This document shows, in pieces, positions 1-64,000 of a stretch of DNA of 64,000 bases. The notes below the pieces were generated by a model. That model did not search any database and was not told where the DNA came from. It worked only from the letters and a program-made list of their open reading frames with translations. Numbering within the stretch: position 1 is the first letter of the stretch; each line of letters starts with the position of its first letter. The DNA is from an uncultured Pseudomonas sp. (GTDB lineage: Bacteria > Pseudomonadota > Gammaproteobacteria > Pseudomonadales > Pseudomonadaceae), in the NCBI RefSeq assembly GCF_946885955.1, contig NZ_CAMPHI010000009.1, positions 62,001 to 126,000 on the forward strand, in the 5' to 3' direction. Both the position numbers and the translations under genes were made by a program.

Positions 1-1
1 C

Positions 2-2923
2 TTCCTCCTCGGCCTGCTGCGCAAGCGCCGGGCCCGCCCGCTGAATGGCGTGCTGGTGAATATCCCGCTCGAGCACCTGCAAGGTAACAGCGAGGTCGAA
101 CTGGAAAACCTCGCCCGCCAGACCCGTCAGCGCCTGCATGAAATCAATCAGCGGCTGGGCGTCGATGTGCCGGTGTATCTGGTGCTGAGCAAGGCCGACA
201 AGGTGCTGGGCTTCGACGAGTTCTTCGATCAGCTGTCGCGCGAAGAAAGCGATCAGGTGCTCGGCGCCAGCTTCCGCAAGGAACAGAACGCCACCGACGT
301 GCAGGTGATCCGCCAGGAGTTCGAAGAGCTGCTGCGCCGCCTCAACAGCCAGGTGATCCTGCGCATGCACCAGGAGCGCGACACCCAGCGCCGCGGTCGT
401 ATCCTCGACTTCCCGCATCAGCTCGGGCTGATCGGCGAGCGCCTGTGCCTGTTCAGCGAGCTGGCCTTTACCGGCAACCGTTACCAGCGCGCCAGCCAAT
501 TGCGCGGCTTCTACCTGACCAGCGCACCGCAGCTGGACAACCAGCTCGACCCAAGCACCAGCGGCATCGGCCGCAACCTCGGCCTGGCCAGCAGCGCCCT
601 GCCGACCTTCCGCAGCGGCCGTGCACGCTTTATCAACCATGTGCTGAGCCGGGTGATCTTCCCGGAAGCGGACCTCGCCGGTCTCGACCAGAAGGAAGTG
701 CGACGCATCGATTGGGGCCAGCGCGCCATGTACGCCACCGCCTTCGTCTTCCTCGCGCTGTTCGGCGCGCTTTGGGCCAACGGCTTCTCCGGCAACCATG
801 AGCGCCTGGAACAATTGCGCGATATCGCCCAGCAGCTGACCCAGCAACGCGGCGGCATCGGCGCCCAGGACGACGCCCTGCAAACCCTCAAGGCCCTGGA
901 CAGCAGCTATGCCGCGACCCAGGTGTTCCCGCCGGTGGACGACGCGGCCTATACCCAGCGCGGCGGCCTGTATCAGGGCGAGAGAGTCGACCCGACATTG
1001 CAACGGGTATACCGCAGCGAACTGGAAACCCTGCTGCTGCCGCGTGTCGGCCGTCAGCTGGAAGCGCAAGTGCGCGCCAACCTGAACGACCGCGAACGCC
1101 TGCTCAACAGCCTGCGCGCCTACCTGATGCTGAATCTCGAAGAACGTCGCGACAAGGCCTTCCTGCAGGAATGGCTGGCCGCCGACTGGTCGCTGCGCTA
1201 CGCCGGCAACAGCACCGGCCAGCGTGGTCTCAACCAGCACTTCGAGCGCCTGCTGTCCGAGTCGTTCGCGCCTTACTCGCTGAACGAACCGCTGGTCGCC
1301 CAGGCCCGTCAGGTGCTGCGCAGCGAGTCGCTGGCCAACGTGGTCTACCGCATGCTCCGCGACCAAGCGCGTAGCCTGCCGGATTACCGCCTGAGCCAGA
1401 AACTCGGCCCGCAAGCCGCGCTGTTCGCTGGCAGCGACTACACCATCCCCGGCTTCTACACCCAGGTCGGCTACCAGAAAACCTTCACCGCCAAGGGCGC
1501 CGACCTGGTGCGCGATATCCTGCGCGACAACTGGGTACTCGGTGAAAGCGACACCCTGAGCAACAACGACCTCAGCCGCCTGCTGGTGGAAATGGAGCAG
1601 CTGTACTTCCGCGACTATGCCAACTACTGGGGCGAAGCCCTGGCACAGTTGAGCCTGGAACCGATCGGCAGCGCCAACCAGGGCGCGCTGCAACTGGCCG
1701 GCCTGACCGCCGCCAACTCGCCGCTGCTGCAACTGCTGGTGGAAGTACGCGACAACACCCGCTTCAAGGGTATTGCCGAGGCCGCGGACAGTGCGGGCGA
1801 CGCCGCCGATGCGCTGAAAGGCGCGAAAGGCAAGCTCGGTAAGGTCGCCAAGATCGCCGGCGCCGCTGCCGAACAGGCACAAGCGGCCCTGGTGAAGAAC
1901 CTGCCGGACACCGCGCGCAAGACCCTGGAGCGACGCTTCGAACCGCTGCACCGCCTGCTCGACGACAACGGCGGCGCCGGCCCGGAACTGGCCGCGACCC
2001 TGCAAGCGCTGGACGACCTGCAACGCCAACTGGCCAGCCTGGCGCACGCCAGCGCCCCGGAACAGGCGGCATTCGAACTGGCCAAAGCGCGCATGGGCGG
2101 CCAACGCGATGCGATCAATCAGGTGCGCAGTAGTGCAGCGCGTCTGCCACAGCCGGTCGGCAACTGGCTCGGCCTGCTCGCCGAAGACAGCTGGATGCTG
2201 GTGTTGGGCGATGCCCACCACTACCTCAACCAGCGTTACAAGAATGAACTCTATGCCGCTTACAAGGGCTCGCTGAAACAGCGCTATCCATTCAGCACGC
2301 ATAGCGAAAGCGATGTCGCCATCGCCGACTTCCGTGAGTTTTTCAAGGCCCAGGGCATCGCCGAGCGCTTCTTCGATGGCTACCTCAAGCCCTTCGTCAG
2401 CGGCAGCGCCGGCCAATACCAGGTGCGCCGTATCGACGGCCGCGGCTTGCCGTTGTCGCGCGAGTTCCTGCTGCAGATGAGCCATGCGCAAACCATCCGC
2501 CGCAGTTTCTTCGCCGAGAACCCCAACGAACCGAAAGTGCTGTTCAAGCTCGAGCCTTACTCGCTGGACTCCAGCCTCGGCCGCGCCGACTTCCGCTTCG
2601 GCAGCCAGCGCATGGAGTACCGCCACGGCCCTATCGTGCAGACCGCCTTCAGCTGGCCTGCTGACGACAACGAAGGCCGCACCAGCCTGGTGGTCGAGGA
2701 GCTCGGTGGGCACAAGGTCGGCATCGAAATGAACAGCGGGCCCTGGGCATTGTTCCGCCTGCTCGACCTGATGAGCGTCGACTACCACAGCGGTCGCGAT
2801 GTGCTGATGCTCAAGGCCGACCTTGGCGGCCGGCACGCCAACTACCTGCTGCACAGCCAGCGCTCGCCGAACCCGTTTGACGTCGACCTGCTGCGCAGCT
2901 TCAAGCTGCCGGCGACGCTCTGA
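2..2923 (+). CDS. tssM: Type VI secretion system membrane subunit TssM (IcmF), C-terminal part
   Basis: Partial gene: the frame is already open at base 2 and continues from upstream, so the GTG at base 50 is not a real start. TssM is the inner-membrane subunit that, with TssL and TssJ, forms the trans-envelope complex of the type VI secretion system. The first visible residues (RPLNGVLV) belong to the conserved IcmF cytoplasmic domain. A hydrophobic segment (YATAFVFLALFGALWANGF, about bases 728-785) is the membrane helix that precedes the long periplasmic region, and the rest fits the IcmF-related and TssM C-terminal domains. The N-terminal helices and the Walker A region lie outside the window. 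The stop overlaps the next start (TGATG). Gene order tssM-phosphatase-kinase matches, from memory, the end of the P. aeruginosa H2-T6SS cluster. Confidence 0.93.
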   Translation, partial: FLLGLLRKRRARPLNGVLVNIPLEHLQGNSEVELENLARQTRQRLHEINQRLGVDVPVYLVLSKADKVLGFDEFFDQLSREESDQVLGASFRKEQNATDVQVIRQEFEELLRRLNSQVILRMHQERDTQRRGRILDFPHQLGLIGERLCLFSELAFTGNRYQRASQLRGFYLTSAPQLDNQLDPSTSGIGRNLGLASSALPTFRSGRARFINHVLSRVIFPEADLAGLDQKEVRRIDWGQRAMYATAFVFLALFGALWANGFSGNHERLEQLRDIAQQLTQQRGGIGAQDDALQTLKALDSSYAATQVFPPVDDAAYTQRGGLYQGERVDPTLQRVYRSELETLLLPRVGRQLEAQVRANLNDRERLLNSLRAYLMLNLEERRDKAFLQEWLAADWSLRYAGNSTGQRGLNQHFERLLSESFAPYSLNEPLVAQARQVLRSESLANVVYRMLRDQARSLPDYRLSQKLGPQAALFAGSDYTIPGFYTQVGYQKTFTAKGADLVRDILRDNWVLGESDTLSNNDLSRLLVEMEQLYFRDYANYWGEALAQLSLEPIGSANQGALQLAGLTAANSPLLQLLVEVRDNTRFKGIAEAADSAGDAADALKGAKGKLGKVAKIAGAAAEQAQAALVKNLPDTARKTLERRFEPLHRLLDDNGGAGPELAATLQALDDLQRQLASLAHASAPEQAAFELAKARMGGQRDAINQVRSSAARLPQPVGNWLGLLAEDSWMLVLGDAHHYLNQRYKNELYAAYKGSLKQRYPFSTHSESDVAIADFREFFKAQGIAERFFDGYLKPFVSGSAGQYQVRRIDGRGLPLSREFLLQMSHAQTIRRSFFAENPNEPKVLFKLEPYSLDSSLGRADFRFGSQRMEYRHGPIVQTAFSWPADDNEGRTSLVVEELGGHKVGIEMNSGPWALFRLLDLMSVDYHSGRDVLMLKADLGGRHANYLLHSQRSPNPFDVDLLRSFKLPATL

Positions 2924-3654
2924 TGGCGGAGGCTATCGTCAGCGCCTGGCGTAGCGCCGCGCGCACCGATACCGGCAAGGTGCGGGGGCGCAACGAGGAT
3001 GCGTTCCTGGCCCTGCCGGAGCAGGGCCTGTGGGTGGTCGCCGATGGCATGGGCGGGCATCAGAACGGCGCGCTGGCCAGCCGCCTGATCGTCGAGCAAC
3101 TGGCCGAGCCCAGCGAAGGCGACTTGCAACAGCGCCTGGCCGAGTTGCGCAAACGCCTGCACGGGCTCAACCGCCGCCTCGGCCAGGAGCTGACGGTCAC
3201 CGCCGCGCAACCGGACCCGGTAATCGGCAGCACCGTGGTCGCCCTGCTGATCGAGGGCGACCGCGCAGCCTGCATCTGGGCCGGCGACAGCCGCTGCTAC
3301 CTGTGGCGCGGCAGCCGTCTGTACCAGCTCAGCCGCGATCATTCGTTGCTGCAGCAATTGATCGATGAACAACAGTTGAGCCCGAGCGAAGCCGCCCGTC
3401 ATCCGGCGGCCCATGCCCTGACCCGAGCGATCGGCGCCAGCGAAGAGCTGAAGCTGGAAATTCTCGAACTGGACGTACTGCCCGGCGACGCTTTTCTGCT
3501 GTGCAGCGACGGCCTCTATCAGGATCTCTCCGCCGACGAGCTGGGCGCCGCACTGAATCTGCCGTCGCCACAGCTGACCCTCAATCGCCTGTTTCAGCAG
3601 GTACTCGACGGCCCGGCGCGGGACAACCTGAGCGCGGTGGTAATCCGCCGATGA
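2923..3654 (+). CDS. stp1: PP2C-family Ser/Thr phosphatase of the T6SS cluster (Stp1/PppA-like)
   Basis: A 243-residue PP2C (PPM) phosphatase. The metal-binding motifs are visible in order: RTDTGKVRGRNEDAF near the N-terminus, VADGMGGHQNG, AGDSRCYLWR, CSDGLYQDL and ARDNLSAVV at the C-terminus, so all acidic metal ligands appear present. PppA-type phosphatases counteract a threonine kinase that controls T6SS assembly. Its ATG overlaps the tssM stop by one base, implying translational coupling, and the kinase gene follows after 10 bases. The P. aeruginosa counterpart next to icmF2 is stp1, by memory of gene order. It is cytoplasmic, with no signal peptide or membrane segment. Confidence 0.9.
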   Translation: MAEAIVSAWRSAARTDTGKVRGRNEDAFLALPEQGLWVVADGMGGHQNGALASRLIVEQLAEPSEGDLQQRLAELRKRLHGLNRRLGQELTVTAAQPDPVIGSTVVALLIEGDRAACIWAGDSRCYLWRGSRLYQLSRDHSLLQQLIDEQQLSPSEAARHPAAHALTRAIGASEELKLEILELDVLPGDAFLLCSDGLYQDLSADELGAALNLPSPQLTLNRLFQQVLDGPARDNLSAVVIRR

Positions 3655-3664
3655 GGACGCAAGG

Positions 3665-4666
3665 ATGAGCGAATCACTGCTGGATGTTCCGCAGCGGGCC
3701 CGCGAAGAGGCCAGCGACTTGACCTACTTCGCCCTGGCCGCCACCGCGGCCAAGCCTGCCCTGGAGCCGGAAATACGCCGCAGCGCTCCCGGCGAGCTGC
3801 CGGAAGTGCTCGGCGGCCGTTACAAGATCGAGCGTCTGCTTGGCGTCGGCGGCATGGGTGCGGTGTATCGCGCCCGTGACCTGCTGCGCGAACAGTTCGG
3901 CGACCCCGAACCCTATGTGGCGCTGAAAACCCTCAGCGACGACTTTGCCGAATACCCGGATGCCAACTCGCTGCTGTATAGCGAATTCGCCCTCACCGCG
4001 CGGCTCACTCACCCCCACGTGGTGCGCCTGTTTGGCTTCGAAGTCGATGTGCCGAGCCAGCGCGCCTTTCTGATCCTCGAACTGCTCAAGGGTCTGACCC
4101 TCGATCAATTGCTCTGCGAGCGACCCACAGGAGTGCCCTGGAGCGAACTGCAGGAAATCGCCATCGCCCTGCTCGATGCGCTGAGCTATTCGCACAGCCT
4201 GGGCGTGCTGCACGGCGACCTGAAACCGAGCAATGTGATGCTCGCCGAAGACGGCTTGCGCCTGTTCGATTACGGTCTCGGCCAGCCGGTGGAAGGCCTG
4301 CTGCCCGGCCTGCCGCGTCTGTGCCGCAACCGCTTCACCGCCTGGACCCCGCGTTACGCCGCGCTGGAACTGCTCGATGGCGCGCCACTGACCGCCGCGG
4401 CCGATGTTTACGCCCTGGCCTGCGTGCTCTACGAACTGGCCAGCGGCCGTCATCCGTTCCGCCGTCTCAGCGCCAAACAGGCCAAGGCGATGGAGCTCGA
4501 CCAACAGCTGCAGCGCCCGGAACAATTGCCGGCGCACTGCTGGCCGGCCTTGCGCACCGCCCTGGCATTCGACGAAGCGCAGCGCGGCATCGACTGCGCG
4601 CAACTGCTGGCGGTGTTTCGTCAGCCGCCGCCGAGTCGCTGGTCGCGCTGGCTGGGACGCGGCTGA
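3665..4666 (+). CDS. stk1: Ser/Thr protein kinase of the T6SS cluster (Stk1-like)
   Basis: A 333-residue Hanks-type kinase. After about 50 non-conserved residues come the glycine loop (LLGVGGMGAVYRARD), the ATP-anchoring lysine (VALKTL), the catalytic loop HGDLKPSNVML, the metal loop as DYG (LFDYGLGQ) instead of DFG, and the APE region (TPRYAALELL). The HGD form of the catalytic loop keeps the catalytic Asp and Asn. There is no C-terminal membrane helix or sensor domain, unlike the larger PpkA, so the length fits the Stk1 subtype. With the preceding phosphatase it probably forms a reversible phosphorylation switch for the T6SS. An ATG preceded by GAGGACGCAAGG (3652-3663) sets the start. Confidence 0.88.
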   Translation: MSESLLDVPQRAREEASDLTYFALAATAAKPALEPEIRRSAPGELPEVLGGRYKIERLLGVGGMGAVYRARDLLREQFGDPEPYVALKTLSDDFAEYPDANSLLYSEFALTARLTHPHVVRLFGFEVDVPSQRAFLILELLKGLTLDQLLCERPTGVPWSELQEIAIALLDALSYSHSLGVLHGDLKPSNVMLAEDGLRLFDYGLGQPVEGLLPGLPRLCRNRFTAWTPRYAALELLDGAPLTAAADVYALACVLYELASGRHPFRRLSAKQAKAMELDQQLQRPEQLPAHCWPALRTALAFDEAQRGIDCAQLLAVFRQPPPSRWSRWLGRG

Positions 4667-4798
4667 GCGCGGCGGACGCGCTGCCCGAGCCGAGCCAGAC
4701 GGCAGCGGCAGACGCCCGTCGGTAGGCGTGCCGATCCTTCTGCGCTAGGCTTCCTGCTTCCAGGTATGCCCCCGTTCGCTCTTCCGACAGGTCCTTAG

Positions 4799-6454
4799 AT
4801 GAATGTTTCGCTGTTGAGCCGCTACGCATTTTTCGCCCTGTGCGCCCTCACCGCCCTGCTCTGTCTACCCTTTCTCGGCCATCCCTGGGTGTGGCCGTTG
4901 TTCGCCGTCACCGCCCTGCTGACGCTGCTGGGTATTCGAGATTTGTGCCAGCATGAACATGCGGTGCGGCGCAATTACCCGATCCTCGGCAACATCCGCT
5001 ACCTGGTCGAAGGCATCCGCCCGGAAATCCGCCAGTACCTGCTGGAAGGCGATCAGGAGCGCGTACCCTTCTCCCGCGCCCAACGCTCGCTGGTCTATGC
5101 GCGCGCAAAGAACCAGATCGATGACAAGCCTTTCGGCACGCTGATCGACGTCTACGAAATCGGCTACGAGTGCATCGGCCATTCGATCCGCACCGCCGCG
5201 GTCAGCGATCCCGAGACGTTTCGCGTGTCGATCGGCGGGCCGCAGTGCAAGCAACCCTACTCCGCGTCGGTGTTCAATATTTCGGCGATGAGTTTCGGCT
5301 CGCTCAGCGGCAACGCGATTCAGGCCCTGAACCGTGGCGCCAAGCTCGGCGGCTTCTACCACGATACAGGCGAAGGCAGCATCAGCCGCTACCACCGCGA
5401 GCACGGCGGCGATCTGGTCTGGGAACTGGGCAGCGGTTATTTCGGTTGCCGCAGCGCAACCGGCACCTTCGACCCCGAGCGCTTTGCCGCCCAGGCGCGC
5501 GAGCCGCAGGTGCGGATGATCGAGATCAAACTCTCCCAGGGTGCCAAGCCCGGACACGGCGGCATCCTGCCGGGACGCAAGGTCAACGCCGAAATCGCCG
5601 CCACTCGCGGCGTACCCGAGGGTGTGGACTGCATCTCGCCGGCGAGCCACAGCTCCTTCGCCACCCCCCTGGAGCTGATGGCGTTTATCGGCCAACTGCG
5701 CGAACTGTCCGGCGGCAAACCGGTGGGCTTCAAGCTGTGCATCGGCCACCCCTGGGAGTTCGTCGGCATCGTCAAGGCGATGCTGCAGAGCGGCATCCAC
5801 CCCGACTTCATCGTCGTCGACGGCAAGGAAGGCGGAACCGGCGCGGCGCCCGTGGAGTTCACCAACCACATCGGCATGCCACTGCGCGAAAGCCTGTTGT
5901 TCGTGCATAACGTGCTGGTGGGCTGCAACCTGCGCGAGCACATCCGCATCGGCGCCAGCGGCAAGATCGTCAGCGCCTTCGACATCGCCAGCGTGCTGGC
6001 CATGGGAGCAGACTGGGTCAACTCGGCACGCGGCTTCATGTTCGCCATCGGCTGCATCCAGTCGCAGCATTGCCATACCAACCGCTGCCCCACCGGCGTC
6101 GCCACCCAGGACCCGCTGCGCCAGCGCGCGCTGGTGGTCCCGGACAAGGCCGAGCGGGTCTTCAGCTTTCACCGCAACACCGTGCATGCCCTGGCCGAAC
6201 TGCTCGCGGCGGCCGGGCTGTCACATCCCGGCGAGCTGGGGCCGCACCACCTGATCCGCCGCGTCAGCTCGACCGAGATCAAGCTGTTCTCGCAGCTCTA
6301 CTATTTCGTCCAGCCAGGCGCCTTGCTCAAAGAGCGGATCGACAGCGAGTTCTACGCCCGCATCTGGAGCATGGCCCAGGCGGACAGCTTCGCGGCCATG
6401 CCGCAAAAGACCGAACAGGGCGCGGCAAAGGTCGAAGAGCCGCTGATCAGTTGA
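4799..6454 (+). CDS. FMN-binding glutamate synthase (GltB-like) domain protein, membrane-anchored
   Basis: A 551-residue protein made of the central FMN/synthase domain of glutamate synthase only. Two hydrophobic segments lie at residues about 5-25 and 28-46. The synthase barrel follows, with FNISAMSFGSLSGNAI, VDGKEGGTGAAP and a motif CIQSQHCHTNRC that keeps the C-x5-C-x4-C spacing of the [3Fe-4S] ligands in GltB. The glutaminase domain and the C-terminal GXGXG domain of full GltB are absent. Stand-alone proteins of this type are common in proteobacteria, but their substrate is not established. The gene stands alone, and the SD (ACAGG, 4787-4791) is modest. Glutamate synthesis itself should not be assumed. 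Confidence 0.85.
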   Translation: MNVSLLSRYAFFALCALTALLCLPFLGHPWVWPLFAVTALLTLLGIRDLCQHEHAVRRNYPILGNIRYLVEGIRPEIRQYLLEGDQERVPFSRAQRSLVYARAKNQIDDKPFGTLIDVYEIGYECIGHSIRTAAVSDPETFRVSIGGPQCKQPYSASVFNISAMSFGSLSGNAIQALNRGAKLGGFYHDTGEGSISRYHREHGGDLVWELGSGYFGCRSATGTFDPERFAAQAREPQVRMIEIKLSQGAKPGHGGILPGRKVNAEIAATRGVPEGVDCISPASHSSFATPLELMAFIGQLRELSGGKPVGFKLCIGHPWEFVGIVKAMLQSGIHPDFIVVDGKEGGTGAAPVEFTNHIGMPLRESLLFVHNVLVGCNLREHIRIGASGKIVSAFDIASVLAMGADWVNSARGFMFAIGCIQSQHCHTNRCPTGVATQDPLRQRALVVPDKAERVFSFHRNTVHALAELLAAAGLSHPGELGPHHLIRRVSSTEIKLFSQLYYFVQPGALLKERIDSEFYARIWSMAQADSFAAMPQKTEQGAAKVEEPLIS

Positions 6455-6528
6455 GGTCGGTGGCTACGTGTCTGCGAGAGCTTCAGCCGATTAGGCTGGG
6501 GCGACCGACGAAGGGCTAGCCACGCCCC
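6455..6528. terminator. Possible bidirectional terminator between convergent genes
   Basis: This short gap separates two convergent genes and contains nested inverted repeats: GTGGCTA near 6462 pairs with TAGCCAC near 6516, and CAGCC-gatta-GGCTG lies inside. There is no clear U-tract, so termination is only an inference from position and folding. Confidence 0.35.
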
Positions 6529-7458
6529 CTACGCCGAACTCCGCAACCGCGCCAGATCGCGCAGCGGCGGCGCGCCGAACAGGCGGCTGTATTCGCGGCT
6601 GAATTGCGAGGGGCTTTCGTAGCCGACGCGGTAGCTGGCCGCGGCGGCTTCGAGGTTTTCGCAGAGCATCAGGCGCCGGGCTTCCTGCAAGCGCAGTTGT
6701 TTCTGGTATTGCAGCGGGCTGAGGGCGGTGACCGCTTTGAAGCGGTGGTGCAGGGTCGAGGGGCTGAGGTTGACTTCACGGGCCAGGTCGTCGATGCGCA
6801 GGGGTTCGTCGAAGTGTCTGTTCAACCAGTCGATGGCCCGGGCAATGCGCTGACTCTGGCTGTCGGCGATGGCGATTTCATGCAGGCGCTGGCCCTGGGG
6901 GCTGTGCAACAGGCGGTAGAAGATTTCCCGCAACGCCAGGGGCGCGAGCATGGCGATATCCCGTGGCGTATCGAGCAGGCGCAGCAGGCGGATCACTGCG
7001 TCGAGCAACTGCAGATCCAGGCGGTCGACGTACAGCCCGCGTCGCGTCCCCGGGGCGGGCACGCCGATGGGGCCGGCGTCGGCGATCAGGCTGCTGATCT
7101 GCGCCGGATCGATCTCCAGGCGCAGGCTCAGATAGGGCCGCTGCGGCGAGGCATCGATGATCTGGCCAGTGACCGGCAGGGTGACCGAGGCCACCAGGTA
7201 GTTCAGCGGGTCGTACACGTAGCGCTCCTCGCCCAGGCGCACGGCCTTGCTGCCCTGGGCCATGATGCACAGGCATGGGCGGTAGAGCGTCGGCACCGGC
7301 TGGGTCGGGCCGCTGGAGCGGAACAGGTCGAGGCCAGCAATGGCCGTGTTCTGGATGCCGTCCTGATCGGTCATGCGCTGGATGCGCCCGGCCAGTTCCG
7401 CCTGATAACGGCTGAAGCTGTCGTCGAGGATGGATGGCGCGCTGGCGATAGAGGACAT
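6529..7458 (-). CDS. AraC-family transcriptional regulator
   Basis: A 309-residue regulator. The N-terminal half resembles the AraC_N cupin-like domain (PF06719 type), with YVYDPLNYLVASVTLPVTG and SLRLEIDPAQI. The C-terminal 100 residues carry the paired helix-turn-helix: RIDDLAREVNLSPSTLHHRF and YRVGYESPSQFSREYSRLFG. The start ATG follows a good SD (AGGAG, 8 bases upstream). It is divergent from the SDR gene at 7750, and the gap between them carries direct repeats typical of AraC operators, so it most likely controls that SDR/monooxygenase pair and itself. The inducer is unknown. Confidence 0.88.
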   Translation of the reverse strand: MSSIASAPSILDDSFSRYQAELAGRIQRMTDQDGIQNTAIAGLDLFRSSGPTQPVPTLYRPCLCIMAQGSKAVRLGEERYVYDPLNYLVASVTLPVTGQIIDASPQRPYLSLRLEIDPAQISSLIADAGPIGVPAPGTRRGLYVDRLDLQLLDAVIRLLRLLDTPRDIAMLAPLALREIFYRLLHSPQGQRLHEIAIADSQSQRIARAIDWLNRHFDEPLRIDDLAREVNLSPSTLHHRFKAVTALSPLQYQKQLRLQEARRLMLCENLEAAAASYRVGYESPSQFSREYSRLFGAPPLRDLARLRSSA

Positions 7459-7527
7459 GATCGACTCCTGAAGGTTGCCTGAAGCCTAGCGCGGTTTTTC
7501 AGGCAAGTCTGCGCCGCCGGCAGGATC

Positions 7528-7663
7528 AGGCAAGCATTCGCCAGTATTAGGCAAAGACCAGTCATCACCGGTTGTTGGTGGGCTACGAAACCCGCATTGA
7601 CAGGGCCCAGGCTATTTCCATGGCGGCAATCGCCATGCGGTTTTAGGCAAGAATCGGCCAGTA
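7528..7663. promoter_or_regulatory. Candidate AraC-type operators in the divergent intergenic region
   Basis: Two 19-mers, AGGCAAGCATTCGCCAGTA (7528-7546) and AGGCAAGAATCGGCCAGTA (7645-7663), match at 16 of 19 positions in the same orientation. A third, weaker AGGCAAAGACCAGT (7549-7562) abuts the first, and another AGGCAAG is at 7501. AraC regulators typically bind such directly repeated two-part sites. Their place between the AraC and SDR genes makes them likely operators of this pair. Confidence 0.55.
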
Positions 7664-7749
7664 ATCGACTAACGCTCGCACGACCCGCCGCTTAACCTCT
7701 GGTGCTGTAGCGACACCCAGGTCGCACCCACTCAGCAGAGGATTCAGTG

Positions 7750-8487
7750 ATGTCTAATATTCAAGACAAAGTGATTCTGGTTACCGGCGCCAGCAGCGGC
7801 ATCGGTGAGGCCTGTGCCCGCTTGCTGGCGGAGAAAGGCGGCCGCCTGCTGCTCGGCGCACGGCGCACCGAGCGCCTGGAACGTCTGGTCGGCGAGATTC
7901 GCGAGGCAGGCGGCAACGCCGAATACCGCCGTCTGGACGTCACCAGTCGCGAGGATGTGCAGGCCTTCGTCGATTACGCCGTGGAGCGCTTCGGCCGCGT
8001 CGATGTGCTGATCAACAACGCCGGGGTGATGCCGTTGTCTCCACTCGAGGCGCTGAAGGTCGACGAGTGGAACCGGATGATCGACGTGAATATCCGCGGC
8101 GTGCTGCACGGTATCGCCGCGGCCCTGCCGCTGATGCAGGCGCAGCGCAGCGGTCAGTTGGTCAACGTGGCGTCGGTCGGCGCCTACAGCGTGGTGCAGA
8201 CCGGCGCCGTGTATTGCGCGACCAAGTATGCGGTGCGGGCGATTTCCGAAGGTTTGCGCCTGGAGATCGGCGGCGACATTCGCGTCACCCTGATCTCGCC
8301 GGGCGTGGTCGAGTCGGAGCTGGCCGAGACCATCTCCGACCCGCAGACCCTGGAGAGGATGCGCGAGTACCGCAAGGTCTGCATCACTCCGGACGCGATT
8401 GCCCGCGCCATCGCCTATGCCATAGAGCAACCGGCGGATGTCGACGTCAGCGAGCTGATCGTACGACCGACCGCCAGCCTTCGCTGA
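7750..8487 (+). CDS. SDR-family NAD(P)-dependent oxidoreductase
   Basis: A 245-residue classical short-chain dehydrogenase. It shows the cofactor motif TGASSGIG near residue 12, NNAG (LINNAGVMPL), catalytic Ser in NVASVGAYS and the YxxxK pair as YCATK. Arg residues after the second strand (GARRTERL) favour NADP(H). The ATG at 7750 is preferred over the in-frame GTG at 7747 because of the SD AGAGGA just upstream. It is followed closely by a small monooxygenase gene and is divergent from the AraC gene. The substrate is not predictable from sequence. Confidence 0.88.
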   Translation: MSNIQDKVILVTGASSGIGEACARLLAEKGGRLLLGARRTERLERLVGEIREAGGNAEYRRLDVTSREDVQAFVDYAVERFGRVDVLINNAGVMPLSPLEALKVDEWNRMIDVNIRGVLHGIAAALPLMQAQRSGQLVNVASVGAYSVVQTGAVYCATKYAVRAISEGLRLEIGGDIRVTLISPGVVESELAETISDPQTLERMREYRKVCITPDAIARAIAYAIEQPADVDVSELIVRPTASLR

Positions 8488-8524
8488 AACTCGCCGAGCC
8501 GTTGCCCCCCCCTTGGAGGTCACC

Positions 8525-8812
8525 ATGAACAGCACGCACCTGACCGTCATTCGCGCCCGCCCAGGCTGTGCCGAGCGACTCGGCGCCCGTCTGCACTGCC
8601 TGCTCGCACCAGCGCGCGGACAAGCCGGCTGCCTGGGCTTCGAGATTCGCCAGGCCACGGACGATCCGCTGGCATGGTGGCTATGCGGGACCTGGCAATC
8701 GCCAGGCGCGCTGCAGCAATACTTCGCCGCGCCCTGGCTGCAACGGTTACTCGACCAAGCACTGGCCGAGGGATTGATCGGCAGCCTGGCATGCACCGAG
8801 CAGGCCGCCTGA
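8525..8812 (+). CDS. Antibiotic biosynthesis monooxygenase (ABM) family small protein
   Basis: A 95-residue protein with the dimeric alpha/beta ferredoxin-like pattern of ABM/quinol monooxygenase proteins (HLTVIRARPG, CLGFEIRQATDDPLAWWLCGTW). A strong SD (GGAGG, 8515-8519) sets the ATG at 8525. It sits 37 bases after the SDR gene and is probably co-transcribed. Its last 14 codons (from 8771) form the first unit of a 310-bp tandem array, so the present C-terminus lies at the edge of an amplified segment. Confidence 0.75.
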   Translation: MNSTHLTVIRARPGCAERLGARLHCLLAPARGQAGCLGFEIRQATDDPLAWWLCGTWQSPGALQQYFAAPWLQRLLDQALAEGLIGSLACTEQAA

Positions 8813-9513
8813 ACACACCAATCTGTAGCCCGGGTCGAGCGCAGCGATACCCGGGAGCGGTGCCAAATGAAGCAAGCCAGTTTTACCAGAGCGGGTTAGT
8901 GGCGCAGAAAACAGCGCTTCACCTCACCGCAAGACCTCTGTCCCACGTCACCTTTCTTGCGGTGATAGCCGACCTCCTTAATTGAAGATCACGCACTGCG
9001 AGGCTTCTGGTTAGAAACTTTCCTGGGTATCGCTTCGCTCGACCCAGGCTACGTGTTATGCGGGATCAGGCATTCGCCGAGAGTTGATCGGCAGCCTGGC
9101 GTGCACCGAGCAGGCCGCTTGAGCACGCCAGCCCGTAGCCCGGGTCGAGCGAAGCGACACCCGGGAGAGGTGCCAAATGAAGCAAACCAGTTTTACCAGG
9201 GCGGGTTAGTGGCGCTGAAAACAGGGCCTCGCCTAACCACAAGACCTGTCTGCCACGTCACCGTTCATGCGTTGATAGCCTACCTCCTTAATTGAAGATC
9301 AAGCGCGGCGAGGCTTCTGGTTAGAACCTTTCCTGGGTATCGCTTCGCTCGACCCAGGCTACGTGTTATGCGGGATCAGGCATTCGCCGAGAGTTGATCG
9401 GCATCCTGGCGTGCACCGAGAAAACGGCCTGAACACACCAACCTGTAGCCCGGGTCGAGCGTAGCGACACCCGGGAGGGGTGCCAAATAGAGCAGACCAG
9501 TTTCACCAGGACG
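8771..9513. repeat. 310-bp tandem repeat array (two full units and a partial third)
   Basis: Units start at 8771, 9081 and 9391, an exact 310-bp period, each with GATCGGCAGCCTGGC or a close variant. The first unit begins inside the ABM gene and includes its stop codon. Every unit contains a hairpin-forming segment built on CCCGGGTCGAGCG and its inverted match, plus the complementary segment TGGGTATCGCTTCGCTCGAC. The third unit diverges near 9513. Units 1 and 2 are nearly identical except at the unit-1 start, where the true gene sequence replaces the repeat junction. No protein of its own is supported here. Confidence 0.85.
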
Positions 9514-9555
9514 GATGCTTGGGGGGCCGCTGGCTGGCAGCGGCCGGGCGATGGC

Positions 9556-9984
9556 TTAGTCGAGCAGGGTCAGGGTGACGTCGATGTTGCCGCGGGTAGC
9601 GTTGGAGTATGGGCAGACGATGTGCGCCCGTTCGATCAGGGTCTGCGCCTGTTCGCGATCCATACCCGGCAGGCTGATGCGCAGTTCGACTTCGATGCCG
9701 AAGCCGTTGGGGATCGCACCGATTCCAACTATACCTTCGATGGACGCGTCGGCCGGCATCGCCAGCTTGTCGCGGCCGGCGACGAACTTCATCGCGCCGA
9801 TAAAGCAGGCCGAATAACCGGCGGCGAACAGTTGCTCCGGGTTGGTGCCTTGACCGCCGGCGCCACCGAGTTCTTTCGGGGTGGTCAGGGCGACGTCGAG
9901 AACGCCGTCGGAAGAAATCGCGCGGCCGTCACGGCCGCCGGTGGCTTCTGCGTAAGCACGATAAGCGATGGTTTGAATCGACAT
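9556..9984 (-). CDS. ohr: Organic hydroperoxide resistance protein Ohr
   Basis: A 142-residue OsmC/Ohr-family thiol peroxidase that reduces organic hydroperoxides. Both catalytic cysteines are at the canonical positions: Cys60 in [13 protein letters not shown] and Cys124 in [13 protein letters not shown]. Arg18 and Glu50 of the active site also appear present. The start is the ATG at 9984 with SD AGAGGA; the frame is open further upstream, but without support. A tiny exported protein gene lies 74 bases upstream on the same strand, and two near-identical candidate operator sequences precede that, so the two may be co-transcribed. No ohrR regulator gene is adjacent. Confidence 0.93.
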
Positions 9985-10058
9985 GGGGTAATCCTCTGTA
10001 AGTGACGATGGTTCGGTTAGAGATGCTTCAGGTAGTGGTGGTGCGTTGGCAGCGGCGA

Positions 10059-10178
10059 TCAACCTTGGTGGTTGATCAGCCAGTGCGGGTACAGGCCTTT
10101 GCCATCCTGCGGTTTGCTGTCAGCCAGCACCGGAGCGGCAAGGACGAGGGTTACAGCGAAAGCGACGAGGGTTTTCAT
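10059..10178 (-). CDS. Small exported protein of unknown function (39 aa)
   Basis: The frame from ATG 10178 encodes 39 residues with a textbook signal peptide ([20 protein letters not shown], cleavage likely after VLA), leaving a mature peptide of about 20 residues ending in [10 protein letters not shown]. The SD is weak (TGGAA). I do not recognise the family. It lies 74 bases upstream of ohr in the same direction, and the candidate operators upstream of it would then control both. An unprocessed longer start at 10241 would bury the signal peptide and is less likely. Confidence 0.55.
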
Positions 10179-10227
10179 AAGGAATTTCCACGAATCGGTT
10201 TGATCGATCGGAAAATATTCGCGCCAA

Positions 10228-10288
10228 TATTTAGCGCGCAAGTCATTTCCATGGAGCGAAATTTACTCCGCATGTATTTAGTGCGCAA
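10228..10288. promoter_or_regulatory. Candidate paired operator upstream of the small gene and ohr
   Basis: TATTTAGCGCGCAA (10228-10241) and TATTTAGTGCGCAA (10275-10288) match at 13 of 14 positions, 47 bases apart, in an AT-rich stretch. The core TTAGCGCGCAA is nearly palindromic, as expected for a MarR-family (OhrR-like) site. The remaining bases to 10402 hold no gene I can support. Confidence 0.45.
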
Positions 10289-10402
10289 TATATATTTTGG
10301 ACTTATTTGCGATAAGCACTGCTGGGTTCAGGCATAAGCAGATGCCGCGAGGGTTGGCGGAACGCCAGGGAAATGGCAAAGCGACCCTGGGCGGCTGTAC
10401 CC

Positions 10403-10570
10403 CTAGGGCCTGTTGAAAACTACCTGTGCTGCCATTGTCGAGTTGAAAACAGGCTCGGGTGTTTGCTCATTGACATCGAACGCGACCCTGATCGCTTTTT
10501 CGCCTGCTTTTGCGGGGCCGCCGTCGGCACTATGCCGGCTGCCTCGGCCAGGTTTTCAACGGACTGCTAG
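10403..10570 (-). repeat. MITE-like element, copy 1 (inverted orientation)
   Basis: A segment of about 165 bp with terminal inverted repeats built on CTGTTGAAAAC at one end and GTTTTCAACGG at the other, bounded by CTAG on both sides (10403-10406 and 10567-10570). Internal blocks match copies at 21162 and 35556 in reverse orientation (for example TTTGCTCATT and CGCTTTTTCGCCTG). It encodes nothing. The right CTAG supplies the TAG stop codon of the neighbouring CoA-transferase gene. Confidence 0.75.
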
Positions 10571-11790
10571 AGCACCCCCGCCTGGCGCAAGCCGGCGATC
10601 TGCTCCGCGCTCAGCCCCAGCCACTGCTGCAACACGTGCTCGGTATGCTCGCCCAATAAAGGCGGGGCGTTGCGATGCTGGATCGGCGTGGCGGACAGGC
10701 GGATCGGACTGGCGACTTGCGGCACGCTGCCGGCCAGGGGGTGGGGCAGTTCGAAACGTAAACCGCGGGCCTGCACCTGGGGGTCGGCGAACACTTGGGC
10801 CAGGTCGTTGATCGGCCCGCAAGGCACGCCGGCCTGTTCCAGTGCGCTGATCCATTCGGCGGTGGTTTTGAATACCGTGGCCTGGCGGATCAGCGGAATC
10901 AGTTCGCCGCGGTGCGCGACCCGCGCCGTATTGGTGGAAAAACGCGGGTCGTAGGCCAAAGCCGTAAGGCCGGCGACCTCGCAAAACTTGCGGAACTGGC
11001 CATCGTTGCCGACCGTGAGAATGAAGTCGCCATCGGCCGTGGGGAAGTCCTGATAGGGCACGATGTTCGGGTGGGCGTTGCCCAGGCGTTTGGGCGCGGT
11101 ACCCGTGGTCAGGTAGTTCATCGCCTGGTTGGCCAGGCAGGCGACCTGCACGTCGAGCAGCGCCATGTCGATATGCTGACCGGCGCCAGTCTGCTCGCGG
11201 CTGGCCAGGGCGGCGAGGATAGCGGCGGTGGAATACAGGCCGGTGAGGATATCGGTGAGCGCCACACCGACCTTGACCGGGCCGGCGCCCTCCTCGCCTT
11301 CGGCGCGCCCGGTCAGGCTCATCAGCCCGCCGAGCCCCTGGATCATGAAGTCGTAGCCAGCCCGTTTGGCGTAGGGGCCGTTCTGGCCGAAGCCGGTGAT
11401 CGAGCAGTAGATCAACTTCGGGTTGAGCGCGTTCAGCGCCGCGTAATCGAGGCCGTAGGCGGCCAGGCCACCGACCTTGAAGTTCTCGATCAGGATATCG
11501 GCCTTGGTCGCCAGCTCGCGGACGATGCGCTGGCCTTCGGCCTGGGTGAAGTCCACGGTGAGCGATTGCTTGTTGCGGTTGGCGGACAGGTAATAGGCCG
11601 CCTCGCTGGTGTTTTCGCCGGCGACGTTTTGCAGAAACGGTGGGCCCCAGTGGCGGGTATCGTCGCCGACGCCGGGGCGCTCGACCTTGATCACCTCGGC
11701 GCCGAGGTCGGCGAGAATCTGCCCGGCCCAGGGCCCGGCGAGCACGCGGGACAGGTCGAGAACACGCAGATGGGACAGGGCGCCGGGCAT
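10567..11790 (-). CDS. CaiB/BaiF-family CoA-transferase
   Basis: A 407-residue class III CoA-transferase. It shows the family N-terminus (LRVLDLSRVLAGPWAGQIL), the FNxNKQSL-type region (LSANRNKQSLTVDF) and the Asp-containing segment DMALLDVQVACLANQ that bears the catalytic aspartate. The start ATG at 11790 has SD GGAG. It lies downstream of gcdH on the same strand, as PA0446-PA0447 do in P. aeruginosa by memory. This supports a role in activating glutarate to glutaryl-CoA for the dehydrogenase. Its TAG stop lies within the CTAG at the edge of a MITE-like element. Confidence 0.87.
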   Translation of the reverse strand: MPGALSHLRVLDLSRVLAGPWAGQILADLGAEVIKVERPGVGDDTRHWGPPFLQNVAGENTSEAAYYLSANRNKQSLTVDFTQAEGQRIVRELATKADILIENFKVGGLAAYGLDYAALNALNPKLIYCSITGFGQNGPYAKRAGYDFMIQGLGGLMSLTGRAEGEEGAGPVKVGVALTDILTGLYSTAAILAALASREQTGAGQHIDMALLDVQVACLANQAMNYLTTGTAPKRLGNAHPNIVPYQDFPTADGDFILTVGNDGQFRKFCEVAGLTALAYDPRFSTNTARVAHRGELIPLIRQATVFKTTAEWISALEQAGVPCGPINDLAQVFADPQVQARGLRFELPHPLAGSVPQVASPIRLSATPIQHRNAPPLLGEHTEHVLQQWLGLSAEQIAGLRQAGVL

Positions 11791-11800
11791 GGAAACTCCG

Positions 11801-11944
11801 TAGGGTGCGCCGTGCGCACCGATAGCAAACAGGACCTGGGATAGACCGAGCGCAGCGATACCCAGCGGATCGCGCGATGGGTTACGCCGTGCGCACCAGC
11901 ATCAATCAACGGTGCGCATGACCTAGGCGGCCCCGCGCACCCTA
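11801..11944. repeat. REP-like intergenic repeat with perfect 10-bp terminal inverted repeats
   Basis: TAGGGTGCGC (11801-11810) is exactly complementary to GCGCACCCTA (11935-11944). Between them are further GTGCGC/GCGCAC blocks and a hairpin around CTGGGATAGACC and its partner. It is a dispersed repeat of the kind common between Pseudomonas genes and sits between gcdH and the CoA-transferase gene, where it could stabilise or terminate the transcript. Confidence 0.6.
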
Positions 11945-11947
11945 GCT

Positions 11948-13126
11948 TTAGAAGAACGCCTGAATACCGGTCTGCGCGCGGCCGAGGATCAGCGCGTGGA
12001 CGTCGTGGGTGCCTTCGTAGGTGTTGACCACTTCCAGGTTGACCAGGTGGCGGGCCACTCCGAACTCGTCGCTGATGCCGTTGCCGCCGAGCATGTCGCG
12101 GGCCATGCGGGCGATCTCCAGGGATTTGCCGCAGCTGTTGCGCTTCATGATCGAGGTGATTTCCACCGCCGCGCTGCCTTCGTCCTTCATCCGGCCGAGG
12201 CGCAGGCAGCCTTGCAGGGCCAGGGTAATTTCGGTCTGCATGTCGGCGAGTTTCTTCTGAATCAGCTGGTTGGCGGCCAGCGGGCGGCCGAACTGCTTGC
12301 GGTCCAGGGTGTATTGGCGCGCCGTGTGCCAGCAGAATTCGGCGGCGCCCAGGGCGCCCCAGCTGATGCCGTAACGGGCGGAGTTGAGGCAGGTGAACGG
12401 GCCTTTCAGGCCGCGCACATCGGGGAAGGCGTTTTCTTCCGGGCAGAACACGTTATCCATGACGATCTCGCCGGTGATCGAGGCGCGCAGGCCGACCTTG
12501 CCGTGGATCGCCGGGGTGCTCAGGCCCTGCCAGCCTTTTTCCAGGACGAAGCCGCGGATCTCGCCGGCGTCGTCCTTGGCCCAGACCACGAAGACATCGG
12601 CGATCGGCGAGTTGGTGATCCACATCTTCGCGCCGGTCAGGCGATAGCCGCCGTCGACCTTCTTCGCCCGGGTGATCATCGAGCCGGGATCGGAGCCGTG
12701 GTCCGGCTCGGTCAGGCCGAAGCAGCCGATGTATTCGCCGCTGGCCAGCTTGGGCAGGTATTTCTGCTTGGTCGCTTCGTTGCCGAACTCGTTGATCGGC
12801 ACCATCACCAGAGACGACTGCACGCTCATCATCGAGCGGTAGCCGGAGTCGACGCGTTCCACTTCGCGGGCGATCAGCCCGTAGCACACATAGTTCAGGC
12901 CGCTGCCGCCGTAGGCTTCGGGGATGGTCGCGCCGAGCAGGCCGGTTTCGCCCATCTCGCGGAAGATCGCCGGGTCGGTCTGTTCATGGCGGAAGGCTTC
13001 CAGCACCCGCGGCGCCAGTTTGTCGGCGGCGAATTGCTGGGCACTGTCACGCACCATGCGCTCTTCTTCAGTGAGTTGCTGATCGAGCAGCAGGGGGTCG
13101 ATCCAGTTGAAGCTTGCCTTGGCCAT
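11948..13126 (-). CDS. gcdH: Glutaryl-CoA dehydrogenase
   Basis: A 392-residue acyl-CoA dehydrogenase family flavoenzyme that oxidises and decarboxylates glutaryl-CoA to crotonyl-CoA in lysine and glutarate degradation. Visible motifs are [18 protein letters not shown] (FAD/substrate contact), [14 protein letters not shown], and [17 protein letters not shown] with the catalytic Glu in YEGT. The [12 protein letters not shown]-terminus with a long early helix is typical of GcdH. The ATG at 13126 has SD GAGG, and upstream in-frame codons are not supported. The CoA-transferase downstream fits the same pathway. Confidence 0.93.
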
Positions 13127-13193
13127 TGCGGGAACCTCGATATGTCGTGATGGGCCAAGACTAGGCCTGCTCGGGCAGCGGCGCAAACGAGGA

Positions 13194-13222
13194 TTTCGCA
13201 CTCATGTGTGCGCTTTTCGCAC
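13194..13222. promoter_or_regulatory. Candidate LysR-type operator upstream of gcdH
   Basis: TTTCGCAC occurs at 13194-13201 and again at 13215-13222, exactly 21 bases apart (two helical turns), with GTGTGCGC between. This spacing fits regulator contacts on one DNA face. In other pseudomonads a LysR regulator (GcdR) controls gcdH; the candidate here is the gene at 16271. Confidence 0.4.
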
Positions 13223-13275
13223 TCCGAAAACTATTCCGCTCAGTGCTTTGCCTATCTGGAATGCACTGCTTGCAC

Positions 13276-14823
13276 TTAGCGCAAACCTAGCCGCTTGGCC
13301 AGGCGGCTCAGGTTGGCGCGATCCACGCCCAGCTCCCGGCCGACGTCGGCCCATTTGCCCTGATGCCGCGCCAGCGCCTCGCCGATCAGACGCTTCTGGT
13401 AGGCGTCCACGGCGTCGCGCAGCGGCAGGCCCTGAGCGCCCGACGGTATCGCTGGCGTGGACCCGATATCGGCTTCGCGCGCCACCAGGCCCAGATCCAA
13501 CGCGCCGATGCTGAGGATCCGCGGGCGTTCGGCGCAGGCCGACAGGGCCTTCAAGGCGGCGCGAGCGACCAGGTGTTCCAGCTCGCGCACGTTGCCCGGC
13601 CAATCGTAGGCGAGCAGCGCCTTCTGCCCATCGGCGGCCAGGCGCAAGCTGCGCAGACCGAGGCGCGCGCGGTTTTCTTCAAGGAAGTAGCCGGCCAGCA
13701 GCAATACATCGCGACCGCGCTCGCGCAAAGCCGGCACGCGCAGCGGGTAAACGCTGAGGCGGTGATAAAGGTCGGCGCGAAAGCGTCCGCTGCGCACCTC
13801 GTGCGCCAGGTCGCGGTTGCTCGCCGCCAGTATGCGCACATCGACGCGATGCTCGCGATCCGAGCCGACCCGTTGCAACTGCCCGCTCTGCAGCACGCGC
13901 AGCAGCTTGGCCTGCACCGCCAGCGGCAGCTCGCCGACCTCATCGAGAAACAGCGTACCGCCGTCGGCTAGCTCGAATTTGCCGCTGCGCGGGCTGACCG
14001 CGCCGCTGAAGGCGCCCCGCACGTGACCGAACAGTTCGCTCTCCACCAGGGTGTCCGGCAAGGCGGCGCAGTTGATGCTGATCAGCGGTCGCGTCGCCCG
14101 CGCCGAAGCGGCGTGGATGGCTTCGGCAACCAGTTCCTTGCCGACGCCGGTTTCGCCGCCGATCAGCACCGTCAGCTCACTGTCGCCGAGCAGGGCGATC
14201 TCCCGCAGCAGATCCTTGTGGCCGGCGCTCTGGCCGATCAGTTCGCGCGGGCGATGGTGATCGGCGGCCTGCTTGTAGACCTCGGCCAATTGGTGCTCGT
14301 CCTCGACGCGGCGCAGCAGGCTGTTGATCCGCTCGTTGGCCATTACGGTGGCCGCGGCCAGGCTGGCGAATGCCTGCAAGGTGTTCAGGTCGACCTGGCC
14401 GTAGCGCGCCGGATCAAGCGAGTCGAGGGTCAGCAGGCCCCACAGCCGATCGTGCACGTAAAGCGGGCAGCCCAGGCAGTCGTGGACCTCCAGATGACCG
14501 CGATGGCCCTCGACCAGACCATCATAGGGGTCGGGCAGCTCGCAGTCGGCGGCAAAGCGGCTCGGCCCGGCCTGGGCCAGCAGCGCCTGCAACCGGGGGT
14601 GTTCGGCAATCCTGAAACGCCGGCCGAGGGTATCGGCGCTGAGGCCCTGCACGGACAGCGGCACCAGCACCTCACCGTCGAGCTTGAGCAGTGCCAGCGC
14701 ATCGCAGGGCAACAGCTGGCGCAAGGCGTCGAGCAGGCGCCGGTAACGCTCGGCCTCCGGCAGCTCGCGGGACAGGTCGGCGACCAGGGGGATCAGGGCG
14801 CTGAGAAGCGGATTGGTTGTCAT
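13276..14823 (-). CDS. norR: Nitric oxide-responsive sigma-54 activator NorR (FhpR-like)
   Basis: A 515-residue enhancer-binding protein. An N-terminal GAF domain (residues about 20-170, with [17 protein letters not shown] holding the candidate iron-ligand Cys) senses nitric oxide. The AAA+ domain follows, with Walker [10 protein letters not shown] near residue 220, a sigma-54 contact loop GAFSGA near 271 (Thr of the usual GAFTGA is Ser here) and Walker [15 protein letters not shown] Fis-type HTH ends the protein ([20 protein letters not shown]). The ATG at 14823 is chosen over GTG 14832. It is divergent from hmp, and the gap holds matching operators and a sigma-54 promoter. Confidence 0.93.
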
Positions 14824-14837
14824 AAGGACCACTCGCA

Positions 14838-14873
14838 GTCATCACGACTCTAGATACAACGAGTCATAACGAC
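14838..14873. promoter_or_regulatory. NorR enhancer sites (two GT-N7-AC sites)
   Basis: GTCATCACGAC (14838-14848) and GTCATAACGAC (14863-14873) each fit the GT-N7-AC core known for NorR and differ from each other at one base. They lie 25 bases apart and about 42 bases or more upstream of the sigma-54 promoter of hmp. Confidence 0.7.
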
Positions 14874-14914
14874 ACAGCAAAAAATAAGCAATTGAAATAT
14901 AAGGAAATTAAATG

Positions 14915-14930
14915 TGGCACGCGGTTTGTA
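14915..14930 (+). promoter_or_regulatory. Sigma-54 promoter of hmp
   Basis: TGGCACGCGGTTTGTA fits the -24/-12 consensus TGGCAC-N5-TTGCA except for a T in place of C in the -12 element. It lies about 70 bases before the hmp start and downstream of the NorR sites, as required for NorR-activated transcription. Confidence 0.75.
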
Positions 14931-15000
14931 ATGCTCTCGATAGAGAAACTTACCACGCTTGCCACCGGCGAGCCGAATTCACCCTGAGGAATACCCGTTT

Positions 15001-16182
15001 ATGCTGACCACCGCGCAACGCGAATTGATCAAAGCCACCGTACCGCTGCTGGAAACCGGCGGCGAAGCCCTGACCCGGCATTTCTACCAACTGATGTTCA
15101 GCGAGTACCCGCAGGTGCAACCGCTGTTCAACCAGGCCCACCAGGCCAGCGGCGATCAACAGCGCGCGCTGGCCAACGGGGTGTTGATGTACGCGCGCAA
15201 TATCGACCGCCTGGAAGCGCTCGGCCCGCTGGTCGGGCAAATCGTCAGCAAACACGTGTCGCTGCAAATTCTTCCCGAGCACTACCCGATCGTAGGCAGC
15301 TGCCTGCTGCGGGCGATTCGCGAGGTGCTTGGCGCCGAGATCGCCACCGACGCGGTGATCGACGCCTGGGCCGCGGCCTATGGCCAACTGGCGCAGATCC
15401 TCATCGACGCCGAGGAAGGCGCCTACGCGGCGAACGCCGAGGCTTCGGGCGGCTGGCGCGGCGCGCGGGCGTTTCGCCTGCTGCGCAAGGTCGCGGAAAG
15501 CGAAGAAATCGTCTCCCTCTACCTGGCGCCGGTCGACGGTGCGGCATTGCTGGATTTCCAACCGGGCCAGTACATCGGCCTGCGCCTGGAGCTGGACGGC
15601 CAGGAAATGCGCCGCAACTACTCGCTGTCGGCACGCGGCAATGGCCGCGAGTACCGCATCAGCGTCAAGCGCGAAGCCGGCGGCAAAGTATCCAATTACC
15701 TGCACGACCATCTGCAGCCGGGCGATACCCTCGAGCTGTTCCCGCCGGCTGGCGACTTCGTCCTGCGCCCCTCGAACAAGCCCTTGGCGCTGATAACCGC
15801 CGGCGTCGGCATCACCCCAGCCCTGAGCATGCTCGAAGCGGCCCGCGACAGCGGCCGGCCGATTCATTTCATCCACTGCGCGCGGCATGCCGGCGTGCAC
15901 GCGTTTCGCGACTGGCTGCAGAGCCAAGCCGAGCAATCGCCGCAGGTGCGCCATTATGTGTGCTACAGCGAACCGCGCGCGGGTGACCTGGGCGATGCCG
16001 AAGGTTTCCTGACGCTCGAGCAGCTGGCCGAATGGCTGCCGCAGGAGCGCGACCTGGACGCCTATTTCCTGGGCCCCAAGCCGTTTATGAGCCAGGTGAA
16101 AAATCACCTGCGTCAACTCGGGGTACCTGAAAGCCAGAGCCACTATGAGTTCTTCGGCCCGGCCAGCGCCCTGGAAAACTGA
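15001..16182 (+). CDS. hmp: Flavohemoglobin, nitric oxide dioxygenase
   Basis: A 393-residue flavohemoprotein that converts NO and O2 to nitrate using NAD(P)H. The globin domain keeps Tyr29, Gln53, proximal His85 (SKHVSLQI) and Tyr95 at the positions known from E. coli Hmp. An FAD domain follows (RNYSLSARGNGREYRISVKR), then the NAD domain (ITAGVGITPALSMLEA, YFLGPKPFMSQV) and the C-terminal YEFFGP. The ATG at 15001 has SD GAGGAA (14983-14988), and the open frame upstream is not part of the protein. It is controlled by the divergent norR through the sigma-54 promoter at 14915. Confidence 0.96.
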   Translation: MLTTAQRELIKATVPLLETGGEALTRHFYQLMFSEYPQVQPLFNQAHQASGDQQRALANGVLMYARNIDRLEALGPLVGQIVSKHVSLQILPEHYPIVGSCLLRAIREVLGAEIATDAVIDAWAAAYGQLAQILIDAEEGAYAANAEASGGWRGARAFRLLRKVAESEEIVSLYLAPVDGAALLDFQPGQYIGLRLELDGQEMRRNYSLSARGNGREYRISVKREAGGKVSNYLHDHLQPGDTLELFPPAGDFVLRPSNKPLALITAGVGITPALSMLEAARDSGRPIHFIHCARHAGVHAFRDWLQSQAEQSPQVRHYVCYSEPRAGDLGDAEGFLTLEQLAEWLPQERDLDAYFLGPKPFMSQVKNHLRQLGVPESQSHYEFFGPASALEN

Positions 16183-16270
16183 GTCGACGGCTCGTTCGCA
16201 TTGTGCACAAACCTCAATCCGATATAGCTTTATGCGACTTTTCCCGCTATTCGAATGAGCAAACCGCACA

Positions 16271-17182
16271 ATGCGCCGAAAAATCCCCAGCACCGCGGCC
16301 CTGGTCGCGTTCGAGTCGGCGGCCCGTCATCAGAGCTTCACCAAGGCCGCCGAGGAACTGGCGCTGACCCAGAGCGCGATCTGCCGCCAGGTCGCCAGCC
16401 TTGAGGAATTTCTCAATGTCGAGCTGTTCCGCCGCTCGCGACGCGGGGTCAAACTCACCGATGCCGGGCAATCGTATGCCCGACGGGTCGCCAGCCAGCT
16501 GGATGCGGTGGAGCGCGACACCCTGGCGGTGATGGGCCAGCAGGGCGCGATGACCATCGAGCTAGCGGTGGTGCCGACCTTCGGCACCCAATGGCTGCTA
16601 CCGCGCCTGAAGGATTTCCAGCGCCTGCACCCACAGATCACCGTCAACCTGACCAACCGCACCCGCCCCTTCCTGTTCGCCGATACGGCGTTCGATGCCG
16701 CGGTGTACTTCGGCGACGGCGACTGGTCGGGTACCAGCTCGCACCTGTTGATGCGCGAGAACCCGATGCCGGTGTGCAGCCCTGCGCTGCTCGCCGGGCA
16801 AGCGCAACTCAGCGCCGAACAGCTCGCCGAGTTGCCGTTGCTGCAACAGACCACCCGCCCCTACGCCTGGCGCCAGTGGTTCGGCGCCCGCGGCATGACG
16901 GCCGCCCGGGATATGAGCGGGCCACGCTATGAGCTGTTTTCCATGCTCGCCCAGGCCGCCATGCATGAAATGGGCGTGGCGCTGATCCCGCCCTTCCTGA
17001 TTCAGCGCGAACTCGACGAGCGACGTTTGGTAATAGCCGCGCCCTATAGTTATCAGAGCGACAAGGCGTACTTTCTGATCATCCCCGAGCGCAAGGCGGA
17101 ATCCGCCGCGCTGCTCGCGTTGCGCGACTGGCTGGTACGGGAAGCCAACCGCTACGCCGAGGCGCATGAACTCGACCAGTAA
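16271..17182 (+). CDS. LysR-family transcriptional regulator (possible GcdR)
   Basis: A 303-residue GcvA-type LysR regulator. The winged HTH is at residues about 6-65 (FTKAAEELALTQSAICRQVASLEEFL) and the substrate-binding domain follows (IELAVVPTFGTQWLLPRLKDF). In P. aeruginosa and P. putida a LysR gene of this subgroup stands divergent from gcdH. Here the same orientation holds, but the norR/hmp pair lies between, so this is a reasonable candidate for GcdR. That assignment rests on gene context and recalled similarity, not on a search. Confidence 0.85.
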   Translation: MRRKIPSTAALVAFESAARHQSFTKAAEELALTQSAICRQVASLEEFLNVELFRRSRRGVKLTDAGQSYARRVASQLDAVERDTLAVMGQQGAMTIELAVVPTFGTQWLLPRLKDFQRLHPQITVNLTNRTRPFLFADTAFDAAVYFGDGDWSGTSSHLLMRENPMPVCSPALLAGQAQLSAEQLAELPLLQQTTRPYAWRQWFGARGMTAARDMSGPRYELFSMLAQAAMHEMGVALIPPFLIQRELDERRLVIAAPYSYQSDKAYFLIIPERKAESAALLALRDWLVREANRYAEAHELDQ

Positions 17183-17639
17183 GTTGTGGAGATCGGCCGC
17201 GTCGGCCTGAAAACGCAAGCCCGCCAAAAAGCTGACCTGGTAGTCAACATATGCAGACGCTACACTGGCGCGCTTCATCGGACGCGTCACGCCGGCCGCC
17301 CCAGCGACGATGTCGCACCCAGAACAGCGGGCATCGGCCTGATGAACCATTATTCATGGCAAGGATCAGATTTGCCGGGATTAAACCCAGCTATTTATCC
17401 TCGCGGCCTTGTTCAGAAGGCTTTGCATGGCAACTTCAGCCCTACCAAGTCAGCGAATGACCTGTAGTTCGCCGCAGGTTTTACTCCATAACGCCTTGAT
17501 GGTCTTAAGTATCACCTGCAAAATGCCGCGCCCCGCCGTTATCCGAGCATTTGTTCGAGCGGGTTTGTGCTGATCCCCCTTCGCCGGCGTGCCAACGTAG
17601 TGTGCCGGTTCACTAAAAAGATCACGCAGGAGAATAGAA
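17183..17639. other. Intergenic region before pntAA
   Basis: No coding frame with convincing composition or start signal is visible in these 457 bases. The last 15 bases carry the pntAA SD (CAGGAG). A promoter for the pnt operon must lie here, but no convincing -35/-10 pair could be assigned by eye. Confidence 0.5.
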
Positions 17640-18764
17640 GTGCACATCGGTGTTCCTCTCGAGACCCAAGCAGGTGAGACGCGCGTAGCCGCGACGCCTG
17701 AAACCGTCAAAAAGCTGATTGGCCAAGGCCATCAGATCACCATTCAAAGCGGTGCCGGCATTAGCGCGAGCATTCCGGACAGCGCCTATGAAGCGGCAGG
17801 CGCGAAGATCGGCAGCGAAGCCGAAGCCTTCGCCGCCGATCTGGTGCTGAAGGTCGTCGCCCCAAGCGATGCTGAATTGGGCCAGATGAAAACCGGCGCA
17901 GTACTGGTCGGCATGCTCAACCCGTTCAGCAACGAAACCATCGCGCGGATGAACGCCCGCGGCATTACCGCCTTCGCCCTGGAGGCCGCGCCGCGCACCT
18001 CCCGCGCGCAGAGCCTGGACGTGCTGTCGTCGCAAGCCAACATCGCCGGCTACAAGTCCGTGCTGCTGGCCGCGCACCACTACCCGCGCTTCATGCCGAT
18101 GCTGATGACCGCCGCCGGTACCGTGAAGGCCGCGCGCATCCTGATCCTCGGTGCTGGCGTCGCCGGCCTGCAGGCCATCGCCACGGCCAAGCGCCTGGGT
18201 GCGGTGATCGAGGCCTCGGACGTGCGTCCGGCGGTGAAGGAGCAGATCGAGTCGCTCGGCGCCAAGTTCGTCGACGTGCCGTTCGAGACCGACGAGGAAC
18301 GCGAATGCGCCGAAGGCGTGGGCGGCTATGCCCGGCCGATGCCGGCTTCGTGGATGGAGCGCCAGGCCAAGGCGGTGCACGAACGCGCCAAGCAGGCCGA
18401 TATCGTCATCACCACCGCGCTGATCCCGGGCCGCAAGGCGCCGACCCTGCTGCATGAAGCGACCGTCGCCGAGATGAAACCCGGCTCGGTGGTCATCGAC
18501 CTGGCCGCGGCGCAAGGCGGCAACTGCCCGCTGACCGTCGCCGAGCAAGTGATTGTCAGCAGCAACGGCGTGACCATCGTCGGCCACAGCAACCTGGCGG
18601 CCATGGTGCCGGCGGACGCTTCGGCGCTGTACGCGCGCAACCTGCTGGACTTCCTCAAGCTGGTCATCGACGGCGAAGGCAAGTTCCACCTCAACCTCGA
18701 AGACGACATCGTCAAAGCGTGCCTGATGTGCCGCGATGGCCAAGTCGTCCGTAGCAACGGCTAA
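17640..18764 (+). CDS. pntAA: NAD(P) transhydrogenase subunit alpha, NAD-binding part (PntAA)
   Basis: A 374-residue protein matching the alanine dehydrogenase/PNT fold of domain I of proton-translocating transhydrogenase. The N-terminus [20 protein letters not shown] and the NAD Rossmann motif [20 protein letters not shown] are diagnostic. The start is GTG with SD AGGAG about ten bases upstream. In Pseudomonas the alpha subunit is split: this soluble part precedes the short membrane part PntAB and the beta subunit PntB, as seen here in a tight operon. The complex uses the proton gradient to make NADPH from NADH. Confidence 0.95.
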
Positions 18765-18777
18765 GGGGAGAACAACC

Positions 18778-19095
18778 ATGGATATGATTTCCGACGGCAT
18801 CTACAACCTGATCATCTTCGTGCTGGCGATCTATGTCGGCTACCACGTGGTCTGGAACGTCACCCCGGCCCTGCACACCCCGCTGATGGCCGTGACCAAC
18901 GCGATTTCCGCGATCGTCATCGTCGGCGCCATGCTGGCCGCCGCGCTGACCGTCACCCCGCTGGGCAAGTTCATGGGCACCGCCGCCGTGGCACTGGCCG
19001 CGGTCAACGTGTTCGGTGGCTTCCTGGTGACCCGGCGCATGCTGGAAATGTTCAAGAAGAAAGCGCCGAAAGCCGCTGCAGTGGAGAAGCACTGA
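18778..19095 (+). CDS. pntAB: NAD(P) transhydrogenase subunit alpha, membrane part (PntAB)
   Basis: A 105-residue membrane protein with three hydrophobic segments ([55 protein letters not shown]) and a charged C-terminus, matching the C-terminal membrane part of the E. coli PntA chain. The ATG at 18778 follows SD GGGGAG. It sits 13 bases after pntAA and 2 bases before pntB. Confidence 0.94.
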
Positions 19096-19097
19096 CC

Positions 19098-20534
19098 ATG
19101 AGTATGAATCTGATCACTGTTCTCTACCTCGTCGCCTCGATCTGCTTTATCCAGGCGCTCAAGGGCCTGTCGCACCCGACCACGTCGCGGCGCGGCAACC
19201 TGTTCGGCATGCTCGGCATGGGCCTGGCGATCGCCACCACCGTCGGCCTGATCTACAAGCTGGGCGCGGACCTCGCAACTCAAGGCATCGGCTACGTGAT
19301 CGTCGGCCTGCTGATCGGCGGCACCGCCGGTTCGATCATGGCCAAGCGCGTGGAAATGACCAAGATGCCCGAACTGGTCGCCTTCATGCACAGCATGATC
19401 GGCCTGGCCGCGGTCTTCATCGCCATCGCCGCGGTCGTCGAACCGCAATCGCTGGGCATAGTCGCGGCGCTGGGCGATGCGATTCCGGCCGGTAACCGCC
19501 TGGAACTGTTCCTCGGCGCGGCCATCGGTGCGATCACCTTCTCCGGTTCGGTAATCGCCTTCGGCAAGCTCTCGGGCAAGTACAAGTTCCGCCTGTTCCA
19601 GGGCGCACCGGTACAGTTCAAGGGCCAGCACCTGTTCAACCTGGCGGTTGGCCTGGCCATCGTCGGCCTGGGCCTGGTGTTCGTCTTCACCGGCAACCTG
19701 CAAGCCTTCGCCGTGATGCTGGCGCTGGCCTTCGTCATCGGCGTGCTGATCATCATCCCGATCGGCGGCGCGGACATGCCGGTGGTGGTGTCGATGCTCA
19801 ACAGCTACTCGGGTTGGGCGGCCGCCGGTATCGGTTTCTCGCTGAACAACTCGATGCTGATCATCGCCGGCTCCCTGGTCGGCTCGAGCGGTGCAATCCT
19901 CTCCTACATCATGTGCAAGGCGATGAACCGTTCGTTCTTCAACGTGATCCTCGGTGGTTTCGGTGGCGCGGCTGAAGAAGCGGGTCCAGCGGGCGCCAAA
20001 GAGGCTCGCCCGGTCAAGTCCGGTTCGAGCGACGACGCGGCCTTCCTGCTGACCAACGCCGACACCGTGATCATCGTTCCGGGCTACGGCCTGGCGGTAG
20101 CCCGCGCCCAGCACGCGCTGATGGAACTGGCGGAGAAGCTGACCCATCGCGGCGTGACCGTGAAGTACGCGATCCACCCCGTGGCCGGGCGTATGCCGGG
20201 CCATATGAACGTACTGCTGGCCGAGGCCGAGGTGCCTTACGAGCAGGTGTTCGAGATGGAGGACATCAACTCCGAGTTCGGCCAGGCCGACGTGGTGCTG
20301 GTGCTCGGCGCCAACGACGTGGTCAACCCGGCGGCGAAGAACGATCCGAAGTCACCGATCGCCGGCATGCCGATTCTCGAGGCCTACAAAGCCAAGACCG
20401 TGATCGTCAACAAGCGCTCGATGGCCAGCGGCTACGCCGGCCTGGACAACGAACTGTTCTACCTCGACAAGACCATGATGGTCTTCGGCGACGCCAAAAA
20501 GGTCATCGAAGATATGGTCAAAGCAGTCGAATAA
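19098..20534 (+). CDS. pntB: NAD(P) transhydrogenase subunit beta
   Basis: A 478-residue protein. The N-terminal two thirds hold about nine transmembrane helices of domain II. The C-terminal soluble domain III binds NADP(H) (IIVPGYGLAVARAQHAL, HPVAGRMPGHMNVLLAEA, VLGANDVVNPAA, VNKRSMASGYAGLDN). All hallmark motifs of PntB are present and the length is usual. It is the last gene of the operon and is followed by a strong intrinsic terminator at 20555. Confidence 0.96.
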   Translation: MSMNLITVLYLVASICFIQALKGLSHPTTSRRGNLFGMLGMGLAIATTVGLIYKLGADLATQGIGYVIVGLLIGGTAGSIMAKRVEMTKMPELVAFMHSMIGLAAVFIAIAAVVEPQSLGIVAALGDAIPAGNRLELFLGAAIGAITFSGSVIAFGKLSGKYKFRLFQGAPVQFKGQHLFNLAVGLAIVGLGLVFVFTGNLQAFAVMLALAFVIGVLIIIPIGGADMPVVVSMLNSYSGWAAAGIGFSLNNSMLIIAGSLVGSSGAILSYIMCKAMNRSFFNVILGGFGGAAEEAGPAGAKEARPVKSGSSDDAAFLLTNADTVIIVPGYGLAVARAQHALMELAEKLTHRGVTVKYAIHPVAGRMPGHMNVLLAEAEVPYEQVFEMEDINSEFGQADVVLVLGANDVVNPAAKNDPKSPIAGMPILEAYKAKTVIVNKRSMASGYAGLDNELFYLDKTMMVFGDAKKVIEDMVKAVE

Positions 20535-20554
20535 AGCAGACCGCCAGACAAGAA

Positions 20555-20581
20555 ACCCGGCCAGCGTGCCGGGTTTTTTTG
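20555..20581 (+). terminator. Rho-independent terminator of the pnt operon
   Basis: The stem AACCCGGC (20555-20562) pairs perfectly with GCCGGGTT (20569-20576) around a six-base loop, followed by a run of T residues, 20 bases after the pntB stop. Confidence 0.92.
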
Positions 20582-20582
20582 T

Positions 20583-20936
20583 GCCCTGCTAACTCGGCCG
20601 TCGCCAGTACAGTTCGCCCGAATCGGGCAAAAATATCGTCTAAAAACTGTAATACAGGTCAGGACTGCAAACAGTTCAATTCCAAACTGTACCTATAGAA
20701 AAACACTGCATAACACGTTCTTAAGCAGTGAAATATCTGGCAATCACAAACAACCCATATTATTTAACTTATTAGCCGTACAGTTAGGTTAAAAACAGAC
20801 AAAACAGTTACAAAGCAACCTATCTAATAGGCCAGCAATATTCTTCATCTGTGACTATTGATCCGCTGATCGCCCCTGGATAATTAACCCCAAGCAAAAC
20901 ACTCTCTAACCCCGCCATAAGCGGAAGGATGTCACC
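20583..20936 (+). promoter_or_regulatory. AT-rich upstream region of DUF1127 gene with ACAGTT/AACTGT cluster
   Basis: This gap is much less GC-rich than its surroundings. It carries five copies of a short motif or its complement: AAACTGT (20644 and 20684), AACAGTT (20670 and 20803) and TACAGTT (20779). Two of them form an inverted pair 14 bases apart. They look like operator half-sites for an unidentified regulator of the DUF1127 gene. The leader ends in a small hairpin, CCGC-cataa-GCGG, directly before the SD AAGGA. Confidence 0.45.
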
Positions 20937-21152
20937 ATGGAACGTACCCTCAGTTCCGAGCTGTATCTCGAATCCAATACTTTCAATTCCAGCGCCGCCC
21001 TGCCGTTGCGCATGGCCGCCACTCTGCTGCAATGGCAGCGTCGTTTGGTCAGCCGCCGTCAGCTGGCGCGCCTGGATGCCCGCCTGCTGGCAGACGCCGG
21101 CATCAGCGAAGCCCAGCGTCATGCAGAGCTGAGCAAGCCGTTCTGGCGTTAA
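20937..21152 (+). CDS. DUF1127 domain-containing small protein, copy 1
   Basis: A 71-residue basic protein ending in the DUF1127 (YjiS-like) pattern: WQRRLVSRRQLARLDARLLADAGISEAQRHAELSKPFWR. DUF1127 proteins are small arginine-rich proteins; some alpha-proteobacterial members act in RNA turnover and stress, but the role in Pseudomonas is unknown. The SD GGAAGGA and ATG at 20937 are clear. A second, intact copy is at 42779 and a broken one at 21561. Confidence 0.85.
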   Translation: MERTLSSELYLESNTFNSSAALPLRMAATLLQWQRRLVSRRQLARLDARLLADAGISEAQRHAELSKPFWR

Positions 21153-21161
21153 GTGTCAGCG

Positions 21162-21322
21162 CCAGCAAGCCGTTGAAAAACGTAGCCGAGGCAGGCAAAA
21201 CAAGGCAAAAACGGCCGAGAAAGCGGAGTTTACTGGTGTAAATGAGCATTTCGAGACGCCGAGTCCCGGGTCGTTTTTAACGCAGTATTGCCAACGCAGG
21301 TAGTTTTTCAGCGGCTTGTTAA
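21162..21322 (+). repeat. MITE-like element, copy 2
   Basis: The left end AGCAAGCCGTTGAAAAAC and right end GTTTTTCAGCGGCTTGTT are inverted repeats of each other. The interior blocks (AAGCGGAGTT, GTAAATGAGCATTT, TTTTTAACGCAGTATTGCC) match copy 3 at 35556. The flanks (CCAG and TTAA) are not identical, unlike copies 1 and 3. It lies between the DUF1127 stop and a terminator that probably belonged to that gene. Confidence 0.75.
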
Positions 21323-21335
21323 TGCGCTTGACCAG

Positions 21336-21375
21336 AAACCCGCCCACACCTCAGGTGTCGGCGGGTTTTTCTATT
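21336..21375 (+). terminator. Rho-independent terminator downstream of DUF1127 copy 1
   Basis: AAACCCGCC (21336-21344) pairs with GGCGGGTTT (21360-21368), with an inner ACACCT/AGGTGT stem and a following T-run. The MITE-like element now separates it from the DUF1127 gene it presumably serves. Confidence 0.88.
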
Positions 21376-21502
21376 ATTGGGCGGCGCATTGCCCCTGATA
21401 CCCACGAAACAAAAGCGTGGCTTGCAAGCAGAACAGTTTGCTGAAAAGCGAATCTGCACCCATACAAATCTATATTGCTGTGGCTACAACACAGCCTGTA
21501 GG

Positions 21503-21575
21503 CACGCGATCATGGCTCCCCATACCCCACACCCGCAAAAATGCGGGAAGGTTAGCCGCCATGGAACGCAGCCTC
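21503..21575 (+). repeat. Left copy of 73-bp direct repeat (DUF1127 leader)
   Basis: Identical base for base to 42721-42793. It covers the leader with the hairpin CCCGCA-aaa-TGCGGG, the SD and the first five codons of a DUF1127 gene. Sequence further upstream (from about 21415) is also related to that before 42721, but diverged. Confidence 0.92.
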
Positions 21576-21742
21576 AGCACCGGCCTACCCACCCTCACCC
21601 CAACTCATCGGCAGGGCCTATAGCCGCCTGCTGGCGTCCCTGCAGCTCTGGGGGGGCGGAATATCCGTAGCCGCCGACAGTTGGCCAAGCTCGACGCACG
21701 CCTGCTCAGCGATGCCGGCATCAGCGAAAGTGATCGCCTTGC
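21561..21742 (+). pseudogene. Broken DUF1127 gene
   Basis: It starts like the intact copy at 42779 (MERSLSTGL) but stops after 20 codons at the TAG in GGCCTATAG. Reading the other frames recovers YSRLLASLQLW and then RRQLAKLDARLLSDAGISESDRLAE, so at least two frameshifts have broken it. The C-terminal KPFWR is missing because the sequence jumps into a wbpZ-like fragment near 21735. Confidence 0.82.
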
Positions 21743-21785
21743 CGAACATAGCCCCTTCCAGCAAGGAAATGCCGAACGCCTCCGA
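21734..21785 (-). pseudogene. 52-bp fragment of wbpZ-like glycosyltransferase
   Basis: The stretch matches wbpZ positions 43306-43357 at about 49 of 52 bases, in the same orientation relative to the adjacent DUF1127 sequence. Antisense it encodes SEAFGISLLEGAMFGKA. The sequence between the DUF1127 end and this point of wbpZ, present at 42950-43305, is deleted here. The flanking bases to 21898 (antisense LNDLRLLHRFNHILNV) are not recognised. Confidence 0.75.
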
Positions 21786-21897
21786 CATTGAGGATATGAT
21801 TAAAGCGATGGAGTAACCGCAGGTCGTTGAGCAATAGCTGATCACTGCCCCATAAAACCTGGCTGCCGTGAGGTTCTTGTCTCTCTTGGGAAAGTAT

Positions 21898-23090
21898 TAG
21901 GGAAGGTCTGAAGTAGGCCGGTATTTTTGGCCGACGTCGGCCTTCGCCGATTTTGAAAACGGTGATTTTGATCAAAAACGATCAAATCATCCGCCACTTC
22001 TGGGCTTTTTAGCCGCTGCGAGCACGTCGCGCTGGCCATTTCCCACATTACAGGCGCACGTCTCCTGCATTCGTCAGCAAATGTCGGCGCGCCATCCACA
22101 GATTCGACAGGGCAAACAATGTCATCAGCTGTGCCGTGTTCTTCGCCAGGCCACGGAAGCGTGTCTTCACATAACCGAGCTGGCGCTTGATCACACGGAA
22201 CGGGTGCTCGACCTTGGCGCGTACCTGCGCTTTGATCTTCTCGATTTTGCGCTTGGTTTTGTACAGTGCGCTGCGCTTACTCAGCTTCTTGTATGTACTG
22301 CGGCGGGCAGCGATCTGCCAGATAACCTCACGACCTTCATGTTCTGGGCGCTTCTCTATGCCGGTGTAACCCGCGTCGGCACCAACCTGTTTTCCTCACC
22401 GTGCAGCAGTTTGTCGACCAGGGTAACGTCTGCAACATTGGCTGCCGTGCCGACCGCGCTGTGCACTAAACCCGATTCGTCATCGACGCCGATGTGCGCC
22501 TTCATGCCGGAGTAATACTGGTTGCTCTTCTTGGTCTGATGCATTTCCGCGTCACGCTTGCCGTCCTTGCTCTTGGTCGAACTCGGTGCATTGATCAGCA
22601 TGGCATCGACGATGGTGCCTTGGCGCAACGACAAACCTCGGTCACCCAGGTAGCCATTGATGACGGCCAGGATGCCGGTAGCCAGCTCGTGTTTCTCCAG
22701 CAACCGGCGGAAGTTGAGGATGGTGATTTCATCGGGAATGCGCTCCAGACTCAGCCCGGCAAACTGACGCAGAATGGTCGTCTCGTACAGCGCCTCTTCC
22801 AACGCCGGATCGCTGTAGCCGAACCAGTTCTGCATCAGGTGAACTCGCAGCATCGCCATCAGCGGATAGGCTGGGCGTCCGCCTTCACCCTTGGGGTAAT
22901 GCGGATCAAGACAATCAAACCCTTCCACGACACAACCTGATCCATCTTGATCAGGAATAACTCTTTGCGGGTCTGCTTGCGCTTGCCGGCGTACTCGGCG
23001 TCGGCGAAGGTCATCTGCTTCATGGCAAAACTCGGGGCGCGGGATCGGCGTATTTCACCAGATTCGAGAAGTGTTTTTCAGAGTGCCCTC
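21898..23090 (-). mobile_element. IS5-family insertion sequence remnant
   Basis: An element of about 1.19 kb, the usual IS5 size. Its outer ends are related: TAGGGAAGGTCTGAA at the left and, read from the right, GAGGGCACTCTGAAAAAC. It contains one IS5-type transposase gene on the minus strand that is broken by frameshifts. It sits at the left edge of the accessory polysaccharide block. Confidence 0.75.
22048..23023 (-). pseudogene. Frameshifted IS5-family transposase
   Basis: The start MKQMTFADAEYAGKRKQTRK, the middle HYPKGEGGRPAYPLMAMLRV and the C-terminal WMARRHLLTNAGDVRL are recognisable IS5-family segments, but they lie in different frames. One shift is near 22908 (between VSWKGLIVLI and PHYPKGEG) and another near 22390 (between LLHGEEN and GADAGYTG). 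DDE-region sequences survive (IVDAMLINAPSSTKS, KAHIGVDDESGLVHS). Two independent shifts argue for decay rather than programmed frameshifting, so it should be inactive. Confidence 0.85.
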
Positions 23091-23110
23091 AGCGATCCAA
23101 GTCCTTCTCG

Positions 23111-25504
23111 CTATTGAGCCAGTAGCGGGTCTTCCGGGTTGATGGCTTGAAGCGTTCTGAGGAGTAGGGCGGTTTTGTCCTTATCGCCGGTCTGTGCGGC
23201 ATAAACCAATAACGCCTGACGTATCGCTCTGTTGGCTGGGTCTCGCTCAAGCCCGATTTCGAGCAACCTTTCTGCCTTGGCCTTCTCCCCGCTTTCATGC
23301 AGCCCTATGGCATAGGCGTAGAGGTAATCGCTATTGTCAGGAGCCTGCTTATGGGCTTTAGCCAAGTGACCCAAGGCCTTGCCGCGTCGCCCCTGACGAA
23401 GACTGGCCATGGCCAGAGCATAGTGCAGGGGCGCGTCCTCGGCACGGTGTTCATTGAGCTTTTTTGCCGAAGCGTTGTTAGCCGCAGGCTCAAGGTGCAT
23501 ATTTTCAGCCGACGAACTCTGCTTTTCCGCATAGTGTTTCCTGGCTTCGGTTGTCTCTACCGGATTGTTTAGCGCTTGGTTAAGTCCGTCCTCAAGCAGC
23601 CTGATCCCTGCTCGGGCGTCACCTTGCGACTCAAGCCACTGGGCGAGCAGGATTCTGGCGGGCTGGTAGCGTCGGTCACGTTTCAAGGCTTCTCGTAGCG
23701 CGGGCTCCACATCCTTTGTCCTACCGTCCAGTTGGTAGAGCATGGCCAGATTCACATTTGCCTCGGGGCGCTCGCGGAGGCTGTGTTGTACCTGCTCATA
23801 CTCACGAATGGCCTGTTCGAAACCAGCAGGAGCCGCACGGCCCGTCTGGGCTAGCTGCGCTATTTGCCACGCTGTCGCGATACGCACCGCGCGTACGGGG
23901 TCCCGTAACAAGGGGCTGAGCGCCTGCATCAGCAGTCGTTCAGGGGCCAAGGCAGCCAGGCTGCTTACTGCCACCTCGCGCACTTGCGGCTCATTGTCCC
24001 CCAGCGCCTGAAGGATGGCGTGCAACGTGCGTTGTGAAGGGTAGCGATATAGCTCTGCAAGCAAGGTCGCCCTACGAATGGCGGGCAGGGCTTCGTGCTG
24101 TAATTGCTCCAGTACGGCCACCAATGCGCCTTCCCTCCCATGCCTGGCGGCGAATAAAGCCGAGGCATAGCCGTGATCCCTGGGCTGAGGGTTACTGAAC
24201 AGCTGTTTGAACCGCATTTGCAGGCGAGCCGATGGCATATCCGCATGGCAACCAAGGCAAGCGTCGCTGTACCCCAATGCCATGGCCTGAGCCGGATTCG
24301 GCACACTGAAACTATGATCGTGGCGCAGGTCCTTGACCATAAAGTGGCGAGCCGGCATATGGCAGCTGATGCATTGAGCAGCTGCAGTTTCCTGCCGATG
24401 CCGATGATGTTCCGGCGAGTCGTAGTTCTTGGGTATCAGGCCGGCGGAGTCGATGTCCGTGCGGACTGCCTGGCCCGATGAGTTGTGGCATTGCGTGCAC
24501 AGGGCATTGCCCGTGGCGCGTAACCCGGCGGAGTGAGGGTCGTGGCAGTCCGAGCAACGCACACCGGCGGCATACATACGGCTCTGTATGAAGGAGCCAT
24601 ACTCAAAGACTTCGTCTTTGACCTTGCCATCAATTTCATTGAGGACCGGGCTAAGGGGGCTGGGTAGGTAGTCATCCATCATACGATTGGCATGCTGGTA
24701 GCCATCGGTGAGTGCGGCCCTGCGGCTGTGGCAGCGACCGCAAACTTCGGTCTCTCTTCTTGCACTGTCGTCCACGCCTGCGGATGAAAAGCCATAGCCA
24801 GCCTCACCGGCTGGGCGCTTAACCCATTCCAGATGATCGGCGGCGGGGCCGTGGCAACTTTGGCAGCCCACCCCGAGAGCCTGCCAGGTACTGGCATATT
24901 GGTCGGTAATCGGATCGTAGTTGCGCTTGAAGCCCGTGGTATGGCACTCGATGCACATAAAATTTGCGTTCTGATTCGGTCCCGTCCAATGCAAGGCGTC
25001 GTCATGCTCGATCTGCTGGTTTGGATAGAGTTCGAACCATTGGTTTTTCTGGGTATCCCAAGCCACGTCGAACGCTTGTAGCCGCCCGCCGGGCAATGCC
25101 AGCAGGTACTGCTGCAGTGGCTCGACACCAAAGGTGTAGGCGACAGGGTAGTCAGCCGGTTTGCCATCGGCACCTGTGGTGCTTACCCAGAAGTCAGCGC
25201 CCTTGCGCAGAAAGTGGGTGCGCCCTCGCGATCCGGAGAAAGTCCGGGCATTGAAGTTGCCCAGCACTGACTGCTCGCTTGCCTCCTGCATTGCCAGGTG
25301 GTGGTGGGAGCCCCGCCAGTGCTGATATTGCGTTTGGTGACAGGTCTGGCAGCTGTCTTCGGCTACCCAGTGGTCGACGGTTGGTGGATATGTTGCAGAC
25401 TGCGAGGCTGTGGTGGTCCAAATTGCTGATCCAGCCGATAGCAGTAAAAACAACAAGCCATACGCTGCGATGCGATGGCTCAAACTGAGACGGCTACCGA
25501 GCAA
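23111..25504 (-). CDS. Octaheme c-type cytochrome with HEAT/TPR repeats
   Basis: A protein of about 797 residues. An N-terminal hydrophobic segment (AAYGLLFLLLSAGSAIW) acts as signal or anchor. Eight CxxCH heme sites follow between residues about 52 and 420: CQTCH, CIECH, CQSCH, CGRCH, CSDCH, CTQCH, CISCH, CLGCH. The C-terminal half is alpha-helical repeats, first HEAT-like (ALGDNEPQVREVAVSSLAAL) and then TPR-like (YALAMASLRQGRRGKALGHL). It should be a periplasmic or membrane-bound electron-transfer or redox enzyme; the substrate is unknown. The start is weak (TTG at 25504). It is 41 bases downstream of a sulfatase gene on the same strand, so the two probably form an operon. Confidence 0.82.
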   Translation of the reverse strand: MLGSRLSLSHRIAAYGLLFLLLSAGSAIWTTTASQSATYPPTVDHWVAEDSCQTCHQTQYQHWRGSHHHLAMQEASEQSVLGNFNARTFSGSRGRTHFLRKGADFWVSTTGADGKPADYPVAYTFGVEPLQQYLLALPGGRLQAFDVAWDTQKNQWFELYPNQQIEHDDALHWTGPNQNANFMCIECHTTGFKRNYDPITDQYASTWQALGVGCQSCHGPAADHLEWVKRPAGEAGYGFSSAGVDDSARRETEVCGRCHSRRAALTDGYQHANRMMDDYLPSPLSPVLNEIDGKVKDEVFEYGSFIQSRMYAAGVRCSDCHDPHSAGLRATGNALCTQCHNSSGQAVRTDIDSAGLIPKNYDSPEHHRHRQETAAAQCISCHMPARHFMVKDLRHDHSFSVPNPAQAMALGYSDACLGCHADMPSARLQMRFKQLFSNPQPRDHGYASALFAARHGREGALVAVLEQLQHEALPAIRRATLLAELYRYPSQRTLHAILQALGDNEPQVREVAVSSLAALAPERLLMQALSPLLRDPVRAVRIATAWQIAQLAQTGRAAPAGFEQAIREYEQVQHSLRERPEANVNLAMLYQLDGRTKDVEPALREALKRDRRYQPARILLAQWLESQGDARAGIRLLEDGLNQALNNPVETTEARKHYAEKQSSSAENMHLEPAANNASAKKLNEHRAEDAPLHYALAMASLRQGRRGKALGHLAKAHKQAPDNSDYLYAYAIGLHESGEKAKAERLLEIGLERDPANRAIRQALLVYAAQTGDKDKTALLLRTLQAINPEDPLLAQ

Positions 25505-25545
25505 GGCGGCGCGACTCGTGCAATAGCTCGGTGGCGATATGCTTA

Positions 25546-27441
25546 TCAGCCACCGGCAGGCCCTTCCACACAGAGTTCTGCCTGCATATCCGAGAGGTCG
25601 TAGCCTTCCTGTTGGGGCAGTAGAAATTTATTGACGATCACGGGCTTCGCCAGGTGCTGGTTCAGGAGTGGGCTCTGTCCATCTGCGCTATTGCCTATCC
25701 AGGTGGGGTTTTTCAGCGGTGTGGCCGATCGAGGGCGGGTCAGTACGGTTGGGCTATCCAGCACCACTTTCCCGTTCCAATACAGTAGAAGCCTTGACGA
25801 TGCCGGGCCGGGGAAAGGGTGGGTTCTCGCAGGCTCAATCTGAGTAGAAACCACCAACTTGTTGCATGTTTGCTTGAGTGGGTCGATGGGCGTGCTGAAC
25901 TGCTCTTCGTTGCCTATCACGACCCTTAGGCGCTGGTCAGGCAGCCAGTCGATCCTCCACACCCCCTGCTGCTCAAGCAGTGTCTGCTGTACGGGATGCG
26001 CAGCTGGGTGCTGGAGGGACAATCCAAGGCTGTAGCCACCCAGTACCGGGGCTCTCTGGAAATCAAGGCCGCTCAATTGCCCGGCGTAAGCGGCTGTGCT
26101 GGGCTTCCAGGTAAACGGCGGTGTACGTACCTGTCGCTCAAAAGCGGTGATGAGTACGTCTGCGTCTGCGGCTTCGGGAAAGGCGTGCTCTGTTCGGGGC
26201 TCTGCCGATGGCGTGGCAATTGCCCCTTTGGCCAGCCCTTTTGTGTAAGTCCCGAACAGGTCTCGGTAGAAAAACAATGCATGTTCGAGTTGCTGTCCAC
26301 CGTAGGTCATATTTCCTAAACCTCCATCGGCCATCCAGTAGAAGGCGGATGGCGCGTCTTGCGTTTGTCCATTCATCAGCGGACGCAGGTCTCGCCCCAT
26401 GATTCCAGCCGGTGGAGTCCCTCCAGCCAAAGCAATCAAAGTGGGGAAAATGTCGGTGATATGTGAGGGTGCCGTGACTTCTCTATTTTCGTAATGATGC
26501 GGCCAGCGCAGTAGCATCGGGCTTCTCACGCCGCCATCAAGGTAGTTAGTTTTCTTACCTAAAAGAGGGAAGTTGTTGTCCCGCGCAAGATTGGGCCCAC
26601 CGTTGTCACTGGCGAAGATCACAATTGTGTTTTCGCTCAGCCCTTTGCGCTCAAGGCTTTCCAGCAAACGCTCTACGTTGAAGTCAATGTGCTTGAGGAT
26701 GGATTGGAATTGTCCATCGGCAGTATTCGGGAATTGATCGGCAAACCTGGGGGAGGGCTGATAGGGAGTGTGAGGAGCAAACAACCATAAATTGATAAAC
26801 CAGGGCTGATTCCCCTCTGACATCAGTTCGATGGCTTTCTCGGTCAGGATATCGTCCAGATAGCCCCTGAATTGTTGTGGTTGTCCACCGTTCTCTTGTA
26901 GCCAGGGGTCAAGGTATGTCGGCGCACTACGAATGATCTGGCCTTCTGCGCCGGGGCCTCGTAGTACGAAGTGGTTGAGCATGCCCAGCCAGTAGTCGAA
27001 ACCCTGAGCGCCAGGATTTATTTCAGGGTATTCCAAAGCTTCGCCCACATGCCACTTACCGATATGGGCGGTTCGGTAGCCCAGCGCTTTCAGGCTTTTC
27101 GGCAGTGTTCTCAGATCGCTAGAGAGCCCAAGGCCGTTGGTTTGAAAACCGACACTCACAGGGTGCTGGCCGGTCAGCAAGGCCGCTCGGCTGGGAGAAC
27201 AGGTGCTGTCGGTAAAGTGCAGACGAAATCGCACAGATTGACGGCTCAGCTCATCCAGCGTCGGTGTCGGGGCCGTACCGTCGCCCCAGCTGGCGATATC
27301 GTTGTTGCCAAGATCATCGGTCAAAATCAGCAGGATATTCGGTCTGGCTTGTTGATCCGGGTCATTGCCTGAACAACCCGAGGTCAGCAGAATGACGAGC
27401 AGCGCCAAGCCGCAAAATATGGTTCTGAGAGAAGCCGACAC
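25546..27441 (-). CDS. Sulfatase (alkaline phosphatase superfamily), predicted lipoprotein
   Basis: A type I sulfatase of about 631 residues. It has a lipoprotein signal (SLRTIFCGLALLVILLTSGC, lipobox Cys at 23), metal-binding Asp pair in ILLILTDDLG, the formylglycine motif CSPSRAALLTG with Cys81, HIGKWHVG and the metal site FASDNGGPN. It would hydrolyse sulfate esters at the cell surface after conversion of Cys to formylglycine; no maturase gene is in the window. I prefer GTG 27441, which has SD AGGGA seven bases upstream; ATGs at 27474 and 27483 are alternatives that would overlap the divergent gene. Confidence 0.88.
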   Translation of the reverse strand: MSASLRTIFCGLALLVILLTSGCSGNDPDQQARPNILLILTDDLGNNDIASWGDGTAPTPTLDELSRQSVRFRLHFTDSTCSPSRAALLTGQHPVSVGFQTNGLGLSSDLRTLPKSLKALGYRTAHIGKWHVGEALEYPEINPGAQGFDYWLGMLNHFVLRGPGAEGQIIRSAPTYLDPWLQENGGQPQQFRGYLDDILTEKAIELMSEGNQPWFINLWLFAPHTPYQPSPRFADQFPNTADGQFQSILKHIDFNVERLLESLERKGLSENTIVIFASDNGGPNLARDNNFPLLGKKTNYLDGGVRSPMLLRWPHHYENREVTAPSHITDIFPTLIALAGGTPPAGIMGRDLRPLMNGQTQDAPSAFYWMADGGLGNMTYGGQQLEHALFFYRDLFGTYTKGLAKGAIATPSAEPRTEHAFPEAADADVLITAFERQVRTPPFTWKPSTAAYAGQLSGLDFQRAPVLGGYSLGLSLQHPAAHPVQQTLLEQQGVWRIDWLPDQRLRVVIGNEEQFSTPIDPLKQTCNKLVVSTQIEPARTHPFPGPASSRLLLYWNGKVVLDSPTVLTRPRSATPLKNPTWIGNSADGQSPLLNQHLAKPVIVNKFLLPQQEGYDLSDMQAELCVEGPAGG

Positions 27442-27458
27442 AAAAGGATCCCTGATTA

Positions 27459-28262
27459 GTGAGTAACGTATCATTTCCGACATTGATCGGTGATCAAGCC
27501 ACCATGCCAACTGCCTCGGGCCTGTTGATCAATTATGCGGCGTTGCGGGGCGCTGTAGAACGGTTGGCTCCTCTCTATCAGGATAACCAGCCATTTCCGC
27601 ACATTGTAATTGATGACTTCCTGCCCCCGTCCACGCTGCAGAAGCTTTTGCAGCAGTACCCTTATGACCAAGGGCTGCCTATCTGGAACGATGCAACGCA
27701 CAAGGACAAGAGCAGCGGCGAATATGTGCAGAAAGACAAACGCAATATCCGTGACTGCCTGCAGATGCCCGAGGCCTACAGGCAGTTGGTCTGGGAGTTG
27801 AATTCGCATTATTTTCTCGACTTCCTTAGCCGGATGACCGGTATCGATCAGCTGATTCCCGACCCCAATCTACGCGGGGCTGGAATTCATCAGATTAGCC
27901 GAGGCGGATTCCTCAAGGTCCATGCCGACTTCGCCACCCATCGCGACTTTGCTCTGGATCGCCGTCTCAATTTCCTTTTGTATCTAAATCAGGAATGGCC
28001 GGAAGAATATGGCGGCCATCTGGAGCTTTGGGACAAGGACATGCAAGGCCCACCCAAGCGCGTGCTACCGATTCTCAACCGTTGCGTCGTGTTCAGCACG
28101 ACTTCGAACTCCTACCATGGGCACCCTCAGCCAGTGACTTGCCCGGAAGGGGTCTATCGCAAATCTCTGGCACTCTACTACTACTCCAATGGCCGTCCAG
28201 CAGGCGAGGCTGAACCGGGGTTCGCTACGCTTTGGCAGGAGCTCCCCGAAGCCTACCGGTGA
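27459..28262 (+). CDS. 2OG-Fe(II) oxygenase (prolyl 4-hydroxylase-like)
   Basis: A 267-residue cupin-fold dioxygenase. It opens with the family pattern PFPHIVIDDFLPP. The iron ligands are His155 and Asp157 (FLKVHADFATH) and His220 or 222 (SNSYHGHPQP), with Arg234 (GVYRKSLALYYYS) placed to bind 2-oxoglutarate. Members in polysaccharide clusters hydroxylate proteins or sugars, so the substrate is open. GTG 27459 is preferred because AAGGA lies ten bases upstream; ATG 27504 is the alternative and has no visible SD. Its 3' end overlaps the convergent acyltransferase by 38 bases. Confidence 0.82.
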   Translation: MSNVSFPTLIGDQATMPTASGLLINYAALRGAVERLAPLYQDNQPFPHIVIDDFLPPSTLQKLLQQYPYDQGLPIWNDATHKDKSSGEYVQKDKRNIRDCLQMPEAYRQLVWELNSHYFLDFLSRMTGIDQLIPDPNLRGAGIHQISRGGFLKVHADFATHRDFALDRRLNFLLYLNQEWPEEYGGHLELWDKDMQGPPKRVLPILNRCVVFSTTSNSYHGHPQPVTCPEGVYRKSLALYYYSNGRPAGEAEPGFATLWQELPEAYR

Positions 28263-29391
28263 GTACCGGCAAATGGGATTTCAGTTTAAGGAAGGGGCTT
28301 TCGATAAAGCGGTAACACAGGACCGCCCCCAACCATGACAACAGGAAGCCACCGACAACAGCGGTCAGCATCCTGATATCCAACAATGTGCCGGTATCGC
28401 CGATAGCCACCTTGACGGGATAGAGCAGATAGAACTGAACCGGTACATGCACCAAATATAGCGAGTAGGAAATAGTGCCGAAGTGACTGGCCAGCGGGTT
28501 AATAAATACACGCAAACCCAAGGTCAGCGGCCCCAGGCTACATAGCAGCAAGCCAGCCCAGATCAGGGCCTCCAAGTCATGGTAGAAGGGCATTGCCAGC
28601 AGGGCCGCGTTCTGCCCCGTCAGGCCATACCACTGTAAAAGCCACGTCAGCGCGCCAAGCAGCAGCATGGAGATCAAGCCAACCGCTTTAGGTGCGTTAG
28701 TCATTTTTGAATAGCCGCGGCTTAGATAAAACCAGCTAGCCAATCCGCCGAGCAAAAAGGCCAAGCCTCGGCCAAATAACGATGATTTACTTCCTGGTGG
28801 CAGCCCCAGCCACTGCGGTTGCAGCATGTGAATGCAGTGCAAGATAAGCCAGGCTACAACGCCTGCAATCACCAGCCAACGACCTCGGGGACAGTGCAGC
28901 GCCAACATCAACCAAGGCAGCAGCAGATAGAATTGCACTTCGGTACTGAGCGACCACCATGGCACGCTGAAGGGAAAAATCTCAAAACCAACTGGGACAA
29001 ATAAGAGCGCTTGCAACGCGCTGGTGGAGTTCCCGGTGCTCAGCCAGGCCACCAGAATGGCCGCATAATAAAGCGGAATAATACGTAGCAGGCGAGCGCT
29101 GTAAAACTGACGAATATTGACGTGCGCGCCATCTCGGATCGCCCGAATAAATGGCTGCGCCAGGAGGAATCCACTCAGTACAAAGAACAGCGTTACTCCG
29201 GTATTACCTGCTCCAAAAAGTCGAAGCCACAACGGCGAGTCCGCAGGTAAGCCTCCGGTGCCATCGCCGCGAAGAATGCCAAAGTAGTGGAAAGCAATAA
29301 CCAGCAGGATGGCCCAGCCACGCAGCGACTCCAACTGAGGGATATAGCGAGTTGGATTGCGCAACCCTGCTGGTGTAACTGAGTCACCCAT
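28225..29391 (-). CDS. Acyltransferase 3 family (OafA-like) membrane protein
   Basis: A 388-residue polytopic protein with about ten hydrophobic segments. It carries the family signature RYIPQLESLRGWAILLVIAFHYF near the N-terminus (His in AFHYF) and NTGVTLFFVLSGFLLAQPFI. OafA-type enzymes transfer acetyl or other acyl groups to surface sugars. It is the last gene of a six-gene minus-strand operon, and its ATG shares one base with the stop of the methyltransferase (TGATG). It lacks an SGNH tail. The base composition is less GC-rich than in the CPA locus. Confidence 0.88.
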   Translation of the reverse strand: MGDSVTPAGLRNPTRYIPQLESLRGWAILLVIAFHYFGILRGDGTGGLPADSPLWLRLFGAGNTGVTLFFVLSGFLLAQPFIRAIRDGAHVNIRQFYSARLLRIIPLYYAAILVAWLSTGNSTSALQALLFVPVGFEIFPFSVPWWSLSTEVQFYLLLPWLMLALHCPRGRWLVIAGVVAWLILHCIHMLQPQWLGLPPGSKSSLFGRGLAFLLGGLASWFYLSRGYSKMTNAPKAVGLISMLLLGALTWLLQWYGLTGQNAALLAMPFYHDLEALIWAGLLLCSLGPLTLGLRVFINPLASHFGTISYSLYLVHVPVQFYLLYPVKVAIGDTGTLLDIRMLTAVVGGFLLSWLGAVLCYRFIESPFLKLKSHLPVLTGRLRGAPAKA

Positions 29392-30149
29392 CAGGCGGCG
29401 GGCTTGGCCGGAGCGGCTTGGTTAAGGCGCTTGAGTTTGCGGTTGTTCTCCAGATGCTTGCTGGCATGCACATAAAATGCGCGCATCCGAGCGCATGAGT
29501 CGTCTGTCTGCCCTTCAAACAGCAGCTTGAGCAGCTCGGGGTCATTGCTGCGATCACCGCCCGGTTTACGCAACACACCAAGACCAAAGCCGTGATTGAA
29601 GGTGAAGCTCTCGTGCTGACCGCGAATTTCGTCCCAGAACTTCCAGGCTCCAAAATCCTGCAGGCGCGCCTGCACGTCGTGAAACAGGATAATGCCGCCC
29701 GGCTTTATCTTGGGATACCAGTTGGCGAAGTCCTCGCTCACCGCTTCGTAGGTGTGAAAACCGTCAATATGTAACAGGTCAATGCTCTCCTCATTGAAAT
29801 GCCGCAGGGCATCCTGAAAGTACATGCGCATCAAGTAGGAAAAACCATGGTAATTCTGACGGTTATGGTTATTCACTGCGTTAAAGACCGATTCGTCATA
29901 TTTGTCGGTGTGTTCGTCACCCTCGAAGGTGTCGATCGCATAGCACAGACCATCGATCTCATTTTCCTTCATCGATTGGCAGAAGGTGAAATACGACAGC
30001 CCCTTGTGCGTGCCCAGTTCTACTAGCATCTTCGGGCGCAGGGCCGCGACCAGATCATAACCAAAGGGTAGATGATCGACCCAAGTGCTGAACACCATAT
30101 GCGAGGGTTCGAAATGGCGAATCGACGGTGGCATATAGACGAGGCTCAT
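29391..30149 (-). CDS. SAM-dependent methyltransferase (Methyltransf_24-like)
   Basis: A 252-residue class I methyltransferase. The SAM motif I is KMLVELGTHKGLSYFTF; acidic motif II is YAIDTFEGDEHTD; later LLHIDGFHTYEAVSEDF and GGIILFHDVQ are typical of the sugar O-methyltransferase/cephalosporin-hydroxylase-like group. The C-terminal 40 residues are charged and helical. It is translationally coupled on both sides, to the acyltransferases at 30146 and 28225. The likely substrate is a sugar of the glycan built by this operon. Confidence 0.82.
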   Translation of the reverse strand: MSLVYMPPSIRHFEPSHMVFSTWVDHLPFGYDLVAALRPKMLVELGTHKGLSYFTFCQSMKENEIDGLCYAIDTFEGDEHTDKYDESVFNAVNNHNRQNYHGFSYLMRMYFQDALRHFNEESIDLLHIDGFHTYEAVSEDFANWYPKIKPGGIILFHDVQARLQDFGAWKFWDEIRGQHESFTFNHGFGLGVLRKPGGDRSNDPELLKLLFEGQTDDSCARMRAFYVHASKHLENNRKLKRLNQAAPAKPAA

Positions 30150-31243
30150 GCTTTATATCCTTGCAGGGGTTGTGCTGGAATCAGCTTGTTTTTAAGGGAT
30201 AGCGAGGGCTTCTCGATGGTCCAGTATAAGAGCTGGGCCGTAACCAGAGACAGCGCAATAGCTAGGAGGGTCGCTAACTCGGGCGCAGCAATATTACCTC
30301 GTGTCAAAACCAGATAAATAACCGGCACATGCGTGAGATATAGAGAAAACGATATGGTACCAAAATATCGAGTTATTCGATTATTAATCAAATTGCCATC
30401 AGGAGCACGCCGCATCAGCATGACCCACATAATGCCGCCCCAGATCATAGCCTCTGGTAGAACATACCAGGGTGACTCCCATATATAACGCTCCGGGCTG
30501 ATTCTTGCCGGTGGTACAAGCACAAGTATCAAGCACACCAGCAGCACCAACAAAAACACATTGGCTCGCACCTCTGAGATGACCACTTGGCCTTTCATAT
30601 GGGCAAATGCTATTAACGCACCGACTAAAAAGGCTGGCAGCTGACCGAACACGGACAAAATCATCCTATACTTAAATTCAAATCCCTCTATCCCACCAGG
30701 ACCAAGTACCTTAAGCACGATAAGCACGTAGAGGACCACTAGGGACAGCAGCATGCATATCCTCAGCACCCTACCGGGAATGCACCAGACCAAATAACTC
30801 AGCACTGGCATCAGTATATAAAACTGAATTTCAGTACCGAGACTCCACCAGACGATGCTGAAGTAACCTACATCATAGGCACTAGCTGTGAACGTCAAGA
30901 CCGGCAATAACTGCTCGAACTGCTGGGTAATGATAAGTCCTGCACAGGCAACGAAGTAATACGTAGGCAAGATGCGGATAGCACGCTGCGCCATATATAC
31001 TCTGAACGAAGGTAGCTGCCCAATGGACAACCTCTCAATAAACGGACGCGTAACCAAAAAACCGCTGAGTAGAAAAAACAGCGTCACGCCAGTATTGCCG
31101 GCGTACAACAGTGCCAGGATAAATACATCACCCTCCATCACCTTTTTCCCAGAAAGTATTATCCAGGCGTGATAGAACAGCACAAGTAGGATGGCGAGGC
31201 CACGCAAGCCATCCAGGCTATTAATGCGCCCGGCTGGATTCAT
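30146..31243 (-). CDS. Acyltransferase 3 family (OafA-like) membrane protein
   Basis: A 365-residue acyltransferase 3 with about ten membrane helices. Signature segments are RINSLDGLRGLAILLVLFYHAW and NTGVTLFFLLSGFLVTRPFI, and LYLTHVPVIYLVL near the C-terminus. It is clearly AT-richer than the flanking genome, which suggests recent acquisition. Four-base ATGA overlaps link it to the GT2 gene upstream (31240-31243) and the methyltransferase downstream (30146-30149). It is paralogous in family to the gene at 28225 but not a close copy. Confidence 0.88.
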   Translation of the reverse strand: MNPAGRINSLDGLRGLAILLVLFYHAWIILSGKKVMEGDVFILALLYAGNTGVTLFFLLSGFLVTRPFIERLSIGQLPSFRVYMAQRAIRILPTYYFVACAGLIITQQFEQLLPVLTFTASAYDVGYFSIVWWSLGTEIQFYILMPVLSYLVWCIPGRVLRICMLLSLVVLYVLIVLKVLGPGGIEGFEFKYRMILSVFGQLPAFLVGALIAFAHMKGQVVISEVRANVFLLVLLVCLILVLVPPARISPERYIWESPWYVLPEAMIWGGIMWVMLMRRAPDGNLINNRITRYFGTISFSLYLTHVPVIYLVLTRGNIAAPELATLLAIALSLVTAQLLYWTIEKPSLSLKNKLIPAQPLQGYKA

Positions 31244-32226
31244 GAGTGAGATAACGGGTTGAGTGATTTAATGCGTTCATCCGCATACATATCTTCATTG
31301 CGCTCGGCACAGCGCTGTACCCTGTGCAGCCCGCGGGCGACCGAGTGCTGTAGATAACGTAAAGCCGGCCCTGGCACCTTGCCCAGTAGAATTGGCTCTA
31401 CGGTTGGCGAGCGGAAGGGCTCGCCCAGCAACTCAGTGAGCTGTTCGCGCTGCCGTTGCAGGATGGCATCGCGCTCCACCACTTCCGATGTTGTAACTCC
31501 CCCATGCAATTGATGAAAAGAGCCCTCTCCCGCAAGCATGAACGCGCGAGTGCGTGGGTGCATGGCGGCCTTGCGGTAGATGCAGAGGTTCAGTGCGCCG
31601 CCGCCTGGCAGGTCGAAGCGTTCGTCTGCCTGACCGATCTCGCGAAATACATCGGCGGGTAGAAACAGGCAATTGCATTCCATAAAGGGGTGGAAGATCC
31701 CGTTGGGGTTGGCCCCACTCAGGCAGGAAATATCGAACAAGGCATAGCCGTTGCGTTGCCAGTCGATCTCGTCAAGCAGACGCTGCTCCTGCTCCTCGCA
31801 GTAGCCGTGGGTCAGGTGGAACTGTTGCTCGTTCTCCCCGAGGTGGTAACCCGGCACCACGACCATGGCATCGGCCGTCATGCGCAAGGCCATCAGCACA
31901 TAGTGCACGACCCCCGGGGTCACCATCCGTGCGCCATCGATCATCAGGCCGATCTGCCGGCCTCGTGCCTGGCTGAAGGCGAAGTTGATCGCGGCCGCAG
32001 GTGAAACCCCTGGCTCATCGCGCAGAAAGTAACGGAAGTTCCCCGGCAGGCGGGCGATGGCATCGGCGTCCATGTTTCGCTTTGAACGGTTCTCTACCAG
32101 GATCACTTCATAGTCGTCGGCGTCCACTCCCTGCTGGTAGGCCGGGCTGAGGCTGATCAGGGTGTTGAGCGCCTGGCGTGGCATGTCGTAAGCGATGACG
32201 ATAATCGACAGCAGGGGTTGGCTCAT
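31240..32226 (-). CDS. Glycosyltransferase family 2-like protein
   Basis: A 328-residue GT-A-type protein (LLSIIVIAYDMPRQALNTL at the N-terminus, DYEVILVENRS at strand 3). Where GT2 enzymes normally have DXD this protein has LMIDGARMVTPGV, with only one Asp. It is a tandem paralog of the next gene upstream (32223), sharing SPAYQQ, the IDGAR segment and FHQLHGGVTT near the C-terminus. It is coupled to both neighbours by ATGA overlaps. The donor and acceptor are unknown. Confidence 0.78.
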   Translation of the reverse strand: MSQPLLSIIVIAYDMPRQALNTLISLSPAYQQGVDADDYEVILVENRSKRNMDADAIARLPGNFRYFLRDEPGVSPAAAINFAFSQARGRQIGLMIDGARMVTPGVVHYVLMALRMTADAMVVVPGYHLGENEQQFHLTHGYCEEQEQRLLDEIDWQRNGYALFDISCLSGANPNGIFHPFMECNCLFLPADVFREIGQADERFDLPGGGALNLCIYRKAAMHPRTRAFMLAGEGSFHQLHGGVTTSEVVERDAILQRQREQLTELLGEPFRSPTVEPILLGKVPGPALRYLQHSVARGLHRVQRCAERNEDMYADERIKSLNPLSHS

Positions 32227-33146
32227 TGCGCTTGAACCTTATCCAGGGAGTGACGGATAAAGCGATAGACGCTCGGGTGCGGCGTGCCGAAGAGTATCGG
32301 CCTGACATTTGGCGGTGCCCGGTCATCTCCGCGCAAGGCCCGATCCTGGTCATCCAGCTGCTTGTAGATCAGGTCGCGTTCGGCTTTGCGCGTGCCGGTC
32401 GTGACTCCCCCGTGGAACTGGTGGAACGAACCTTCGCCGAACAGCATATAGAAGGCCGTGTCCGGGGATTCGAGCAGTCGTTTATAGAGGTCGAGGTTGG
32501 CATTGCCGCCGCCAAAGTCGTTGTATCGGGTATCGACGCCGCCCAACGCCTTCCACTTCTTGGTGGACATGGCGATAAAATTGCTCTCGTAGTTGGACTG
32601 GAAAAAGCCCCCCTGGCAGGAACCACTGAGGACGGCGATGTCGAACAAGCTGTAGCCGTCCTGGGGCCAGGCAATGCTTTTCAGAAGCTCGGCTTCGGCC
32701 TGCTCGTCATATCCTTCGTTAACGGCCACCTGCTGCAGCTTATGGCCAATGTGGTAGCCCGGGGCCGAGACCGCGGCCTGTGGGTCGGCCTGAAAAGCGG
32801 AAAGCGTCAAGCGCACGACGCCAGGCGTCAGCATTCGCGCCCCATCGATCATGATGGCGACATAACGCCCTCTGGCTTGAGCTGCGCCGAAGTTAATCGC
32901 GTTGACTGGGCTGCGCTGGGTTTCCTGGCGATGGTAATAGCGCACATTGGATGCATGCTGGCACGCGCGAGCCGCGCCGAGCAGTCGATCCGAGTGGTTT
33001 TCCACCACAATCACCTCATAGTCCTTCTCTCGGACGTCCTGCTGGTATGCAGGGCTCAACGAAAGCAGGGTTTTCTCGGCCTGGTCGGGCATCTTGTAGA
33101 CGATCACCACGATCGACAGTTTGGGCCTGGGGCGAAATAGTGACAT
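32223..33146 (-). CDS. Glycosyltransferase family 2-like protein
   Basis: A 307-residue GT-A-type protein (KLSIVVIVYKMPDQAEKTLL, DYEVIVVENHS). As in its paralog at 31240 the metal-site region reads IMIDGARMLTPGV and lacks a second Asp, and the tail has FHQFHGGVTTG. The ATG at 33146 lies 15 bases after the sulfotransferase stop, with SD AGGAG. It probably builds part of the glycan that the adjacent sulfotransferase modifies, or shares its substrate. Confidence 0.78.
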   Translation of the reverse strand: MSLFRPRPKLSIVVIVYKMPDQAEKTLLSLSPAYQQDVREKDYEVIVVENHSDRLLGAARACQHASNVRYYHRQETQRSPVNAINFGAAQARGRYVAIMIDGARMLTPGVVRLTLSAFQADPQAAVSAPGYHIGHKLQQVAVNEGYDEQAEAELLKSIAWPQDGYSLFDIAVLSGSCQGGFFQSNYESNFIAMSTKKWKALGGVDTRYNDFGGGNANLDLYKRLLESPDTAFYMLFGEGSFHQFHGGVTTGTRKAERDLIYKQLDDQDRALRGDDRAPPNVRPILFGTPHPSVYRFIRHSLDKVQAQ

Positions 33147-33161
33147 TGAAGTTTCTCCTGA

Positions 33162-33905
33162 TCAGCGGGCGCAGGCGCGAAGTTCTTGGTAGAGCGCTTC
33201 ATGCTCTCGCGGCAGGGGCAGTGACTGCTGTTGATGGTGCTTGAGTTCAGCGCTAAAGAAGCGTTCCTCGACCAGCGGCGCAAGCGCCATTTGTTGCAGG
33301 ATGACATTCAATTTGTCATGCAGCGTGGCCTCATCCTCGTCGAAGCACAGCAATGGAAAGGCAAACTCCTGCTGCAGCTTTAGCAACTTCTCGTTGTAGG
33401 CCTGCCACAGTGTGAGCGCCTGCTCCAGAGGCATGCCGCCGCGGGCGGCGAGAGACTGGGCGACAGCTGTCGGGTGGCGGAATATGCCGACGAACTTGAG
33501 ATCAGGGATCAGTTCCAGCCAGCCGTCCACGACTAGCAGGGAGCGCGGATCCTTGAAGCCCCAACGCGGCACGCCTTGGTAGTCGGCAATCAGCTGACTG
33601 GCCTGCCGCTCTTCCTCCGGTGTCCACTTGATAGGCTGGGCGGGTGGGTTATCCCAGGCGCAGCCGCGGGCCGTCAGCAGGGAGTCATGGAAGGCGACGA
33701 TCTCTAAGTTTTCCCGATTACCTTTGAGGTTATGCGGGTTCCACGCGCTATGTTTGCCTAGCTCGAGCCCGGCTTGCTGCAGCGACCCGGTCAAAAAGCT
33801 GGTGCCGCTACGATGCATACCCACAACCATGACGGGGGAGGTCGATTGGGTGGCCAAGGGCTTGGACGATTGAACGCGTGAGAGCAGGGTCTGAATTAAC
33901 CGCAT
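33162..33905 (-). CDS. PAPS-dependent sulfotransferase
   Basis: A 247-residue sulfotransferase. The 5'-phosphosulfate loop is VVGMHRSGTSFLTGSL, and the 3'-phosphate site is FVGIFRHPTAVAQSLAARG, preceded by RWGFKDPRSLLVVD. These are the PAPS-binding hallmarks of the Stf0/Sulfotransfer_3-type families. The start is ATG 33905; the open frame upstream to 33959 lacks signal. It leads the six-gene minus-strand operon and is divergent from the ABC exporter genes at 34037, leaving 131 bases for the shared promoters. A related domain is the N-terminal part of the 1019-residue protein at 35784. Confidence 0.86.
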   Translation of the reverse strand: MRLIQTLLSRVQSSKPLATQSTSPVMVVGMHRSGTSFLTGSLQQAGLELGKHSAWNPHNLKGNRENLEIVAFHDSLLTARGCAWDNPPAQPIKWTPEEERQASQLIADYQGVPRWGFKDPRSLLVVDGWLELIPDLKFVGIFRHPTAVAQSLAARGGMPLEQALTLWQAYNEKLLKLQQEFAFPLLCFDEDEATLHDKLNVILQQMALAPLVEERFFSAELKHHQQQSLPLPREHEALYQELRACAR

Positions 33906-34036
33906 GTAAAGCCTCTTGTTGTCAGCGGCGGAGCCATTTGTCGGAAAGGACGTGGGCAAGACTTGCAGGTATCTTGCTGAAAAAATACCGCATTGTGTTT
34001 AAATGAGCGCCCTATTTCAATCAGGCCAACATCTAG

Positions 34037-34792
34037 ATGAATTACTGGGAAATTCTTTGGTACGGGGTTTATAGCGAGCTGCGCACGGAGATTGCCAGGC
34101 GCTTTCTCGGCTTCCTCTGGTGGATCATCGAACCGATCATGTATATGGCGGTCTTCTATGTCGTATTCGGCATGGCCCTGCGCCAGGGCGGTGCCGATTA
34201 TGTGCCATTTCTGCTCAGCGGCATGATCGCCTGGAAGTGGTTCGATGGCTCGGTGCGGCAGGCCAGCGGGTCGATCCCAATGAATGCCGGCCTGGTGCAG
34301 CAAATCTACGTACCAAAGTTTCTATTCGGCCTGATTCAGATTTTCAGCAACACCTTCAAGTTTCTGATCGTCCTATTCCTGCTGCTGGTATTTCTCCTGC
34401 TGACCGGCAAAGCGCCTTCGGTCGAGTGGCTCGGTCTGGCGCCCGTGATACTGACGCATCTGCTGCTGATCATCGCGGTTGGCCTGTTGCTTGCCGCCGT
34501 GATTCCCTTCGCCCAGGATCTGAAACTGGTGGTCGACAACCTGCTGATGCTGATGATGTTCATGTCCGGAATCTTCTTCAGCGCTGACCAGGTTCCGGAG
34601 TCCATGCGCGCAGCCTTCGAGTTCAATCCCATGGTGCTGCTGATCTCCGCCTATCGCGAGGTGCTGTTGCATAACCAGTGGCCACTGTGGGGGGCGCTCG
34701 GTTACTGCGTGATGCTCGCCCTGCCAATACTGGGCGCGGCACTGCTGATTCTGCAGCGCAACGAGCGCCGCTATCCGAAACTCCTGTACTGA
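34037..34792 (+). CDS. ABC-2 type polysaccharide export permease (second system)
   Basis: A 251-residue ABC-2 permease with six predicted helices. The N-terminus has the amphipathic segment and RRFLGFLWWIIEPIMYMAVFYVVFG typical of Wzm/KpsM-type exporters. It pairs with the ATPase gene 8 bases downstream. It is distinct from the CPA Wzm at 47958: the two share only family features. It would export the glycan assembled by the flanking operons across the inner membrane. Confidence 0.88.
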   Translation: MNYWEILWYGVYSELRTEIARRFLGFLWWIIEPIMYMAVFYVVFGMALRQGGADYVPFLLSGMIAWKWFDGSVRQASGSIPMNAGLVQQIYVPKFLFGLIQIFSNTFKFLIVLFLLLVFLLLTGKAPSVEWLGLAPVILTHLLLIIAVGLLLAAVIPFAQDLKLVVDNLLMLMMFMSGIFFSADQVPESMRAAFEFNPMVLLISAYREVLLHNQWPLWGALGYCVMLALPILGAALLILQRNERRYPKLLY

Positions 34793-34800
34793 GACCAGCC

Positions 34801-35559
34801 ATGAGCGAGCGGCAACTGATCCTCCAAGCACACAATGTCGGACTGTCCTACCGACAGCGTACCGGCGTGCTCAAATACCAGAAGTTCTGGGCGCTGGAAG
34901 ATGTCAGTTTCACCCTCAATGCGGGCGAAACACTCGGCATCATTGGCGCCAATGGTGCCGGCAAGAGCACCCTACTACGCATGATTGCCGGTATCACCGA
35001 GCCAGATCGCGGTCGGCTCTGGCGTCAACCTGGCATGACCGCCAGCCTGCTGGCCTTGAATGTCGGTTTCAAACCGGAGTTGTCCGGGCGCGAGAACGTA
35101 TACATCGGCGGCCTCTTGCTCGGTCTCAGTCTCAAACGAGTGCGTGCACTGATCGACGATATTCACAGTTTCAGCGAACTGGGCGATTTCTTCGAGCGCC
35201 CAGTGGGCACCTACTCGACCGGCATGCGCGCGAGGCTAGGCTTTGCCGTCGCCATCTACGCCGACCCGGACATCCTGCTGATCGACGAAGTACTCGGGGT
35301 CGGCGATGAGAGCTTCAAGGTGAAATCGCACAACGCCATGCGCCAGAAGATTTGCGACAAGAAGACCGTCGTGCTGGTTTCGCACAGCATGGAAGCGATC
35401 CAGTCGCTGTGCGATCGGGTGGTCTGGCTTCATGACGGGCGCAGCGTTGCTTGCGGCCCTGCCGACGAGGTCATCAGCGGGTATCTGGAAACCATCCGCA
35501 TAGCCGTGAAATTGGAGCAAGCGAAGGAGCGCGAGGCTAAACGCCAAGCATTTGCCTAG
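34801..35559 (+). CDS. ABC polysaccharide exporter ATP-binding protein (short Wzt/KpsT type)
   Basis: A 252-residue ATPase with Walker A GIIGANGAGKSTLLRMIAG, signature YSTGMRARLGFA, Walker B ILLIDEVLGVGDE and H-loop VLVSHSM. It lacks the C-terminal carbohydrate-binding domain present in the CPA Wzt (46675), so substrate recognition should follow the capsule/KpsT or reducing-end-linked mode instead. Its TAG stop is part of the CTAG at the left edge of a MITE-like element. Confidence 0.89.
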   Translation: MSERQLILQAHNVGLSYRQRTGVLKYQKFWALEDVSFTLNAGETLGIIGANGAGKSTLLRMIAGITEPDRGRLWRQPGMTASLLALNVGFKPELSGRENVYIGGLLLGLSLKRVRALIDDIHSFSELGDFFERPVGTYSTGMRARLGFAVAIYADPDILLIDEVLGVGDESFKVKSHNAMRQKICDKKTVVLVSHSMEAIQSLCDRVVWLHDGRSVACGPADEVISGYLETIRIAVKLEQAKEREAKRQAFA

Positions 35560-35718
35560 CAGACCGTTGAAAAACGTAGGCGAGGCAGCCAGTGCAAAAC
35601 AAAAACAGGCGAAAAAGCGGAGTTACGTGTTGTAAATGAGCATTTTGACAGGGCTCGCACCCGAGCCTGCTTTTTACGCAGCAATGGCAACGCCGGTAGT
35701 TTTTCAACAGCCTGCTAG
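35556..35718 (+). repeat. MITE-like element, copy 3
   Basis: Best-preserved copy, 163 bp including CTAG at both ends (35556-35559 and 35715-35718). Terminal inverted repeats CTAGCAGACCGTTGAAAAAC and, from the other end, CTAGCAGGCTGTTGAAAAAC match at 18 of 20. It is non-coding and lies between the ABC ATPase and the sulfotransferase-glycosyltransferase gene. A flanking CTAG is what an IS5-type transposase, which duplicates YTAR targets, would leave. Confidence 0.8.
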
Positions 35719-35783
35719 ATCTGCCTCCGAATAATCCGCCCCATAACAACAAAGGCTCTAGACAAGGTCTGGTTGAGGTACTC

Positions 35784-38700
35784 ATGAGCGTTGAGTGTAC
35801 GAAGATCATCGTCGTTCTCGGTATGCACCGCAGCGGCACAAGCGCCTTGACCAGGGGGTTACAGGCTCTAGGTGTGGAGCTGGGCGGCAATCTGATGCCT
35901 GCCTTCGAAGGTAATAACAGCAAAGGCTTCTGGGAGGACCTGGAGATCGTTGCCATCAACGATGCCTTGCTGGAGCAATGCGGGCAGAGTTGGCACAGTC
36001 TTGGCGATCTTAGCCAGGGCAATTGGGCTGCGCTGCTGGCCAGCCCTCATGGACAAAGGGCCGTTTATTATCTTTCCAAGCAAATCGAACGCTATCGTCT
36101 TTTTGCCTTCAAGGATCCGCGAATGGCGCGCCTGCTGCCATTCTGGAAACTGGTGTTCCAGCGCCTGGGTGTGACGCCGATTTTTCTTATTGCCAGCCGC
36201 AACCCGATCAGCGTTGCCTTGTCGCTTGAAAAGCGCGATGGCTTTCCTGCTGAGAAAAGTCACCTGCTGTGGCTCGAACATTGTCTACCCAGCTTGCTGG
36301 AAACCCAGGGCTATACGCGCCTGGTCATAAGTTATGACCGATTGTTGGCCAGCCCCCGTGAGCAGCTGTTGCGCATTGCCCGCCTGAGCGGACTCAATGC
36401 ACCGACGGATGAAGATCTGGTCGAGTATGTCGAGAGCTTTCTCGATGAGCAGTTGCGCCATTCACATTTCTCCGCGAAGGACATCCAGTGTGCTCCCGGC
36501 CTGCTCGCCGAAACGCGGTTGTTGTTCGAGTTGCTAGAGCAACTGGCAACCGATGCGCAGGACTTGAACGATCGCAATACCAGTGAGGCATTGAGTAATC
36601 TGACGCTGCAGTTGCAGCGCTATGAGCCACTGCGCGCCTTGTTGGCTACGCAGGAGCATAGCGTTGCCAACCAGCAAAGGCAGATCAGTCTGCTGGAGCA
36701 GCAGCTGCAGCAAACCGTTATCGCCCACGCAAACGAGCTTGCGCAACAAGCAGTGCAGGTGCAGTTGTTCGTACAACAGAAAAAGTATCTGGAGCATCAG
36801 GTCGCAAGTCTGCAGCAAGACCTGTTGAATGCTCACGCCAGCATTGCAGAAATACGTGGCTCGTCATCCTGGCGGCTGACCCAGCCGTTGCGCGCCGCCG
36901 GCAGCTTCGCCAAGCGCCTGGTCGGCAGGTCTCGGAACGCGCTCAGGTCCATCGCTCGCACAGTCTATTTTCGCTTGCCGCAAAGGCTCCGCGCACCTCT
37001 GCTTAGTTGGGTATTTAGCCGCCTGGGGTTTCTGTTCCGGAACTCGATCCACTATGAGAACTGGCAACGGCAGCAGCAGGTGAGCCGCGCCGAGGGTATT
37101 CAGGGGTTATATGGGCTGACCCATAGCGCCGATGCGGAATCGAAATCCGCTGGTCGCTATGCTCTGGAGCAATCCTGCGCTAGTCGCTATTGCTACCTGC
37201 CGCCGCGGCGTTCGGCCAGCGTCGAGCAGGCACTATCCGGATTTGCTTGCCGTCCCTTGATTTCGATCATCACGCCGGTATATGGCGTTGCCCCACGTTA
37301 TCTGGAAAAGCTTATCAAGTCCGTGGAGCTGCAGTGGTACACCAATTGGGAGCTGATTCTGGTTGAGGATGCCGGGCCTAATGAAGATACCCGACGCTTT
37401 ATGCGAGAGCTCGATGATCCGCGAATCAAGGTCAGATTCCTTGAGCAGAACGGAGGTATATCCCATGCAAGCAACATTGCGCTAAGCCTGGCGCAAGGTG
37501 AGTATGTCGCTTTTCTTGACCATGACGATGAGCTGACACTCGACGCATTGTACGAAGTTGTAAAAGTCATAAATGAACATGACCCCGACCTCATTTATAG
37601 CGATGAGGACAAGATTGATGCGACGGGAAATTTCAGTGACCCCTTCTTCAAACCGGGATGGTCGCCTGATGCACTGATGAGCATCATGTATACCTGCCAC
37701 CTGTGTTGCATTCGGTCACGTCTGGTCGAAGATGTGGGTGGCTTACGTCTTGGTTATGAGGGGGCTCAGGACTATGATCTTATCTTGCGGGTCACCGAGC
37801 AGACCCAACGCGTCGCGCATATTCCCAAGGTACTTTATCACTGGCGCATACTGCCCTCCTCAATTGCCTCAAGTATCGATGCCAAGCCCTATGCCAGTGA
37901 CGCAGTTCGTCGCCTCAAGGAAGATGCGTTACAACGTCGTATGCTCTCTGGTTGTGTTGAGTCCGTGGCCCAAATGCCTGGGCAGTTTCGCATCAACTAC
38001 CGTCCTGTCGACACTCCGCTGGTGTCGATCATTATTCCAAGTCGTGACAACTACTCGATCTTGCGGCAATGCATCGACTCCATTTTGGAGAAGACTCGCT
38101 ACGAAAACTACGAAATCATTCTTATCGATAACCAGAGTGTCGACGAGGACGCTCTGTTGTATTACCGCAGCCTGGAACTGCATCCGCAGATACAGCTGCA
38201 ACACTACCCTCACCCCTTTAACTATTCAGCTATTAACAACCTGGCTAGCCGTTATGCTACGGGTGAATTTCTGCTCTTCCTCAATGATGATACACAGGTC
38301 ATAGAGGGCGATTGGCTGGAGCGACTGCTCGGTTTTGCACAGTTGGAACATGTAGGCGCAGTGGGGGCCAAATTGCTTTTTCCAGGTTCTGAGCGTATTC
38401 AACATTGCGGCGTACTGAATTTGGCCGATGGCCCGGGCCATGCGTTCTACAATGCGCGTCATGACATACCGCTGTATTTCGGGCGCAATGTTCTTGACTG
38501 GAACTGGCTGGCGGTAACCGGTGCCTGCCTGATGGTCGCTCGCCATAAATTCGAGTCTATTGGTGGTTTTGATGAGGCACTACCCATTGCCTATAACGAT
38601 GTCGATCTGTGCTTGGGGCTGCATCGGGCCGGTTGGCACAATGTGGTGTGTTCTGCTGTAACGCTTGTGCATCACGAGTCAGTTTCCCGTGGAGTTGACC

Positions 38701-38843
38701 ACGAAGATACCGTCAAGCTCAAGCGGCTTGGCCGCGAACGTCGCAAGCTGTTTTATAAGCATCCTGACTATTTCATGCGTGACCCCTATCACAATAATAA
38801 TCTTCATCAGAATAGTGTCGACTTTCTGATGTTGAACTACTGA
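35784..38843 (+). CDS. Sulfotransferase-GT2-GT2 fusion protein
   Basis: A 1019-residue multidomain protein. Residues 1-250 form a sulfotransferase with the PAPS 5' loop VVLGMHRSGTSALTRGL and 3' site LIASRNPISVALSLEKR, preceded by FAFKDPRMARLLPF. Residues about 280-360 are Gln/Leu-rich and coiled-coil-like, ending in the linker GSSSWRLTQPLR common in large bacterial glycosyltransferases. A GT2 domain begins near 490 (LISIITPVYG, DXD as FLDHDDEL near 577). A second begins near 745 (LVSIIIPSRDN, FLNDDTQV near 831). One chain could therefore add sugars and sulfate. It heads a four-gene run towards cysC. Confidence 0.88.
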   Translation: MSVECTKIIVVLGMHRSGTSALTRGLQALGVELGGNLMPAFEGNNSKGFWEDLEIVAINDALLEQCGQSWHSLGDLSQGNWAALLASPHGQRAVYYLSKQIERYRLFAFKDPRMARLLPFWKLVFQRLGVTPIFLIASRNPISVALSLEKRDGFPAEKSHLLWLEHCLPSLLETQGYTRLVISYDRLLASPREQLLRIARLSGLNAPTDEDLVEYVESFLDEQLRHSHFSAKDIQCAPGLLAETRLLFELLEQLATDAQDLNDRNTSEALSNLTLQLQRYEPLRALLATQEHSVANQQRQISLLEQQLQQTVIAHANELAQQAVQVQLFVQQKKYLEHQVASLQQDLLNAHASIAEIRGSSSWRLTQPLRAAGSFAKRLVGRSRNALRSIARTVYFRLPQRLRAPLLSWVFSRLGFLFRNSIHYENWQRQQQVSRAEGIQGLYGLTHSADAESKSAGRYALEQSCASRYCYLPPRRSASVEQALSGFACRPLISIITPVYGVAPRYLEKLIKSVELQWYTNWELILVEDAGPNEDTRRFMRELDDPRIKVRFLEQNGGISHASNIALSLAQGEYVAFLDHDDELTLDALYEVVKVINEHDPDLIYSDEDKIDATGNFSDPFFKPGWSPDALMSIMYTCHLCCIRSRLVEDVGGLRLGYEGAQDYDLILRVTEQTQRVAHIPKVLYHWRILPSSIASSIDAKPYASDAVRRLKEDALQRRMLSGCVESVAQMPGQFRINYRPVDTPLVSIIIPSRDNYSILRQCIDSILEKTRYENYEIILIDNQSVDEDALLYYRSLELHPQIQLQHYPHPFNYSAINNLASRYATGEFLLFLNDDTQVIEGDWLERLLGFAQLEHVGAVGAKLLFPGSERIQHCGVLNLADGPGHAFYNARHDIPLYFGRNVLDWNWLAVTGACLMVARHKFESIGGFDEALPIAYNDVDLCLGLHRAGWHNVVCSAVTLVHHESVSRGVDHEDTVKLKRLGRERRKLFYKHPDYFMRDPYHNNNLHQNSVDFLMLNY

Positions 38844-38860
38844 CAAGAGAATCAGGTGCT

Positions 38861-40834
38861 ATGGAACGCTATCAGCAGCTGCTGGAAGAGTTTGACAAGT
38901 TACTGCCTGCTGTCCGGGCTGTTTCGTTTGATGTATTCGACACCCTGCTTGTCCGTGTTTTGCATGAACCGGAAAATCTATTTGATCTGATGGGTCATCA
39001 GTTGGCTGATCGCGGCTTTGCCGAGCAGCGGAAAGTCGCCCAGATACATGGCTTTAAACAAATGGCTCGGGAGGGGCGTAAAGAGCTGACGCTGGCTGAT
39101 ATTTATGACAATTTGAGCCACGCACAGCATGACTCCGCCGTATTAGCTGAGCTGGAGCAGAAGCTTGAGCATGCAGTGATACGACTCAACCCTGAAGTCG
39201 TTGCGCTGTTCGACGAAGCACGGAGTCAAGGCAAGGTCGTTGTTTTGACCTCGGATATGTACCTGCCACAGAAATTCTTCGCGCAATTGGCTGAGCGCCT
39301 CAATTTACGGGCCGATCACCTTTTAGTCTCCAGCGCATGCAACTGTACCAAGCGCGATAAGGGTGAGTTGTTCGACCTGTTAAAGCAGCGGCTCGGACTT
39401 GCTGGCGAGGATATCCTGCATATAGGTGATAACCCGCTTGGCGATGTGCAGCGAGCCAAGGAAAAAGGGCTGCGCACTCTGCACTATCGTCCTCCTGCCT
39501 CTATCGCTCAAGGGCTCGTCGAATCTTTGCCGGCTTCTTCTGCAAGCACCTACCTCTGTGCCGGTCTTGCCCGTTATGCCTGCTACCAAGATTCCAGAAG
39601 CTCCTGGTATCGCCTGGGTTGGCAGTATGGCGGCCCGTTGTTGCATGGGTTTCTCGACTGGATTCAGGACGAGGTTCGCGATGAAGGTATTGATCGTCTG
39701 CTCTTTATCTCCCGCGATGGCTTCCTGCTGCATCAACTTCATCAGCAGTATTCGGCCGGAGGTGTGGAGGCTCAGTACATGCGAGGGTCGAGAGTGGCAT
39801 TCACTATGGCCGCACTCTCCGAGCAGAATTTCCTCGAGTCGGTGACATTTTTTCTTTCCGGTGCCGACAACATCACGCTGGAAGATCTTTTTACCCGCAT
39901 CGGCGTTGAATTGCCCGATGCTGGCGTGCTGGAGCCCCTAAATTTAAGCGCAACTACACGCATTACTCCGCGCACTCATAAGTCAGTCGGGCAGTTCCTA
40001 GTGGCCATGCGTCATCGAATTCTACAAGTAGCCCGTGAAACACGACGTGGTCTACACCGCCATCTGCTGGAGTTGGGGTTGACCGATGGTATGCGGGTGG
40101 CATTTGTCGATGTTGGTTGGAGCGGTACCACGCAGAAAGCTTTTGAACGCGCCCTGGAGGGAATGTTTGAACTCGATGTGCAGGGCTACTACCTGGGTCT
40201 TTCAGAGCCGGCCAAGAGCCTCTCGCAGAAAACCGGTCTGCGCCTGAAAACCATGAGCGAGGCGCTCCAGCTGGACGACAGAAGCCGTGCTCTGTTGTAC
40301 GACAATCGAGCCGTAGCCGAGCTATTCTTTTCTGCGCCCTACGGCACAACCATCGGGTACCGCCAAGATGCCGAGGGTCATTTATCCTTTGTCGAGGATG
40401 GCGAACGCGGCATCGATTACGACATAGGCTTGCTCGTTGAGTCGATCAACCAGGGCATTAGTGATTATGTCGCGGACGCAGAACAGCTGCGGCTAACACT
40501 GGCTTTGCCAATCGAACGATATCTGCCGCTGCAGCACCTCTTGCAGTTGCTGGGTCGACCCTCGACTGAACAAGCAGTTCTTATAGGCCGAATCTATAAC
40601 TGGGATGCCTGGGCGAGTAGCGAAGGCTACCGTATCTATTTCGCTGGCAGGCCCGAAGCATCGACAGATTATTACAAACCGGATTTATGGCCTGCAGGGT
40701 GGCAGATTGTGCGTTCATTGCCTCAGGGAGCATTGCCGTGCATGGAGCGCTTGAGCGACCCGCAACATAATCATTCCGTGCCGGTTGTCGAGGCTGCATC
40801 AGCTCGTCGCGCTGTTGAGGTGTCCGCTCAATGA
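38861..40834 (+). CDS. HAD-like hydrolase with large uncharacterised C-terminal domain
   Basis: A 657-residue protein. Residues 15-230 form a HAD phosphatase fold: nucleophile motif FDVFDTLL, motif II VVLTSDMYLP, a Lys in TKRDKGELF and motif IV ILHIGDNPLGDV. The remaining 400 residues have recurrent motifs of polysaccharide-locus HAD proteins (LLFISRDGFLLHQLH, RVAFVDVGWSGTTQKAFE) but no function I can name. It may act on a sugar phosphate or prime the glycan. It follows the fusion gene after 17 bases and overlaps the next GT2 gene by 4 (ATGA). Confidence 0.75.
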   Translation: MERYQQLLEEFDKLLPAVRAVSFDVFDTLLVRVLHEPENLFDLMGHQLADRGFAEQRKVAQIHGFKQMAREGRKELTLADIYDNLSHAQHDSAVLAELEQKLEHAVIRLNPEVVALFDEARSQGKVVVLTSDMYLPQKFFAQLAERLNLRADHLLVSSACNCTKRDKGELFDLLKQRLGLAGEDILHIGDNPLGDVQRAKEKGLRTLHYRPPASIAQGLVESLPASSASTYLCAGLARYACYQDSRSSWYRLGWQYGGPLLHGFLDWIQDEVRDEGIDRLLFISRDGFLLHQLHQQYSAGGVEAQYMRGSRVAFTMAALSEQNFLESVTFFLSGADNITLEDLFTRIGVELPDAGVLEPLNLSATTRITPRTHKSVGQFLVAMRHRILQVARETRRGLHRHLLELGLTDGMRVAFVDVGWSGTTQKAFERALEGMFELDVQGYYLGLSEPAKSLSQKTGLRLKTMSEALQLDDRSRALLYDNRAVAELFFSAPYGTTIGYRQDAEGHLSFVEDGERGIDYDIGLLVESINQGISDYVADAEQLRLTLALPIERYLPLQHLLQLLGRPSTEQAVLIGRIYNWDAWASSEGYRIYFAGRPEASTDYYKPDLWPAGWQIVRSLPQGALPCMERLSDPQHNHSVPVVEAASARRAVEVSAQ

Positions 40835-41799
40835 GCCAATACGAAGAATGTCTTGAGTCTTCTGGAGCTGTCCGGAAAGAGTCTCCGAAGGTTGCGATCC
40901 TGCTGTCCACACACAATGGTGCCCGTTATTTGGCACAGCAGCTCGACTCAATCATCAACCAGTCATACCCACACTGGCAGCTTGCCGTGTCCGACGATGG
41001 TTCGTGCGACGGCACGCTGGACATCCTGCTTGAGTATCAACGCAGGCTTGGCCGCGATCGCCTGACGATCAAGCCCGGTCCCTGTTTGGGGTTCCATGCC
41101 AACTTTTTGTCTTTGGTGCTAGATGAGGCGATTGCTGCTGACGCCTATGCATATTGTGACCAGGATGATCTCTGGCATCCCGACAGATTAGAACGGGGCC
41201 TTGAGTGGCTGGCGCGGGCGCGGTCCGGGCTACCAGCCCTATATTGCGGCCGCACGCATTTGGTTGATGAGCGAGGCAAGCATTTGGGACAGTCTCCCTT
41301 ATTCGATCGCCCCCCAACCTTTACCAACTCCTTGGTACAGAGCCTGGCCGGCGGAAACACCATGCTTTTCAACCATGCCGCCCGCGACCTGTTGATTGAT
41401 GCAGGCCCGCTACCGATCATCTCCCATGACTGGTGGACATACATGCTGGTCAGTGGTGCTGGCGGGCAGGTTTACTACGATAAAACGCCATCAATTGACT
41501 ACCGCCAACACGGGGGCAATCTGATCGGTGCCAATTCCAACCTGGGCGATCGCCTTTACCGGCTCCGCCGGATGTTCGCTGGACACTTCAAGCAGTGGAA
41601 CGACATCAACATTGAGTCGTTGCGGCGCTGCCAGCACTTGCTGACCGAACAGCATCGCGAAGTGCTGCTAACGTTCGCTAAGGCGCGGAAAAACTCTCTC
41701 CTGTCGCGATGCCGCGGAGTCATGAGTTCTGGAGTATATCGCCAGACGCTGTTGGGTAACCTGGGCTTGGTAATAGCCATCCTGCTCGGCAAAATTTAA
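40831..41799 (+). CDS. Glycosyltransferase family 2 (rhamnosyltransferase-like)
   Basis: A 322-residue GT2 enzyme. The N-terminal region VAILLSTHNGARYLAQQLDS and SDDGSCDGTLDIL with a DXD-type AYCDQDDLWHPDRL resemble the rhamnosyltransferase/WcaA subgroup. It starts with a four-base overlap on the HAD gene and ends 36 bases before cysC. The sugar is unknown. Confidence 0.86.
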   Translation: MSQYEECLESSGAVRKESPKVAILLSTHNGARYLAQQLDSIINQSYPHWQLAVSDDGSCDGTLDILLEYQRRLGRDRLTIKPGPCLGFHANFLSLVLDEAIAADAYAYCDQDDLWHPDRLERGLEWLARARSGLPALYCGRTHLVDERGKHLGQSPLFDRPPTFTNSLVQSLAGGNTMLFNHAARDLLIDAGPLPIISHDWWTYMLVSGAGGQVYYDKTPSIDYRQHGGNLIGANSNLGDRLYRLRRMFAGHFKQWNDINIESLRRCQHLLTEQHREVLLTFAKARKNSLLSRCRGVMSSGVYRQTLLGNLGLVIAILLGKI

Positions 41800-41835
41800 A
41801 GAATGGGTACAGCCATGACGCAAAGGATCACCTAA

Positions 41836-42501
41836 ATGTCCCGCCTCCCTGAAGCGACAAACCTAGTCTGGCAGGCTGCCAGTGTGACTCCGGAAGCCCG
41901 GGCGCAATTGCTCCGACAACGCCCGGTGACCCTATGGATGACGGGCCTGAGTGGTGCGGGTAAATCGACCTTGGCGTTTGCCCTGGAAAAGCGTCTGATT
42001 GAACTCGGGCATGCCTGCTTCGTGCTCGATGGTGACAATGTTCGTCACGGCCTGAACGCCGACCTGGGTTTTTCTCCTGAGGCCCGTGCAGAAAATATCC
42101 GGCGTATCGCCGAAGTTGCCAAGTTGATGAATACTGCCGGACTGATCGTTATCACGTCGTTTATCTCGCCCTATGGCGAGGATCGACGCATGGCACGCGC
42201 GCTGATCGGCGCAGAGGGATTCCGCGAGATTCATATCAGTACAACCCTGAAGAGCTGCGAGCAGCGCGATCCGAAGGGACTGTATCAGAAGGCCAGGGCG
42301 GGGCTGATCAGCGAATTTACTGGCATTTCGGCCCCCTATGAAGCCCCCGATCAACCCAGCTTGAGTCTTGATACCTCTGAGGTGCAGATGGAAGAGTGTC
42401 TGGAGCGTTTGCTGGCGGTGCTCTGGCCCTTCATTGACGAGTCTGCGAGTCACCTCAATACGAGTTCAGCAGTTCTAGAGGGGCAGGCGAGTAAAAGCTG
42501 A
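41836..42501 (+). CDS. cysC: Adenylylsulfate (APS) kinase
   Basis: A 221-residue APS kinase that phosphorylates adenylylsulfate to PAPS, the sulfate donor of sulfotransferases. The P-loop is MTGLSGAGKST (residues about 34-44), followed by VLDGDNVRHGLNADLGFS, the ISPYGEDRRMARAL region and LISEFTGISAPYEAP, all diagnostic. It is a stand-alone CysC, not the CysNC fusion usual in Pseudomonas sulfate assimilation, and no ATP sulfurylase gene is nearby. Its place at the end of an operon with two sulfotransferases indicates a dedicated PAPS supply. Confidence 0.94.
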   Translation: MSRLPEATNLVWQAASVTPEARAQLLRQRPVTLWMTGLSGAGKSTLAFALEKRLIELGHACFVLDGDNVRHGLNADLGFSPEARAENIRRIAEVAKLMNTAGLIVITSFISPYGEDRRMARALIGAEGFREIHISTTLKSCEQRDPKGLYQKARAGLISEFTGISAPYEAPDQPSLSLDTSEVQMEECLERLLAVLWPFIDESASHLNTSSAVLEGQASKS

Positions 42502-42720
42502 ATAACAGGTCAGTGCATTTCGCCAGTCTATTTGCAACCGTACCTGTCGCGGCTTGCTGTGAACTCGCCATATTTCATTGATCCCGTGCTTGTGTTGGTT
42601 AAGCGCGTCAATCGCTGACGTCAGATACAGAAACTGGCGCAGCAAGCAGAACAGTTGACTGAGAAACCAAGCTGCACCGATACAATTCTGCGTCGCTGTG
42701 GCTGCACCTGGCCGCGCTAG

Positions 42721-42793
42721 CACGCGATCATGGCTCCCCATACCCCACACCCGCAAAAATGCGGGAAGGTTAGCCGCCATGGAACGCAGCCTC
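42721..42793 (+). repeat. Right copy of 73-bp direct repeat (DUF1127 leader)
   Basis: Identical to 21503-21575. It contains the hairpin CCCGCA-aaa-TGCGGG overlapping the SD region GGGAAGG and the first codons of the intact DUF1127 gene. The 220 bases before it (42502-42720) hold no gene I can support. Confidence 0.92.
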
Positions 42794-42985
42794 GACTCCG
42801 ATCTGTCCCCAAGTCTCCCGGCGCCACGACACTGGTTTTACCGCCTGCTGGCCACGCTGCTGCTGTGGCGCCGCAACGCTCGCGGCCGCAGGCAATTGGC
42901 GAAGCTCGATACGCGCCTGCTGAGCGATGCCGGTATCACCGAAAGCGATCGCCTGGCGGAGATGGACAAACCGTTCTGGCGCTGA
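42779..42985 (+). CDS. DUF1127 domain-containing small protein, copy 2
   Basis: A 68-residue basic protein ending in RRQLAKLDTRLLSDAGITESDRLAEMDKPFWR, the DUF1127 pattern. It is intact, whereas the partner at 21561 with an identical leader is broken. It is convergent with wbpZ, whose stop lies 45 bases away. The SD (GGGAAGG) is partly held in a perfect leader hairpin, suggesting post-transcriptional control. Confidence 0.85.
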   Translation: MERSLDSDLSPSLPAPRHWFYRLLATLLLWRRNARGRRQLAKLDTRLLSDAGITESDRLAEMDKPFWR

Positions 42986-43030
42986 ACGGCCGCGAGGGCG
43001 CCGGATGCTGTCGAAACCGCCGAGCGTTGC

Positions 43031-44179
43031 TCAGCATTTGGCGCCCAGCTGTTCACCCAGCCCCTGCGGACTGCTCAGCAGCTCCCGATACAGCGCCGCC
43101 ATTTGCCGCCCCATGCGCTCGGCGGTGAATAGCTGCCGATAGCGCTGCTCGGCACGCCGGCCCATCTGCACGGCCAAGCCAGGGTTATTCCAGAGCGTGC
43201 GCATCGCTTCGCGCAGCGCCAGGGGATCGCCGGGCGGCACCACCAGGCCGGTATGGTTGTGCTGGTTGATGTAGCTGGTGCCGGTGCCGATCTCGCTGGA
43301 GATCATCGCCTTGCCGAACATCGCCCCTTCCAGCAGGGAGATGCCGAACGCCTCCGAACGCAGGTGCGAGGGGAATACCAGGGTGCTGCACAATTGCAGC
43401 AGCGCCACCTTGTCCTCGTCACCCAGGCGACCGACAAAGTGCACATGATCCAGGCCCAGGGCCTGCGCCTGCGCGCGCAGTTCCAGCTCCAGCGGGCCGG
43501 CGCCGACGATCACCACCGGGTAGCCGGTGCCCCGCACCGCCTCGAGCAGAATATGCAGGCCCTTGTAATAACGCATGACCCCGACGAACAGGAAGAACCG
43601 CGAGCCGAAACGCCGGCGCCAGTGCGCGCTGCGCGCCGGCGAGGCCAGCGGATAGGCCACCTTGTCCAAGCCATAGGGAATCACCGTGGTCTTGTCGCGG
43701 TAGCGCGCCAGCACCTCGCTGGTTTGCAGGTAATTCGGCGACGCCGCGACTATGCGGTCGACGCTGCCGAGGAAGCGTTGCATCAGTGGCCGATACAGTT
43801 TGAGCAGATGCTTCTGGCGGATGATGTCCGAATGGTAGGTGACCACCGTCGGCTTGCGGATCTGCGCGGCGAAATGCAGCACATCCATGAACGGCCAGGG
43901 GAAGTGATAGTTGATCACGTCGGCCTCGGCCGCCAACGCCTTGAAACGCCGCAGCAGGCCAAAGGAAAACCCGGTGGAGGCCAGTTGAATGTCCAGCTTG
44001 GCGCGGTGCACCTGATGATCGGCGACCCTCAGCTCGCGCGGCTCGGGCCTGGCGCTGAGGGTCAGCACCTGGCTCTCGATGCCGTGGGCGATACCGCTCT
44101 GGCAGGCCTGAAAGATCGCCTGCTCGATTCCGCCGATGGTTTCCGGCAGATAGGTTTTGAACAAATGTAGTACGCGCAT
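43031..44179 (-). CDS. wbpZ: CPA glycosyltransferase WbpZ
   Basis: A 382-residue GT4 (GT-B) enzyme. N-terminal MRVLHLFKTYLPETIGGIEQ and C-terminal SEAFGISLLEGAMFGKAMIS (the E-x7-E region) are visible. In P. aeruginosa WbpZ is thought to add the first D-rhamnose to the primer of the A-band polysaccharide. The assignment rests mainly on position: last gene after rmd-gmd-wzm-wzt-wbpX-wbpY in the PAO1 order. It starts immediately after the wbpY stop. A 52-bp fragment of it is found at 21734. Confidence 0.87.
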   Translation of the reverse strand: MRVLHLFKTYLPETIGGIEQAIFQACQSGIAHGIESQVLTLSARPEPRELRVADHQVHRAKLDIQLASTGFSFGLLRRFKALAAEADVINYHFPWPFMDVLHFAAQIRKPTVVTYHSDIIRQKHLLKLYRPLMQRFLGSVDRIVAASPNYLQTSEVLARYRDKTTVIPYGLDKVAYPLASPARSAHWRRRFGSRFFLFVGVMRYYKGLHILLEAVRGTGYPVVIVGAGPLELELRAQAQALGLDHVHFVGRLGDEDKVALLQLCSTLVFPSHLRSEAFGISLLEGAMFGKAMISSEIGTGTSYINQHNHTGLVVPPGDPLALREAMRTLWNNPGLAVQMGRRAEQRYRQLFTAERMGRQMAALYRELLSSPQGLGEQLGAKC

Positions 44180-45310
44180 CTAGTGCTCCAGGGCCTGTCG
44201 GTAGGCGGCAACCGTATGGGTCGCGCAGCGCTTCCAGCTGAAGCGCCGCGCCCGTTGTAAACCGCAGGCGCGGCGCGCCTGCCATTCCACCGGGTCCTCG
44301 ATCAGGCGCAGAATCGCTTCACACCAACTGCGATCATCCCCGGGTTCGCGATACACCCCGGCCTCGCCAGCCACTTCGGGTAATGCGGCGCGCGGCGCCA
44401 ATACCACCGGCACCCCGCTGGCCATCGCCTCCAGTACGGGCAGGCCGAAGCCTTCGTACAACGATGGAAACAACAACAGTCGCGCGCCGGCCAGGACTTC
44501 GGCCAACTGCCGGTCCGGCTGATAACCGAGCAGGCGCACCTGGCCGCCAGCCAGCCCGCGCCGCAACTCCCCGGCGAAATCCTCGCCGCGCCAGCCTGCC
44601 ATGCCGGCGATCACCAGCGGGAAACGGGCGCGCGTGGCCGCCGGCAACAAGGCATGCGCACGCAGGGCCTGCGCCAGGTTCTTGCGCGGCTCCAGGGTGC
44701 CGACGCACAGCAGGTAGGCGCCGGGTTGCAGACCGAGCGCCGCCAGGCCGTCGCGCAGGTCGCGGGCCTCACGCGGATAAAAGCGCGCCGCACAGCCCAG
44801 CGGAGCGACCCGCAAACGCGCGGCGGCCACCCCGTAGTGCCGCTTGATTTCATCGGCGACGAACTGTGAATCGGTGAGAATGCACTGCGCCCGCTCAAGC
44901 GCTGGACCGATGCGCCGCTCGATCTCCGCCAGGCGATCGGCCGGCTGGGTTTGCGGGTAATGCAGGTGCGTCAGGTCGTGCAGGGTCATTACCATCGGTC
45001 CGGCGAATTGCAGCGGCCACAGACTGGGTTCGTGATAAAGCTGCACCCCGCCATGCCGCGCGCAGCGGTCGAAGTGCCGCTGATCGAACGCACGACGCAA
45101 GCGGTAAGCGCCGGGCAGCTGCTTGGCCAGCGCGGCCCAGCGACTATAGCCGGGCAGCGCAGCTGGCAGCTCGGTGCTCCAACCCCAGCCGTGGAACAGC
45201 TCCAGCTCTATTCGCGGGTCGTCGCGCAGGGCGCCGATCAGCTCGACCAGGTACTGGCCGATGCCCGTGCGCGGCGCCTGCAGAATCCGCGCGTTAAGGG
45301 CAATCCGCAT
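44180..45310 (-). CDS. wbpY: CPA glycosyltransferase WbpY
   Basis: A 376-residue GT4 enzyme (MRIALNARILQAPRTGIGQY at the N-terminus; LLFPSLYEGFGLPVLEAMASG with the E-x7-E pair; VVLAPRAALPEVAGEAG). WbpY elongates the D-rhamnan chain in the recalled P. aeruginosa pathway. It overlaps the end of wbpX by 17 bases and directly abuts wbpZ. GC content is high, like the rest of the CPA locus and unlike the block at 23-42 kb. Confidence 0.87.
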   Translation of the reverse strand: MRIALNARILQAPRTGIGQYLVELIGALRDDPRIELELFHGWGWSTELPAALPGYSRWAALAKQLPGAYRLRRAFDQRHFDRCARHGGVQLYHEPSLWPLQFAGPMVMTLHDLTHLHYPQTQPADRLAEIERRIGPALERAQCILTDSQFVADEIKRHYGVAAARLRVAPLGCAARFYPREARDLRDGLAALGLQPGAYLLCVGTLEPRKNLAQALRAHALLPAATRARFPLVIAGMAGWRGEDFAGELRRGLAGGQVRLLGYQPDRQLAEVLAGARLLLFPSLYEGFGLPVLEAMASGVPVVLAPRAALPEVAGEAGVYREPGDDRSWCEAILRLIEDPVEWQARRACGLQRARRFSWKRCATHTVAAYRQALEH

Positions 45311-46691
45311 AGCTCACCTGATTCGCCTGGTTCGCCTGCAACGCCGGCGCAGATCGCCGCAAGCCATTGGAGGCGCCTGCGATCAACTGCCCGGCGGCAC
45401 CGCGCCAATCCACCCATTGCCACTCGACCACCGGGCGCGCGGCGGGAAACTGCCCGCTCGCCTCGAATGCCTGGATCAAGCGCACCAGGGACTGCGGATC
45501 GGCCAGGTCGAAATACGCCATGAAATCCCCGCCAACTTCGCGAAACACCGGAATATCGCTGGCCATCACCGGCAGCCCGCGCTGCATCGCCTCGACCAGC
45601 GGCAGGCCGAAGCCCTCGGCATGCGAGGGGAAAACCAACGCCCGCGCACGCGAATAGGCATGCTCCAGACTGCGGTCATTGACCCGGTTGAACATGAACA
45701 GGCGCTTGCCGTTCAACGGGTGCTGGTTGATCCGTTCGAGCAGCGCCTCGCACTTCCAGCCGACCTTGCCGATGATGCACAGGCGCGCCTTGGAGCCCTG
45801 CGCCCACAGGCGCTCGAAGGCGTCGAGCAGGTAAGCGTGGTTCTTGCGCGGCTCGACGGTGCTGACCATCAGGTACACCGGCTCACGCTTGGCGAACATC
45901 CGCCGCAGGCCGGGGTGCAGCGGCGCCTCGGCGTAGTTCAGGTCCAGTTCGCAGCCGAGGTGGAAGTGGCCATGCCAGCGCCGGCTGGCTTCATCTATCC
46001 CAAGACGCTGCTGCAGCTCGCGCTCGACCTGTTCGCTGATGGTCTGCGAAATCGCCATGAATCCATCGGCGGTCTGCGCGATCCAGTCGAACCAGCGGTC
46101 GAACACCTTGACCAGCCCGGCGTCGCAGAACTGCGGGTGGGTCAATGGAATCAGGTCGTAGATTACCGAGACGATGCCCACTCCGCGCCGCTTCAGGCGC
46201 TCGGCCAGCTCGAAGAAATCGGCATGCCAGGAGGAGTCGAGCAACAACAGCTGATCGCCCTCCTCGACCTGCAACGGCACGGCCCGCTCGGGGGCTGGCT
46301 GCGCATTGCGGTTGAGCCACAGTGCGACGCGCAGCGGCAGGGTGATCGCCAGGCCGAGCAGTTTGCCCAGCACGAACAGCAGGCGGCGCGCCGCATGCGA
46401 GGTGCTGAACGGGCGCAGCCGTTCGAGCCGCGAATGCCACCACCAATAGCGGTTGCGCATATGGTCCAGGCGAATGATCGCCGCCTGGCGCAGCGGCGTC
46501 TGTTTTTGCGGTTTCAGCGGCGTCAGGCTGAGCACCCGGTAGAGCATGCCGCCGTGCATCATTACCGGTATGCATTCGACCTCGCTGTGCAGACCGTCCA
46601 ACTGTTTGATCACGTTGCGCACCACGCGCTGGATGCCGGAGTTGTCCTGCGGGTGCTCGTAAACGTAGGTGCATTCAATCAGGAAGCGCAT
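45294..46691 (-). CDS. wbpX: CPA glycosyltransferase WbpX
   Basis: A 465-residue GT4 enzyme starting MRFLIECTYVYEHPQDNSGI (ATG 46691, SD GGA nine bases upstream; the longer frame to 46727 is not supported). The C-terminal half has YLMVSTVEPRKNHAYLLDAF and ALVFPSHAEGFGLPLVEAM. In P. aeruginosa WbpX adds D-rhamnose residues during A-band chain growth. It overlaps the wzt stop and the wbpY start by 17 bases each, consistent with one coupled operon. Confidence 0.87.
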   Translation of the reverse strand: MRFLIECTYVYEHPQDNSGIQRVVRNVIKQLDGLHSEVECIPVMMHGGMLYRVLSLTPLKPQKQTPLRQAAIIRLDHMRNRYWWWHSRLERLRPFSTSHAARRLLFVLGKLLGLAITLPLRVALWLNRNAQPAPERAVPLQVEEGDQLLLLDSSWHADFFELAERLKRRGVGIVSVIYDLIPLTHPQFCDAGLVKVFDRWFDWIAQTADGFMAISQTISEQVERELQQRLGIDEASRRWHGHFHLGCELDLNYAEAPLHPGLRRMFAKREPVYLMVSTVEPRKNHAYLLDAFERLWAQGSKARLCIIGKVGWKCEALLERINQHPLNGKRLFMFNRVNDRSLEHAYSRARALVFPSHAEGFGLPLVEAMQRGLPVMASDIPVFREVGGDFMAYFDLADPQSLVRLIQAFEASGQFPAARPVVEWQWVDWRGAAGQLIAGASNGLRRSAPALQANQANQVSYADCP

Positions 46692-47958
46692 GCTGTATTT
46701 CCGTGTCTTGGGTATCAGACGAAACAACCGCAGACGACGAACGCTCGATGGCGACTTGCGAATCCAGCCAGGCGCAACCGACGAAGTCGGGCCGCCCGGT
46801 ATTGATGACGTGGAATACCAGGGCGAAATCGCGCCATTCGTAGTTGGTATCCAGGTGCGAATCGAAGCGCGACAGCGACAGCGCGATCGAATAGTTGCCC
46901 TTGCCCAGGCGCGCGGGAAAGGCGAAACGGTAGATCACCTGCTCGCCAGCCCGCAGGCTCTCCAGGGGCCGGCCGAGCCGATGGGTGTTGATGCCGTAGA
47001 TGGCCTGGCCCATGCGGTCCTTGATCATGAAACCGAGCACCAGACGGGCGATATCGACCTTGATGTCGACGACCACCTGCAGCGTGACCTGGCTGCCGAC
47101 CGAGACCACCTCGACGCGTTGCTCGTGCTCGTTGAGCAGCGCGACATCGGCGAAACAGGCCTCGCCGGTGCCGGAGATGGTGCGAATCTGCCCGCCGGGC
47201 AGGCGTTCCTGACGCACCGTCTGCTGTTCCCTCTCGGCCAGCATGGCGCTATAGAAATCCATCACTTCCTCGGGCGCGCCCTCCAGCGCCAGCCGCCCGC
47301 TGGCCAGCAGGATGGCGCGGTCGCACAGCGACTGGATCGCCTGGCGATCATGAGAAACGATCAGCAGGGTGGTGCCGGCCTTGCGAAACCGGCGGATGCG
47401 ATCGAAGCTCTTGTGCTGGAAATAGGCATCGCCGACCGACAGGGCTTCGTCGACGATCAGCACGTCCGGACGCCGCGCCGTCGCCACGCTGAACGCCAGA
47501 CGCATCTGCATGCCGCTGGAATAGGTGCGCACCGGGTGGTCGAGGTATTCGCCGATCTCGGCGAAGGCCTCGATCTCGGGCATCAGCCCGTGCAGCTCCT
47601 CCATACTCAGGCCCAGCAGCTGGCCCGCCATAAAGACATTCTGCCGACCGCTGAAATCCGGGTGAAAACCCATGCCCAGTTCAAGCAGCGCGGCGACCCG
47701 GCCGTGAATTTCGATCTGCCCGGCATTCGCCTGGGTGGTGCCGGTGATCATTTTCAGCAGCGTGCTCTTGCCCGCGCCGTTGACCCCGATTATCCCCAGC
47801 GCTTCGCCGGGCTCGACCGCGAAGGTAATGTCCCGCAGCACCCAGGTCAGTTGATGGCGCGGCGGCGAAAAGGGAATCAGCCACTCCGCCAGCCGCGACC
47901 AGCGCGTCGGGTACTGTTTGTAGGCCTTGCCCAGTTGGTTGACGCGAATGCTGCCCAT
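46675..47958 (-). CDS. wzt: CPA exporter ATP-binding protein Wzt
   Basis: A 427-residue ATPase: Walker A LGIIGVNGAGKSTLLKMITG, signature YSSGMQMRLAFS, Walker B VLIVDEALSVGDA, H-loop LIVSHDR. Residues about 265-410 form the C-terminal Wzt carbohydrate-binding domain, with VVDIKVDIARLVLGFMIKD and GNYSIALSLSRFD, which reads the capped non-reducing end of the O-polysaccharide in ABC-exported systems. That mechanism fits methyl capping of the D-rhamnan by genes at 51-55 kb. It overlaps the wzm stop by one base. Confidence 0.93.
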   Translation of the reverse strand: MGSIRVNQLGKAYKQYPTRWSRLAEWLIPFSPPRHQLTWVLRDITFAVEPGEALGIIGVNGAGKSTLLKMITGTTQANAGQIEIHGRVAALLELGMGFHPDFSGRQNVFMAGQLLGLSMEELHGLMPEIEAFAEIGEYLDHPVRTYSSGMQMRLAFSVATARRPDVLIVDEALSVGDAYFQHKSFDRIRRFRKAGTTLLIVSHDRQAIQSLCDRAILLASGRLALEGAPEEVMDFYSAMLAEREQQTVRQERLPGGQIRTISGTGEACFADVALLNEHEQRVEVVSVGSQVTLQVVVDIKVDIARLVLGFMIKDRMGQAIYGINTHRLGRPLESLRAGEQVIYRFAFPARLGKGNYSIALSLSRFDSHLDTNYEWRDFALVFHVINTGRPDFVGCAWLDSQVAIERSSSAVVSSDTQDTEIQHALPD

Positions 47959-48758
47959 CAGAGTTCATCCACCATTTCACCGGAGCGTTTACGGAACAGG
48001 CGCATGCCCAACAGACACAGCGCCAGCGCGAGCAGTGCGGGCGGCCAGAGCGCGGCCCAGTCCGGCCAGGCGCCGTGCACGAAGATGCCCTGATACGCGG
48101 CGATCAGCGGCACCATCGGGTTGAGGTCCAGCAGCGGCTGAATGCCTTCGGGAAGGATCGAGCGCGGGTAGACGATCGGGGTGAACCAGAACCAGAACTG
48201 CAGGAAGATCCCGACGAACTGCCCGACATCGCGGAAAAACACGTTGAGCACGCCGAGAATGATCCCCAGGCCGATGGAGAAGGCGCATTGCACCAGCAGC
48301 ACCGGGATTGCGCCGAGCACCGCCCAGCCGGGAAAGTTATCGGTCACCACGAGGAAGCCGAGAAACAGCGCGAAGATGATCGCGAAATTCACTCCGGCGT
48401 TGAGCACCACGATCAGCGGCAGGCAGATGCGCGGGAAGCTGAGTTTCTTGATCAGGTTGGCGTGTTCCAGAAACACCGCCTGGCTGCGCCCGATCACTTC
48501 GGCGAAAAAGCCCCAGGCCAGCACCCCAGCGCACAGGTAGATGCCATACGCCAGGCTGTTGTCCACCCCCGGCAGCCGGGCTTTCATCAACTGCGAGAAG
48601 ATCACCGTGTAGACGATGATCATCGATAACGGATTGAGGATGGTCCAGGTCGCGCCTAGCAATGAGTTGCGGTAGCGCGTTTGAAATTCGCGCTTGACGC
48701 TGCCCAACACGAAACCACGGTAATTCCATACCGCGCCCAGCATATGATTCGCCGCCAC
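47958..48758 (-). CDS. wzm: CPA exporter permease Wzm
   Basis: A 266-residue ABC-2 permease with six helices; the entry segment RYRNSLLGATWTILNPLSMI is typical of O-antigen exporters. It partners the Wzt at 46675 to move lipid-linked D-rhamnan into the periplasm. The GTG at 48758 has SD CAGGG and is preferred; ATG 48743 is an alternative. The wbpW gene found between gmd and wzm in P. aeruginosa is absent: only 98 bases separate them. Confidence 0.9.
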   Translation of the reverse strand: MAANHMLGAVWNYRGFVLGSVKREFQTRYRNSLLGATWTILNPLSMIIVYTVIFSQLMKARLPGVDNSLAYGIYLCAGVLAWGFFAEVIGRSQAVFLEHANLIKKLSFPRICLPLIVVLNAGVNFAIIFALFLGFLVVTDNFPGWAVLGAIPVLLVQCAFSIGLGIILGVLNVFFRDVGQFVGIFLQFWFWFTPIVYPRSILPEGIQPLLDLNPMVPLIAAYQGIFVHGAWPDWAALWPPALLALALCLLGMRLFRKRSGEMVDEL

Positions 48759-48856
48759 TATCGAGCCCTGCCGTATTGATCATCGAAACGGGCACCGCTT
48801 TCAGCGCCCGGATGCATCTCCCGCGCGCCGCCGGCGCCGGGAGCGGATGAGCCGCG

Positions 48857-50751
<1,895 letters not shown>

Positions 50752-51141
50752 GCATGTTCAACCTGTGTAGCGGCAGTCACTGCCATAGCTATGTGAGCGA
50801 GAAACGGCTTAAGTTCAGCGCGGATTTACAGGCCTAAAGTTGGGTCCGCACGGACGGTTGGCGAACCCGCTACGGCTGGCGAACTGCCCTGTCGCCGGCT
50901 GCAGCCTTGAATTGAACCTGTCGCCAAAAGCGGCAAAAAATCGCAAAAAACAAGCGATCCTCCAGGTTAAGCACAGACTCCTACTGCAGCGCCGAAGACC
51001 TCGAAACAGCAAACGACCGGCGCGACTGTGCCTGACGCCGCGCGAGGGGCGCGGTGCCGGTTGTAGCGGCGCGAAGAATGCCGTTCAGCGAACGCTATGG
51101 CTGCTATGAAGCATTGAATTACCGGACGACCGGTACCCCTA
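50752..51141 (-). promoter_or_regulatory. Upstream region of the CPA operon
   Basis: A 390-base gap between rmd and the modification genes. No convincing gene is visible. It should contain the CPA promoter, but no clear -35/-10 or hairpin terminator could be assigned by eye. Confidence 0.4.
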
Positions 51142-52008
51142 TCAGCGACCGGTGGCCCATCGTTTCGCCTGCGTGACCAGCGTCACCAGGCGCCATAAGC
51201 GGCTGCCGTAAATCGCCGCCAGCTGCGCTTCGGCCGCAGCGGCGCGGCAGCCGTCTGTGGCAGCGGACGTTTGCGACGCCAGGGGCGGCGCGACCGCATC
51301 GAGCGGATGGCTGAGACGATGGCCGGGGCACAGCTGAAAATCATCGAGGACGTTCGGCGGCATCGATAACGGCGCCATCAGCTGGGACTTTTCCAGTGCC
51401 ACGTAAAAGCGGTTGATGCCATCGCACAGGGCGAAACGGTAACCGGCGTCGAGAATGATCGAAGCCCATTGCGGCTCTGTGTCGAACGCCGATTCGATAA
51501 GGATGATCCAGGGTCGCCATCGCTGAAAATCGATGCCCCTGAGCACCTGCTCTTCGAAACCCTCGACATCGATTTTCAGAAAATGAAGCGGCACCTCGGG
51601 ACTCAGGTGTTCTTCGCAGATACGGTTCAGCGGGCGCGTCACCACGGTACGCGGGACAAACCGAATGCCGTCGCTGCTTTGTCGTTGCGCCGTCTCCACG
51701 CTGAGCGTCGAGAGTCCGGTGTCCGTCGACTCGAAAAACTCCAGACGATCCTCCTTGTCGCCGATCGCCAGGCACAGGTTGATGTCCTCCGGGCGCTCTT
51801 CGCACAGCGACCGATGATAGTGCAGCACCGGCTCGATATTGATCCCGCGCCAGCCGCGCTCGTACAGCGAGCGGGTCACCGAATCGCGAGTCGGGTGGTT
51901 GGCGCCGATGTCGATGTAGAAACCGGGGCCGAACAACCGCAGGGCGCGCCAGAGCATCACGTCTTCGAAATTTTGCGCGTAGGAAATAAAGGGCATGGTT
52001 GCAGTCAT
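51142..52008 (-). CDS. FkbM-family methyltransferase
   Basis: A 288-residue SAM methyltransferase: motif I FYIDIGANHPTRDSVTRSL and the FkbM pattern LHFLKIDVEGFEEQVLRGID. The open frame extends far upstream to 53388 but the real start is ATG 52008, which overlaps the stop of the acyltransferase by four bases (ATGA); ATG 51996 is an alternative. The C-terminal 70 residues (AAEAQLAAIYGSRLWRLVTL) resemble the tail segment seen in glycan-locus proteins. It probably methylates a sugar of the CPA. Confidence 0.87.
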   Translation of the reverse strand: MTATMPFISYAQNFEDVMLWRALRLFGPGFYIDIGANHPTRDSVTRSLYERGWRGINIEPVLHYHRSLCEERPEDINLCLAIGDKEDRLEFFESTDTGLSTLSVETAQRQSSDGIRFVPRTVVTRPLNRICEEHLSPEVPLHFLKIDVEGFEEQVLRGIDFQRWRPWIILIESAFDTEPQWASIILDAGYRFALCDGINRFYVALEKSQLMAPLSMPPNVLDDFQLCPGHRLSHPLDAVAPPLASQTSAATDGCRAAAAEAQLAAIYGSRLWRLVTLVTQAKRWATGR

Positions 52009-53195
52009 CCTGGCGATGTTGGAGGCGATGAAAGTCTGGAACTGGGCGCCGGCTCGGCCCGCACAACCGGCTCGGCCGGGGTATCGACGAACAGACGCCG
52101 AACGATGCGCTTGCCGTGCTCGCGTAGCGGAGACTCGAGCAGGCGGTAATTGAGCTCGCTGAGCAGCAGGATCAGCAGCGCCGCGGTCGACACCAGTGGC
52201 ACCATCCAGGCCGGGCCGAGCGGGCCCTGCTCCGGGGCCAGGCGAAAGTAGAACTCCCGGGTGAAGTAGAACGCCGGGATATGGATCAGGTAGATCGCAT
52301 AGGAGCGCACGCCGAGCCAGATCAGCAGGCGCTTGCAGCTGCCTTCCGGGCAGAACAGGTTCTGGTTGTACGAGGCGATCCAGACCAGCGCGGCCGACAG
52401 CAGGGCGATCAGGCCGACGCGGATCGAGACGATCTGCAAGGGTTCCGCGCCAAGCGTGCCGAGGCACAGCAGCAGCCCCAGCAACACCACACTGCCGAGC
52501 CCGCGGCGCGCCAGGAACAGCGGCTGAAACACCCGATAGGAGGGTCGCGTGCTCCAGAGCGCGATCAGCACCCCGAGCGCCAGCGCATCGGTGCGAAACA
52601 CCATGGCCAGCGGCGTGCGTACCGAGAACAGCTGAAACGCGACCAAGCCGAGCAAGGCGTATGGCAACCAGCGGCGACTGAGCACGATCAGCAACGGAAA
52701 CAGCAGATAGAACTGTTCTTCCAGCGCCAGGCTCCAGTAGACGAAGCTGCTGCCGTACTCGCGCTGCATGAAGGTCTCGGCGAAACGCACGTTGGCCACC
52801 TGCAGCACGGCGGCCATGGTCGCCTCGACGTTGGCCTTGACGCTGCCGAACACCCCGGAGCGATTGAACGCCAGGGTCGCGAGCAGCATCACCAGCAGCC
52901 ACAGCCAGGCCGAAGGTAACAACCGCCAGGCCCTGCGCAGCCAGAACGCCAGGCTCAGCCGTAGCGCCGCGGCGCTGTTCTGTGCGCCTTGCAGCTGCGG
53001 CACCAACTGGCGCGCGATGACGAAACCGGACACGGCAAAGAACAGGTCGACACCGACCCAGCCACCGAAATAGCTGTAAAAGCGCGTCAGCGCCGGGGTC
53101 GTCCAGGTAATCAGGTTGGCGCTGGCGTGGTGCACCACCACGAAGAGCACGGCACAGCCGCGCAGCACCTCGATATCGTCGATCCGCTGGTTCAT
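52005..53195 (-). CDS. Acyltransferase 3 family (OafA-like) membrane protein
   Basis: A 396-residue polytopic acyltransferase with DDIEVLRGCAVLFVVVHHAS near the N-terminus (catalytic His pair) and GWVGVDLFFAVSGFVIARQL. About ten helices follow, then a basic C-terminus. Gene order beside the CPA locus matches, from memory, the PA5455-PA5459 group of P. aeruginosa that modifies the A-band polymer. It lies 12 bases after the methyltransferase gene at 53208. Confidence 0.88.
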   Translation of the reverse strand: MNQRIDDIEVLRGCAVLFVVVHHASANLITWTTPALTRFYSYFGGWVGVDLFFAVSGFVIARQLVPQLQGAQNSAAALRLSLAFWLRRAWRLLPSAWLWLLVMLLATLAFNRSGVFGSVKANVEATMAAVLQVANVRFAETFMQREYGSSFVYWSLALEEQFYLLFPLLIVLSRRWLPYALLGLVAFQLFSVRTPLAMVFRTDALALGVLIALWSTRPSYRVFQPLFLARRGLGSVVLLGLLLCLGTLGAEPLQIVSIRVGLIALLSAALVWIASYNQNLFCPEGSCKRLLIWLGVRSYAIYLIHIPAFYFTREFYFRLAPEQGPLGPAWMVPLVSTAALLILLLSELNYRLLESPLREHGKRIVRRLFVDTPAEPVVRAEPAPSSRLSSPPTSPG

Positions 53196-53207
53196 CGCGA
53201 AGCATCC

Positions 53208-54059
53208 TCAAGGTTTGCGGGCGATAACCACCTGACTTTTCGGCATCACCGCATCCAGTGCGTGCTTGATCCGCGCACCGGCCGGCTGCGCCAGCAACAA
53301 CGACCAGGTCTGCGCCCAACTTTCCAGCAAGGGATGCCAGGGCGGGTTGAGCGGCTGGTTCTCGCAGGCCCAGTACAGCGACCACCACACCGAATGATAG
53401 AAACCGTAATGACAGCTACGCTCGACGAGCAGCCCGGCATCGCACGCCAACTGTTCCAGTTCACCCTGCTTGAACACGCGGATATGGTTGGGCTTCTGGA
53501 AGTAGATCGGCGGCGCGATATGCCGCTGCACGCCCTCTATCACCTCGCCAGGTACGGTCAGCAGAAACAGCGCGCCGGGTTTGCCGACCCGCACCAGTTC
53601 GGCCATAAATTGCGCGGGGTCGTCGACATGCTCGAGCACTTCCATGGCCACCACCCGGGTCACCCTGGCGTCGGGCAGCGGCAGCGGGTTGGCGTCGGTG
53701 ACCAGGATCTGCACGTTGCGCGGCGACTCCGCCTGCAGGCGCTGGCGGGCGATTTCCAGGCTCTGCGGATCGACGTCGGCGAGGATCATTTCCGCACCCT
53801 GTTTCGCGCAGAACTGCGCATAGCCGCCCTCGCCGCAACCGATGTCGAGCACCGTGTCCTCGGGGCCGATGGCAAAACCTTCGAGCAGTTCGCCGCTGTG
53901 GTTCTGGATCCAGCCGCTGCCGTGGATGTCGATCAGGCCGATATCCAGCTCCGGCTCGGCGGCGGGCTCCGGCACAGGCAGCGGCGCGACCGGCGCGGCG
54001 GCGGCGACCAGTTGCAGTTCAGGCGAGGGCGCGAGCAGGCGCTTGATTCGGTTCAGCAT
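53208..54059 (-). CDS. Class I SAM-dependent methyltransferase, paralog A
   Basis: A 283-residue methyltransferase: motif I TVLDIGCGEGGYAQFCAKQG, acidic motif II ADVDPQSLEIARQ, then AMEVLEHVDDPAQFMAELVRVGKPG. The N-terminal 50 residues are Ala/Pro-rich and the C-terminus ends in MPKSQVVIARKP, the same tail as paralog B at 54103. The pair shares FQKPNHIRVF/FERPNHIRIF and so arose by duplication. It is a likely O-methyltransferase for terminal rhamnose residues. Confidence 0.86.
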   Translation of the reverse strand: MLNRIKRLLAPSPELQLVAAAAPVAPLPVPEPAAEPELDIGLIDIHGSGWIQNHSGELLEGFAIGPEDTVLDIGCGEGGYAQFCAKQGAEMILADVDPQSLEIARQRLQAESPRNVQILVTDANPLPLPDARVTRVVAMEVLEHVDDPAQFMAELVRVGKPGALFLLTVPGEVIEGVQRHIAPPIYFQKPNHIRVFKQGELEQLACDAGLLVERSCHYGFYHSVWWSLYWACENQPLNPPWHPLLESWAQTWSLLLAQPAGARIKHALDAVMPKSQVVIARKP

Positions 54060-54102
54060 GGCTGGATTCCCGTGATTGGAAAGTGAGCATCGCGGGCCCG
54101 GC

Positions 54103-54963
54103 TCAAGCCGGTTTGCGCGCGACTATGACCTGACTCTTGGGCATCAGGTGATCCAACTGCTGTTTGATCGGGGCGAACTCGGGCATCTGGATCAGCCGGT
54201 ACCAGAGCTGGGCCCAGTCGTCGAGCAGCGGCGCGTAGGGCGGATGCACCACATCATGGGTCTCGCCGCCGTGCTGCTCGCCGTTGGCCTTGAACTGCGC
54301 CCAATAGATCAGCATCCACAGGCTCCAGTAGAAGCCGTAACCGGCACGCCGCTCGATCACCAGCCCGGCGTCTTCGACCAGGCGGCCGAAAGCCTCGCGC
54401 TCGAATATGCGGATATGGTTGGGCCGTTCGAAGTAATGCGCCGGCGCGCACTGCTCCTGGATATGCTCGGCGACCGGGTCCGGCACCGCCAGCAGGTAGA
54501 GCGCCCCCGGACGGCCCACGCGCACCAGCTCAGCGAGCATCTTGGCCGGGTCGTCGACGTGCTCGAGCACTTCGAGGGCGATCACCCGAGTCGCATAGGC
54601 ATCGGCCAGCGGCAGCGGGTTGCTGTCCGAAACCAGCCCCTCGACGACCCGCGCCGGGGTCCGCGTCAGCTTCTCGCGCAGCGCTTCGATCTTTTCCGCG
54701 ACCACGTCGCTGAACACCACGTGGGCACCGCGGGCGGCGCTGAACAGGGTGGCGCCGCCCGCGCCGCAACCGACATCCAGCACCACGTCCTGGGCGCCGA
54801 TGGCGAAGCCGGAAAACAGCTCGTCGCTGGCATTCAGAAACCAGCCGCTCTGCACCGCATCGACCAGCCCGCAGTCACGCGAGTCCACGTATTCCGGCGG
54901 CAACGCGACGGGCGTCGCCTGGGCGCCGAGCAGGCGGCGCCAGCCATCGATGACCCGCGTCAT
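54103..54963 (-). CDS. Class I SAM-dependent methyltransferase, paralog B
   Basis: A 286-residue methyltransferase: motif I VVLDVGCGAGGATLFSAARG, FSDVVAEKIEALREKL, and ALEVLEHVDDPAKMLAELVRVGRPG. It ends in MPKSQVIVARKPA, like its neighbour at 53208. Its ATG overlaps the stop of the glycosyltransferase by four bases. Two similar methyltransferases in a row could methylate different positions of the same terminal sugar. Confidence 0.86.
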   Translation of the reverse strand: MTRVIDGWRRLLGAQATPVALPPEYVDSRDCGLVDAVQSGWFLNASDELFSGFAIGAQDVVLDVGCGAGGATLFSAARGAHVVFSDVVAEKIEALREKLTRTPARVVEGLVSDSNPLPLADAYATRVIALEVLEHVDDPAKMLAELVRVGRPGALYLLAVPDPVAEHIQEQCAPAHYFERPNHIRIFEREAFGRLVEDAGLVIERRAGYGFYWSLWMLIYWAQFKANGEQHGGETHDVVHPPYAPLLDDWAQLWYRLIQMPEFAPIKQQLDHLMPKSQVIVARKPA

Positions 54964-56522
54964 GCGTAGGCCCTCTGTTCGACCGCTAGGAAATCCATCA
55001 GGGCGGCGCCGGCGGCCTCCCGCGAGCAGTGCCCGCGCATGCGCTCGATGGCGTTACGCGACAGCTGCCGATAACGCTCAGGCTCGTCCTTGACGCATTT
55101 GTATGCGGCCCGATAGGCGTCGCGCAGCGACGCCCAGTCGATCTGGTGGCGCTGGGTGCGATAGGCCAGGCGCGGATCGTGGGACCAGGCGGTGGCGTCC
55201 AGCCAGCTGTCGACGACGAAGCCCACCTGCTCGTCGATATAGTCGGCCATGGCCGAGTGACGGGGGGCGATCGCCGGCTTGCCGCAGGACAGGAACTCCA
55301 TCAGCGGCAGGCACTGACCCTCGCCATGGGAGGCGTTGACGGTAAAGGCGCTGGCGCGGATCAGGGTGTCGAACTCGCTGCCGTCGAGGTAGCCGTGCAG
55401 CAGCACGATACGGCACTTGAAGCGCGGCATGCGCGCCATCCAGATCAACATGTCGTGCATCGCCGAAAGGTATTCGTTGTGTCCGAGTTTGAACACCAGG
55501 GTGGCGTCCGGGGTATCGCGAAAGGCCGCACAAAACGCCGTGAGCATGTCCGCCCAGTTCTTGCGGCCATCGTAGGGATTGAACAGCGCGGTGAAGATCA
55601 CCCCGGACAGCTTCACCTGCGTATCGCCCGGCAGCCATTGCGGCATCAGCGGTGTCACGCCAGCGGCCGGCGGCTGCCTGGGCTCCACGGTATTGCGCGG
55701 CTCCAGACGTTTGCCCGGATCGTCGCGGACCAGTTCCAGCACCGCGGCGCTGGCCTGCCGGGTTTTCGGTAGGAATGGCAAATGCCGACACCAGGCCTTC
55801 AGGTACCACTCGCCCAGGTAACGCCGGGTGACCTGCAAACGCGACTGCTGACGCACGGGCGGCGGCACTTCGACTTCCGGCGTGGCGCGCTGGCGCTTGA
55901 GCGCGTGCTCATGCTCGCGAATCGCCTGCACCACCCGCGCCGTGGCGTTCTTGCCGAAGATATAGGGGCTCAACGCCGGGGCCTGACTATCGACCACCAC
56001 CCCGCCGCGCATTTTCAGCAGCACCGGTTTGCTCAGCGGCAACTCGATCGGCTGCCGCCTGATCCAGGCGAACTTGTCCCAGACCGGCGCCGGAATCGCG
56101 ACTATCGGAAATCCCACGCCCATTTCATTGCGTACCGCGCGCACGGTCAGCTGCGAATGGGTGATGGCCATGGCGCACTTGCCCAGCACGTGGCGCCAGT
56201 CCTGGCGCAGGTCATCGAGCCAGGGCTCGCTGGGGATGCTGTCGAACTCCCAGGCGAACACCGGGATGGTCGGACAGCGCAAATCGATCAGGGTTTTCTG
56301 CGGTGGCGAGAAGGACAGGAACAGGCAGCGCTGACCCAGCGCTTGGGCCTCGTCGTAGAGGCGGTCGACTTCCAGCTCCGGCTGCTCGACGAAACGCACC
56401 TCGCCGAGCGCCCGCAGCGCCGGAAGGAAATCGCGCAACACGAAGTAATAGCTGTATTCAGGCGCGCCCATGCTGGTGGCGATATGCGCCGCGGTAACCT
56501 GCGAATAGACCAGAATCCTCAT
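54960..56522 (-). CDS. Glycosyltransferase (GT4-like), paralog A
   Basis: A 520-residue protein. The real start is ATG 56522 (MRILVYSQVTAAH), overlapping the preceding stop by four bases, although the frame stays open to 57146. The N-terminal domain has GAPEYSYYFVLRDFLPAL, FLSFSPPQKTLIDLRCPTIPVFAWEFDS. After a variable middle (residues about 225-315) the GT-B C-terminal domain follows with NPYDGRKNWADMLTAF and SHGEGQCLPLMEFLSCGKPA. It is clearly paralogous to the gene at 56519. A role in CPA elongation or capping is inferred from location. Confidence 0.84.
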   Translation of the reverse strand: MRILVYSQVTAAHIATSMGAPEYSYYFVLRDFLPALRALGEVRFVEQPELEVDRLYDEAQALGQRCLFLSFSPPQKTLIDLRCPTIPVFAWEFDSIPSEPWLDDLRQDWRHVLGKCAMAITHSQLTVRAVRNEMGVGFPIVAIPAPVWDKFAWIRRQPIELPLSKPVLLKMRGGVVVDSQAPALSPYIFGKNATARVVQAIREHEHALKRQRATPEVEVPPPVRQQSRLQVTRRYLGEWYLKAWCRHLPFLPKTRQASAAVLELVRDDPGKRLEPRNTVEPRQPPAAGVTPLMPQWLPGDTQVKLSGVIFTALFNPYDGRKNWADMLTAFCAAFRDTPDATLVFKLGHNEYLSAMHDMLIWMARMPRFKCRIVLLHGYLDGSEFDTLIRASAFTVNASHGEGQCLPLMEFLSCGKPAIAPRHSAMADYIDEQVGFVVDSWLDATAWSHDPRLAYRTQRHQIDWASLRDAYRAAYKCVKDEPERYRQLSRNAIERMRGHCSREAAGAALMDFLAVEQRAYA

Positions 56523-58042
56523 GACAATACGCTCGCATCCTGCTGTTTGGATGGGGATAACGGGCTGCGGCGCGTCTCGCCGTCTTGCCCCAGCTGACGC
56601 ACGAAGCCGCTCAGGGGCCGGGCCACCACCTCGACCGAGGCGAAGGCCTGCATCGCTTGCAGGGCGTGCGCCGCCATCCGCCGATAGACCTCGGGCTCGC
56701 GCCGCGCCACGCGATAGCTGGCCTGGAACGCCTCCAGCAGCGATTGCCAGTTCAGCCGGTGACGATGGGTGGTGAACATGCCGGTGGGATCGTGGGGCCA
56801 GCAGAACGGTTCGAGAGTGGTCTTCAGCACGAATGCCAGCTGCTCGCTGACGTAATCGGCCATCGCCGTGTGCACCGGCGCGATCGCCGGCTTGCCCGCA
56901 CTGAGGAACTGCATCAGCGGCAGGCACAGGCCCTCGCCGGACGAGGCATTGACGTAATAGCTGGAAGCGTCGATCAGCTCGCGGTATTGCCCGTCGTCGA
57001 GAAACCCATGCAAGGCGATGACCCGGCAGCGGAACGGCGCCAGGCGCGACAGCAGGGTAATCAGCACGATCCGGTAGTACTCCAGATCGTGGTGGGTCAT
57101 CTTGACGATCAAGGTGGCGTCGTCGCTGTGCTTGAACGCCCAGCAAAACGCGGTGATCACCTCGACCCAGTTCTTGCGGCTGTCGGCGGGGTTGAGCACG
57201 GTCGTGTAGACCACGCCGCTGACTTCGAGCGACTGCAACGGCGACTCGGCGGCCGGCGGCTCAGGGGCAACGGGTTCGGCCGGCGCATCCTGCGCGTTCC
57301 CGGCGGCGCCCACGGAACTCTGCGGCAGGCGCATTTCCCGCCACCAGCCTCGCAGCAAAGCCTTGCTCAGCTGCCAGCTGTCGACGAAGCCGCGCCGCAT
57401 TGCGGGCGCCGCCTCCACGCATGGCGCCAGTTCGCAGGCGGCTTGCGGATCCGCTGCGGCCGGCGCCTCGATCGGCTTGCGCACCAGGCCGTCCGCCGAC
57501 AGACCCAGCAGCGGGCTGTCGATGACGATGCCCTGGAACGGAAAACTCCGCCCGCCCAGGTCGAGCGACAGAGCCGGCGCCGCATCGACGCCATAACGGT
57601 CCCAGACCGGTGCCGGGAGGGCGATCACCGGAAACCCGGCGGGCATGTTATCCGCGACCAGCCGCGCGGCTTCGCGGCTGGTGCAGACCACGCCCTGCAA
57701 GTGGCTGAAGGCATAGCGCCAATCGTTCTGCGGGTTATCGTCCCAGGTGCTCGAAGGCAGGCTGTCGAACTCCCAGGCGAACACCACCACGGTCGGGCAG
57801 CTCAGCCCCAGCGGCGCTTGATGGGGCGGGCTGAAGCTGAAAAACACCACCTCTTCGCCTGCGGCCCGGTAGCACTCGCAGAGCGTTTCGACCTGGGCGA
57901 TGCTGTCGACGATACGCACGCTGCCGAGCCGCTCGAGTGCCGGAATGAAATCCCGCATCAGGAAGAAATAGCTGTATTCCGGTTTACCGAGGGATCCCTG
58001 GATATTGGCCTGATCGATTTTCGATCCCACGAGGATGATCAT
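56519..58042 (-). CDS. Glycosyltransferase (GT4-like), paralog B
   Basis: A 507-residue protein starting MIILVGSKIDQ (ATG 58042). It shares with paralog A the segments GKPEYSYFFLMRDFIPALERLG, FFSFSPPHQAPLGLSCP, VFAWEFDSLPS, NPADSRKNWVEVITAF and SSGEGLCLPLMQFLSAGKPA. The middle 100 residues are divergent and Ala/Pro-rich. It is the first gene of a six-gene run towards the CPA operon, so a promoter should lie just upstream. Confidence 0.84.
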   Translation of the reverse strand: MIILVGSKIDQANIQGSLGKPEYSYFFLMRDFIPALERLGSVRIVDSIAQVETLCECYRAAGEEVVFFSFSPPHQAPLGLSCPTVVVFAWEFDSLPSSTWDDNPQNDWRYAFSHLQGVVCTSREAARLVADNMPAGFPVIALPAPVWDRYGVDAAPALSLDLGGRSFPFQGIVIDSPLLGLSADGLVRKPIEAPAAADPQAACELAPCVEAAPAMRRGFVDSWQLSKALLRGWWREMRLPQSSVGAAGNAQDAPAEPVAPEPPAAESPLQSLEVSGVVYTTVLNPADSRKNWVEVITAFCWAFKHSDDATLIVKMTHHDLEYYRIVLITLLSRLAPFRCRVIALHGFLDDGQYRELIDASSYYVNASSGEGLCLPLMQFLSAGKPAIAPVHTAMADYVSEQLAFVLKTTLEPFCWPHDPTGMFTTHRHRLNWQSLLEAFQASYRVARREPEVYRRMAAHALQAMQAFASVEVVARPLSGFVRQLGQDGETRRSPLSPSKQQDASVLS

Positions 58043-58363
58043 TGTCAGAGGTAACTCCCTACGTCCGGGCAATCCTGCCCGATAGCGCAATTGGTTGTTA
58101 TGAGCCCTACTGCAATGAATTCCGAGCCTGTTGAGTGTCCTTTGCCCATCCCCCGCATGCCTGTTAGAGGCGTATCCAGGGGCGGCCGCGTCAGTTCCCG
58201 GCTATTGACCGCAGGTTTTTGCACAAAGTTCGCCGGCCGCTTTGCGTGCCACCGCCGGCTTTGCGCAAGCGGCCGAGACGCGAGGCAGGCGTTGCAACCA
58301 AATGCCCGACGGTCCGGTCAAAGCTGGCACCTGTTAACCGTTGCGTTCGCCCAAGGAACTCGC
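58043..58363. other. Divergent intergenic region
   Basis: 321 bases between the minus-strand glycosyltransferase and the plus-strand DUF2388 gene. Promoters for both directions are expected; none is clear by eye. Frames crossing it have no start signal and are not supported. Confidence 0.45.
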
Positions 58364-58681
58364 ATGAGCCCTCTACGCCTGCTTGGCCTCAGCACATTAC
58401 TCAGCTTCGCCACTGGCGCCTCGGCGACCAGCTTCGTGGCGACCACCGATGCGCTGGTCGGCGCCGTCGCCGCCAGCGTCGATGCCACCTCGGATGCCTC
58501 GTCGTCGTTGCGCGATGACAAGGTACTGCTCGCCGCCCGGGACGATGCCGCCAGCTTCGTAGCCAGCCGGGGCGCGATCCGCGGCGTGCGCTTGCAGGCG
58601 GCGCTCATGCATATTCGCCAACGCGCGCCACAACTCGACGCTGACGACCTGCAACTGGCCGAGGCGATTCTCAGCCTCTGA
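58364..58681 (+). CDS. DUF2388 domain-containing exported protein, copy 1
   Basis: A 105-residue protein with a signal peptide (LLGLSTLLSFATGASA) and the DUF2388 core SFVATTDALVGAV, then DDKVLLAARDDAASFVASRG, ending LQLAEAILSL. DUF2388 proteins are small periplasmic proteins typical of Pseudomonas and of unknown function. The ATG at 58364 has SD AAGGA. A close paralog follows at 58898, with 216 bases between that hold no other gene. Confidence 0.88.
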   Translation: MSPLRLLGLSTLLSFATGASATSFVATTDALVGAVAASVDATSDASSSLRDDKVLLAARDDAASFVASRGAIRGVRLQAALMHIRQRAPQLDADDLQLAEAILSL

Positions 58682-58897
58682 GCATTGCGGTTTCCGCACC
58701 GCCGATCACGACGCTGAAGCGCACGTCTGCGGCCCCGGCAGGCGTATCCGCGGCGCCGTGCTTTCCGCTACGCTTACCTGCGGCAAGCGCGGTTGCGCCC
58801 CGCATTGCGGCGCGCGCTGCATGCCGCCGTGGGAACCGCGACGCCTGCCACTCGTCCAACCTCTTATCGACATTCTTTCGCTCTATCGGAGTTCGTC

Positions 58898-59218
58898 ATG
58901 CCTCGTTCCCTGCTCTGCGCCGCAGTCGCCATCGCCCTGTTCGCCGGCGGCGCCCAGGCGCAAACCCTGGTCGCCACCAGCAATATCATCATCCGCGCGG
59001 TGGATCGCAGCCTCGACTTCACCTCGGACACCACCACCTCGATTCGCGACTCGAAAGTCGTGCTCGCGGCCCGCGACGACGCCGCCAGCTTTGTCGCCAG
59101 CCAGGGCGAGATCCGCGGTGCCCACCTGGAAGCGGCGCTCGGCGAAATCCGCAGCCGTGTGCCCGAAGCCGCAGACGTCACCGACCTGACCCTGGCCGAA
59201 GCCATACTCGCACTGTGA
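58898..59218 (+). CDS. DUF2388 domain-containing exported protein, copy 2
   Basis: A 106-residue paralog of the preceding gene: signal peptide LLCAAVAIALFAGGAQA, core TLVATSNIIIRAVDRSLDFT, DSKVVLAARDDAASFVASQG and tail LTLAEAILAL. Its stop overlaps the GTG start of the large DUF4105 gene by three bases, so the two are translationally coupled. That coupling hints at a shared envelope function. Confidence 0.88.
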   Translation: MPRSLLCAAVAIALFAGGAQAQTLVATSNIIIRAVDRSLDFTSDTTTSIRDSKVVLAARDDAASFVASQGEIRGAHLEAALGEIRSRVPEAADVTDLTLAEAILAL

Positions 59219-61167
59219 GATCCGCGCGTGGCTGGCTGCCGCTGGTGGCGCTCTGGGTCAGCCTCGCCAGCCATGCCGAGCTGCGCCTGACACTCGACAG
59301 CCAGGCGCTCGACCCGCACCAGCGCGATGCCAGCCAGGCTCTGCTGGACGAGGCGCTGGCGGCTCTGCCGCCGCGCTTCAAACAGCAGCTCGACCGGCAG
59401 ATAAACGTACGCTGGCAGCCCATGCCGGAAGCGCTATTCGGCCGCGCCGGGCGTTTCAGCGGCATCGAGCTGAATGCCCGGCTATTGCCCGCCCTGGTCG
59501 ACGGCAGCGCCGCCCGCGAGCCGACCCAACGCACGCACGGCACCATGCGCCGCGAGCTGCTGGCCACGGTGGTGCACGAACTGACTCACCTCTATGACCG
59601 CGCGCGGCTGTGGACGCCCGCACAGAAAAGCCACTTACAGGCCTGCCGGCGGCGCTACCAGAGCACCGGAGCGGTCGGCCAGCGCGACAGCTGCCGCGGT
59701 CAGAACGCGCGCCGTTTCACCCTCAGCGACGCCCCCCGGCTGCTCGACCTGGCCGGCTGGCCGCAACGGGTCGGCAGCCGCGGCCAGCGCGAAGCGCAGA
59801 ACCGCCAGCTGGCGCGCAGCGCGGACCGCTATGAGCTGAGCAACCCGCGCGAATTCGTCGCGGTGAACATGGAGTATTTTCTCCTCGACCCTTCCTATGC
59901 CTGCCGGCGCCCTTCGCTGGCGCGCTACCTGCGCGAGCACTTCGCCTGGGCCCCGCCGCGACAGGATAATTGCGCCAGCAGCTACGCCTACCTCAATGCC
60001 GGTAGCGATTTCGCCCGGCAACCGCTGGCCAGGCTCGATCCGGCGCGGGTCTACGCGGTCGACTACCTGCTTGCCGAAGCCAACGACGCCTGGGTCAGCC
60101 GCTGGGGCCACAGCATGCTGCGCCTGGTGATCTGCGCGCCCGGCCGACCGCTCGGGCCGGACTGCCGACTGGACCTGGAGCACCACCTGGTGCTGTCCTA
60201 TCGCGCCTTCGTCGGCGACGTGCAGCTGTCCAGCTGGGACGGTCTGACCGGCGTCTACCCGTCGCGGCTGTTCGTGCTGCCGCTGGCCCAGGTGATCGAC
60301 GAATACACCAAGGTCGAGCTACGCAGCCTGGCCTCGGTGCCGCTGCGCCTGCAGCGCGATCAACTCGAACGCCTGCTCGCCCGCGCCGCCGAGCAACACT
60401 GGAGCTACGACGGCCAGTACTACTTCATCTCCAACAACTGCGCGGTGGAAACCCTCAAACTGCTGCGCAGCGGCAGTCAGCACCCGGCCCTGCAAACGCT
60501 CGACAGCATCATGCCCAACGGCCTGCTCGAGGTGCTCGTCGCCCGCGGCCTGGCCGATCGCAGCGTGCTCGACGACCCGCGCGAAGCACTGCGCCTGGGT
60601 TACCGCTTCGATTCGTTCCGCGATCGTTACCAGGCGATGTTCGAGGTGTTGCGCGAGCGTCTGCCGATCGAACAGAAGGATGTCGAAACCTGGCTCGCGC
60701 AAGCCGCCACGGCGCGCCGGCCCTGGTTCGCCAAAGCCGATCTGCGCGCCAGCGCTGCACTGCTACTGCTCGAACAGGCGGCGTTGCGCCGACAATTGCT
60801 GCTGGCCCAGGACGAACTCAAGCAACGCTACCTGAGCGGGCGCGAGACGGCGCCAGGGGAAACGCAGAAAGCCGGCGCGGTACTGGAGAAAATTCTCGCC
60901 AATAGCGGCTTTCTCAGCCGCCCGGCGGAACTTCTCGACGGCGGCTACGGCCTGCCACAGCCCGGCGAATGGCAGCGCCTGGAGAGCGAAAGCCGCAAGC
61001 GACAAAAGCAGTTGCGCCAATTCAGCGACGAACTCGACCAGGAAGTGCGCCGCCTGCTGGAGCCGCCACGCCTGGCCGAACTGCAGGCCAGCGAGGCCAA
61101 CCTCACGCAACTCGGCGAACACTTGCGCGCGCTGCACAAGGCCAGCGGCGGTTTAGTGCTGCCGTAG
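59215..61167 (+). CDS. DUF4105 (Lnb-like) domain exported protein
   Basis: A 650-residue protein with a signal peptide (GWLPLVALWVSLASHA). Residues about 100-250 include a zinc-protease-like HELTHLYDRARL motif and FVAVNMEYFLLDPSYAC, resembling the DUF7844/7843 region. The middle region carries the DUF4105 features DYLLAEANDAWVSRWGHSML and YDGQYYFISNNCAVETLKLL, with His and Cys residues placed like an NlpC/P60-type catalytic pair, as in Lnb-type lipoprotein acyltransferases. The C-terminal 180 residues are helical and charged. The GTG start is inside the stop of the DUF2388 gene. Enzymatic function is not established. Confidence 0.82.
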   Translation: MRSARGWLPLVALWVSLASHAELRLTLDSQALDPHQRDASQALLDEALAALPPRFKQQLDRQINVRWQPMPEALFGRAGRFSGIELNARLLPALVDGSAAREPTQRTHGTMRRELLATVVHELTHLYDRARLWTPAQKSHLQACRRRYQSTGAVGQRDSCRGQNARRFTLSDAPRLLDLAGWPQRVGSRGQREAQNRQLARSADRYELSNPREFVAVNMEYFLLDPSYACRRPSLARYLREHFAWAPPRQDNCASSYAYLNAGSDFARQPLARLDPARVYAVDYLLAEANDAWVSRWGHSMLRLVICAPGRPLGPDCRLDLEHHLVLSYRAFVGDVQLSSWDGLTGVYPSRLFVLPLAQVIDEYTKVELRSLASVPLRLQRDQLERLLARAAEQHWSYDGQYYFISNNCAVETLKLLRSGSQHPALQTLDSIMPNGLLEVLVARGLADRSVLDDPREALRLGYRFDSFRDRYQAMFEVLRERLPIEQKDVETWLAQAATARRPWFAKADLRASAALLLLEQAALRRQLLLAQDELKQRYLSGRETAPGETQKAGAVLEKILANSGFLSRPAELLDGGYGLPQPGEWQRLESESRKRQKQLRQFSDELDQEVRRLLEPPRLAELQASEANLTQLGEHLRALHKASGGLVLP

Positions 61168-61222
61168 TGGCAGCCCTGCGGGCTGTATTCGCCGCGAAGC
61201 TGCGCCATGTCCGCCGCACTGC

Positions 61223-61289
61223 GTAGCTCGGATGCAATCCGGGGAAATGTTGCGCCGTTACCATCGCTCCCGGATTGCATCCGGGCTAC
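61223..61289. repeat. 67-bp hairpin repeat, copy 1
   Basis: GTAGCTCGGATGCAATCCGG is answered by CCGGATTGCATCCGGGCTAC at the other end, giving a long imperfect hairpin. A second copy of the same length is at 61440. It is REP-like and intergenic. Confidence 0.8.
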
Positions 61290-61365
61290 AAAAGCGTCAT
61301 CCACCACCGAGCATTCATGAATGCCTGGCTATAGATCCCCTGTTCATATGCAAGCTCTACGCCTC

Positions 61366-61426
61366 GTAGGGTGGACATGCCGAAGGCTTGTCCACCATCC
61401 GCATGGCCGCGCCATATCCGCCCTAC
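61366..61426. repeat. GTAGGGTGGAC hairpin repeat
   Basis: GTAGGGTGGAC is paired with GTCCACC inside, and the outer GTAGGG is answered by CCCTAC at 61421. It is a different dispersed repeat type lying between the two 67-bp copies. Confidence 0.6.
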
Positions 61427-61439
61427 CAACGCGCACTGC

Positions 61440-61506
61440 GTAGCCCGGATGAAATCCGGGGAAATATTGCGCCCTCACCATCGCTCCCGGATTGCATCCG
61501 GGCTAC
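61440..61506. repeat. 67-bp hairpin repeat, copy 2
   Basis: It differs from copy 1 at only a handful of positions (for example GATGAAATCC for GATGCAATCC) and keeps the hairpin arms. With copy 1 and the middle repeat it fills the 353-base gap after the DUF4105 gene, which holds no other feature. Confidence 0.8.
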
Positions 61507-61520
61507 AAAAGCACAACCCC

Positions 61521-61925
61521 TTAGGGAATATGTTCCTGCTGCTCCTCCGGCAAGTGCTCATCCAGGTGCAGCCAGGGCAGGCGGCTCTGCACCCAGATAT
61601 GCCGATCAGCCGGCGCCCGCTCCGGCTGATCCAGAGTGGCGACAGTGATGTCCAGGGTAGTCGGGCTGAGGCTGGTGAATAGCGTCAGCTGGGCGCCGCA
61701 GTTCGGGCAGAAGCTGCGCGTGCAGCTGGCCGAGGAGGCGTACTGGCTCGGCGTGCCGAGCAGCCAGCGAAAGCTTGCCAGCGGCACCGTGAGCCAGGTG
61801 GTGACAATGCCGCCGCTGCTACGCCGGCACACCGAGCAATGGCAATGGGCGATGTCCCGCAACGGGGCATCGAACTGGTAACGCATGGCGCCGCACTGGC
61901 AGCCGCCGCTGTATACCTCGGTCAT
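61521..61925 (-). CDS. GFA family protein (glutathione-dependent formaldehyde-activating enzyme-like)
   Basis: A 134-residue zinc protein with the GFA/CENP-V pattern: GGCQCGAMRYQF, HCHCSVCRRSSGG and later FCPNCGAQLTLF, giving the cysteines for two zinc sites. The family was named from glutathione-dependent formaldehyde activation, but most members have no proven activity. It stands alone on the minus strand, its start 105 bases from the divergent transporter. Confidence 0.88.
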   Translation of the reverse strand: MTEVYSGGCQCGAMRYQFDAPLRDIAHCHCSVCRRSSGGIVTTWLTVPLASFRWLLGTPSQYASSASCTRSFCPNCGAQLTLFTSLSPTTLDITVATLDQPERAPADRHIWVQSRLPWLHLDEHLPEEQQEHIP

Positions 61926-62030
61926 AGCTTCTCCTCATACGCGCCGTCTCGAACGCCAGGTGCCGCTATCGGCCTTGCGCAGCCTCGGTGCGCTGATCAA
62001 GATAGGCGTTTGCCACGACCTGGGGTTCCC

Positions 62031-62942
62031 GTGATCGATCTACTGCTGGCCCTGTGGCCGTTGTTCGCCCTGATTGTCGCCGGCTATTACCTGCGCCGCT
62101 GGGAATTTCCCAACGAAGCGTTCTGGCCCGGCGCCGAGCGTTTGAACTATTTCGTACTCTTCCCCGCCCTGCTGTTCAGCAGCCTGGCCAGGGCGCCGCT
62201 GGACAACCCGGCGCTGCCGCGTCTGGCCCTGGCGGTGATGCTGGGCCTGGGCATCGCCTGGCTCGCGCTGCTGTTGATACGCCGTCTGCGCGACTGGCCG
62301 GCGGGACGTTTCGGCGCCTTCACCCAGGGTACTCTGCGTTTCAATACCTACCTCGGGCTGGCTGCGGTGGCCAGCCTGTTCGGCCAGCAGGGCCTGAGCC
62401 TGGCCGCATTGATGCTGGCCTTGATGGTGCCCACGGTCAATGTGCTGTCGGTCTGGTCGTTGACCGCCGAGCGCGGCGTCAGCGCCCGCAGCCTGCTACT
62501 GCCGATCCTGAAGAACCCGCTGATCCTCGCTTGCATCGGTGGCGCCCTGGCCAACCTCGGCGGCATCGGCTTGCCCGGCGGCAGCGACCGCCTGCTCGGT
62601 CTGCTCGCCGCCGCCAGCCTGCCGCTCGGCCTGCTGTGCGTCGGCGCGGCATTGAAACCCGAACAGTTGGGTCGCGAAGTGCCAGCCCTGGCCTGGAACA
62701 GCGGCCTGCGCCTGCTGGCCATGCCGTTGCTGGCCTGGGCGGTGGCTTACGGCCTGCACCTGCCCGCCATGGAAAGCAGCGTGCTGGTGCTGTTCTTCGC
62801 CCTGCCCACGGCCCCCACCGCCTATGTGCTGACCCGCCAGTTGGGCGGCGACAGCCAGCTGATGGTTGGCATCATTACCCTGCAAACCCTGCTGGCGGCG
62901 GGCAGCCTGTCGCTGGTGCTGCTGGCGTTGGCGGCGATATGA
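62031..62942 (+). CDS. AEC family transporter
   Basis: A 303-residue membrane protein with about ten hydrophobic segments in two halves, the arrangement of auxin efflux carrier (AEC) family proteins. The start is GTG 62031 (MIDLLLALWPLFALIVAGYYL); the frame upstream to 61839 covers no hydrophobic or conserved sequence. NPLILACIGGALANLGG and LPLGLLCVGAALKPEQL match the internal repeats of the family. The substrate is unknown, perhaps a carboxylate or amino acid. Confidence 0.87.
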   Translation: MIDLLLALWPLFALIVAGYYLRRWEFPNEAFWPGAERLNYFVLFPALLFSSLARAPLDNPALPRLALAVMLGLGIAWLALLLIRRLRDWPAGRFGAFTQGTLRFNTYLGLAAVASLFGQQGLSLAALMLALMVPTVNVLSVWSLTAERGVSARSLLLPILKNPLILACIGGALANLGGIGLPGGSDRLLGLLAAASLPLGLLCVGAALKPEQLGREVPALAWNSGLRLLAMPLLAWAVAYGLHLPAMESSVLVLFFALPTAPTAYVLTRQLGGDSQLMVGIITLQTLLAAGSLSLVLLALAAI

Positions 62943-63290
62943 ATCGGCATCCATCCGTTAAATATATTGGACTATGCAAATTCAAATAATAGTGTTTTAA
63001 AACAGATATTTACCTCAATATTTCGCGCCACTCACGCCCCATCGTCGCGCAATTTATCGATCAATATCGGCTTATTCGTTTGACATATTTTACGGCTTTG
63101 GCAGACTGGCGCAGCTTTCCACTGCCAATGTACCGCTGCGCGAGACCGGCATTCGATCTATCGATTCGATGCATCGAAACGCCCACGTAGCGGTCTATCG
63201 GCAGAGGCTAGCCGAACCAGGAGACGGCGCCGCAACCATGCGGCCCCTCCTGCACAGCCATGGCAGGCGCGCCCTGCCCCAAGGTGATTT
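62943..63290 (+). promoter_or_regulatory. AT-rich upstream region of the amidotransferase gene
   Basis: 348 bases, with a clearly AT-rich first half (62955-63090). A TTGACA at 63080-63085 could be a -35 element, but no good -10 follows at normal spacing. The SD AAGG lies shortly before the ATG at 63291. Confidence 0.35.
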
Positions 63291-64000
63291 ATGTCTTCCA
63301 ACAACAAAACCCCGACCGCCAAACGCAAGCCCGTGGTGCTGATGTCCATGGGCGCTCAAGAGCGTAAAGGCCACGCCTATCAAGTCATGACCCACAAATA
63401 CATCACGCCCCTGGTCGAGTTTTCCGGCTGTGTGCCGCTGCTGGCGCCGACCTGCTGCGGCACCGAGGATCTCGAGCAGTACCTGGACATGGTCGACGGC
63501 GTCTACCTGACCGGCGCTGGCAGCAATATCGACCCTACCCTCTACGGCCAACCCAATCTGACCCCGGAAAAGGGCCAGGACAAGGACCGCGACCTGTTCG
63601 ACCTGCCGCTGATCCGCGCCGCGATCGCCCGCGGCCTGCCGCTGTTCGGCATCTGCCGCGGCATGCAGGAAATCAACGTGGCCCTGGGCGGCGACATCCA
63701 CCAAAAGCTCTATGCCGAGGCCAATTTCGACGACCACCGCGAAGATGCCGATGCCCCGGTGGAAGTGCAGTACGGCGAGAGCCACAGCGTCGATCTACGT
63801 CCCGGCAGTTGGCTGGCGGAACTGCTGCAGAAGGAGCGGATAACCGTCAATTCGCTGCATGGCCAGGGCATCGCGCGCCTGGGCGAGGGCCTAGAAGTCC
63901 TGGCCGAAGCCGAAGATGGGGTGATCGAGGCGATCCATGCGCCCGGTTTGCCGCAGTTCACCCTCGCGGTGCAATGGCACCCGGAATGGCAGGCGGCGCA
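63291..64000 (+). CDS. Class-I glutamine amidotransferase, gamma-glutamyl-GABA hydrolase family (PuuD/SpuA-like), partial
   Basis: The gene runs off the window end after about 236 codons. It shows the family pattern from VVLMSMGAQERKGHAYQVM, through VDGVYLTGAGSNIDPTLYG, the nucleophile motif LFGICRGMQEINVALGG with the catalytic Cys, NSLHGQGI, and AVQWHPEW with the catalytic His. PuuD-type enzymes cleave gamma-glutamyl-GABA in putrescine degradation; in P. aeruginosa the first spu gene encodes such a protein. The ATG at 63291 follows AAGG. Only the last few residues are missing. Confidence 0.9.
   Translation, partial: MSSNNKTPTAKRKPVVLMSMGAQERKGHAYQVMTHKYITPLVEFSGCVPLLAPTCCGTEDLEQYLDMVDGVYLTGAGSNIDPTLYGQPNLTPEKGQDKDRDLFDLPLIRAAIARGLPLFGICRGMQEINVALGGDIHQKLYAEANFDDHREDADAPVEVQYGESHSVDLRPGSWLAELLQKERITVNSLHGQGIARLGEGLEVLAEAEDGVIEAIHAPGLPQFTLAVQWHPEWQAA

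Follow-up and report, generated by a model that had tools for sequence, protein, structure and literature searches.

The proven bacterial sulfated polysaccharides that we met in our comparison come from marine or cyanobacterial strains. Vibrio sp. KMM 8419 makes a proven sulfated polysaccharide from a capsule locus that shares cysC, a sulfotransferase (ST) and ABC-export genes with the locus described here (PMC11641403). Cobetia marina KMM 1449 has a sulfated capsule locus with PAPS genes, a sulfotransferase and ABC export in common with the island (PMC11766843), and the synechan (xss) cluster of Synechocystis 6803 has two sulfotransferases and many glycosyltransferases (PMC8205485). For Pseudomonas, a review refers to a sulfated polysaccharide from the marine strain WAK-1 (PMC5023242), and in the open-licence literature we found no sulfated-glycan locus described in the genus; the remark in the first-pass annotation of this DNA that such polymers are rarely described in Pseudomonas is therefore fair. 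The possibility that PA1385-PA1393 of P. aeruginosa PAO1 is a similar cluster had no literature support and was dropped.

Here we describe a 21-kb block beside a CPA-type locus in a 64-kb window, by which we mean the whole stretch of DNA analysed. The block is probably an acquired, foreign-looking glycan island, and judged by sequence its sulfation machinery looks intact.

Layout, composition and edges of the island

The island lies between pntAB (17640-20534) and the CPA-type locus (43031-50751). The latter contains GTs, a Wzt with Wzt_C, a Wzm, and gmd- and rmd-like genes; its labels wbpX, wbpY, wbpZ and rmd are putative, assigned by gene order, and the gmd-like gene scores 406.9 bits against TIGR01472, just below the cut-off of 415. 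In 1-kb windows the island has a GC content of 0.555 and its flanks one of 0.648 (Mann-Whitney p 1.3e-10), and GC3 is 0.54-0.77 in island genes versus 0.75-0.87 in flanking genes.

Two divergent operons originate in a 131-bp gap (33906-34036). The left operon, on the minus strand, runs from the free ST (33162-33905) through two paralogous GT2s (32223-33146 and 31240-32226; both PF00535, 46% identity), a membrane acyltransferase (30146-31243; PF01757, Acyl_transf_3) and a methyltransferase (29391-30149; PF13578, Methyltransf_24) to a second membrane acyltransferase (28225-29391; PF01757, Acyl_transf_3). The right operon, on the plus strand, holds Wzm, Wzt, an ST-GT2-GT2 fusion, a HAD-domain protein of 657 aa (38861-40834; PF00702, with residues 211-657 free of Pfam matches), a GT2 (40831-41799; PF00535) and an APS kinase. 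Beyond the left operon, an oppositely directed 2OG-Fe(II) oxygenase (27459-28262, plus; PF13640, 68.2 bits) is followed by a lipoprotein sulfatase (25546-27441) and a multihaem cytochrome c (23111-25504), both on the minus strand; the cytochrome has HEAT and TPR repeats by Pfam and eight CXXCH by motif count. Genes in the block overlap by four bases at four junctions and by one base at a fifth.

Every gene named in the first-pass annotation is thus present (APS kinase, STs, GT2s, ABC-2 exporter, acyltransferases, methyltransferase, HAD-like protein and sulfatase), its three further GT2s being those at 31240, 32223 and 40831, and the lower GC content and tight overlaps that it reported are confirmed. 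It had put the sulfatase at one edge; the sulfatase is indeed found at 25546, but the outermost gene is the cytochrome, whose membership of the system is uncertain. Its description of the block as self-contained does not stand: a Pfam scan of the 16 block ORFs recognised no ATP sulfurylase, sugar-nucleotide enzyme, initiating sugar-phosphate transferase or outer-membrane exporter.

A direct repeat brackets the block; in a self-comparison its two copies lie 21.2 kb apart. By blastn, the left copy (21424-21745, plus) is 76% identical over 322 bp to the right copy (42642-42960, plus), with 96% identity across an 81-bp core. Most of an intact DUF1127 gene (42779-42985) falls within the right copy, and the DUF1127-like start in the left copy is cut short by a stop about 20 codons in, as judged by eye. 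A 53-bp piece continuing the left repeat (21733-21785, plus) matches an internal stretch of the wbpZ-like gene (43305-43357) at 94% identity, and a transposase remnant of 190 aa (22356-22928, minus; PF05598 and PF01609) sits just inside the island edge. A resemblance to the 3' end of pntB, seen by eye at 21786-21816, had no blastn match and was dropped. The signs of a genomic island are therefore present in deviant composition, repeats and mobile-element traces, and the earlier suggestion that the block moved as a unit agrees with the GC content, the direct repeat and the transposase remnant alike; loss of the unit through recombination between the repeats would also be possible. No tRNA gene was found within the 64-kb window, so there is no tRNA site for the island. 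The oxygenase, the direct repeat and the transposase remnant do not figure in the first-pass annotation.

The family used for comparison is taken as pseudomonad-like from its CPA-type genes and from PntB, whose best piece reaches 74-80% in all 11 of 11 genomes. A wbpZ-like match occurs in 122 of 284 genomes, at 67% at best. Ten CPA-type loci were compared, all from more distant genomes; in these no pntB or DUF1127 match adjoins wbpZ, and among these ten loci, none of them from a close relative, no empty site was found.

Probable linkage of the sulfatase to the sulfotransferase

The gene at 25546-27441 is a predicted formylglycine (S1) sulfatase, scoring 168.4 bits against PF00884 (cut-off 25) and carrying a lipobox by eye; its ORF extends to 27510, and the start was placed at 27441 after the closest homologues of 631 aa. 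It keeps the formylglycine motif CSPSRAALLTG, the metal ligands LTDD and SDNGG, and GKWH. Its relatives are less strict. A C-x-P-x-R-x4-T-G pattern missed 56 of the 120 relatives listed, and in an alignment of 121 rows the Cys is kept in all 119 that cover it, with the Pro or the Thr-Gly altered.

We compared contigs carrying relatives of the free ST, the fusion and the sulfatase, using the best 120 of 495, 1087 and 2757 hits, respectively. Each hit was represented by its longest contig, contigs were matched by size rather than by name, and 200 offsets, none larger than 100 bases, gave the chance level. Among these listed hits, ST and sulfatase share 14 identical contig sizes, against a chance mean of 0.44 and maximum of 3; ST and fusion share 8 (chance 0.27), fusion and sulfatase 5 (chance 0.30), and three sizes are common to all three. 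The matches fall on longer contigs: of the listed ST contigs of 8-60 kb (n=43), 11 match sulfatase and 7 match fusion contigs, and none of those below 8 kb (n=65) matches either. Eleven of the 14 ST-sulfatase pairs lie on contigs of 8-53 kb and three on contigs above 600 kb, for which a shared contig says nothing about proximity. Because the sizes coincide far above chance, sulfatase and ST relatives are probably linked in other bacteria, and these shared contig sizes lend support to the tie between sulfatase and block drawn in the first-pass annotation. Linkage by itself does not make the glycan a substrate of the sulfatase. In 8 of the 14 linked sulfatases Val or Ala replaces the motif Pro, with the Cys kept, which puts their activity in doubt; the island sulfatase has the Pro.

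The glycan operons may have been read rightly while sulfatase and cytochrome form a separate module that scavenges external sulfate esters, for example from algal glycans. The two genes do make up an operon of their own on the far side of the oppositely oriented oxygenase, carrageenan is the substrate of the nearest solved sulfatases (E 2.6e-52), and the altered motif of 8 of the 14 linked relatives points the same way. However, ST and sulfatase relatives occur on contigs of the same size far more often than expected, mostly contigs of modest length, and we regard a separate module as a serious if somewhat unlikely alternative.

Proposed assembly, export and sulfation of the glycan

The Wzm-type ABC-2 permease (34037-34792, plus; PF01061) and the short Wzt-type ATPase of 252 aa (34801-35559, plus; PF00005) form a predicted Wzm/Wzt exporter. 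The island Wzt lacks Wzt_C (PF14524), with hits up to E 5 inspected, whereas the neighbouring CPA-type Wzt has it at 122.8 bits. Because Wzt_C is absent, we take the island Wzt not to be of the chain-terminated exporter type. Its best NCBIfam matches are polymer exporters, all under their cut-offs, and NodI, the Nod-factor exporter ATPase, is also among its matches, under its cut-off. Pfam recognised no KpsE/D, KpsS/C, Wzx/Wzy or chain-length gene among the 16 block ORFs. With no Kps, Wzx/Wzy or initiating-transferase gene recognised among these ORFs, an LPS-type glycan would fit better than a Kps capsule.

The fusion (35784-38843, plus; 1019 aa) was delimited by Pfam, by sequence and fold comparison and by alignment as ST, coiled coil, GT2 and GT2, the two GT2 stretches forming its C-terminal part. 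Its closest solved sequence relative is a chondroitin synthase (K4CP; E 2.8e-19, residues 455-690), and the best fold matches of the whole-protein model (pTM 0.59) are heparosan and chondroitin synthases (E near 1e-21), at low TM-scores of about 0.2-0.35. Like the fusion, the chondroitin polymerase K4CP and the heparosan synthase PmHS2 have tandem GT domains; they differ in that identity in the fold alignment is about 13% and no fused sulfotransferase domain was matched. Relatives of the fusion reach 89% in P. borbori, 58% in Aquipseudomonas, 43-54% in Azotobacter, 43% in P. japonica and 34-36% in Vibrio. By alignment, the ST-GT2-GT2 proteins of P. borbori, Aquipseudomonas, Azotobacter and Vibrio have the same overall architecture; the relatives are annotated as glycosyltransferases only, with no function named.

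The product could instead be a small sulfated oligosaccharide or glycolipid. Such compounds exist, sulfated Nod factor and mycobacterial lipids being examples (PMC8205485), and no recognised Wzy or chain-length gene in the block, a Wzt without Wzt_C and the NodI match would all suit one. Against it, the GT pair of the fusion is nearest to processive glycosaminoglycan synthases and the best NCBIfam rows for Wzt are polymer exporters, under cut-off as they are; we consider a small product improbable.

Turning to sulfation, the APS kinase (41836-42501, plus) appears intact, scoring 215.5 bits against PF01583 (cut-off 21.1) and passing the equivalog-level profile TIGR00455 (234.5 bits, cut-off 138.7). 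The free ST (33162-33905, minus; 247 aa) has an ORF spanning 33162-33959, and its start was put at the ATG at 33905, where most homologues (244-248 aa) begin. It scores 35.2 bits against PF13469 (cut-off 27). Its PSB loop G29-S36 with R32, together with R143 and S151, is invariant in 42 sequences; the PSB loop and the 3'-phosphate Arg/Ser are motifs with known roles in the PAPS fold (PMC11625862). Its predicted model has the PAPS sulfotransferase fold, at low Foldseek TM-scores (normalised to query length, the top ST rows reach 0.42-0.52), and phmmer found no solved ST relative (best E 0.12, unrelated). Profile, binding motifs and fold thus all fit a predicted PAPS-dependent sulfotransferase. 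The N-terminal domain of the fusion scores 18.7 bits against PF13469, under the cut-off of 27, and covers nearly the whole profile; it is 33% identical to the free ST over 226 aa (E 1.6e-22), and some relatives of the fusion carry a precomputed PF13469. Its R16, R139 and S147 are invariant in 55 aligned sequences and the PSB-loop pattern occurs in 111 of the 120 fusion hits listed, so the PAPS-binding motifs are predicted to be intact. PAPS binding on modelling, which the first-pass annotation had raised for both domains, is supported by fold and motifs for the free ST and by sequence for the fusion.

A search for the gene set in other genomes, which the same annotation had suggested for Pseudomonas, returned partial sets of cysC, ST, Wzm and Wzt and no close copy of the island among the loci fetched. 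At E <= 1e-8 the ST matched in 11 of 392 genomes of one pseudomonad-like family: in six the ST adjoins cysC, in four an ST-headed long protein adjoins Wzt, and in one an ST-headed protein adjoins a GT like that at 31240. Locus contents were read from regions around eight of these 11, and from five MAG loci found by a contig scan with the fusion as query. Two loci combine cysC, Wzm, Wzt and ST (L004, L035), one has cysC, a GT2-GT2 protein, an ST-headed protein and Wzt (L036), two have Wzt with an ST-GT2 fusion (L002, L033), and one has Wzm, Wzt and an ST-headed protein (L034); what follows the ST in L034, L035, L036 and L037 is not recognised as GT2. Close relatives of the free ST were found in 0 of 318 genomes at E 1e-20, a zero that says little with the window's clade probably missing, and close relatives of the sulfatase in none of 215 genomes (E 1e-60) and none of 15 (E 1e-30), again with that clade probably missing; having no positive control, all three zeros are uninformative on absence. 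The best free ST match among 40 plasmid records is 32%, none of 725 plasmid records spans 80% of the sulfatase in one place, and viral contigs gave only distant ST relatives, the best segment of any of the 80 kept reaching no more than 39%.

That the ST-like domains are inactive or transfer another group, with the APS kinase merely boosting sulfur assimilation, is very unlikely: our searches met no member of these exact families with demonstrated activity, the fusion domain falls below its Pfam cut-off and the free ST lacks a solved relative by phmmer, but the binding motifs are invariant, the free ST model has the ST fold and cysC adjoins ST genes in other loci.

Proposed pathway and comparison with known systems

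The explanation that we favour, and consider rather probable, is that the locus came by horizontal transfer and specifies a sulfated surface glycan that is made, decorated and exported and can then be desulfated by an envelope sulfatase. Housekeeping ATP sulfurylase, supplied by the cell itself, would make APS, which the island APS kinase would convert to PAPS; the block is not self-contained. The GT2s, including the polymerase-like pair of the fusion, would build the chain in the cytoplasm, with the tethered and free STs sulfating it as it grows; methyl groups would be added in the cytoplasm and acyl groups at the membrane. Wzm and the short Wzt would carry the chain, most likely an O-antigen-type polymer destined for LPS, over the inner membrane, beyond which the lipoprotein sulfatase could remove sulfate again. 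Sequence shows the enzymes, motifs, operons, edges and probable sulfatase-ST linkage; the polymeric nature of the product, its sulfation, its attachment to LPS and the action of the sulfatase on it are what we infer. The making, sulfation, decoration and export proposed in the first-pass annotation are supported in part, by the ST motifs, the free ST fold and the apparently intact APS kinase; the self-containment that it proposed is not. Counting against our explanation are the sub-threshold Pfam score of the fusion ST, the low TM-scores, the altered motifs of most linked sulfatases, the lack of recognised sugar-nucleotide, ATP sulfurylase and initiating genes in the block, and the rarity of close relatives in the genomes searched.

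A further reading, which we offer tentatively and think rather doubtful, is write-and-erase glycan sulfation, in which an ST tethered to a double-headed polymerase writes sulfate onto a surface polysaccharide during synthesis and a dedicated envelope sulfatase edits or recovers it on the finished chain. The Val or Ala that replaces the motif Pro in 8 of the 14 linked sulfatases lowers its odds. Such a system would resemble the way vertebrates make heparan sulfate and modify it with extracellular Sulf enzymes. If this reading were true, the cell might adjust the charge of its surface or keep a reserve of sulfur in its coat.

Should our reading of the locus hold, sulfated polysaccharides exist in pseudomonads in a transferable, LPS-type version, and the linked sulfatase makes post-export editing of sulfation in bacteria directly testable. 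The ST-GT2-GT2 fusion, if true to its reading, would be a one-protein route to sulfated, glycosaminoglycan-like chains. Possible uses include enzyme-made sulfated sugars and the study of surface-charge effects on phages and hosts.

In the open-licence literature we found no paper joining a sulfatase or desulfation with a bacterial sulfotransferase exopolysaccharide gene cluster, and the word 'sulfatase' is absent from the text of the Vibrio sp. KMM 8419 report (PMC11641403). That Vibrio locus of about 80 genes differs from the island in Kps-type export, cysN/cysD and rhamnose genes (PMC11641403), the Cobetia locus of about 70 genes in Kps group III export, cysQ and a sulfate permease (PMC11766843), and the synechan cluster in Wzx/Wzy export and its cyanobacterial host (PMC8205485). 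New in the island, by comparison, are the bracketing repeat, the short Wzt, the polymerase-like ST fusion and the probable linkage to a sulfatase.

A possible intergenic repeat element and the HAD protein

Self-comparison of the window revealed a pair of 160-bp repeats with 77% identity, one copy lying between pntB and the left edge of the island (21164-21321) and the other between the island Wzt gene and the gene for the sulfotransferase-GT2-GT2 fusion (35558-35717), and this pair is perhaps an intergenic repeat element. Within the island, the final 447 residues of the HAD protein (window 39491-40834) matched no Pfam family up to an E value of 5.

The sulfatase and its gene neighbours

Downstream of the sulfatase gene, in the same direction and after a gap of 41 bp, lies a gene (23111-25504) for a multihaem protein that combines eight CXXCH haem motifs with HEAT and TPR repeats. 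On its other side, the sulfatase gene is separated from the acyltransferase gene by a 2OG-Fe(II) oxygenase gene (27459-28262) on the strand opposite to both. Among the sulfatase relatives P0293-P0339, many have an unusual formylglycine motif, with C-S-V-S-R instead of C-S-P-S-R, and several of these lie on a contig equal in length to that of a sulfotransferase.

Comparison with loci in other genomes

In the neighbouring CPA-type locus, gmd and Wzm are only 98 bp apart (48758-48857), whereas the gap is ~1.5 kb in related loci such as L053-L055, L057 and L058; the window thus seems to lack a gene that is present elsewhere at this position. Sulfotransferase and cysC genes are immediately adjacent in six genomes (loci L022-L027). 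Around three of these six pairs, the 20-kb regions contain no match to the island Wzm, Wzt or glycosyltransferases. The six pairs may perhaps represent a sulfation system distinct from that of the island.
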